IMG/VR virus record: IMGVR_UViG_3300026367_000106 | Span: 1-29,847 of that record | DNA from: a virus | Direction: 5' to 3' (one strand) | DNA length: 29,847 bases | Part shown: positions 1-29,847 of the stretch, one piece after another | How positions within the stretch are numbered: position 1 is the stretch's first letter | How the letters are laid out: the number at the start of each line of letters is the position of its first letter | Made by a program: the position numbers and the translations under genes | The notes under the pieces: generated by a model | What the model was told of the DNA's origin: nothing | Database searches by the model: none | Seen by the model: only the letters and a program-made list of their open reading frames with translations

Positions 1-363
1 CTACACTATGCCGCAAACAGTTACCTCCACTTCATTCAACCCCCTGCCCTTTGGCACATACTCAGCTGTCGTCGTTATGGAAGCAACATATTTCTGATCG
101 TCATCCGGAAAAACCCCACACGCCACCAAGCCGTCCTCTATCATCTTCTGCATATAAGCGTGATTAGAGATATCCAGGCGGGAACCATTGAGTTTGAAGT
201 GATAGTGGCACGAGACAGGGAAGTTGCCGGTGTAGGGCTGTGGTTGGCTTGCTAGGACCGCCATGTGGTACATATCTTTGTGCTTGGCCCTAGTACGAAA
301 ATGAATACCTGAGTAAATCTTATTAAGGCTTATCTTCTCTGGAATTGGGATAGTGATCTTCAC
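1..363 (-). CDS. rusA: RusA-like Holliday junction resolvase
   Basis: Probable RusA-family endodeoxyribonuclease, which resolves Holliday junctions in phage and prophage recombination. The N-terminus has the usual IPEKISLNKIY stretch. The signature half follows: a conserved Asp and Asn (LDISNH), Lys in YMQKMIEDGL, then GVFPDDDQKY with the acidic cluster. From the second of two adjacent GTG codons the protein is 120 aa, the same length as E. coli RusA. I preferred GTG because the longer reading to an ATG at 420 would pass through a rho-independent terminator hairpin (381-410). A -10 box TATACT ends 6 bases before this GTG, so the mRNA is probably leaderless. It is the last gene seen of a leftward early-type cluster; the window edge coincides with its TAG stop. 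Confidence 0.8.
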   Translation of the reverse strand: MKITIPIPEKISLNKIYSGIHFRTRAKHKDMYHMAVLASQPQPYTGNFPVSCHYHFKLNGSRLDISNHAYMQKMIEDGLVACGVFPDDDQKYVASITTTAEYVPKGRGLNEVEVTVCGIV

Positions 364-380
364 CACTCTAGTATACCAAA
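361..380 (-). promoter_or_regulatory. Leaderless-type promoter of the RusA gene
   Basis: Read on the minus strand there is TGGTATACT (extended -10, TATACT at 370-375), then six bases, then the GTG start. There is no Shine-Dalgarno site. It sits immediately downstream of a terminator, so the gene is probably its own transcription unit. Confidence 0.6.
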
Positions 381-410
381 GCAAAAGCCCCCGTTCGCAG
401 TGGGGGCCTT
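381..410 (-). terminator. Rho-independent terminator
   Basis: On the minus strand a GCCCCC/GGGGGC stem with a 9-base loop is followed by CTTTTGC. It closes the upstream leftward transcripts just before the RusA promoter. Confidence 0.7.
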
Positions 411-431
411 TGTCATACAACGTAAAGTAAC

Positions 432-457
432 AAAAAAAGTGGTTTCAGCTCACCACT
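432..457 (-). terminator. Rho-independent terminator
   Basis: On the minus strand AGTGGT and ACCACT form a perfect 6-bp stem with an 8-base loop, followed by seven T. It follows the small-protein cluster at 450-1114. Confidence 0.75.
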
Positions 458-557
458 CACTAACTGTATCACAAATAGCTAAATGCAAAACACTACCCCT
501 GGGGATAGCGTCTTGCGAGTATTTGTACGGAGGTAATTGTTCGTCAAAAGAACACAT
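450..557 (-). CDS. Possible 35-aa small protein
   Basis: Short open frame beginning MCSFDEQLPP with an AAGG nine bases before the ATG. Its stop lies in the stem of the terminator at 432-457. It is colinear with the microprotein genes to its right. No family recognised. At this length the frame could be chance, so treat it as tentative. Confidence 0.25.
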   Translation of the reverse strand: MCSFDEQLPPYKYSQDAIPRGSVLHLAICDTVSEW

Positions 558-604
558 CGCACCAAGCCTTGCGGTGTGGATGATTACTAATAGTTTAGCA
601 TAAG

Positions 605-629
605 AAAGAGCCGCCACTGGGGCGACCCT
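605..629 (-). terminator. Weak terminator after the 55-aa zinc microprotein
   Basis: On the minus strand CGCC-CCAGT-GGCG forms a short GC-rich stem followed by GCTCTTTCTT, just after the stop of the 55-aa gene. Confidence 0.4.
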
Positions 630-634
630 TGTAT

Positions 635-802
635 TTATACCTGTCTGGCTACCTTCCGCTTGCCTGTGGAAAGGGTAGTCTCAGCATAGAATTTATTTGA
701 GCAAGACGGCTTACAGAAGTAGCGCGCCCCGATATACACAGCAGTAAACTTGCCAGGGGAGTGAATGCGGTGGCAACAGGCACACGTCTCATACCAAGCC
801 AT
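635..802 (-). CDS. Cysteine-rich microprotein (55 aa, zinc-knuckle type)
   Basis: 55 aa, beginning MAWYETCACCHR. One CxxC (CACC) near the N-terminus and FCKPSC further on give a four-cysteine arrangement that could bind one zinc ion. The C-terminus is basic (TGKRKVARQV). Its ATG overlaps the stop of the preceding 68-aa gene as TAATG, so translation is probably coupled. No function is assigned; proteins of this kind are common in phage early regions, where they may bind nucleic acid or host proteins (inference). Confidence 0.6.
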   Translation of the reverse strand: MAWYETCACCHRIHSPGKFTAVYIGARYFCKPSCSNKFYAETTLSTGKRKVARQV

Positions 803-1008
803 TACAAGCCCTCCTTGCGTAGTCGAGCCAAGTACCAGATGTCACGGCAAGCAATACCGCAAAAGGTTTCCGTCTCCATGTCATTGCTGGCGTTATGGAA
901 CTCCTTTACCAAGGCAGTGTCCTGTGTCACCAACTTGTTGCAATACGCGCAACTGGTGAAGCCGTGTGTCTCCAGGTCTGAGACAGGCCAATTAAGTGAT
1001 TGGGACAT
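802..1008 (-). CDS. Cysteine-rich small protein (68 aa)
   Basis: 68 aa with CAYC around residue 20 and CGIAC around residue 50, again a four-cysteine zinc-binding layout. A strong Shine-Dalgarno GGGAGGTG lies seven bases before the ATG, which fixes the start. The start lies inside the 3' end of the 40-aa gene at 992-1114, and the stop overlaps the next start. The three genes form one tightly packed leftward operon. Function unknown. Confidence 0.7.
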   Translation of the reverse strand: MSQSLNWPVSDLETHGFTSCAYCNKLVTQDTALVKEFHNASNDMETETFCGIACRDIWYLARLRKEGL

Positions 1009-1114
1009 ACAACACCTCCCTTTTGAGATATTGACGCCACGCCATCCGGACTGGCTTGAGCCGGTTACGCTTGGCCTTTCGAGATTTGATTTGAGCCTTA
1101 CTAGAATTGTGCAT
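992..1114 (-). CDS. Basic 40-aa microprotein
   Basis: Begins MHNSSKAQIKSRKAKRNRLK, very rich in Lys and Arg over the first 30 residues. A perfect AGGAGGT lies five bases before the ATG, the best ribosome site in the early region. The 17-base overlap with the next gene suggests coupling. The charge suggests nucleic-acid binding, but no family is recognised. Confidence 0.6.
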   Translation of the reverse strand: MHNSSKAQIKSRKAKRNRLKPVRMAWRQYLKREVLYVPIT

Positions 1115-1149
1115 TTAGTACCTCCTATGATGAGCTTCTAAATACATAA

Positions 1150-1180
1150 TACACCACCACTGACGCTTGGCCGGTGGTGA
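1150..1180 (-). other. Hairpin between the 308-aa gene and the microprotein operon
   Basis: CACCACC and GGTGGTG pair across a 14-base loop directly after the stop of the 308-aa membrane protein. There is no T-run, so it may be a weak terminator or an mRNA stabiliser. Confidence 0.35.
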
Positions 1181-1195
1181 TGTGTTAGTAGTGAC

Positions 1196-2122
1196 TTAAG
1201 GCCTGCAAGTAAAAGTGTAAAAGGTTTCACCAATAGGGAGGTCAAAGAATTTCACAGTACTTCCAGTACGATATGAAGTGTACCGATATTCATCGTTACC
1301 AAGTGAAGTGCTCTTAACCAATTCATGTGGGTCTGCAACTAAACACTCATTAGGTTTAGCTGACCTAGTGTAGGTTTGATTGCTTTTAAAGGTAATACTC
1401 TTACACCCCTTTAGGTCTGCATATATACCGGTACATTGAGCCTCCGAGGCTTTTCTAGTTTCGCTCTTAGTAGTCTCTTTAGGTCTATTGTCGCTGGCAC
1501 GGATGGCGATAGTGATTGAATCAATACCCGCTTGAGCAAACCCATTTTGACCTGGTTGCACATAAAGCCGGTACAAGTTAGGCATTCCCCCAGGCTTGCC
1601 CCAAGTGCCTTCTATTTGGATAAATGATGCTATATCTCGGGTGTTTACTACGACATCGTCAGTATCACGGTATTGCACCTCAGGTCTTTGCCCTTTTGGC
1701 ATGAAAAACATGAATTGCTTGTCGTTTTTGCAGATAGTGGCTGACATCCAATCGTTACCAATTTTATTTCCGCGATCATCTAGCTTTTCATTAAAGTCAC
1801 AGTCTGCACCAGGGCGCTTTGGAAGTGCCTCACCTCGCACAGTGGCTACAGCAGTTTCCACACCCCTATCAATGAAGCCGCCTGAAAACCAATCTACAAA
1901 GGCGAGCACGATGAGAATACCAGCTATCCAGACCAGCAGATATACAGAGCCAGCTACTGCGAGAATTACTATTCCAAAGATGTTTTCTATGAACTCACCA
2001 ATACTGGTAGCGGAAAAAGGATTTAGCTTCTTTTTATCTTCATCCGACATCTTCATAGCTATCACGCCAATAATCAGAAGTATGGGGATAATCCAAACCC
2101 AAGAAGTGATGCCGATTGTCAT
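1196..2122 (-). CDS. Membrane-anchored protein of unknown function (308 aa)
   Basis: Two hydrophobic segments, about residues 6-23 (WVWIIPILLIIGVIAM) and 48-76, separated by a short charged loop (MSDEDKKKLNPF). A soluble domain of about 220 residues follows. It contains four or more cysteines, including CTGIYADLKGCK and a terminal TFTCRP, so it may be disulfide-stabilised outside the cytoplasm. Start supported by CAAGGA nine bases upstream. No domain recognised. Its place between the winged-helix gene and the microproteins suggests an accessory or superinfection-type function, but this is a guess. Confidence 0.7.
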   Translation of the reverse strand: MTIGITSWVWIIPILLIIGVIAMKMSDEDKKKLNPFSATSIGEFIENIFGIVILAVAGSVYLLVWIAGILIVLAFVDWFSGGFIDRGVETAVATVRGEALPKRPGADCDFNEKLDDRGNKIGNDWMSATICKNDKQFMFFMPKGQRPEVQYRDTDDVVVNTRDIASFIQIEGTWGKPGGMPNLYRLYVQPGQNGFAQAGIDSITIAIRASDNRPKETTKSETRKASEAQCTGIYADLKGCKSITFKSNQTYTRSAKPNECLVADPHELVKSTSLGNDEYRYTSYRTGSTVKFFDLPIGETFYTFTCRP

Positions 2123-2163
2123 TTCTAAATCCTTGAGTTATTGGAGGCTCCCTACTGCATACA

Positions 2164-2517
2164 CTAAATTGGCAACGTCTCAATAATTTCTCGGGCCACT
2201 CCCCCTTCGAGCACCACCCGCCTGACTGTCCTGTTACCGCTAGGGCAGAATTTATAGTGGGCGTGGCCATTGACCAGCTCCCGCTCAATCTTCGCTCCAG
2301 CCAGTAGCTCCCTAGCGCGGGTATGTTCTGGGGTATCTGTCAGGGCGTGAGGCCATTGTGACACCTCCACAAGGATTCGTAGTCTCCGGCCAACGGTTTC
2401 TCCTGTCACACCCATCTTGTCACGGGCAAGGTCGGCGATAGTGGCTTTGGCGATGCTGATGTTTGGATTCTTAGCCAGATATTTGACCAGACGCTCTTGT
2501 AGTGAGGTGTGTGACAT
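2164..2517 (-). CDS. Winged-helix-like small protein (117 aa)
   Basis: The N-terminal 50 residues (LQERLVKYLAKNP, then TIADLARDKMGVTGETVGRR) read like a helix-turn-helix: a first helix, a turn, and a recognition helix with GETVGRRL. The remaining half (HYKFCPSGNRTVRRVV) resembles a wing. Probably a DNA-binding regulator or replication accessory protein. No clear Shine-Dalgarno; it follows the 52-aa gene by 3 bases, so coupling is likely. No match to a specific family can be claimed. Confidence 0.55.
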   Translation of the reverse strand: MSHTSLQERLVKYLAKNPNISIAKATIADLARDKMGVTGETVGRRLRILVEVSQWPHALTDTPEHTRARELLAGAKIERELVNGHAHYKFCPSGNRTVRRVVLEGGVAREIIETLPI

Positions 2518-2520
2518 AGG

Positions 2521-2679
2521 TTATTTTTTAGTAACTTGCTTGGCATGGTGGCTTGCCCTGATGCGCTTTCGCTTGCAGGTAAAGCAGGTCCTCTTATGTT
2601 TCCTTACCCCTTCCACCTCATTCTTACAGCCTAGTATCTGGCACTTGATAATGTACTTCTGGACTGGAGTATCGGTCAT
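2521..2679 (-). CDS. Zinc-ribbon microprotein (52 aa)
   Basis: Contains CQILGC and CFTCKRKR: two cysteine pairs separated by 14 residues, flanked by many Lys and Arg. This looks like a small nucleic-acid-binding zinc ribbon. The start overlaps the stop of the preceding gene as ATGA. Confidence 0.55.
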   Translation of the reverse strand: MTDTPVQKYIIKCQILGCKNEVEGVRKHKRTCFTCKRKRIRASHHAKQVTKK

Positions 2680-2822
2680 GCGCTTTTCTTATACTTACTG
2701 ATAAATTGCAGGTGTAGCTCCTTGCATGGCTTGCCCTTGCAGTACTGTCGCTTTTCTAGGCCGGTGAGGTCGTAGACGCGACGGTGGCAGAAGGCGCAGT
2801 GTGCTTTGGGGCGGATGGTCAT
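2676..2822 (-). CDS. Zinc-finger microprotein (48 aa)
   Basis: Contains CAFC near residue 9 and YCKGKPC near residue 28, giving four cysteines. It starts a few bases after the TAG of the TM2 gene and ends in an ATGA overlap with the 52-aa gene. The arrangement resembles the 55-aa and 68-aa proteins at 635-1008, so they may share ancestry. Confidence 0.55.
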   Translation of the reverse strand: MTIRPKAHCAFCHRRVYDLTGLEKRQYCKGKPCKELHLQFISKYKKSA

Positions 2823-2825
2823 AGA

Positions 2826-3065
2826 CTACGTCCAGTCCGTTAGCTTCCGCCCATCCCCATCCCTGAACTCGCCACAAATGATTGTGATCCAGTCAATCAA
2901 ATTCCAGATGGCCGATACGATTAGGCCAACAAAGGAAATAGTCAGTAGTAACATCACTACACCTGTCCCAATCTTCCCTACATAGAAGCGGTGGGCGCCT
3001 AGTGGGCCAAGAAAGAAGGATAAGAGGAACGCGGGCAGAATTAGTTTGGTTGATTTTTCGGTCAT
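2826..3065 (-). CDS. TM2-domain membrane protein (79 aa)
   Basis: Typical TM2 domain: a first hydrophobic helix ([24 protein letters not shown], shown here in part as the LGAHRFY turn), then a second helix ([20 protein letters not shown]), then NLIDWITI. The GxxGxHRFYxG turn between the two helices is the family signature. TM2 proteins are small inner-membrane proteins of unsettled function. The start overlaps the stop of the 42-aa gene as ATGA. Confidence 0.75.
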
Positions 3066-3190
3066 ATAGTTAGTAGGATAAACGCCCCTACAGTCAGTCC
3101 CATCAGTATCAAGGCGTGTCGCTGGTAATACTTGCCACCCTGAGGCCTCGGGGTGAGGCGGTCACGGGCGGTCTTGGTGTCTTTTTCCAT
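3062..3190 (-). CDS. Single-span membrane microprotein (42 aa)
   Basis: Polar, basic first half ([20 protein letters not shown]) and one C-terminal hydrophobic helix ([17 protein letters not shown]). ATG follows the upstream TAG by three bases, and its TGA overlaps the TM2 start. Possibly a partner of the TM2 protein. No family recognised. Confidence 0.5.
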
Positions 3191-3193
3191 ACG

Positions 3194-3850
3194 CTATTCA
3201 GTTGGCTCAGCAGTATCTACTAGCGCTGTTTCTTCTACGGGTTCGACCTTTGGTGCCTCTTGCTGTACTGGTGCTGGTGTAGGGGCCGTTTCAGCAACCT
3301 GGGGGGCTGATTTAGTTGCCTCAAACGGATTACCGTCGATAAATAATTCGTTGATGTTGAAGCCATCAGCCTGCACTTTTGCCCAAGCGTCTTTTGCTTC
3401 TGCTGGTAGCTCACTATGTGGCGAGTTCACTGTGGTGTACTTGGTGTCCATCCCTGAGCCTTCTCTTGTCACAGTCAGGTTGTAGCCAAGTGGCGATCCC
3501 CAGTCTGTGTCACGTGCGTATGCCTCGATTGCCTCCTGAATGCTCTTTTGCGGGATTTCTAATACTTCGACGTGGCCGGTGTTAAAGTTGAATACCGGCA
3601 TTGCCCAAAAATGGTTTACCTTACCTTCCTTAAAAGATGAAGTGTCGGACGGTTTTTCATTCATAGCAAATCTGAAAGGCTTGTTCTTACCCTCAACAAC
3701 CTTCCAACCTGCATATCCAAAAATTGGCTTCTGTAGAATGCGAAACTTGTATTTTCCTGGGTTCTTAAAGCTCATGTACTGGCTGTCACTCTTTGGTACC
3801 TCGTAATTTGCTGGGGCGTTTCCAAAGAAGTCGTCTGTAGTTGTATCCAT
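3194..3850 (-). CDS. Putative phage single-stranded DNA-binding protein (218 aa)
   Basis: Residues about 25-150 contain YMSFKNPGKYKFRILQKPI followed by GYAGWKV, then a short FRF segment. This resembles phage SSB-like folds in which an OB domain begins with a PGKYKFRIL-type strand. The last 60 residues are Pro/Ala/Glu-rich and end acidic (VDTAEPTE), like the flexible acidic tails of SSB proteins that recruit replication partners. It lies with RusA in an early-type cluster, which fits DNA replication or recombination. The family call is by motif and architecture only. Confidence 0.55.
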   Translation of the reverse strand: MDTTTDDFFGNAPANYEVPKSDSQYMSFKNPGKYKFRILQKPIFGYAGWKVVEGKNKPFRFAMNEKPSDTSSFKEGKVNHFWAMPVFNFNTGHVEVLEIPQKSIQEAIEAYARDTDWGSPLGYNLTVTREGSGMDTKYTTVNSPHSELPAEAKDAWAKVQADGFNINELFIDGNPFEATKSAPQVAETAPTPAPVQQEAPKVEPVEETALVDTAEPTE

Positions 3851-3858
3851 ATGTCTTG

Positions 3859-4008
3859 TTAGTTTGATGTAAATAATTGGTTTCTAATTTCCTCTTGCCA
3901 GGCCCAGTAGTCTTTGTATCGGCTAAGGGATTGGCCTTCTTGGTTCTTCACTGGTTCTGTACATTTCGGCATGTCGCGGTCTATGGCGTTTGCCTCAAAG
4001 CCTTCCAT
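3859..4008 (-). CDS. Small protein (49 aa), unknown
   Basis: Begins MEGFEANAIDRDMPKC and has an aromatic helix RYKDYWAWQEEIRNQLF. It starts one base after the stop of the 69-aa gene and ends before the SSB-like gene, so it is packed within the operon. No function can be assigned. Confidence 0.5.
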   Translation of the reverse strand: MEGFEANAIDRDMPKCTEPVKNQEGQSLSRYKDYWAWQEEIRNQLFTSN

Positions 4009-4009
4009 A

Positions 4010-4219
4010 TTAGTAGTCTTTGATTACTGCCTCAATGTCTAGCTTGCCAGTGGTAGCAGCGTGTCGGAAGATGGCTGTTGCCATTGTGTACACCCGCTGT
4101 CTGGTGGTGTTTAATTTCGCTGCCGTATCGTTTACTCCAGCTTCTCCTTTAAGGAACTTAAGTAGCGCTTTCTTAGCAGCAGCACTTAGCTTGTATTTTG
4201 ATGTGATTACTATTGGCAT
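4010..4219 (-). CDS. Small helix-turn-helix-type protein (69 aa)
   Basis: Contains AAKLNTTRQRVYTMATAIFRHA, which reads as a helix-turn-helix (AAKLNTTRQRVYT). It is first in the leftward early operon, and the operator-like repeats at 4258-4284 lie just upstream, so it may regulate its own operon. No Shine-Dalgarno is visible. Confidence 0.5.
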   Translation of the reverse strand: MPIVITSKYKLSAAAKKALLKFLKGEAGVNDTAAKLNTTRQRVYTMATAIFRHAATTGKLDIEAVIKDY

Positions 4220-4257
4220 GTTTGGGTTGTTAATTATTGCTGTTCGACCTACTGAGA

Positions 4258-4284
4258 AGTATACAGGAAGTATGAAAGTATACT
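4258..4284 (-). promoter_or_regulatory. Promoter/operator with repeated TATACT boxes
   Basis: Two TATACT -10-like boxes (4258-4263 and 4277-4282, minus strand) are 19 bases apart, with a third GTAT half-site between them and a GTATAC palindrome at each end. It lies upstream of the 69-aa gene and is probably the promoter and operator of the early operon. Confidence 0.5.
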
Positions 4285-4307
4285 AGTAAAGTTGTCCCCA
4301 CATACAA

Positions 4308-4336
4308 AAAGGCCCCCAAAGAATGAAGGCCAATTT
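4308..4336 (-). terminator. Terminator downstream of the holin gene
   Basis: On the minus strand GGCCTTC pairs with GGGGGCC (with G-T pairs), followed by TTTTTG. A second hairpin (CGGGT/ACCCG with outer CTAT/ATAG, about 4352-4385) lies between it and the holin stop. Apart from these signals and the promoter, 4220-4389 holds no gene. Confidence 0.6.
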
Positions 4337-4389
4337 GCAAGACACATCTGCTATAGACGGGTTGGTAGCACCCGCTGATAGTGTAGCAC

Positions 4390-4626
4390 CTACTTTCTCA
4401 ACAAAAGAGCATAGACTGCCGATGATGAGGACAGTACTAGAATGACTGTCTCAAAGTATGGGGTGTTCTGGATGCCAACATACAATCCACCAAAGGCAAT
4501 TGATAGACCAATAGTGAGCAACTTGGTAGCTGTTGAAGTGGTGCCATACCGCCCTTTAATCATCTGCACCAACACTGATAGTAATGCTCCTACTACTGCA
4601 ATGGCTGTAAAGTCTGTTATTTCCAT
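4390..4626 (-). CDS. Holin-like small membrane protein (78 aa)
   Basis: Three predicted membrane segments at about 6-22, 34-50 and 58-75, a short polar linker (KGRYGTTSTATK) and a charged C-terminus (LLLRK). Size and layout fit phage holins of the r1t-like type, which open the inner membrane so that the cell-wall hydrolase can act. It follows the hydrolase fragment, the normal order for a lysis cassette. Start chosen at the only ATG. Confidence 0.6.
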   Translation of the reverse strand: MEITDFTAIAVVGALLSVLVQMIKGRYGTTSTATKLLTIGLSIAFGGLYVGIQNTPYFETVILVLSSSSAVYALLLRK

Positions 4627-4633
4627 AAGTAAA

Positions 4634-4864
4634 TTAGTTTATTAGTTGATAGATATACACCTCGTATCCAGCCTTTGCATACCTCGCGTTCCAGCTGGCT
4701 AAGGTGAAGTTCTCTTCCCACAGCCCATTAAAGCTGTTGTTGGACATGATGTTCGTGCCACGGGCGAAGATGCCAACGTGGCCTGGGTATGGGGCATCCT
4801 TTATGGAACCTGTTGGGCTAATGATAATGGCCCCTGGCCACAAAGACGGTACACGCATGGGCAA
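4634..4864 (-). pseudogene. 5'-truncated cell-wall hydrolase (CHAP/NlpC-type C-terminal half)
   Basis: The frame encodes WPGAIIISPTG, then PGHVGIF, then IMSNNSFNGLWEENFT and SWNARY. These match the His-containing second half of CHAP or NlpC/P60-type peptidoglycan hydrolases, but the N-terminal half with the catalytic Cys is missing. The first residues (PMRVPSLWP) are simply the connector gene read in another frame. The junction is near 4830-4840, where the connector frame loses its expected end and the hydrolase frame begins. It is most simply a deletion scar. If translated at all it would need the internal ATG or TTG within the connector gene. Confidence 0.6.
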
Positions 4865-5243
4865 CTGGGGCTGGTAGCGTCTTTTTAATGGCGTGGATGC
4901 CGGTCACTGACACGTTGGCAAGGCTTTCATTAAATACGTCGCCATTAAGCCGTAGCTGGGTCTTTACGTCGCTGTTGTATGGGACTTGTAGGGGGGTCAC
5001 GACAATATCGTTTACCTTCACCTCAGTAATGGTGTGAACGGGGTCAATTGACTGGATGGACAGGCCACAGCCGTCATACAAGCGCGTCGTTGCTTCTGTC
5101 CGGTAAATAGGGAAGCCAGCCAGCTCGTCGCAGTGTTCACTCATGGCGTCAATGTAAGCCGTCAGTTGATTAGTGAAGGCTGGGTCTAGCTGTTGCTGGA
5201 TGTAGTTCTCGACAGCAAGTTTTGTCGTATATCGTTCGTTCAT
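4818..5243 (-). CDS. Head-tail connector (gp6-like), 3' end altered
   Basis: 141 aa. N-terminal helices (LAVENYIQQQLDP, NQLTAYIDAMSEHCDEL) are followed by YDGCG and beta-rich segments with LRLNGDVF and VSVTGIHA. This pattern fits gp6-like head-tail connector proteins, which form a ring under the portal. The last residues (FVARGHYH) come from the overlap with the hydrolase fragment, so the native C-terminus is probably lost. A -10 box TACAAT (extended TGC) ends 6 bases before the ATG. The family call is moderate. Confidence 0.55.
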   Translation of the reverse strand: MNERYTTKLAVENYIQQQLDPAFTNQLTAYIDAMSEHCDELAGFPIYRTEATTRLYDGCGLSIQSIDPVHTITEVKVNDIVVTPLQVPYNSDVKTQLRLNGDVFNESLANVSVTGIHAIKKTLPAPVAHACTVFVARGHYH

Positions 5244-5258
5244 GGCCTTATTGTAGCA
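5244..5258 (-). promoter_or_regulatory. Leaderless-type promoter of the connector gene
   Basis: Minus strand: TGC TACAAT, six bases, ATG. The six bases contain AAGG, so a weak Shine-Dalgarno reading is also possible. Confidence 0.5.
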
Positions 5259-6467
5259 CTAAGAACAATCGTTATTCCCAAATGGGGTGAAGGGGCTGAC
5301 CTTGGCTGAGAAAGGGCTATCCATCGGGCAGAACGGCTTTACATACGATACTTTCTCAATCGTCGCGTCGTTACCTGTCACAGCAAACGTCCCTGGCTCC
5401 ACACCTATCCTGTAGCGGGCCAAAATGCCTGCTGGTGAGGCAGTAAGGGTAAAGACGGCTGTTTGGACGGCAATGGTGTATCGGGCCAAGAGTGAGGCGT
5501 TCTGTCCGGTCAAAGCAAACGCTCCAGTGCCACAGGCGATACGCAGGCGTCGCAAGAATGAGACGTCCTTGCCAGTGAGGCTGTATTGCGCTGTTTGGGT
5601 GGCGATACGGTAGCGCCCAAGGATGTTGGCCACGTTGCCAGTTAAGGCGAATACGCCAGTCTCACACGCCAGGCGGTACCGCTTGAGAATATTGGCGGCT
5701 TGTCCGGTAAGGGTGAAGCTGGCTGGCTGGGCTTGTAGGCGGTAGCGGGCGAGGATGTTGGTGGGGGTGCCGGTGGTGGTGAATGAGGCAGGGTCGCAGG
5801 TGATTGTGTAGGTGGGGGTTGGTGGCCCGCTTGCTGCTGGTTTAAATGCAATTGCGGTACCTCCATATCCACGAGTACCAGTGAAGCTCATTCTGGCATT
5901 TCCTGTTTGAGCTGTGACGATTCCATTTGAATCAGCGATACCATTTAATCCTGTACTGCTCCCAGCTCTAAGAGTTGGGGTCAGTAGTCCACCTGAATTC
6001 CAATTATCATCTACGTTTGTACCTGAAATTATCCACCAAGCGTCTTCTGCTGTTGTTAAGGGAATAGTAATTATATTTCCGCTACCGATACTATTAGAAA
6101 TATTACTTGTTAAAACAGGGCTGGTTTGGTCAACACCACTATACGAAACTATGGTTATAGACATAATACCATTTCCACCAACAGCGGTGACGACAAGGTC
6201 ATTTAATCCAGAAGATGGCGCTTTTAAATAGAATGAGTGAGTGCGCCAGTTTGGGGTACCAGGAAAAACCTGAATGTTTTGTGCAATCCGTGTCACTGCT
6301 ACACCATTGTAGTTAGCAGATACAGAAGTTGGATTGCCAGTTGTCCAGTTTGCAGTAGTTGCTGAGATGAACAGAAATCCATCACTACCTGTACAAGCGT
6401 GAGCCACTGTCCTTACAGCCCCCGATTTAAATCCAAATTCTGTTTTCTTATCAAATGCTATGGCCAT
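5259..6467 (-). CDS. Fibre- or adhesin-like protein with seven 22-aa repeats
   Basis: 402 aa from the ATG at 6467 (an upstream in-frame ATG lies beyond the promoter and was rejected). Residues 1-205 form a beta-rich domain with VSANYNGVAVTRI, HSFYLKAPSSGLNDLVVT and SYSGVDQTSPV, a layout seen in many phage and environmental surface proteins. Residues 220-373 are seven tandem 22-residue repeats of the pattern YRIAxxTxxFxLTGxxAxILAR. The C-terminus has two cysteines (FCPMDSP, NNDCS). It lies among the capsid genes and has its own promoter, so a capsid decoration or receptor-binding role is likely. The first domain and the repeats may be separately acquired. Confidence 0.6.
   Translation of the reverse strand: MAIAFDKKTEFGFKSGAVRTVAHACTGSDGFLFISATTANWTTGNPTSVSANYNGVAVTRIAQNIQVFPGTPNWRTHSFYLKAPSSGLNDLVVTAVGGNGIMSITIVSYSGVDQTSPVLTSNISNSIGSGNIITIPLTTAEDAWWIISGTNVDDNWNSGGLLTPTLRAGSSTGLNGIADSNGIVTAQTGNARMSFTGTRGYGGTAIAFKPAASGPPTPTYTITCDPASFTTTGTPTNILARYRLQAQPASFTLTGQAANILKRYRLACETGVFALTGNVANILGRYRIATQTAQYSLTGKDVSFLRRLRIACGTGAFALTGQNASLLARYTIAVQTAVFTLTASPAGILARYRIGVEPGTFAVTGNDATIEKVSYVKPFCPMDSPFSAKVSPFTPFGNNDCS
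5349..5810. repeat. Seven tandem 66-bp coding repeats
   Basis: Seven diverged in-frame copies of a 66-bp unit encode the 22-residue repeats of the 402-aa protein. DNA divergence is high while the protein pattern (Tyr-Arg, Phe, Leu-Thr-Gly, Leu-Ala-Arg) is kept, which suggests selection on the protein. Confidence 0.8.
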
Positions 6468-6483
6468 TCCCAACAGTATAGCA
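6468..6483 (-). promoter_or_regulatory. Leaderless-type promoter of the repeat protein
   Basis: Minus strand: TGC TATACT, seven bases (GTTGGGA), ATG. GGGA touches the ATG and is too close for a normal ribosome site. Confidence 0.6.
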
Positions 6484-6506
6484 AAACGCCCCACACAAAG
6501 GCAGGG
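6483..6506 (-). terminator. Weak terminator before the repeat-protein promoter
   Basis: Minus strand: GCCT, seven-base loop, GGGC, then GTTTTGC. The terminator-then-promoter layout repeats that at 361-410. Confidence 0.4.
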
Positions 6507-6542
6507 TATCATAATCTTGTTTAAATTAAATTCTGATTAATA

Positions 6543-7406
6543 CTAGTTAACTGGTGAACGCTGGCAGTCTGCTAGGAGTAACCGTTTGACCTTCCCACTT
6601 GCTGAACTGACGCGCCTCACCCTCATATCTAGTTTGTTTCGGGCACCAATATTGCTTCCATGGAGGGACCAAGTGAGCAATTGAAGGTCTCCAATTGAAA
6701 AATCGCTATCTGGTCGAATAGGTATAACACGCTGAAACTGGTCAACAAATACTCGGGCATTTCTTGACAACGAGTTGTACCGAGTAATGTTTCCACGTAT
6801 CACTTCTAAGCCAAGAGCTTCTTCGCGAGTATTGACCCAATCTTTGCTTTCAGTATCAAATGTAACGAGTTGATTTCGGGGAGTACTAATTTGAATACCT
6901 GTGACACAATCGTCGTCACCTACTTCGCCAATAGGCCGGTGAGCAGATTGCAGACTGCCTTCCAAAATTTCAGAAAGCTCATCAAAATCAGCTGGGCGTT
7001 TCAATGGTGGTGGCTGTATTCGATCATAAATCTTCGCTAAGCTTACTGTCTCCGGTTCTGCATCAAGGCTACCTGTAGCTCGCCGAAAGGCAGTCTTAAT
7101 GAAGTCGTAAAACATTGGCGCACCAAGTGCGACTGCTGCCGTTGAGGTCGCTGGATAGGCTTCCATCAAGACAATAAGCTCAAATATAAAGCTACCTTGC
7201 CTGGCAGGCTTCATGTGAATGGTCGCACCCTTCAAAGCCGTCGCACGAGAAGTCACCTCTCCGGTCATGTAGGCATGGGTGGCGATATGTAACGCACGGG
7301 TTATGCCGTCAATTGAAGTAGCTCCATCATAGCCAGGAAGGACGTTCTCGTCAGCTAAGCCCCCAGTGTATTTTATCTTGAAGCGGTGCTCTGCCAAAGT
7401 AGCCAT
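6543..7406 (-). CDS. Conserved-type hypothetical protein (287 aa), likely cargo
   Basis: Soluble protein with an N-terminal region HRFKIKYTGGLADENVLPGY, a conserved-looking helix SIDGITRALHIATHAYMTGE, a hydrophobic segment FIFELIVLMEAYP, and a C-terminal beta-rich part. No catalytic motif recognised. It has a Shine-Dalgarno (AGGG) eight bases before the ATG, unlike the neighbouring capsid genes, and is bracketed by non-coding stretches. That suggests a moron-type insertion in the structural region, possibly for defence or superinfection exclusion (inference). Confidence 0.6.
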   Translation of the reverse strand: MATLAEHRFKIKYTGGLADENVLPGYDGATSIDGITRALHIATHAYMTGEVTSRATALKGATIHMKPARQGSFIFELIVLMEAYPATSTAAVALGAPMFYDFIKTAFRRATGSLDAEPETVSLAKIYDRIQPPPLKRPADFDELSEILEGSLQSAHRPIGEVGDDDCVTGIQISTPRNQLVTFDTESKDWVNTREEALGLEVIRGNITRYNSLSRNARVFVDQFQRVIPIRPDSDFSIGDLQLLTWSLHGSNIGARNKLDMRVRRVSSASGKVKRLLLADCQRSPVN

Positions 7407-7420
7407 CTCATATCCCTAAA

Positions 7421-7445
7421 CATCAAATATATTTTTAGGATTAAG
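7421..7445. other. Imperfect inverted repeat upstream of the 287-aa gene
   Basis: TCCCTAAA and TTTAGGA flank an AT-rich centre. Together with the rest of 7407-7513 it may hold the promoter of the 287-aa gene; no other gene is visible there. Confidence 0.35.
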
Positions 7446-7513
7446 CGTACCGGTCAAACAACACAACTTAAAAGAGAAATAATCATTGGAAGCAGCAAAT
7501 ACACCTTGTCTCA

Positions 7514-7924
7514 CTAAACAACCGTCAGCACCCCTCCTGCATCATCAAAGTCAATCAGGACAGTTTCACCATCAGCCAAGGTCAATGCAGACCCACGGTC
7601 GTAGTAGCCAATCAATTCATCACTCGGGGCGTCATCATTGTAGAGATACACGTACCGGAAAGCCGCCACAGCGCCTCCTGCGGCCTCTAGGGTGAGGTCA
7701 GCCAGGACCAGCTTGTACGTCCCCCCTGTCTGCGCTGAGGTAGTGGTTGTCACGTCTCGGGCTGATAGGTTGGTGTAGGCGATTTGGGTCAGGTCAGCCA
7801 GTACCGCGTGTGAAGCATTTGGCGCGGTATTGGTCAGGGCTACTTTGATTTGGTCAGAGCCAAGGTTGTGTTTCCCCTCAGCTAGGGCTTCCACAAAGGC
7901 AGGTACTTTTACGAATGATGACAT
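7514..7924 (-). CDS. Phage structural or accessory protein (136 aa)
   Basis: Begins MSSFVKVPAFVEALAEGKHNL, then IKVALTNTAPNA, then ADLTLEAAGGAVAAFRYVYLYND. This pattern is common in small proteins encoded next to major capsid genes in siphoviruses, where they may be head decoration or minor tail components. The internal ATG at 7924 was chosen over one 57 bases upstream because homology-like sequence starts there. Exact role uncertain. Confidence 0.6.
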   Translation of the reverse strand: MSSFVKVPAFVEALAEGKHNLGSDQIKVALTNTAPNASHAVLADLTQIAYTNLSARDVTTTTSAQTGGTYKLVLADLTLEAAGGAVAAFRYVYLYNDDAPSDELIGYYDRGSALTLADGETVLIDFDDAGGVLTVV

Positions 7925-8004
7925 GGATGATTGGTTAGGGGTGATAACAAGCTCCTGGGCTTGATAAAGGGCAGTTTCCACTCTGCCCCCTACAAGCCGA
8001 TGAA

Positions 8005-8229
8005 CTATTTGGCGTCCTTCGGGGCTTCTTTCTTCGCTTCCTTCTTCGGGGCTTCGGCCTTCATCACTTGGCTAAGGCCAAAGGAGTTGAGGAATACCGC
8101 AACGTCTGTCTCATTCTCGGCCATTTCCTTTTTGTTTACCCACGCGGATAGTCCAAAACGTGACCCTGAAAGCTCGACAACCTTAGCGAACCGCCCCTGC
8201 GTGTTCTGGATAATTTGTCCCTTTTTCAT
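8005..8229 (-). CDS. Small protein next to the major capsid gene (74 aa)
   Basis: N-terminal 50 residues may be a small beta barrel (GQIIQNTQGRFAKVVELSG); the last 20 residues are Lys/Glu/Ala/Pro-rich (PKKEAKKEAPKDAK). Four bases after the capsid stop, so probably translated with it. Could be a capsid-associated protein or head completion protein. No family recognised. Confidence 0.5.
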   Translation of the reverse strand: MKKGQIIQNTQGRFAKVVELSGSRFGLSAWVNKKEMAENETDVAVFLNSFGLSQVMKAEAPKKEAKKEAPKDAK

Positions 8230-8233
8230 AAGG

Positions 8234-9466
8234 CTATGCAGCGATTAAGGCAGCGATAACATCGTCAAATGTTCCTCTTAGGAAGGCCCCGCTGTCGTTG
8301 TTTTTGATAACAGATGTCAAGAAACGTCGCATCTTGATAGCCATGATGTCATTTGAGAAGTCATCACCATCTGAGTCAGAAAACTCGACTTCGTAACCAC
8401 CCTTTGGACGGATAATCATTTTAGAGAAGTCCCCAATTAGGAAGTCTCCTTCGGCAATGGCCACTGTCTCAAGAACACGCACGTTCTTGATTAGTTGGCC
8501 GTCTGCGGTCTTGAACGGTGGCAATACATAAGCCCCATTATCGTCCTTCTCAGTATCCATCATCAGCCCGTCGATTGGGTTGATGAGAATAATGTTTGGC
8601 ATGTATGTACCTTCACCAGCGACCATAATTTTTGCCACGGCTGCGCGGATAGCGTCGAAACGATTAGCGCTTGCAATACGTAGAGTTCCGATTGCTGTTG
8701 CGTCCAATTCCTCAGCCACGCCAAGGATTCCTTGAATCTGTGGCGATGTGCCATTTCCAGACAGCAACTGGTCTTCTGTTACCACCTTCATGTCTACAGA
8801 AAGCATGTTGCGCAGTACAGCTACTAACTCAGGACCATACTTCATCAGTTCGATTGAGTGCTTACTAATTGCAGAGATTTTCTCTACACCTTTGGATACT
8901 ACACGGAATTTCCGGTCCACTTGTGGAATAGTCGCCAACTCAGCAGTCGATGCTGGAGCGCCAGTAGTGTTATACACCTCAGTGTACTTCACTGTGTCTG
9001 ATTCGGTCGGGATCACACGTGCAATGTCTTCAAGAAATGTTCGTCGCGTCACTGGGATACTAATCTCTGTATCATGGTCAGGCGCAATAACATCACCAGT
9101 TAGGTCAGTGCGGTCAGTACCCTTTTCTAGGTACCCAAGTTCATTGGCATCCTTAAACTTGAACACAAAGCTACCTTTGCCTTGCTTTTCACTCAGGCCT
9201 CGAATACCTGATGTTACTCCGTCAACGTCAAACGATGCTTTATTGACAGTCACCTCAGCTACAACAGTCTTGGCCTTAGCCACTGCTGTCACTGAATCAA
9301 TCATGTCGGCAACAGCGTCCTGTGCTGCTTTCAACTTTGCTACAGCTACTTTGTCTCCAGCCTCCATTGCCTTCTGCATAGCTTCTGAAAGCATTTTAGT
9401 AGCTTCGTCAGTCGTTTCTTCCTCAGTAGCTTCTACAGCTACGTCTTCTTTTACTTCTTCACTCAT
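8234..9466 (-). CDS. HK97-type major capsid protein
   Basis: 410 aa. Residues 1-95 are acidic and helical (TEEETTDEATKMLSEAMQKA, then VAVAKLKAAQDAVADMI) as in the cleavable scaffold domain of HK97 capsid precursors. The rest has typical features: TRRTFLEDIARVIP, LATIPQVDRKFR, the long helix EKISAISKHSIELMK with LLSGNGTSPQIQGIL, IILINPIDGLMM, and VLETVAIAEGDFLIGDF. It lies right after the prohead protease. It forms the icosahedral capsid; the protease should remove the scaffold. No Shine-Dalgarno or clear -10 box at the start. Confidence 0.88.
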   Translation of the reverse strand: MSEEVKEDVAVEATEEETTDEATKMLSEAMQKAMEAGDKVAVAKLKAAQDAVADMIDSVTAVAKAKTVVAEVTVNKASFDVDGVTSGIRGLSEKQGKGSFVFKFKDANELGYLEKGTDRTDLTGDVIAPDHDTEISIPVTRRTFLEDIARVIPTESDTVKYTEVYNTTGAPASTAELATIPQVDRKFRVVSKGVEKISAISKHSIELMKYGPELVAVLRNMLSVDMKVVTEDQLLSGNGTSPQIQGILGVAEELDATAIGTLRIASANRFDAIRAAVAKIMVAGEGTYMPNIILINPIDGLMMDTEKDDNGAYVLPPFKTADGQLIKNVRVLETVAIAEGDFLIGDFSKMIIRPKGGYEVEFSDSDGDDFSNDIMAIKMRRFLTSVIKNNDSGAFLRGTFDDVIAALIAA

Positions 9467-9522
9467 AAATCAGTAATGATTATTTTTTAAAAGCACCCAT
9501 TGCAGGGGTAGAGTAGTATTGC

Positions 9523-10179
9523 TTACTTTTTATATTGTCTGATCGCCTTATTCAGGGCAGCGATGGCCTTAGCCTTGCTTGTTGCCTCAATAGGGCTTGT
9601 AGTTGCTACTTTCTCAATGGTTTTCTTAGTATCAATAAGACTGTCCTTAATGTCCTTTACATCCTCGGTGTCCTTAATAAGCGCCCGCCTGTTAGAGCCA
9701 ATACCTACCAAGCTACATTCCATCAGCTCACAATTCTTAAGGACATAGGCGTCCTTTGTTTCGTCGTAGTCTACTACTTGGGGGATGAAGCCGACGCTCA
9801 CCATGTTCAAGTCGCCACGGACTACATGTTTCCAGGCCCGCTCGATGTCGGCGTGTACATCAACGGCAAACTCAGCCACACCTACTAGCATCTTCTGCTC
9901 TGGGTTCTCAGGGTCTACTTCCAGCTTCACAGATAGCCACTTGCCAAGGGGGAACTCGTTGGACCGGTGGCCCCAGAAAAAGGCAGGGTTCTCAAGGAAG
10001 TGTTTAAGGTTCCAGGTATCTTGGTCAACGATATCGCCGTGACGGTCGATTGATGCTGTACTCATCACAAAAGTGGCGGTAAAGTTATTCTCGTCAATGG
10101 TGACGGCCTTGATAGCAACGTCTACATCAATGCGACTGCCTTGTATTTCTGCTGCTTTGGCTTGGTACTGGAGTTTCAT
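9523..10179 (-). CDS. HK97-family prohead protease
   Basis: 218 aa. Contains FVMSTASIDRHGDIVD, then FFWGHRS (candidate catalytic His), and DLNMVSVGF (candidate catalytic Ser), the hallmark order of U35-type prohead proteases. About 50 C-terminal residues are Lys/Asp/Glu-rich and helical, possibly a scaffold-interacting tail. Encoded between portal and capsid as usual. A -10 box TATACT with TGC ends 6 bases before ATG, and no ribosome site is present. Confidence 0.87.
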   Translation of the reverse strand: MKLQYQAKAAEIQGSRIDVDVAIKAVTIDENNFTATFVMSTASIDRHGDIVDQDTWNLKHFLENPAFFWGHRSNEFPLGKWLSVKLEVDPENPEQKMLVGVAEFAVDVHADIERAWKHVVRGDLNMVSVGFIPQVVDYDETKDAYVLKNCELMECSLVGIGSNRRALIKDTEDVKDIKDSLIDTKKTIEKVATTSPIEATSKAKAIAALNKAIRQYKK

Positions 10180-10194
10180 AGTTAGAGTATAGCA
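10180..10194 (-). promoter_or_regulatory. Leaderless-type promoter of the protease-capsid operon
   Basis: Minus strand: TGC TATACT, six bases (CTAACT), ATG. No Shine-Dalgarno in between. Confidence 0.65.
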
Positions 10195-10203
10195 GATAGA
10201 GAT

Positions 10204-10443
10204 TTAACCAAATATTCTTCGAAAGAAACCTTTTTCCCCTGGATTGTGAATTTTACAATAGCCACCCTGTATTGACACTCCAAAATTATCATGAAAATCC
10301 AAATCACAGGTGCATGAATGTTCCATATATTCCTCTTTCCTACAGTCGGTACTTTCTTTAAATACTCCAGCTGCTTCCAAAGCCTCTAGTTGTTCAATTG
10401 TAAATTTGGCTTCAAGTAGTATCTTCAAATTTTCTATTTTCAT
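10204..10443 (-). CDS. Cysteine/histidine-rich small protein (79 aa)
   Basis: N-terminal helix FTIEQLEALEAAGVF, then a Cys/His cluster CRKEEYMEHSCTCDLDFH and GYCKIH, possibly zinc-binding, and a basic end (KGFFRRIFG). Its low GC content differs from the portal gene beside it, which suggests an insertion between portal and protease genes. Function unknown. Confidence 0.5.
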   Translation of the reverse strand: MKIENLKILLEAKFTIEQLEALEAAGVFKESTDCRKEEYMEHSCTCDLDFHDNFGVSIQGGYCKIHNPGEKGFFRRIFG

Positions 10444-10461
10444 AATTTTATAGTTGTTGAT

Positions 10462-12459
10462 TTATACAGTAGGCCCGAGAACACACCGGCAGTTAATTGA
10501 CTGCTCAGCCGGATAACTTTCCCCGCTTGGGAACGAACCGCCCTTGGCCACTATCTTGCCGTCATTCTCCTGGTGTTCTGGTCGCACCTTGGCGTCACCA
10601 ACACTAATCCACTCCATGCCAGTAATGACTGAGGATTGCTTATAAGCGTCATGGGAGGCTTTGCTGAGCGTGTAACCTGTCTCTGTTCGGGCGATGGTCA
10701 AAGCCCGCTTCACACTCATATCTTCAAAGTAGTTGCGTAACTCACGGCCTATCTTATCCGGCCCATCCCCTGCCTTTAGCCCGCCCAGTATCTTCTCCTG
10801 CAACACGGCAAAGGTAGTCTCGGTCATTGAATTAGTGAAGAAGTCGGCTCGGGCGCTGATTGCCGCCATTAACACCTCATCAGCCCAGAAGTTGTCCGCT
10901 GACTTCTTGAAAACGGCGTCTAAGGCCGCTTGCCCACCGTCTTTGTATAGCTGGTGCAAGATTGGGGTGAAAAGCATTCTAGCGGCGGTTTTCTCGGCCC
11001 CTAGGTCCATGAATCCTTCCGGCTGGAGGTCAGTTGCTAGGATGCGCTCCAGCTGTCCGGCGTGAAAGGCGTCAATGGCTTCCTTGAGAACCTCAGATTT
11101 CTTATCTACCCGCTTGTTGTACGCCTTGGCATAGCCGTCCTTGAGGCTCTTGGTTGGGAAGATACTGTTGAGGTGACGCTTTGGCTCACTTGATACCATT
11201 AGCGCGTCTACGGTCAATTCCTTGGCCCTGAGGGTCTTCGCTAGGATTGGTCGGCGTCGGATGATGCCCTTGGCCTCTTGCTGGACCGCTTGGGGGGTGC
11301 TGAATGTTACGGCCCCTAAAGTGTCGTAGCCTGCGAGTTCCGGTCGGCCTGTCTCAATACGCGCCTCGTTCTGGGTGATCCACTTGCCTACACCAGCCTG
11401 GTGTTCCTTGAGCATCTGCTCGCGGTCGTTTGGTGTTGGGTCGTCAAAGCGGAAAAACAGGGCCTGGTCAAAGGTCGGTAGGAGACGGTTGTTTATCACG
11501 TCGATGAAGGCGTCCAATACAGGCACCACGGCTTCTTGCAGGAACATCTTATACGCTTCCTGCGAGTCAGTTTTGTTGACGTTGCCACTTGTAACCATTG
11601 CCTCAGGCACACCAAGGGCAGCGAGAATGTCGCCGCGTAGGAAATGCTGGGTATCCATCAGCCCCATCTCTACTGGGGTCTTGTTCAGCTCCTGGATGGC
11701 CTTGATGTTGTTCCCAAAGAAGCCAGCCTGCCCGCCATTATTGCCCCCAAAGGTTTTCTTCCACAACGCGCGGGCTTTGTTCCCTTTTTCATCGTCAACA
11801 GGACCATCGACAAAGACAGCCACGTCCGGACGGCCTTGGTTCTTGAGGAAGTTGGCCTGGTACTCGCCAGCGGCTTTTTCGGTAATGATACGGATGTGAG
11901 CTGGACGCACGGCCCCTACCCCACGCAAGATGTTCGTCGGGTCTGGATTCTGGATGTGTACGATGTCTTCTGGCTTGAACTTGGTCACCGTTCCCGACCG
12001 GTGCTCGTAGGCCACAATCTTCTTGTTATCAGCAGACAGGATGATGTCCATCTGGTCAGGCCTAAGTGTGACCATACTCATGTCATCGCGGTTTATGTAC
12101 CAAAAAACGTCACCTGATAGCAGGTAATGGGCGCACGATGTTTCGATAAAGACGCGCTGGGTTTGCAGGTCATTGGGATTATAGAAAAGGTCCAGGATCT
12201 GGTGGTCAAAGACTTCTTCGGTGTCGCCGCTGGTCCCCTTAATCTTGTGTAGCTCCAGGGGGATACTTGCCATGCGCTTGGCAATCTTTGAAACGGCAAT
12301 GTAGAGATACAGGCTGTCTTTGTATGAGTTCAGGCTACGGCTGTCGGTAAAGTTCTCGATGCCGGTGACTTGGTTATTGCTGTATGAAGTAAAAGTGGTC
12401 AGCTTTTCTTTGGTGTCCGGCTCCGGTCTTTTAAACAGTCTGGATAGTGGGTTTCGCAT
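10462..12459 (-). CDS. Portal protein fused to a MuF-like head morphogenesis domain
   Basis: 665 aa from the internal ATG at 12459 (a longer frame would run through the promoter). Residues about 1-390 are a HK97-type portal: YIAVSKIAKRMASIP, HQILDLFYNPND, then AAGEYQANFLKNQGRPDV, and LGVPEAMVTSGNVNKTDSQEA. Residues about 450-665 are MuF-like: RALTIARTETGY, PEHQENDGKIV and SINCRCVLGP. The portal is the DNA gate of the capsid and the terminase docking ring; MuF proteins are minor capsid proteins. Fusions of the two are known in phages. TATAAT lies nine bases before ATG. Confidence 0.88.
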   Translation of the reverse strand: MRNPLSRLFKRPEPDTKEKLTTFTSYSNNQVTGIENFTDSRSLNSYKDSLYLYIAVSKIAKRMASIPLELHKIKGTSGDTEEVFDHQILDLFYNPNDLQTQRVFIETSCAHYLLSGDVFWYINRDDMSMVTLRPDQMDIILSADNKKIVAYEHRSGTVTKFKPEDIVHIQNPDPTNILRGVGAVRPAHIRIITEKAAGEYQANFLKNQGRPDVAVFVDGPVDDEKGNKARALWKKTFGGNNGGQAGFFGNNIKAIQELNKTPVEMGLMDTQHFLRGDILAALGVPEAMVTSGNVNKTDSQEAYKMFLQEAVVPVLDAFIDVINNRLLPTFDQALFFRFDDPTPNDREQMLKEHQAGVGKWITQNEARIETGRPELAGYDTLGAVTFSTPQAVQQEAKGIIRRRPILAKTLRAKELTVDALMVSSEPKRHLNSIFPTKSLKDGYAKAYNKRVDKKSEVLKEAIDAFHAGQLERILATDLQPEGFMDLGAEKTAARMLFTPILHQLYKDGGQAALDAVFKKSADNFWADEVLMAAISARADFFTNSMTETTFAVLQEKILGGLKAGDGPDKIGRELRNYFEDMSVKRALTIARTETGYTLSKASHDAYKQSSVITGMEWISVGDAKVRPEHQENDGKIVAKGGSFPSGESYPAEQSINCRCVLGPTV

Positions 12460-12474
12460 ATATGGCTGATTATA
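12460..12474 (-). promoter_or_regulatory. Near-leaderless promoter of the portal gene
   Basis: Minus strand: TATAAT (12469-12474), nine bases, ATG. Expected transcription start is within about three bases of the start codon. Confidence 0.45.
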
Positions 12475-12476
12475 CA

Positions 12477-13721
12477 CTAGGCCATTAGGTCGCCCCCATG
12501 CCTGCGGGCTGTCCACACGGCACTTGATACTGCGTCGATGCCGTGGTCGTCGCCGTCTTGTGGTTCGTTGGTCGGTTCTTTGTTACGGTCAAGCGCCCAA
12601 GAATAGGTCTGGTGCTCTCGGGCCAAGTTGGCACTACTCTCAGTGTAGTAGACCTGCTTGCCCTTGAGGTAGTTCACTCTGGCACGCCTACTGTCTGCCC
12701 CTTTAGATGTCGGGACCACGTACCAGCCGTCGTCACACAGCTCAGCAATAGACTTTGGCTCAGCGGCGTCGGCATAGTTGATAATGCTCTTACTCATACC
12801 AAGCTGGGCCATGCGGGCGCTGAGGTGCTTGTTCAGTAGACCAGTCTCAAAGACCAGCTCCCGCGCCCACACGTTGTCGTTGTGTTCTTTGATTTCATAG
12901 ACGGCGGCTGGGTCATTGGTAAACCCAAAGTCAGTCCCATAGTAGCTGGGATGCGGCAGCGCTTCAAACTCAGCGTCCGTAATAGGTAGCCAATTCTTGA
13001 ATATACGCCCCCTGGCACCCTCAGACACCAGCCCCTCGATCATGTTGTAGTAGTGGTCAGGATTATTAGCTTTATATAACTCAAAGTTGCGAATAGTCGT
13101 GGCGTTGAGATTTTTGATGTTGTCCTTGTAATTTGTATGGATAAAAACAGTATCCTCATGGCTGGCTTTAAGTACTGGCTTAAAGAAACCGTCAATACCG
13201 CTATCAATGAGGTTGCACCACCGCCGTACTATCCAGTGGTTTTTGTCCGGCGGGTTTAACAGCAACACAATGCGGATGTCACTTTTCATGGTACGCAAAC
13301 TGTCATCAAGCTGGATGAAGTCTTCTTCACTCACCTCATCTGCTTCTTCGATAATAACGGTCGTGTAGTTAGCCAGAGACTTAAGCTTGCTCTTTTGGTC
13401 CCCTGAGCTTTTACGAAAACCAATGCCGTTAATCTTATTATCGCCGTACTCAAGGGTCAGGGTGTTCTCCCGAATAGTGATAGCCTCCTCGGCCCCTTGT
13501 TCCTCGATACGATCCTTAATTTCCTGAAAAATACTATTACGGATGTCACCCATAACAAAACGCATGATGGCGCACCGGAAGTATTCAGGGGCGGCCAAAT
13601 GGGCTAAGGCAAACTGTGAGGCAACGTAAGACCTACCAGCGGCTCGGCCTCCCATAATGACGGTGTATCTCTTGTGGGTAGTAAATACCGGCTGGTAGAC
13701 GCTATTGACTATCTGCTCCAT
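12477..13721 (-). CDS. terL: Terminase large subunit
   Basis: 414 aa. ATPase domain: Walker A-type MGGRAAGRS near residue 24 (Arg in place of the usual Lys, as in many phage terminases), Walker B VIIEEADE near 125, and coupling motif LLLNPP near 153. Nuclease domain: YGTDFGFTNDP, NYADAAEPKSI and DDHGIDAVSSA supply the acidic metal-binding residues. It pumps DNA into the prohead and cuts the concatemer. Its ATG lies inside the last 20 bases of the small-subunit gene, so the two are translationally coupled. Confidence 0.92.
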   Translation of the reverse strand: MEQIVNSVYQPVFTTHKRYTVIMGGRAAGRSYVASQFALAHLAAPEYFRCAIMRFVMGDIRNSIFQEIKDRIEEQGAEEAITIRENTLTLEYGDNKINGIGFRKSSGDQKSKLKSLANYTTVIIEEADEVSEEDFIQLDDSLRTMKSDIRIVLLLNPPDKNHWIVRRWCNLIDSGIDGFFKPVLKASHEDTVFIHTNYKDNIKNLNATTIRNFELYKANNPDHYYNMIEGLVSEGARGRIFKNWLPITDAEFEALPHPSYYGTDFGFTNDPAAVYEIKEHNDNVWARELVFETGLLNKHLSARMAQLGMSKSIINYADAAEPKSIAELCDDGWYVVPTSKGADSRRARVNYLKGKQVYYTESSANLAREHQTYSWALDRNKEPTNEPQDGDDHGIDAVSSAVWTARRHGGDLMA

Positions 13722-14175
13722 CAGGTTTCATGGTTACAAAAGCAATAGAGTTTGACTTGATTGGCTTGTCGCCACTGGTGACGTCTGTCCGGTCAGTCAT
13801 GCCGTGATTGGATGCCAGGATTAGTTTGGCGATAGTCGGATTGTAGTCGCCATTAAGGCTATGTTCTATGACTAATCGCTTCTGTTCAGCTACTACTGCT
13901 TCCAAAGAGTCGGAAAACGTGGTGTGGTTGTCACGCCATTCGTAGAGAGTAGAACGATTTACTCCTAAATGTTTTGCTAAACCTTCAATAGTAGGCAAGG
14001 TAATTGTCACTTTGCGCTCATACGAATTGGACTTCTCACCTACTGTCTTGTCGTAATCCCAAAAGTCATTGCCACAAGTATCTAAATAGCCATCAGCTTT
14101 CTTTTGCATAGCTGGAGTGTACTTACTTGGTCGTCCTGTTGCCTTCTTCTCTGGAGTAGTTTTAGCTTTTGCCAT
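13702..14175 (-). CDS. terS: Terminase small subunit
   Basis: 157 aa. Begins GRPSKYTPAMQKKADGYLD, then TIEGLAKHLGVNRSTLYEWRD (helix-turn-helix), FSDSLEAVVAEQKRLV, and AKLILASNHGMTDRTD, the normal motif order of this family. It recognises the packaging site and stimulates TerL. The gene begins the packaging operon. TAACAT with TGG in the extended position ends six bases before ATG. Confidence 0.88.
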   Translation of the reverse strand: MAKAKTTPEKKATGRPSKYTPAMQKKADGYLDTCGNDFWDYDKTVGEKSNSYERKVTITLPTIEGLAKHLGVNRSTLYEWRDNHTTFSDSLEAVVAEQKRLVIEHSLNGDYNPTIAKLILASNHGMTDRTDVTSGDKPIKSNSIAFVTMKPDGADSQ

Positions 14176-14190
14176 ACATAAATGTTACCA
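14176..14190 (-). promoter_or_regulatory. Leaderless-type promoter of the packaging operon
   Basis: Minus strand: TGG TAACAT, six bases (TTATGT), ATG. No Shine-Dalgarno. Confidence 0.5.
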
Positions 14191-14415
14191 CGGCCTATCC
14201 TTATCAATAAAGCGCCAGACCTTTCGCCTCCCACGCCTCACCCGCTTCACAGTCAGGTTGGTGTGGTGGTGGATGGCAAAGGCGTCAGCCGTTAGCTCAG
14301 TCCGATACTCAGGGGCGAGGTCCATAAAGGATACGTCCCTGAGTAATTCACCCTTGGCCACCCTCATACTGTAAAGGGAAAGCTGGATGTGTTGGATGCT
14401 GTACCGGCTTCGCAT
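14185..14415 (-). CDS. Small basic protein upstream of terS (76 aa)
   Basis: Begins MRSRYSIQHIQLSLYSMRVAKG, with a C-terminal basic run (KRVRRGRRKVWRF). A strong extended -10 (TGCTATAAT) lies 12 bases upstream, so the leader would be only about five bases. Unknown family; position before terS suggests a late-gene regulator or packaging helper, unproven. Confidence 0.5.
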   Translation of the reverse strand: MRSRYSIQHIQLSLYSMRVAKGELLRDVSFMDLAPEYRTELTADAFAIHHHTNLTVKRVRRGRRKVWRFIDKDRPW

Positions 14416-14436
14416 AGTTGCATAGTGATTATAGCA
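14416..14436 (-). promoter_or_regulatory. Extended -10 promoter before the 76-aa gene
   Basis: Minus strand: TGC TATAAT (14428-14433) then 12 bases to the ATG. An earlier ATG four bases after the box is out of frame. Confidence 0.55.
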
Positions 14437-14478
14437 CTATGTAAAGGGGTATGTGGGGGCGGTAGGTGTGGATAAACA

Positions 14479-15096
14479 CTAGTTTCGGCAAGTATTCCAA
14501 AAGTTCTCAAAGGCTACCTGTATCTTGCTGAAGTCGGGCTTATATTCGGGAACAATTAGGTACAGAGGAATACTTCGGATTGAATTTTCGGAGCTTTGAC
14601 CGGGATTATAATTTACTAATTCAAGCAGAGTTGTAGCATCAGGAACTCGATAACTAAAGGACTGAACTAGTCCCTCACTATTTCTTTCAAAATTTAGCAC
14701 TGGTCCCTGTGGACCCCAACGAGCTATACTTTCAACTTTCCGTAAATCAACCCGCCAGAGTTCCATTTTGCCACCTTTGTACCCTTTGTAGCTGGCGCTA
14801 AAACTCCTTGTTTGAACTTGCAAGGCACAAATGTTTTCTTGGAAACCAGATAATCCAAGATAGAGATTAGGGGATTGATACCTCACTAGCTCCAGAAGGT
14901 CACCAAATGCTTCATTAACTGTAAGCGTGGGCGTCTTCGCTCCTCCGCCAGAAGACGGGAACGCCGCATCGAAGCACTGCAACCTAGCGATATCATTATC
15001 CATACCAACACACTTCTCCGCTTGGGCAAAGGCAGGCAGGGCAGTAAATGAAAACACAGCAAAAAGGGAAGCGCGAGCAAAGTTACTTATGGTCAT
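14479..15096 (-). CDS. Secreted VasI-like protein (205 aa)
   Basis: Classical signal peptide: short N-region, hydrophobic core (ASLFAVFSFTALP), likely cleavage after AFA. The mature start EKCVGMDNDIARLQCFDAAF resembles the VasI-type N-terminal motif (conserved Cys pair, then RLxCxDxxF) found in proteins encoded near type VI systems and in other periplasmic proteins of Proteobacteria. The rest is beta-rich with two more cysteines (ICALQ, WNTCRN). A GGAG seven bases upstream fixes the ATG. Likely periplasmic cargo rather than a virion protein. The VasI link is by motif only. Confidence 0.6.
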   Translation of the reverse strand: MTISNFARASLFAVFSFTALPAFAQAEKCVGMDNDIARLQCFDAAFPSSGGGAKTPTLTVNEAFGDLLELVRYQSPNLYLGLSGFQENICALQVQTRSFSASYKGYKGGKMELWRVDLRKVESIARWGPQGPVLNFERNSEGLVQSFSYRVPDATTLLELVNYNPGQSSENSIRSIPLYLIVPEYKPDFSKIQVAFENFWNTCRN

Positions 15097-15153
15097 GGGT
15101 AATCTCCAGGGCTAAATTTCCCAGATTCTCACCTTAGACCGGCTGTAAAGCAA

Positions 15154-15184
15154 GAAAAAAGCCCCCTCACTAGGAAGGGGCTGT
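15154..15184 (-). terminator. Rho-independent terminator after the ArdC-like gene
   Basis: Minus strand: AGCCCC and GGGGCT stem with an 11-base loop followed by six T. Confidence 0.85.
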
Positions 15185-15188
15185 AGTT

Positions 15189-16046
15189 TTACTCTGCTGC
15201 CATTTGCTGTTCTTGCTTCTGGGTGAGCCAGTTCACGGCCTTCTGTGCATCAGCGCTGGCTTTGAATATAAAGCGATTTTCGTTTTTAAGCGCCATGAGC
15301 CAGGATTGCAAATACTGGGCATGGTCCAGCCTTGGCTCATTGGTGATGCCTAGCTTGGCACAGCAGAACGCCGCCCCTAGCTCAGCCACAAGTTCTTCAT
15401 AGGCGTAACAGGTATCGCCAAACTTGCCAGTCAGGTCACGATCCAGCCGTTTCTTGTGGCCGGTGGCGTGGGTAAGTTCATGGAAGATGGTGCTGTAGAA
15501 AGCTTCTTGTCTGGAACTCGTTGGGGTGTCAAAGAAAAGCCAGTCATTGGGGATGTACACCTCATCTGAGGCAGGCATGTAACACGCCCTCTCGCCCTTC
15601 TCAGTCACTTTTATGCCAGTGGCGGTAATCATGGCGTCAGCGACCTCCAATCGCTCCACAGGGCCATTATCAGGCACCTCAGGAGCTTTGTAGCCTTCCA
15701 CCTGACTAGCGTTGAACACACGGCTGTACTTGAGAACAAAACGCTTATCCTCGCCTTCTTTCTCCGGCAACGGCTTGTAGAATACGATCACCGACGATTT
15801 AGCCCCTTTCTGGACCTGTGCGCCTGCTTCCTGCCATTGCTTATAAGATGCCCAGTCTGAGCTGGTGTGGCCGTAGACGGCGGATGAAGCCCACAGGCTC
15901 AAAATATTCACGCCGTTATATTCATTGTTAGTCGTGGGATTGGTTGGCAAGCCTACCGCTGAGCGATGCCAGGGCATTACTAGCTTGCCAGGGTCATTTT
16001 CGATAGCGTCAATAATAGATAGAGTGACGGTTGCAAAGACGTCCAT
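15189..16046 (-). CDS. ArdC-like antirestriction protein / zincin metalloprotease
   Basis: 285 aa. N-terminal half (PWHRSAVGLPTNPTT, NGVNILSLWASS, WASYKQWQEAGAQVQKGAKS) matches the ssDNA-binding domain of ArdC and related TraC primase-type proteins. C-terminal half has a metallopeptidase motif HELTHATGHKKRLDRD followed by YEELVAELGAAF, where Glu would be the third metal ligand. ArdC proteins travel with conjugative plasmids and protect incoming DNA. GGAG eight bases upstream supports the ATG. It sits beside the replication-type block, so a role in protecting the element's DNA on entry is plausible. Confidence 0.85.
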   Translation of the reverse strand: MDVFATVTLSIIDAIENDPGKLVMPWHRSAVGLPTNPTTNNEYNGVNILSLWASSAVYGHTSSDWASYKQWQEAGAQVQKGAKSSVIVFYKPLPEKEGEDKRFVLKYSRVFNASQVEGYKAPEVPDNGPVERLEVADAMITATGIKVTEKGERACYMPASDEVYIPNDWLFFDTPTSSRQEAFYSTIFHELTHATGHKKRLDRDLTGKFGDTCYAYEELVAELGAAFCCAKLGITNEPRLDHAQYLQSWLMALKNENRFIFKASADAQKAVNWLTQKQEQQMAAE

Positions 16047-16097
16047 TGGTACTTCTCCAGATGTAAGGAACTACTGGGGGGATTGTACCATTGGGTA

Positions 16098-16484
16098 TTA
16101 GTCTAGTTTAGCTAAGGCCTCTTCGATGTTGAGTCCGTCTGCTAGATGGTCGATGAAATTGTGCCATTTACTATTTGGGTCAATAAAACCTCCGTAGTCA
16201 CAATAAACCGTGTCACACCTGCCTACCAAGTTTTCACACCTCATCTCTCCATTAGGGTAATCTTCATCTATCCACCCCCTAGTCTTACCTACTGCTTGCC
16301 AGAATGCTGGGTCAAGGAGCATAACTTCAACTGAGACTCTTTTTATCATTCTGTGGAGTGGGTATTTCCAATGAGCATTACCTCCAAAAAAGTCTCCATT
16401 TTCAAATACTCCTTTTGCAACGGATTCGTCACCTCGCCAACCTCCCTCAATCGCATCTTTTATAATCTGTTCTGTTGCTGTCAT
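16098..16484 (-). CDS. Phage/plasmid-type hypothetical protein (128 aa)
   Basis: Begins MTATEQIIKDAIEGGW, then LLDPAFWQAVGKTRGW, a form often seen in small phage proteins of unknown role. A Cys cluster CENLVGRCDTVYC follows, then WHNFIDHLADGLNIEEAL. Ten bases after the 86-aa gene. A TAnnnT box (TAAGAT) lies seven bases before ATG. No function assigned. Confidence 0.6.
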   Translation of the reverse strand: MTATEQIIKDAIEGGWRGDESVAKGVFENGDFFGGNAHWKYPLHRMIKRVSVEVMLLDPAFWQAVGKTRGWIDEDYPNGEMRCENLVGRCDTVYCDYGGFIDPNSKWHNFIDHLADGLNIEEALAKLD

Positions 16485-16494
16485 ACCAATTATC

Positions 16495-16755
16495 TTACTT
16501 TAATAACTCCCCCATCTCATCTAAATAATTCTTCAAGGCCTGGGACCTCTCAACAAATCCCCCTGCCCCCATGAATACTGCATTTAACTCTTTGTAAATT
16601 CGCTTTCTCTCTACAAGAACAGTAGCACTCAATGCTGTTTCAACTGCTGAAAGCGGTACCATTGGATTGTCCTGTGAACACCTGACATTACTATAGTGTT
16701 TTGGCAATTGCTCTATAATCTTGCCTAGTCCTATCTTAAGATTTACTTCATTCAT
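16495..16755 (-). CDS. Hypothetical protein (86 aa)
   Basis: Mostly helical (GLGKIIEQLPKHYS; VERKRIYKELNAVF; SQALKNYLDEMGELLK). Its ATG overlaps the stop of the 61-aa gene, so it is translated in the same operon. No family recognised. Confidence 0.5.
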   Translation of the reverse strand: MNEVNLKIGLGKIIEQLPKHYSNVRCSQDNPMVPLSAVETALSATVLVERKRIYKELNAVFMGAGGFVERSQALKNYLDEMGELLK

Positions 16756-16937
16756 ATCTCACATACGGTTACTGGCGCGTCCCAATACCCCTCGGGCGCG
16801 CACTTGCTAATAATCATGTTCCGGTAGTTGCAATCAATAATCACCGTGACTGTGACATTCGCTGTCTGGGCCGTGGCTATGTAGGCTGAGGCGGTGAATA
16901 ATATGGCGGTGGCTAGGATGTAGAGTAGATATTTCAT
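16752..16937 (-). CDS. Small secreted protein (61 aa)
   Basis: Signal-peptide-like N-terminus (MKYLLYILATAILFTASAYIA, cleavage likely after ATA), then a short mature part with three cysteines (IIDCNYRN, SKCAPEGYW, VTVCEI). Overlaps both neighbours by ATGA, so it is within the operon of the XRE regulator. Possibly a periplasmic or envelope microprotein. Confidence 0.5.
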   Translation of the reverse strand: MKYLLYILATAILFTASAYIATAQTANVTVTVIIDCNYRNMIISKCAPEGYWDAPVTVCEI

Positions 16938-17149
16938 ACAGCATTTTCAAGTACGTCATCACTCGCCCCAAGCGCTTTTAGTAGCTTCTTGGCTGTTAGG
17001 ACAGTGGTGCGAGACTGTTCTGTTCGTAGCTTGCTGATATGGGTGAAGTGTACGCCGGACAGCTCTGCTAGTTTCCGGTCTGACATCTTCTGCTCTTTCA
17101 TTAGTGCGCCTAAGGGAATTAGGTGGACTGTCTTGATTTCTACGATCAT
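16934..17149 (-). CDS. XRE/Cro-C1 family regulator (71 aa)
   Basis: Helix-turn-helix in MSDRKLAELSGVHFTHISKLR, followed by LTAKKLLKALGASDD. Size fits a Cro- or antitoxin-like single-domain regulator. TAATCT ends six bases before ATG and no ribosome site is present. It is the second gene after the 46-aa gene and heads the operon 16098-17149. Confidence 0.75.
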   Translation of the reverse strand: MIVEIKTVHLIPLGALMKEQKMSDRKLAELSGVHFTHISKLRTEQSRTTVLTAKKLLKALGASDDVLENAV

Positions 17150-17161
17150 ATTAAAAGATTA
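17150..17161 (-). promoter_or_regulatory. Possible leaderless-type promoter of the XRE gene
   Basis: Minus strand: TAATCT (17156-17161), six bases, ATG. It overlaps the stop of the 46-aa gene. Weaker than the TATACT sites. Confidence 0.35.
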
Positions 17162-17291
17162 TTTTGTTAATAACATGGTCAATCGCGTCTCGGTATGTAT
17201 CATCTGCTGTTGTTGCTAAATCGTGGGGACTTGCTGAGTACAATAGTTGTCGCAAAGATTCTATATCTACTTCAATTTTGACTTCCTTCAT
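17151..17291 (-). CDS. Acidic 46-aa protein
   Basis: Begins MKEVKIEVDIESLRQLLYSA, with TTADDTYRDAIDHVINKIIF at the end, a compact helical protein of the sort often found as small phage or plasmid accessory proteins. One base separates its stop from the next ATG. A dyad (GTTA...TAAC, 17309-17327) upstream may be an operator. Function unknown. Confidence 0.5.
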   Translation of the reverse strand: MKEVKIEVDIESLRQLLYSASPHDLATTADDTYRDAIDHVINKIIF

Positions 17292-17360
17292 ATCAATGTG
17301 TCTTACCTGTTATACTGTAATACTAACATACTACAAATATCCTGCAACTATACCTGGGGA

Positions 17361-17394
17361 CAAAAAACACCCCAGCCGTAGCCAGGGTGTTGAT
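17361..17394 (-). terminator. Rho-independent terminator after the CHC2-like gene
   Basis: Minus strand: AACACC/GGTGTT stem with a nested GC-TACG-GC hairpin, followed by six T. Confidence 0.85.
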
Positions 17395-17399
17395 AGTAT

Positions 17400-17945
17400 T
17401 TATAGTTGCCACTTAGGCGGCTGCTTCTCGATTTCAGATAGGCCTATATAACCCGCGATGGTCCCATCTTCTTTGCGAAGGGGAACGGCCACAGTGCCTT
17501 TAAGTACACCACGTGGAGCAAACCCTACACCTAAAGCCTCAGCCACCTCTACAGTGAAGCCTATGGCCTCAACGGCGGGATGGTCAGCTTCTAAGTAAGT
17601 GAGGGGCTGGAAACCACCACGGGCCTCCTGCCCCTCAAGAGTAGACGCCATCACAGGCTTCTTCTCTGGCTCTGGGCTACCAACGATCCAGTTGGCGGCA
17701 TCTTTTGGGGAAAGGCTTTTCACCTCAGCGACCAGGCTGATAACGTCGCCCCCTTTACTCAGGGCAAAGCTGTACCAAAGGCCCTTGGCTGGTGTGATGA
17801 CAAGTTTTCGGTCGCCGTCGGCACCGGAGAAACATTTGCCCCTAAGCTGCGCCCCGTTCTTCTTGAGGTCGAGGCCAAGCCTGCTGGCAACTTCTTCAAT
17901 GCCATGCGTTTTCTTGATTTCTTCAAAGTCGAGACTGTACGCCAC
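17400..17945 (-). CDS. Primase CHC2-like protein with degenerate zinc site (181 aa)
   Basis: Residues 5-90 (EIKKTHGIEEVASRLGLDLKK, RGKCFSGADGD, GLWYSFALSKGGDVISLVAE) follow the DnaG-type zinc-binding domain, including the KGGDVISLV end. Only one of the usual Cys ligands remains; the later CxxC position reads SFALS. Residues 115-181 (EALGVGFAPRGVLKGTVAVPL, GTIAGYIGL) resemble the start of a primase core. GTG start with AGGAG eight bases upstream. There is no polymerase or helicase domain, so it may be an initiation accessory or a remnant. Confidence 0.65.
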   Translation of the reverse strand: MAYSLDFEEIKKTHGIEEVASRLGLDLKKNGAQLRGKCFSGADGDRKLVITPAKGLWYSFALSKGGDVISLVAEVKSLSPKDAANWIVGSPEPEKKPVMASTLEGQEARGGFQPLTYLEADHPAVEAIGFTVEVAEALGVGFAPRGVLKGTVAVPLRKEDGTIAGYIGLSEIEKQPPKWQL

Positions 17946-17997
17946 GGTACTACTCCTATGTGTTGAACATCTAGGAGTAATAGTATCACGCTAAATG

Positions 17998-18120
17998 CTA
18001 CCTAAGACACACGCCACAATCCTCACACACTACTAGGTAATGGTGGTCGATTTCTTCTTTTGTGTGTTGGCAGTCGGTCCACTTGCCATAGCGCAGTAAA
18101 TTATTGAGTCTTTTCAACAT
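17998..18120 (-). CDS. Cysteine-rich microprotein (40 aa)
   Basis: Begins MLKRLNNLLRYGKW; ligands DCQH and VCEDCGVC could bind one zinc. Strong GGAGGTG four bases before ATG, inside the 3' end of the 311-aa gene, with a 20-base overlap. Real by ribosome site and position; function unknown. Confidence 0.6.
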   Translation of the reverse strand: MLKRLNNLLRYGKWTDCQHTKEEIDHHYLVVCEDCGVCLR

Positions 18121-19036
18121 CAGTCACCTCCATATACAAAGGAGTATCATCTAAGCCAGCTCGTTTCCAGTCACTGGTTAATAAATCTGGAAATGGCGGG
18201 GGAGCAGTAAAGAGAAGTTCTTGTACTGGGATGTCGTGGAACAGGAACATGTTGGTACTACCATATAGCCTAGTGGCAAGGTCTACAGCTGTCTGGGTAC
18301 GTGCCTTGGTCGGAAACGCAAACAATACACGCAGGTTGGGGATACCAAGCTGTTTGTATGTTTTCTTGTCGATAATGTCCTTGTAGCCCAGTAGTTTCTT
18401 GAGCGTACTGGCGCGGTTGAGGTCTTTTGGTTCTACTGGATTGAAATTTTCAACTTCCAGGACAAAGAAGCTCACCTGCCCATTGGGGTAACGGATGCCA
18501 AACAAGCCATCTGGGACCAGTTTGCCCCGTACAGACGTGCCTTTGTAGCTGGTGGAAAACTCTAGGCGCTGGGGGTCTGCAACGCCCAGACGGGCCACTA
18601 TCTCAGTCCAGGGGATAAACTCACAGTCAGTCCGGTTCACCCCTATCTCAATGCTGGCAAGGCTGTCACAAATCATCATCGCGTGGGCAAAGTTCTTTAC
18701 CGGCGCGTCTCCCCTTCGCCTATCCAGCCTCGTCACTTTCAAGGGATGCCGGTCGTGGTCGATAAGGACTTGCTCACCTTTCTTAGTGATTGAGTGGATG
18801 CGCGGACACCACAGATTGTTGTATCCACGCTTCTGCTCTCGGGGCTGGAAGATGTATCCTTGCTTCCGTCTTCTCTGGAGCTGATGAATAATGCCGTGGT
18901 TGCCACAGTCTAGTAGATCACGAATGAAAGAAGTCCTGAGGTACTTGTACCGGCTCAGTAGTGTAAGCAGGTCAAGCAACTCAGGAGTGATGATGTGGTA
19001 GCCGGTCTTTTGTGGCTTTCCAGTTGGTTTGGTCAT
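18101..19036 (-). CDS. Replication-relaxation family protein
   Basis: 311 aa. N-terminal winged helix (ELLDLLTLLSRYKYLRTS, DLLDCGNHGIIHQLQRRRKQG) followed by a domain with NFAHAMMICDSLASIEIG, KLVPDGLFGI, FFVLEVENFNPVEP and LGYKDIIDKK. This matches the plan of the replication-relaxation family found on plasmids and integrative elements, probably DNA-binding factors that act at an origin. It lies next to the VirD4-type ATPases and the CHC2-like gene. TATACT ends six bases before ATG. Whether it nicks DNA cannot be said from the sequence. Confidence 0.75.
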   Translation of the reverse strand: MTKPTGKPQKTGYHIITPELLDLLTLLSRYKYLRTSFIRDLLDCGNHGIIHQLQRRRKQGYIFQPREQKRGYNNLWCPRIHSITKKGEQVLIDHDRHPLKVTRLDRRRGDAPVKNFAHAMMICDSLASIEIGVNRTDCEFIPWTEIVARLGVADPQRLEFSTSYKGTSVRGKLVPDGLFGIRYPNGQVSFFVLEVENFNPVEPKDLNRASTLKKLLGYKDIIDKKTYKQLGIPNLRVLFAFPTKARTQTAVDLATRLYGSTNMFLFHDIPVQELLFTAPPPFPDLLTSDWKRAGLDDTPLYMEVTDVEKTQ

Positions 19037-19048
19037 GGCTCAAGTATA
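19037..19048 (-). promoter_or_regulatory. Leaderless-type promoter of the replication-relaxation gene
   Basis: Minus strand: TATACT (19043-19048), six bases, ATG. No Shine-Dalgarno. Confidence 0.6.
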
Positions 19049-19052
19049 CATG

Positions 19053-19538
19053 CTACCAGCGACGCTCTAAGGCGACCGTAGGGTTTTTTATGTAGGCAAG
19101 GCAGAAGGCCCTCTGGTCGGTAACATAGTCCTTGTACTTTTTGTAGTACCTACTTTGGCCGATAATCTCAGCCATTAAGATATTTCGCCATTGGCATGTC
19201 TGTTCACTCAGCCCATAAAAGACGTGGAGATGTTCAAGCATCATGTTGCAGACTTCTGTCTCACCTGGCAAGGAGAAGTCTGCCTCACCTTTCCAGTGAC
19301 ACCAATCATGCCAGGCACGAAAGGCATGGTTCACTTCTGCTTCACCAAAGATGGTAGTACCGGATGCACCGCCGTAAACAATCATCTCAAGCCCCAGGTC
19401 CATGCGCTTCTTTAGTGCTGCATAAGTCGATGGGGCATCATCTGATGTTGTAAAGTTTGGAACAAAGTGCGCGGCAATTCTTAGCACCGCTTTATTTAGT
19501 TTTACGTCAAGTGGGGTGGTTGTGGTTATTTGTGACAT
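19053..19538 (-). CDS. Hypothetical protein (161 aa)
   Basis: Contains KLNKAVLRIAAHFVP, then EVNHAFRAWHDWCHWKGEAD, then EVCNMMLEHLHVFYGLSEQT and EIIGQSRYYKKYKDYVTDQR. His-rich and aromatic, mostly helical. Similar-looking proteins occur on mobile elements, but no function is known to me. The ATG at 19538 is preceded by GGAG at seven bases; the in-frame ATG 12 bases earlier was rejected. The ribosome site is part of a perfect hairpin (see 19543-19562), so translation may be controlled. Confidence 0.6.
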   Translation of the reverse strand: MSQITTTTPLDVKLNKAVLRIAAHFVPNFTTSDDAPSTYAALKKRMDLGLEMIVYGGASGTTIFGEAEVNHAFRAWHDWCHWKGEADFSLPGETEVCNMMLEHLHVFYGLSEQTCQWRNILMAEIIGQSRYYKKYKDYVTDQRAFCLAYIKNPTVALERRW

Positions 19539-19542
19539 GATC

Positions 19543-19562
19543 GTCTCCATTGGTTAGGAGAC
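19543..19562 (-). promoter_or_regulatory. Hairpin that hides the ribosome site of the 161-aa gene
   Basis: GTCTCC and GGAGAC form a perfect 6-bp stem with an 8-base loop, and GGAG is the Shine-Dalgarno of the gene starting at 19538. A candidate protein- or RNA-controlled switch. Confidence 0.45.
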
Positions 19563-19796
19563 TCCCAATAATCACACAAAAGCGCGGCTGTATAAGAGCG
19601 CTATGAGGCGGTATGGGTTAAATGATTGGAGTGATAGTTTGTGAGTAATGCCCTTGAGTGACTATGAGTAGGTATAAAGTTTTTGTTACCAACTCCCCTA
19701 CTGGTATGGATGTCACTCAAATGCGGAATATTCTAGAAAAGGGTGACGATAGAGAGGGTGGGGAAGACCCCTTACCTTGCCGAGATATGGCCTAAA
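19563..19796. other. Intergenic stretch between the 161-aa gene and the large ATPase
   Basis: No convincing minus-strand gene. A plus-strand frame 19664-19795 could encode 43 aa (MSRYKVFVTNSPTGMDVTQM...) but has no good ribosome site and opposes all neighbours, so it is not called. A GGGG-AAGA-CCCC hairpin is at 19770-19781; no clear terminator. Confidence 0.4.
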
Positions 19797-21608
19797 CTAA
19801 GGCTCGTTTGTCCATTCACCCGACTCAGGTACATCAGGGGTCCCTCCGCCTGGTTTCGGGCTTGTCGGCGCGCGGGGGACCGGATTATTGCCACTTCCCT
19901 TCGGCGCGTACCGCTTCCGCATCTCATCTCGGATGGCCGATAAGGTGGATATATCGGGTAGATTTTCAAACCAGCTTTTTTCTACTCTATATCTGATAGT
20001 GCCATATCCTTTTACATAGGCAGCGAAACTTCCCTTCGGTTGACTGAAAACATACTCAGGTGTTGTCTGCATCTGACGCGATAACTTCTGCGCATCTTCA
20101 ATAGAACAACCCCCAGCAAACTTGATGGTAGTATTACTTGAAATTGTCGGAAGTAGTCCAGAAGAGAGACGACCTAGTGATTGGTGCGCGATAACCAAAC
20201 CAATTTCATATTTCCGCGTTTGTTCAAAAATATCAAAGAGGATATCGCTATCCTCAGCATAATCTTGAAATTCATCAATGTAGACGTAGGTTCGTTTCCC
20301 TTTCCCTTCTTCCCTACTAATGGCAGCACGATACAACTGCGCAATAAAAAGTCGGCCAAGCAACGACGCACCTTGCTTTGACATGTGTTTTTTATCAGTA
20401 GAAATGAGAAGCACTTTGCCAGTATCAATAATAGTCCGAATATCAATATCGTTACCGCTTGCTCCAACCATCACTGCAAACTTTTTATTGCTCACCAGGG
20501 CAAAGATACGTCTGCATATTTCCTCACGAGTTCTATTTTTTCCTTTGGCGGAAAATTCTCCCTCGAAGAATTTTAGTTCCATTTCGTCTAATGAATCGGC
20601 ATACTTTTGCCATTCGTCACCTTCTTCAAGAATATCAAACATAGTTCGCAAATTTCCACCACAATTTACAACCATTTCTGATACAAAGGTAAAATAATAC
20701 GATTGAAGACCAGTCAGCTCAACCTGTAAAGCAGCAAACATGTACTGGAATAATTCAGCGCTGGTATCGCCATGAAATAGGTTCAGTGCAGGTGGACAGT
20801 GCATCGGGTCTACAAGTACTAGTTTTTCTAGCGGCACTTTAGTTGCTATTAAGTTTATTAGTGCATTTTGGCTATCAATAACTACTACTGAGTGACCGGC
20901 TTTAATATCCCTCATAATCATGTCTTTTAGCAGGGTTGTTTTACCCTGACCCGTACCAGCGAGTATCTGATGATGCTCGTTACGTATCTTCTCTGGAAGG
21001 GTGATATCGACCTTTAGATTAGAGATTGCTGTATATAGCTGATTACCTAATCGCTCCTTTACAAACGTCAGTATTTCATCGGTGTGCTTATCAATACCCG
21101 TAGGAACAAGAGTATGAAGCGGTGTGTTTCCCCTTCTCCCTGTCATGAAGTCGGGGTGTGGCAATAACTTGAAGTACTCGTTGATATACATGCTGTACTG
21201 CCCCACCAAATACGCCTCAGCCGGTGGTGAAGTCACCAGTATCCGCTCAACATCCATTTTAAACTCGGCAGGGATAGTAAGCTCGGCCATAATCTCAGCT
21301 ACATACCGCTGGCTATTGTCTACTGGCGGAAGTATCGGCGCTGGCGGGGGATTTTTACGCAACTCCAAAGCATCAGCCTTAGCCCTACGCATAAGAAGTT
21401 TGTGATAGAAAAAATTACCAAATGCGGCCATAATCAGGACTATGACCATGAAGCTGAACTGAGGGGCTAATAGGTTTAGCCAGACTAAAAAGCAGCTACC
21501 ACTCAAATATAGATATGCGTTCCGCATGTCACCTTTGGGTTTGTCAGTCGATTGGACCATGAAGTACAGCCCCAAGCCTGTCACCAATAACGCCGATATA
21601 AGCTCCAT
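19797..21608 (-). CDS. VirD4/TraD/HerA-type membrane ATPase (large)
   Basis: 603 aa. Membrane segments at about 3-19, 31-50 and 52-68, then a cytoplasmic ATPase. Walker A AGTGQGKT at 217-224, Walker B YVYIDEFQD near 441-449, and an AHQ motif near 474. This matches type IV coupling proteins, hexameric inner-membrane motors that move DNA-relaxase complexes into the secretion channel. The last 40 residues are Gly/Pro-rich. ATG overlaps the stop of the 370-aa ATPase (TGATG), with AAGGG seven bases upstream. No mating-pore genes are in the window, so the partner channel is unknown. Confidence 0.8.
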   Translation of the reverse strand: MELISALLVTGLGLYFMVQSTDKPKGDMRNAYLYLSGSCFLVWLNLLAPQFSFMVIVLIMAAFGNFFYHKLLMRRAKADALELRKNPPPAPILPPVDNSQRYVAEIMAELTIPAEFKMDVERILVTSPPAEAYLVGQYSMYINEYFKLLPHPDFMTGRRGNTPLHTLVPTGIDKHTDEILTFVKERLGNQLYTAISNLKVDITLPEKIRNEHHQILAGTGQGKTTLLKDMIMRDIKAGHSVVVIDSQNALINLIATKVPLEKLVLVDPMHCPPALNLFHGDTSAELFQYMFAALQVELTGLQSYYFTFVSEMVVNCGGNLRTMFDILEEGDEWQKYADSLDEMELKFFEGEFSAKGKNRTREEICRRIFALVSNKKFAVMVGASGNDIDIRTIIDTGKVLLISTDKKHMSKQGASLLGRLFIAQLYRAAISREEGKGKRTYVYIDEFQDYAEDSDILFDIFEQTRKYEIGLVIAHQSLGRLSSGLLPTISSNTTIKFAGGCSIEDAQKLSRQMQTTPEYVFSQPKGSFAAYVKGYGTIRYRVEKSWFENLPDISTLSAIRDEMRKRYAPKGSGNNPVPRAPTSPKPGGGTPDVPESGEWTNEP

Positions 21609-22720
21609 CAAATTCCCTTACAGTAGTTGCGACGTGTCTGGGTAATAACCTTACCAGGCATCTTTAGGTTAGGGTCAGCCAGGGGAACGGTCAAACTATC
21701 TGTGCGGGACCGGTGCCAGGGAAAGGTACGGTAGGTATGGGGTTTTAGCTCATCAAGGTTCTCAAAGCTGCTGTATTGGGTCAGGCGCTCTTGAAAGCGC
21801 ACCGCATCTTCGGGCGAGACTGTGAAGATGTGCCTCTGGGTAGCGTTCCCCATCAACGCGGCAAAGAAGCTCCGGTCCAACTGCTCAACGTACTGGTGGG
21901 CCACAGTCAGCGATACATTGAACTTCCTCAGGCCAGACAGCATCTCAGACAAGGTGGAGGCTGAGAAGTGATGGACTTCATCAATGTAGAGGCTGAAAGG
22001 AATGGTCGGGTCCCTTCGCAAACACGCCAAGTGTATGGAAGACAAAAGGACAGAACCAATCAGGGACACTTTGGATAGTCCCAACTGCCCTTGTGGCAGC
22101 CGCACGAACAAAATCTTGTCCTTTACTGTATCGGACATTGTGAACTGTCCTTTACGGCTGGATAGCAGGCGCTGGAGGCGGGGGTCGCCAAATAATACAA
22201 ATAACTTGTTGAGAGTACTGGCTGTGCTGTCCCGTTGTTCTTTGGGTGTCATGGCTGAGAAGTTGTCCCAGAAGGTTTCAAGGACAGGGCTAAAAGACAG
22301 ACCAGCCCGAAACTCTTTGTCCGTTAGCACAGCGAGACTATCGAAAAAAGACAGATTATTTTGTATCAAAGACAGGACTGTAAAGTACAAATACATGTCC
22401 ATTACTGGCGTGGTTTGTCCGTGATAACCCCAGGCGTCTTTTATCGTGTCCGATAGAGCTGTGGCCATTAGGGGCTGATTATCGACCTCAGACAGTGGGT
22501 TCCACGTGATGTAATGGGTAGGGTCGGTTGGGTCGAAAATAATAGTGTCCTTGAGCCGTGACTTGGGGACGTGTTGCAGTAGGTCATCAATATCGTCGCC
22601 GTGGGGATCAATAAAACAGACGGCGTGGCCCGCGTGGATGTCGGCGATGATTTGTTGTTTCATCAAGCTGCTCTTGCCAGAACCAGCGGACCCGATGATG
22701 TACTGATTTCTATTCTTCAT
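21608..22720 (-). CDS. VirD4/TraD/HerA-type ATPase (soluble, 370 aa)
   Basis: Starts almost at its Walker A (GSAGSGKSS, residues 10-18), so it lacks the N-terminal membrane and all-alpha domains. FIDPHGDDIDDLL, then Walker B SLYIDEVHH near 243-251 and VAHQY near 273. The pattern FIDPHGDD...LLxHVP is typical of the TraM-recognition/TraD-like ATPases on integrative elements. ATGA overlap with the HNH-like gene and TGATG overlap with the larger ATPase show a three-gene operon. The two ATPases may form a mixed complex, which is inference. Confidence 0.8.
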   Translation of the reverse strand: MKNRNQYIIGSAGSGKSSLMKQQIIADIHAGHAVCFIDPHGDDIDDLLQHVPKSRLKDTIIFDPTDPTHYITWNPLSEVDNQPLMATALSDTIKDAWGYHGQTTPVMDMYLYFTVLSLIQNNLSFFDSLAVLTDKEFRAGLSFSPVLETFWDNFSAMTPKEQRDSTASTLNKLFVLFGDPRLQRLLSSRKGQFTMSDTVKDKILFVRLPQGQLGLSKVSLIGSVLLSSIHLACLRRDPTIPFSLYIDEVHHFSASTLSEMLSGLRKFNVSLTVAHQYVEQLDRSFFAALMGNATQRHIFTVSPEDAVRFQERLTQYSSFENLDELKPHTYRTFPWHRSRTDSLTVPLADPNLKMPGKVITQTRRNYCKGI

Positions 22721-23217
22721 AGGTAACTATGCGCCATAACCGCACACCAACAGACCGGCTCCAGGAAAGACGAGCGGTGCATCTGTGGAGTAGTGGGATG
22801 GGGTGCGGTTAAGGAACAGGTCTGTAGTGAATTGTACCAGTGGAGCCATGATTGAGAAATTTTCACTTTTGAATGAACCTCGCTGTGGTGGGTGCGACAA
22901 AGCCACCTCACATTTAATGGTTCAAAGTAATTATCGTGATGCGCCTGTAGCGGATAGTTGCGGCAGCCGAACTCGCAAGTTCTCGGCTTGACTAAAGTAC
23001 CGTTGTTTACGGCTGTTCGCACTTGGCTTCGGGCAAACCTCTTTTCTGGGAACTGTGCATCAGCCTCACGCCGTCGAGCGAGAACCTCCGTACTGTTTTT
23101 CTGGTAATACCGTTTCCAGCGCAACTTCACAGCCAGTGGTTTGCAGTGGGTGCAGTACAAGTGTTGGAAACGAAAGTCTGGCAATTCCCGCTTATTGCAT
23201 AATTGGCATAGTGTCAT
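22717..23217 (-). CDS. HNH-like zinc protein (166 aa)
   Basis: Two zinc-ribbon parts: CQLC with CTHC near residues 4-25, and CEFGC ... LQAHHDNYFEPLNVRWLCRTHHSEVH near 83-117. The second is the HNH-related motif common in phage proteins (AHHxDYxxPLxVxWLCxxCH), here with THH. It may be a nicking or structure-specific nuclease. It is the first gene of the ATPase operon and its promoter faces the inverted repeat at 23257-23386, so an origin-acting role can be imagined (speculation). TACAAT ends six bases before ATG. Confidence 0.6.
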   Translation of the reverse strand: MTLCQLCNKRELPDFRFQHLYCTHCKPLAVKLRWKRYYQKNSTEVLARRREADAQFPEKRFARSQVRTAVNNGTLVKPRTCEFGCRNYPLQAHHDNYFEPLNVRWLCRTHHSEVHSKVKISQSWLHWYNSLQTCSLTAPHPTTPQMHRSSFLEPVCWCAVMAHSYL

Positions 23218-23232
23218 CGTGAAATTGTAACA
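23218..23232 (-). promoter_or_regulatory. Leaderless-type promoter of the ATPase operon
   Basis: Minus strand: TGT TACAAT (23224-23229), six bases, ATG. Confidence 0.6.
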
Positions 23233-23256
23233 GTAAAAGTATGGTGACGGTACTGT

Positions 23257-23386
23257 CCGCAATACTGTCCGTTCAAGCGAGCTTAGCGAGTGCGTGACCC
23301 AAGCAGCTTTTCCCTGTGGGCCTGTGTCTCTGATAAGAGAAAAAGAAGGTTGGGTCACGCGCTTGCGCGGGCGGACAGTATTGCGG
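23257..23386. repeat. Long segmented inverted repeat, candidate origin or oriT
   Basis: A 15-base arm (CCGCAATACTGTCCG, 23257-23271) matches its exact reverse complement at 23372-23386; an 11-base inner arm (GCGTGACCCAA, 23292-23302) matches 23350-23360; a CAAGC segment between them is also mirrored. The centre of about 47 bases contains a smaller hairpin (CTC/GAG). ACTGTCCG also occurs as a direct repeat (23252 and 23264). The surrounding gene-free stretch 23233-23676 has G-rich runs and a CCGG-CTAAAA-CCGG hairpin (about 23417-23430) but no gene. Confidence 0.7.
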
Positions 23387-23676
23387 AATGGTTAGGTATG
23401 AGTTGATATGTGTAACCGGCTAAAACCGGAATAAATATTCAAACAGGGCAGATGGGGAAATGTGGCTTGGTTTGAATGGATAGTGTGGTAATATTTGGGG
23501 TAGTAGATGGTGTGTTATCAGGGGATGATACGTTAGGTAAGAACCACACAAAGCGGTGCGCGTAAAAATAAGTACAACCCTTGTCCGCTGAGTAAAGACT
23601 TTGTAAAACTTAGAGTACTGGAAAGTATAGGGGCGTTACGAACTTACTTCCCTGAAAGCCCATCATCAAATAGCAT

Positions 23677-23763
23677 TACCGGTTAACTCAGGGGTAGAGT
23701 AGCCGACCACCGAGTTTAATCGGTGGTATCGGAAAGTCGCAGGTTCGAGTCCTGTACCGGTTG
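23677..23763 (+). tRNA. tRNA-like gene with enlarged anticodon arm
   Basis: Acceptor TACCGGT pairs with ACCGGTT (six of seven pairs), D arm ACTC-AGGGGTA-GAGT and T arm GCAGG-TTCGAGT-CCTGT are canonical. The anticodon region is not: CCGA/TCGG followed by CCACCGA/TCGGTGG gives an 11-bp hairpin with a TA bulge and a 6-base loop GTTTAA (or 8-base AGTTTAAT if the closing pair opens). No standard 5+7 anticodon arm fits, and no CCA is encoded. It may be a degenerate tRNA or a tRNA-derived RNA. Confidence 0.55.
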
Positions 23764-23768
23764 CAAAT

Positions 23769-23839
23769 GTAGAGATAGACCAATGGTAGGTCACTAGGCT
23801 CATAATCTAGGGTTGGCAGTTCGATTCTGTCTCTCTGCA
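23769..23839 (+). tRNA. tRNA-Met (CAT), elongator or Ile2 type
   Basis: Full cloverleaf: acceptor GTAGAGA/TCTCTGC (one G-T), D arm GACC/GGTC, anticodon arm CTAGG-CTCATAA-TCTAG with CAT, T arm GGCAG-TTCGATT-CTGTC, discriminator A, no CCA. The G1-C72 pair argues against an initiator; CAT could also be read as Ile2 after lysidine modification. Five bases after the tRNA-like gene, same strand. Confidence 0.85.
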
Positions 23840-23863
23840 CAATGTCGTACTGTCGCCAGCAAA

Positions 23864-24643
23864 CTAGTTGAGGTAATCGCAACCGATGAAATTCTGGCTA
23901 TTCTTCCACGAATAAAGTGTTTTGCCTTCGTCCAAGTCTGAACAGCTGATAAGGTCTTGCCCTTCCTTGTTCATAATAATCTTACTGGTCTCATGCTCCC
24001 AAAGAGAACCGTACCTCTTTGAACCAATAAACTTACTACTGTTCACTACGCCACAGATACCACTTGGTGTGCTTTCGACGGCCCAGAGCCATTCGCTGAC
24101 CCTCACATACGTCTGGCTGTACTTGTTCACAGATGTCTGGCAAGAGCGTGTCTCTTGCTCATGCATATTTATAAAAACTGTTTCAAGGTTCTTAAAATTT
24201 GGATCACTACAAAATGCAGTAGCATCCGATGCAAAGCGTTTCATATCTGACTGAGCTTGTATGGGAGAATTTTGGAAGTTTGTAATAGCTTTCCTCAAGT
24301 CTTCTTCGGTAGTAATTGCTGTGACAGCTGCTGCGTCGCCGTCTATTATCGCTCGAAGATGTTCAGAGGCGGAACACATAGTGCCTTGTAAATCTGTGTC
24401 ACTTTCAAACTCAGCTTTGAGCTGGGACATTGCCTCAGCAAGCCCTTCTGGCTTTGATTTCTTACTCAGAAGCACTTGGACAAACTCGCATGAAATACGG
24501 TTTGCATAGTTAGCTATCGGTATACACTCATAGTTGAGAATATCAGTCGATATGTTGCCAATGATGGTACCTGAGATGGGTTGGGCAGTTGCGTTGTTGC
24601 CAATGAGTATTAAAAAGGAAATACCTAAATAACCGAACTTCAC
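23864..24643 (-). CDS. Secreted protein with Cys-rich C-terminal region (259 aa)
   Basis: GTG start, fixed by AGGAGGT six bases upstream. Signal peptide VKFGYLGISFLILIGNNATAQ with likely cleavage after ATAQ. Mature part includes YECIPIANYANRISCEFV, a helical middle, and a C-terminal module WLWAVESTPSGICGV, ISCSDLDEGKTLYSWKNSQNF and GCDYLN. That ending is like secreted proteins I associate with Rhodobacterales (recollection, not checked). Likely periplasmic cargo acquired near the integrase. Confidence 0.65.
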   Translation of the reverse strand: MKFGYLGISFLILIGNNATAQPISGTIIGNISTDILNYECIPIANYANRISCEFVQVLLSKKSKPEGLAEAMSQLKAEFESDTDLQGTMCSASEHLRAIIDGDAAAVTAITTEEDLRKAITNFQNSPIQAQSDMKRFASDATAFCSDPNFKNLETVFINMHEQETRSCQTSVNKYSQTYVRVSEWLWAVESTPSGICGVVNSSKFIGSKRYGSLWEHETSKIIMNKEGQDLISCSDLDEGKTLYSWKNSQNFIGCDYLN

Positions 24644-24666
24644 AGACTGACCTCCTATCTGCTGAA

Positions 24667-24690
24667 AAAGGGAGGCGACAATATGTCCCC
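24667..24690 (-). terminator. Hairpin between the H-NS-like and secreted-protein genes
   Basis: Minus strand: GACA-TAT-TGTC core with outer GG/CC, followed by TCCCTTTTTC. Possible terminator or attenuator. Confidence 0.45.
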
Positions 24691-24702
24691 TACCCTTTAA
24701 AT

Positions 24703-25080
24703 TCACCCCTGAGCCGTGTAGTGTCCATTCTCGGTAGTAATCTCATCTGACTTCTTCAAAGCCGCCACTGCGTTGCTCACACTGGTCTGAGCCTTGTCAT
24801 CAGTGGCCTGCATAGCTGCCAGCAAGTCCCCACGACTAATACCGTTGGGGTGCTTTTTAATCTCAGCCAAGACCCCTACCCGAATGCCTGAGCGACGTTT
24901 GGTAGTGGTACGTGTACCTTTGGTGCCGTCTGACAACTGGTAGTTGAAGCCAAGGGCGTTCAGCGCGGTGATGGCTGAGTTGACTTTGGCCATAGCCGAC
25001 TTCTTCTCATCTTCAATGAGTTGAGACTTCTTGGCCTGTAGGTCGGCGATCTGTTTATCAATATCTGAAAGGGCAGTCAT
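24703..25080 (-). CDS. H-NS-like coiled coil joined to a winged helix (125 aa)
   Basis: The ATG at 25080 has AGGAGAA seven bases upstream, so an earlier in-frame ATG is rejected. Residues 1-45 (DIDKQIADLQAKKSQLIEDEKK) form a coiled coil like the oligomerisation part of H-NS proteins. Residues 60-125 (RTTTKRRSGIRVGVLAEIKK, GISRGDLLAAMQ, SVSNAVAALKKSDEI) look like a winged helix with a basic hinge. Probably a DNA-binding silencer or regulator. Adjacent to int and xis. Confidence 0.6.
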   Translation of the reverse strand: MTALSDIDKQIADLQAKKSQLIEDEKKSAMAKVNSAITALNALGFNYQLSDGTKGTRTTTKRRSGIRVGVLAEIKKHPNGISRGDLLAAMQATDDKAQTSVSNAVAALKKSDEITTENGHYTAQG

Positions 25081-25147
25081 GGTTGTTCTCCTGTGTGATA
25101 GGTACCATGTAATACTATCGGCAAGTGATACCAATACCCTAAATAAA

Positions 25148-25177
25148 AAAGGGGCCAATGACTAGCACTGGCCCCTC
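25148..25177 (-). terminator. Rho-independent terminator after the excisionase
   Basis: Minus strand: GGGGCCA and TGGCCCC stem with an 11-base loop followed by six T. A second hairpin, CTCCTA/TAGGAG (25179-25200), overlaps the stop region. Confidence 0.85.
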
Positions 25178-25192
25178 CGCTCCTAGTTATTA

Positions 25193-25396
25193 TTAGGAGC
25201 TGTCGCGGTCGTTAATACGCTTCGCAATCCAATCGTCTATCTCGCTTTCAACCCAGGCCACTCTACCTTGACCTAAGCGCACCGGTTTAGGAAAACCTAT
25301 ATGCCTGTACGATGGGTCGTTGGTATAGCGGTCTATTTGAGCACGAGACAAAGACAACTTTTCACAGACTTGCTTCTTCGATATTAACTTAGCCAT
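25193..25396 (-). CDS. AlpA-like excisionase/regulator (67 aa)
   Basis: MAKLISKKQVCEKLSLSRAQ, IDRYTNDP, GFPKPVRLGQGRVAWVESEI, DDWIAKRI: the AlpA pattern of a MerR-like helix-turn-helix, FPxPxRLG and WxxxEIDxWI. GGAG nine bases before the ATG selects this start over one 39 bases upstream. It follows the integrase gene in the same direction, giving an int-xis unit. Confidence 0.85.
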   Translation of the reverse strand: MAKLISKKQVCEKLSLSRAQIDRYTNDPSYRHIGFPKPVRLGQGRVAWVESEIDDWIAKRINDRDSS

Positions 25397-25435
25397 CCGA
25401 ACATACTCCGTATTGGGAGCTAGTCCGGACGTCAC

Positions 25436-26557
25436 TCAGGTTACGTTATACCCCTGGGCAACTATAGTGTGGACGTGTTTTTCGTATTTTTCAACAGCCA
25501 AGCGCATTTCAGATACATAGTCATATCGGTTATAAATCCCTTGTACGCCACCAAACGTGCCGGAAACGTGGTTCAAGAGCTTCTCAGTCACATGTATCGG
25601 GGTACCTAACTGCGCATGGGTAGAAGCGAATGTGCGCCTGAGGTCATGGATGCGGTATGGCTTAATCTCCAGGCCTTCATCAAAGCGTTTTTTCGAGTTA
25701 CCCCAGCTTGAAAAAATTACCTCACGGGGACTGATAAACATCTGTTTTGGCAACGGTTTTAGTAGCTCCAACACTGTCTTTGATAGCGGTAGTGTATGAG
25801 GGTGGCTGTTCTTTGTGTGGGTGCCTGGAATGACCAGCACGTCTCCTGTTATCCAGTCGCGGTGTAGGTGGGAAACTTCACTGCGCCTGAGGCCCGTGTG
25901 AATGAGTAACTGCATCAGAAGGCCAAAGGGACGCCTAAAAGTAAGCGCGTGATTGTAAATCAACTTCAATTCGGCATCAGACAGGACCCGTTCACGTGGG
26001 GGAGTGGCGTTTGTGGGGGCAATGCGATCCAGTGGAGAATTGTCGATATAGCCCTGCTTTACACACCAGTTAAAATACACACGAGCGGCGACAAAGGCGT
26101 GATGGCGTTCGGACGGTACGGCCTTTAGTAAGTCTAGTCGCTCAATGATGTCAGCCTTGCCGATAGATGCTAAGGACTTACTGCCAAAATTGAAGTGTCT
26201 TTTAAGGATACGCCGGTAGTCTGAAACGGTGCGCGGTTTATTACGGCCTGTGCAGTCATCTAGGAAGCTCTCAGACGCAACAGAATGACTTGTGGCCGGT
26301 CTTTCCAGTGGATTGGATGAATGGGTAACTGCCAGGCGCTTGGCTTCTTGGCGGGCAGTTTTGAGCGATACAGCTGGGTACTTGCCGATGGTCTTGTACG
26401 AGCGCCTTTTGCCTAGGACTGCGACAAAGGTTTTACTTCCGCCCTGGGACACCCTGACACCAAAGCCAGACTGTGACGCATCAAAGTACGTTTGCTGTCC
26501 TTTCTCTGGTAGAGGGAGGTTGCGGATGGTGATGTCGGTAAGTGCAATCTTAGCCAC
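25436..26557 (-). CDS. int: Tyrosine integrase, P4-like (DUF4102 N-terminus)
   Basis: 373 aa. N-terminal region with DITIRNLPLP, TYFDASQSGFGVRVSQGGSK and TIGKYPAVSLKTARQEAKRL is the arm-binding domain of P4-type integrases. Catalytic domain: HTGLRRSE (Arg), HTKNSHPHTLPL, HDLRRTFAS (His/Arg), LNHVSGTFGGVQGIYNRY (His and nucleophile Tyr). GTG start with GAGG seven bases upstream. It is next to the tRNA-Cys 3' fragment, the expected position for an integrase acting at that site. Confidence 0.92.
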   Translation of the reverse strand: MAKIALTDITIRNLPLPEKGQQTYFDASQSGFGVRVSQGGSKTFVAVLGKRRSYKTIGKYPAVSLKTARQEAKRLAVTHSSNPLERPATSHSVASESFLDDCTGRNKPRTVSDYRRILKRHFNFGSKSLASIGKADIIERLDLLKAVPSERHHAFVAARVYFNWCVKQGYIDNSPLDRIAPTNATPPRERVLSDAELKLIYNHALTFRRPFGLLMQLLIHTGLRRSEVSHLHRDWITGDVLVIPGTHTKNSHPHTLPLSKTVLELLKPLPKQMFISPREVIFSSWGNSKKRFDEGLEIKPYRIHDLRRTFASTHAQLGTPIHVTEKLLNHVSGTFGGVQGIYNRYDYVSEMRLAVEKYEKHVHTIVAQGYNVT

Positions 26558-26682
26558 TTCTTAGCCTCACAAATAGGGTGCGCTGTAGTGGTTTGTATGG
26601 TCAAAGTGAGGAGTAGACAATCCCATATATCCTGTATTTATTGGGTATTTGAGCATGTATGAGATATTATGCAACACAAGTT

Positions 26683-26732
26683 CACGGATTGCAAATCCGC
26701 GTATATCGGTTCGATTCCGATACTCGCCTCCA
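26683..26732 (+). other. 3' fragment of tRNA-Cys, candidate attachment site
   Basis: The anticodon arm (ACGGA-TTGCAAA-TCCGC, anticodon GCA), T arm (ATCGG-TTCGATT-CCGAT), acceptor 3' strand ACTCGCC, discriminator T and CCA are present. No matching 5' GGCGAGT strand or D arm lies upstream. This is what remains at one junction after integration into a tRNA gene; the repaired tRNA should lie at the other end of the element, left of the window. The opposite reading, a tRNA broken by other means, is less likely. Confidence 0.7.
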
Positions 26733-26749
26733 TTGTTTTCAGTGACTTA

Positions 26750-26779
26750 GCAGATTGAGCGTTCGCAGATTGAGCGTTC
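26750..26779. repeat. Perfect tandem 15-bp repeat (two copies)
   Basis: GCAGATTGAGCGTTC occurs twice head to tail between the tRNA fragment and the second integrase. Could be an integrase arm site or a simple duplication. Confidence 0.7.
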
Positions 26780-26815
26780 ATAGGGTATCAGTTTCATGTT
26801 CTGTGCGTGTTCTGT

Positions 26816-27808
26816 TCACTTGCGTTTCGCCGCCGCTTGGCGCGCCCGCATTATCTGTCTGGCCTCCCCTGCATATTTGATAATCATCGCTTTTGACGTG
26901 TGACCGCTGTAGCTGGCGATTTCATCATCAGTGCATTTGGCCCATGCCAATTCCATCACGCCGCGATAGCGCAGAGCGTGTTGATCGAAAGCCATCAGGC
27001 CCAGCCGCTTGCGTTCTGCCAGCATAACCTTTGCAATCGCGTGATAGTCCATCGCAGAGCCATCAGCGCGGGTCAGAATGTGACGTGCAGGGTGTGGCGC
27101 GAATCCCAAGTCAGCCTTGGCCTTATTCAAGGCGCTCCTGAGCGCCTCAGTGCAGGGCAGCGACAGCGGCTTGTCTGTCTTGTTCTGGCGCAGCTTGAGC
27201 GTATCACCATCATAATCGCCCCATGTGAAGCCGATCCAGTCACCCGGACGCTGGACGCTGCCGACACCGATTTCAAACATGAGCAACGGTTCGGCCATGC
27301 CCTCAGCGCGGATCAGATCGACGGCCCAATCGGCCCATGGCAAGTGCGGTTTCTGGCGGTCCTTGGGAACCTTGAGCGGTTCAATATTAATCGCCGGATT
27401 GTCTTTGCGCCATCTTTTGCGGATTGCCAGCTTGGACAACATGCTAATCGCGGTCGGAATGTAATTTGCAAACCGGACGCGGTGGCGGTTCTTTTCCATC
27501 GCCTCATAGACGTCAGCTTGGATCAGGCGCGAAACGTCCGCAGCGCCGATCTTTTCCTCAAAATATGTGAAAATAGGTTCAAGGTCTTTGCGGTAGCGCG
27601 GTGAAAAGTTTGCCCATTTGTCGCCTTGGCGCATGGCTGTAATCAGTGCCGTCCATGAGGTTTTGGCCTCAGCACGTTTGCCGCTCAGTATCTCCCAATA
27701 TTGGCGGTCAAATTCAGCCGTTCCCTGTTCTGCCGTGATACGGGTCAGCTTGCCTTTGATCCGCATATAGATACGGCCTGAGGGATGCTTCCAAAGATAT
27801 TTCTTCAC
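26816..27808 (-). CDS. int: Second tyrosine integrase (330 aa)
   Basis: GTG start with GGAGGTG five bases upstream, overlapping the stop of the excisionase-like gene as GTGA. N-terminal KKYLWKHPSGRIYMRIKGK, core-binding domain SWTALITAMRQGDKWANFSP, and catalytic residues in VQRPGDWIGFTWGDYDG (Arg), QNKTDKPLSLP (Lys), QHALRYRGVMELA (His/Arg) and YSGHTSKAMIIKYAG (His, Tyr). Different subfamily from the P4-like integrase. It belongs to a distinct element sharing the tRNA-Cys site. Confidence 0.9.
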   Translation of the reverse strand: MKKYLWKHPSGRIYMRIKGKLTRITAEQGTAEFDRQYWEILSGKRAEAKTSWTALITAMRQGDKWANFSPRYRKDLEPIFTYFEEKIGAADVSRLIQADVYEAMEKNRHRVRFANYIPTAISMLSKLAIRKRWRKDNPAINIEPLKVPKDRQKPHLPWADWAVDLIRAEGMAEPLLMFEIGVGSVQRPGDWIGFTWGDYDGDTLKLRQNKTDKPLSLPCTEALRSALNKAKADLGFAPHPARHILTRADGSAMDYHAIAKVMLAERKRLGLMAFDQHALRYRGVMELAWAKCTDDEIASYSGHTSKAMIIKYAGEARQIMRARQAAAKRK

Positions 27809-28014
27809 CAGTTCACCTCCCCCATACCGTCCGCAGCATCGCCGCGCATTATCGCCTGTAATTGCTCGACGTCCCAACGCTCCAAGCCGCCCGTATTGAG
27901 CGGCTTAGGCAGAACACCATCATTCACCAGCCCGCGAAACTCCGCAGGGTTCATGTCCAGAAGAGCAGCAGCGTTGCGGTCATTGGCAAAGAGGAGGTGC
28001 GGACGTTTTGCCAT
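27805..28014 (-). CDS. Excisionase-like protein (69 aa)
   Basis: NAAALLDMNPAEFRGLVNDGVLPKPL followed by RWDVEQLQAIMRG is the pattern of small MerR/Xis-type DNA-binding proteins in integrase operons. Its ATG overlaps the stop of the 201-aa gene (TAATG) and its end overlaps the integrase start. Confidence 0.75.
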   Translation of the reverse strand: MAKRPHLLFANDRNAAALLDMNPAEFRGLVNDGVLPKPLNTGGLERWDVEQLQAIMRGDAADGMGEVNW

Positions 28015-28619
28015 TAGTCAGTCAGCGCCTTGCGCAAGTTGACGACGATGAAGCAATCAGAATCATCAGGATCAAATTTGACTGTTTCACCCCACTCCAC
28101 AAACCACTTCCATTCATCGCCTGACTTTGCGACCGACAGCCAGCCATTGCCCTTGCCGGACGCGGCGTTGAATATTGATTCGTATGTACTCAGATCGCGC
28201 CATTCCACAGCGCCTAAGTCTGGCGCATCCAAGCCTTCTTGCCAGCCATCAGGCAAGACAAGTCCAGCCATGTCAGCCATTTCAATGACGGCCTCGCCAC
28301 GGAAGCCGTCTTTTAGAAAGCCACTGATACGTGCCGCCATTATAGCGCGTAGAGTTTCCTCATGTGTATCAAAGCCAAGCTGAGAGCGAACCGACAGCAA
28401 ACCCCTGATCCATGTGGCCAAGAGTTTCAGAATGTCGGTGCCAATGCCCCAGTCTTGATACAGCGGTACAATCGCCCGCAGCGTCAAAACCTCCTCGTGA
28501 GAAAACACATTGTTGCGCCCCTCAGTCTCTTCAGGAACAGCAACACCTTCGCGCAGCCACACAATCATCGTGTTGCGCTCGATGCCAACCATCTTTGTAA
28601 ATTTTCCTGTTGAGTACAT
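28014..28619 (-). CDS. MerR-like regulator with unknown C-terminal region (201 aa)
   Basis: N-terminal FTKMVGIERNTMIVWLREGV and NNVFSHEEVLTLRAIVPL make a MerR-type winged helix. The remaining 130 residues (GFLKDGFRGEAVIEMADMAG, GNGWLSVAKSGDEWKWFVEW) may form a separate domain. First gene of the operon with excisionase-like protein and integrase, so probably the regulator of excision. Confidence 0.65.
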   Translation of the reverse strand: MYSTGKFTKMVGIERNTMIVWLREGVAVPEETEGRNNVFSHEEVLTLRAIVPLYQDWGIGTDILKLLATWIRGLLSVRSQLGFDTHEETLRAIMAARISGFLKDGFRGEAVIEMADMAGLVLPDGWQEGLDAPDLGAVEWRDLSTYESIFNAASGKGNGWLSVAKSGDEWKWFVEWGETVKFDPDDSDCFIVVNLRKALTD

Positions 28620-28695
28620 TGCCCGTTCCGCCTGTTTGAGTTTTCACCATTAATGGCACAATACAGAGTGAAATTTAAAGTTGCAACTAATAGTT

Positions 28696-28905
28696 TCAAA
28701 GAGCAGGTGTTAACCTCTCTAACGCCTCTATTTCGTCAATCAGTTCACCCATCATCTTTTCCGCGACTTCGAGCGTCCGCTCGATACCATCATCCCCATT
28801 CCATTCTGTAATCGTCGACATAGGATCGCAGGCCAGTATGCAGGTGCGCAGGATGCCGTTGATCTGGTACGCCTTACCGCTTGCCGCGCGTGTTGGATCA
28901 ATCAT
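28696..28905 (-). CDS. Hypothetical protein (69 aa)
   Basis: Begins MIDPTRAASGKAYQINGILRTC, ends with a helical acidic part (AEKMMGELIDEIEALERL). ATG overlaps the 72-aa gene stop (ATGA), so the two are one operon. Unknown. Confidence 0.55.
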   Translation of the reverse strand: MIDPTRAASGKAYQINGILRTCILACDPMSTITEWNGDDGIERTLEVAEKMMGELIDEIEALERLTPAL

Positions 28906-29120
28906 GCCTTGGCCTCCTTTACGCCGTCCAGATCATCGGAAAGCCGCCGTGCAAGCGCATACGCAGCAGAAACAACAGAGGTCATTGCGTTGGTGTGGCC
29001 TTCGTTATCCAGCAGGTCGATAGCTTCCAGCAGGCCCATCGGGATCACCGCATCAGTCTGGCAATCTTTTAGGCTTGGACGTGCGGGGTTGTTCGCCGGG
29101 GTGGCGTTATTATCGGTCAT
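28902..29120 (-). CDS. Hypothetical protein (72 aa)
   Basis: MTDNNATPANNPARPSLKDC, then MGLLEAIDLLDNEGHTNAMT, then a helical end. ATG at 29120 has GGAG nine bases upstream; the GTG two codons earlier is too close to it. It is divergent from the XRE gene and shares the operator region 29150-29200. Confidence 0.55.
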   Translation of the reverse strand: MTDNNATPANNPARPSLKDCQTDAVIPMGLLEAIDLLDNEGHTNAMTSVVSAAYALARRLSDDLDGVKEAKA

Positions 29121-29147
29121 TGTCACAATCTCCAGTTTAGGTTATTG

Positions 29148-29201
29148 ATAGATATTCTATCTCATAGGGCCAGACATAGTGTCAATAGAAATTCTATCAA
29201 T
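29148..29201. promoter_or_regulatory. Divergent operator with two TTCTATC dyads
   Basis: GATAGA-TAT-TCTATC (29147-29161) and ATAGAA-A-TTCTAT (about 29185-29197) are related palindromes between and within the divergent genes. The second lies within the first codons of the XRE gene, so the regulator may repress itself. Confidence 0.55.
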
Positions 29202-29439
29202 ACGCCAAGTCAAAGCGGCCCGTGCGCTTCTAGCATGGTCGCAACATGACCTTGCTTTGCAGTCCGGTATTTCCTACCCGACGATAGCGCGCTTAGAAAA
29301 AGATGATGGTCAGCTTGGGGGGCGTCCCGCCACCATCGCCGCCATCCGCGATGCCCTCGAACAAGCTGGTGTTGAGTTCATCGCGGAAAATGGTGGTGGC
29401 GCGGGTGTTAGACTTCGTTGCCCCAATCCACCAGCTTAA
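29179..29439 (+). CDS. XRE-family regulator (86 aa)
   Basis: Begins (GTG) SIEILSIRQVKAARALLAWS, helix-turn-helix QHDLALQSGISYPTIARLEKD, then AAIRDALEQAGVEFIAENGG and VRLRCP. A familiar small alphaproteobacterial regulator with the EQAGVEFI end. There is no better in-frame start. Its 3' end is antisense to the portal fragment by about 30 bases. Confidence 0.8.
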   Translation: MSIEILSIRQVKAARALLAWSQHDLALQSGISYPTIARLEKDDGQLGGRPATIAAIRDALEQAGVEFIAENGGGAGVRLRCPNPPA

Positions 29440-29847
29440 GCGCCTGAGCCGGATCAACGCCCAGTTCCTTTGCCTCGCCCAGTGCCTTGATAATGGCCCC
29501 AAGGCTGCCGTGCCGACATAGGGCATATTCATTTCTGACCCGACGCGGAAGTGCAGCACCTCGCCCGCCAGCACAGTCATCGAACGCCCGCCGCCCGTGT
29601 CAGGGACACCCACGCGGTACGCAGTAGGCTTGCTAAAACGGGTGGTCAAATCCCAATCGGAACAAGGCAACAGCCCGTTGTCACCAATCACAAACACAGC
29701 TTCCCCCCGCAACGCCAGAGCGCGCGCAGACAGGCCCAGCACAGCAGGCGTCAACAGGTCGGTGCCGTCTACGTCCGCAAGGGTCAAACCGCCTTCCCAC
29801 AGGCTCACACAGGCTTGCACGGTGCCAGTGAGTTCGGCCAGGCGCAT
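29408..29847 (-). pseudogene. Broken phage portal gene, runs off the window
   Basis: From the right edge the frame reads LTGTVQACVSLWEGGLTLAD, then ALRGEAVFVIGDNGL, then DTGGGRSMTVLAGEVLHFRV, as in the N-terminal third of HK97-type portals. Around 29505-29515 the frame becomes nonsense (PLSRHWARQRN), while a +1 frame reads GAIIKALGEAKELGV, DPAQALKLVDWGNEV, then TAA at 29408. It seems that the middle of the gene is deleted and the frame shifted. The start lies outside the window. Confidence 0.6.

Follow-up and report, generated by a model that had tools for sequence, protein, structure and literature searches.

Extended -10 boxes close to start codons suggest leaderless or near-leaderless mRNAs in a group of phages

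The window analysed here, the 29,847 bases of the IMG/VR virus record IMGVR_UViG_3300026367_000106, holds nearly all of its genes on the minus strand and represents a tailed phage, probably a temperate one. Its packaging and head genes encode TerS, TerL, a portal, an HK97-type protease and coat protein, and a head-tail adaptor, with RusA (assigned by PHROGs), ArdC, a DnaG-like zinc-ribbon protein, HNH and AlpA among the replication and other genes, together with an integrase, a second integrase-like protein, and a Replic_Relax protein that is a weak match. Two adjacent genes for TrwB/VirD4-like ATPases (19797-22720, minus strand) lie near the Replic_Relax-like gene and ArdC, forming a plasmid-like set in the same phage that has HK97-type structural genes, and two tRNA genes (23677-23839) are encoded on the plus strand, unlike nearly all of the protein genes. 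No RNA polymerase was found among the window proteins scanned, the record being possibly incomplete.

A sequence-only reading of this DNA had claimed that -10-like hexamers end a fixed 6-7 bases before the start codons of minus-strand structural and replication genes, with transcripts beginning at those codons. All of the boxes that it placed 6 bases from a start (RusA, connector, protease, TerS, XRE, Replic_Relax and HNH) could be located, that of the XRE gene being weak, as could the box 7 bases before the repeat-protein gene, and the distances of 9 and 12 bases given for the portal and the 76-aa gene are correct (Table 1). The start codon is ambiguous for the repeat-protein ORF, where ATG 6512 is an upstream alternative, and for RusA, where the alternative GTG 366 leaves a gap of 3. 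TGn precedes the box at 7 of the 10 sites, in keeping with the claim that most boxes carry it, with TG abutting the box of both the Replic_Relax and portal genes. Equally, no usable Shine-Dalgarno (SD) site is present at the listed box-bearing starts in the window, where the reading had seen no clear one; the AAGG of the connector lies inside the gap, as part of a TAAGG just 2 nt away from its ATG. ArdC, listed for contrast, is an ordinary leadered gene. Just upstream of the HNH promoter lies an inverted repeat of 27 nt (81%) around 78 nt (23256-23387).

Table 1. Box sites in the window; gap is the number of bases between the end of the -10 hexamer and the start codon.
Gene	Positions	Strand	Box and start
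RusA-like gene (1-363)	361..378	-	extended -10 TGg TATACT 375-370, gap 6 to GTG 363
Head-tail adaptor/connector (4818-5243)	5241..5258	-	extended -10 TGc TACAAT 5255-5250, gap 6 to ATG 5243
Repeat-protein ORF (5259-6467)	6465..6483	-	extended -10 TGc TATACT 6480-6475, gap 7 to ATG 6467
Prohead protease (9523-10179)	10177..10194	-	extended -10 TGc TATACT 10191-10186, gap 6 to ATG 10179
Portal	12457..12476	-	TG TATAAT 12474-12469, gap 9 to ATG 12459, short spacer after TerL stop
TerS	14173..14190	-	TGg TAACAT 14187-14182, gap 6 to ATG 14175
76-aa gene	14413..14436	-	extended -10 TGc TATAAT 14433-14428, gap 12 to ATG 14415
ArdC (contrast case)	16044..16087	-	TACAAT 16087-16082 far upstream of ATG 16046; GGAG Shine-Dalgarno 8 nt before start
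XRE-type HTH gene	17147..17161	-	weak -10-like TAATCT 17161-17156, gap 6 to ATG 17149
Replic_Relax-like gene	19034..19050	-	TG TATACT 19048-19043, gap 6 to ATG 19036
HNH endonuclease	23215..23232	-	extended -10 TGt TACAAT 23229-23224, gap 6 to ATG 23217

The window was compared with 300 dinucleotide shuffles in a motif-centred test that is independent of gene choice. The coding strand contains 13 copies of the motif TGnTA[TCA][AC][AC]T, compared with a mean of 5.8 in shuffles and with 3 copies on the other strand, and an ATG or GTG lies 6-7 nt after an extended -10 in 7 cases, compared with 0.40 in shuffles, with 0 of the 300 shuffles reaching 7 and no such case on the plus strand. Bare TAnnnT at gap 6-7 shows no enrichment (28 found, 27.3 expected), and the signal thus resides in the strong boxes. 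Strong boxes lying 3-15 nt from window starts fall at gap 6-7 in 7 of 11 cases (binomial P=0.0004, or P=0.006 without the two ambiguous starts of RusA and the repeat protein). A box at gap 6 or 7 marks a minority of genes, the majority having no such box.

Orthologues retain the box and its gap though the bases of the gap change, as is evident for the protease gene, with TATACT at gap 6 in the window and TATAAT at gap 6 in the relative L002, and for the Replic_Relax gene, with TATACT at gap 6 in the window and TACAAT at gap 6 in L003. The portal box TGTATAAT has a gap of 9 in both the window and L002, and of 7 in L003, and the gap of TerS is 6 in the window and in L003, where the box is TATACT, and 17 in L002. 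A GenBank phage from Manatee Spring (L029), whose TerL shows ~40% identity, carries boxes of the TGTGCTATAAT type 6-9 nt ahead of several of its genes, with Shine-Dalgarno sites almost absent. Furthermore, TATAAT or a close variant lies in the TerL-portal spacer 6-10 nt before the ATG at the portal position in ~15 loci.

A terminase profile search yielded 80 relatives, including L002, and the wider comparison covered 83 loci, comprising the window, three related phages, and 79 further TerL relatives, with the gene starts of the relatives set by a simple ORF rule. This comparison provides the strongest evidence. The distances of strong -10 boxes across these loci have their maximum precisely at gap 6, where such boxes precede 4.9% of 1,058 starts and 0.54% of 13,388 internal ATGs. 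After redundancy removal, by a filter that removes kinship among loci only partly, the gap-6 box is found at 43 of 932 starts (4.6%) compared with 72 of 13,388 internal ATGs (P=3e-22). TGn, for which the boxes had not been selected, precedes 23 of these 43 boxes and 4 of the 72 controls (P=7e-9), and no -35 base preference was detected among 52 gap-6 sites. T occupies position -1 in 31 of the 52, which adds little weight since 55% of all starts in these SD-poor phages have T there. SD-like 4-mers are at the same level before starts (12.9%) and at internal ATGs (14.5%) of the 83 loci.

The gap-6 box was absent from the control loci (0 of 326 genes overall), namely bacterial regions (0/194), three SD-poor Bacteroidota or gut-phage loci (0/77), and distant phages (0/55). 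SD-using relatives seldom have it (2 of 180 genes), and it is found at 22 of 380 genes in the terminase clade of the window, a clade of 34 rows in the terminase tree that also holds L002 and is mostly SD-poor. Over gaps 6-9, boxes mark 5 of 187 genes in SD-rich relatives compared with 68 of 739 in SD-poor ones (P=0.002, a statistic that ignores relatedness among loci). The human-gut record L030, which has no gap-6 boxes, was dropped.

The end of a -10 hexamer and the transcription start are ~6-7 nt apart, and a gap of 6 would therefore place +1 on the start codon. Given the TGn and the lack of a -35 preference, the simplest reading is that host sigma70-type extended -10 promoters make leaderless or near-leaderless mRNA in this phage group, which we consider very likely. 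A host sigma70-type extended -10 (TGnTATAAT), needing no -35, would drive the marked genes, with +1 either at the first base (A or G) of the start codon or no more than ~3-4 nt ahead of it. Every marked gene would then produce a leaderless or near-leaderless mRNA of its own, whose 5'-terminal start codon the ribosome would engage with no need of a Shine-Dalgarno site. That the host RNA polymerase recognises these boxes, where +1 actually falls, and that initiation is of the 70S type are what we infer from the sequence. The earlier suggestion that transcripts would begin at the start codon best accounts for the peak at gap 6, the TGn that was not selected for, the missing -35 signal, the conservation among orthologues, and the absence of the box from control genomes. 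The gap was too strongly described as fixed, with gap 6, for which no leader is predicted, being the mode over all genes of a 6-9 range, and gaps of 7-10 being common in relatives, which would give these leaders of ~1-4 nt and hence mRNAs that are not strictly leaderless; the boxes of the TerL-portal spacers, at 6-10 nt, would give leaders of 0-4 nt.

The boxes may instead be translational, reflecting AT-rich, unstructured or S1-binding start regions in SD-poor phages that resemble TATAAT. The frequent T at -1 in the SD-poor relatives and the many window genes with neither an SD site nor a box are consistent with this, as are the AT-rich start regions of SD-poor bacteria (PMC5397173). However, AT-richness predicts neither a single exact distance peak nor an upstream TG, and the three SD-poor Bacteroidota or gut-phage loci lack the gap-6 box, making this explanation unlikely. 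That the boxes are promoters of leadered transcripts, brought close to the start codons by compaction, with the main 5' ends upstream or the genes read mostly from operon mRNA, would suit the packed, co-directional genes and the short distance, at most 9 nt in 19 of 69 cases, between the upstream stop codon and the beginning of the box. We regard this as quite improbable, since compaction predicts no peak at the -10-to-+1 distance and terminator-like hairpins stand directly before some boxes (at 6506-6489 ahead of the repeat-protein box, with examples in L029 and L090), although such hairpins show no general link with these promoters (3/80 vs 17/852). Coincidence in an AT-richer intergenic background, whilst in line with the unenriched bare TAnnnT, is scarcely credible given that the strong boxes beat all 300 shuffles and that the gap-6 peak recurs over many loci.

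In the window, SD sites precede 12 of 21 genes on the integrase-to-ArdC side (14479-29120, minus strand) compared with 1 of the 17 genes of the packaging and structural block (2164-14415, minus strand; P=0.0015), with the boundary and the SD criteria of this comparison chosen after the data had been seen. Many of the SD-free late genes are also without a box, so coupling or some other route that needs no SD site must serve for them. A broader proposal, to which we give distinctly less than even credence, is that a widespread uncultured phage lineage routinely starts single genes genome-wide via leaderless extended -10 promoters, matched to a host lineage initiating largely without Shine-Dalgarno sites, and that the SD-bearing early genes and SD-free late module of the window make initiation style a layer of early/late control.

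As to the host, a terminase query found no genome relative, and an ArdC query returned relatives at <=47% only, mostly from Alphaproteobacteria. The portal profile gave only weak matches in 263 genomes of one alphaproteobacterial order, and the terminase profile gave nothing in 385 genomes of the class Alphaproteobacteria and 398 of its phylum. In 296 genomes of the Hymenobacter phylum the terminase profile gave two hits, the closer being 41% identical to the window and having no gap-6 boxes. Scans of viral contigs for the integrase, coat protein, and TrwB-like proteins found no match, and recoded stops, sought as a host clue, gave no sign that another code is needed.

The lambda cI mRNA transcribed from PRM is the classic leaderless phage mRNA. 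Leaderless initiation was first found in lambda (PMC3160421), and the boxes described here resemble cI in that a phage gene is read by the host polymerase (here predicted) from a promoter abutting the start codon. In contrast to cI, a single regulator gene, they extend over a phage family and lie at genes for structure, packaging, and replication. The late promoters of phiKZ, with T(-3)ATG(+1) overlapping the start site (PMC7598289), are likewise a phage start-site motif containing ATG; however, they are used by a phage RNA polymerase and have no conserved upstream element, whereas the boxes here are of the predicted sigma70-type extended -10 kind. Amongst bacteria, the TANNNT adjoining the ORF in Deinococcus-Thermus is the -10 of leaderless mRNAs at ~30% of ORFs, with proximity to the start being important (PMC12340547). 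The -10 beside the start codon is common to both, although the Deinococcus-Thermus genes are cellular and belong to one phylum, whilst ours belong to a phage group with TGnTATAAT boxes, and a word search of that paper finds no mention of phage or extended -10. Alphaproteobacteria are a Gram-negative class rich in leaderless mRNAs, with 375 known in Caulobacter crescentus (PMC4117421), yet those sampled hold no close portal or terminase relative.

The class of mechanism is thus known from some bacteria, and its predicted use by a phage lineage is a new form of it. Among the open-licence papers found, judged by title and the start of the abstract, none treats leaderless promoters as a shared feature of a phage group, and such a shared habit has apparently not been described previously. 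Leaderless phage mRNA is usually illustrated by single regulator genes, whereas the pattern here is family-wide and covers structural, packaging, and replication genes. Relatives that use boxes and those that use Shine-Dalgarno sites form a natural comparison of how a phage adapts to the way in which its host initiates translation, and hosts of uncultured phages may become easier to predict from the pattern. Additionally, the -10 box can guide the placement of start codons in annotation, as for the repeat protein of the window.

Further elements were observed close to gene starts and within the terminase gene. At 4263-4331 (minus strand) of the window, upstream of a 69-aa ORF at 4219, two TATACT boxes separated by 19 nt come after a terminator-like hairpin (4331-4311). 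Another hairpin (7920-8000, minus strand) lies immediately ahead of the phrog_644 gene; L002 retains it, its stem changing in a compensatory manner from GGCAG/CTGCC in the window to GCCAG/CTGGC in L002, with fold z-scores of -2.3 and -2.7. The terminase of L002 (718-2865) has an intein (PF14890) that the window terminase is without, and an HNH_3 endonuclease ORF (1770-2369) lies inside this intein in another reading frame. This ORF resembles the 'hidden HNH' elements (PMC11855218), but differs in that it sits inside a recognisable intein.
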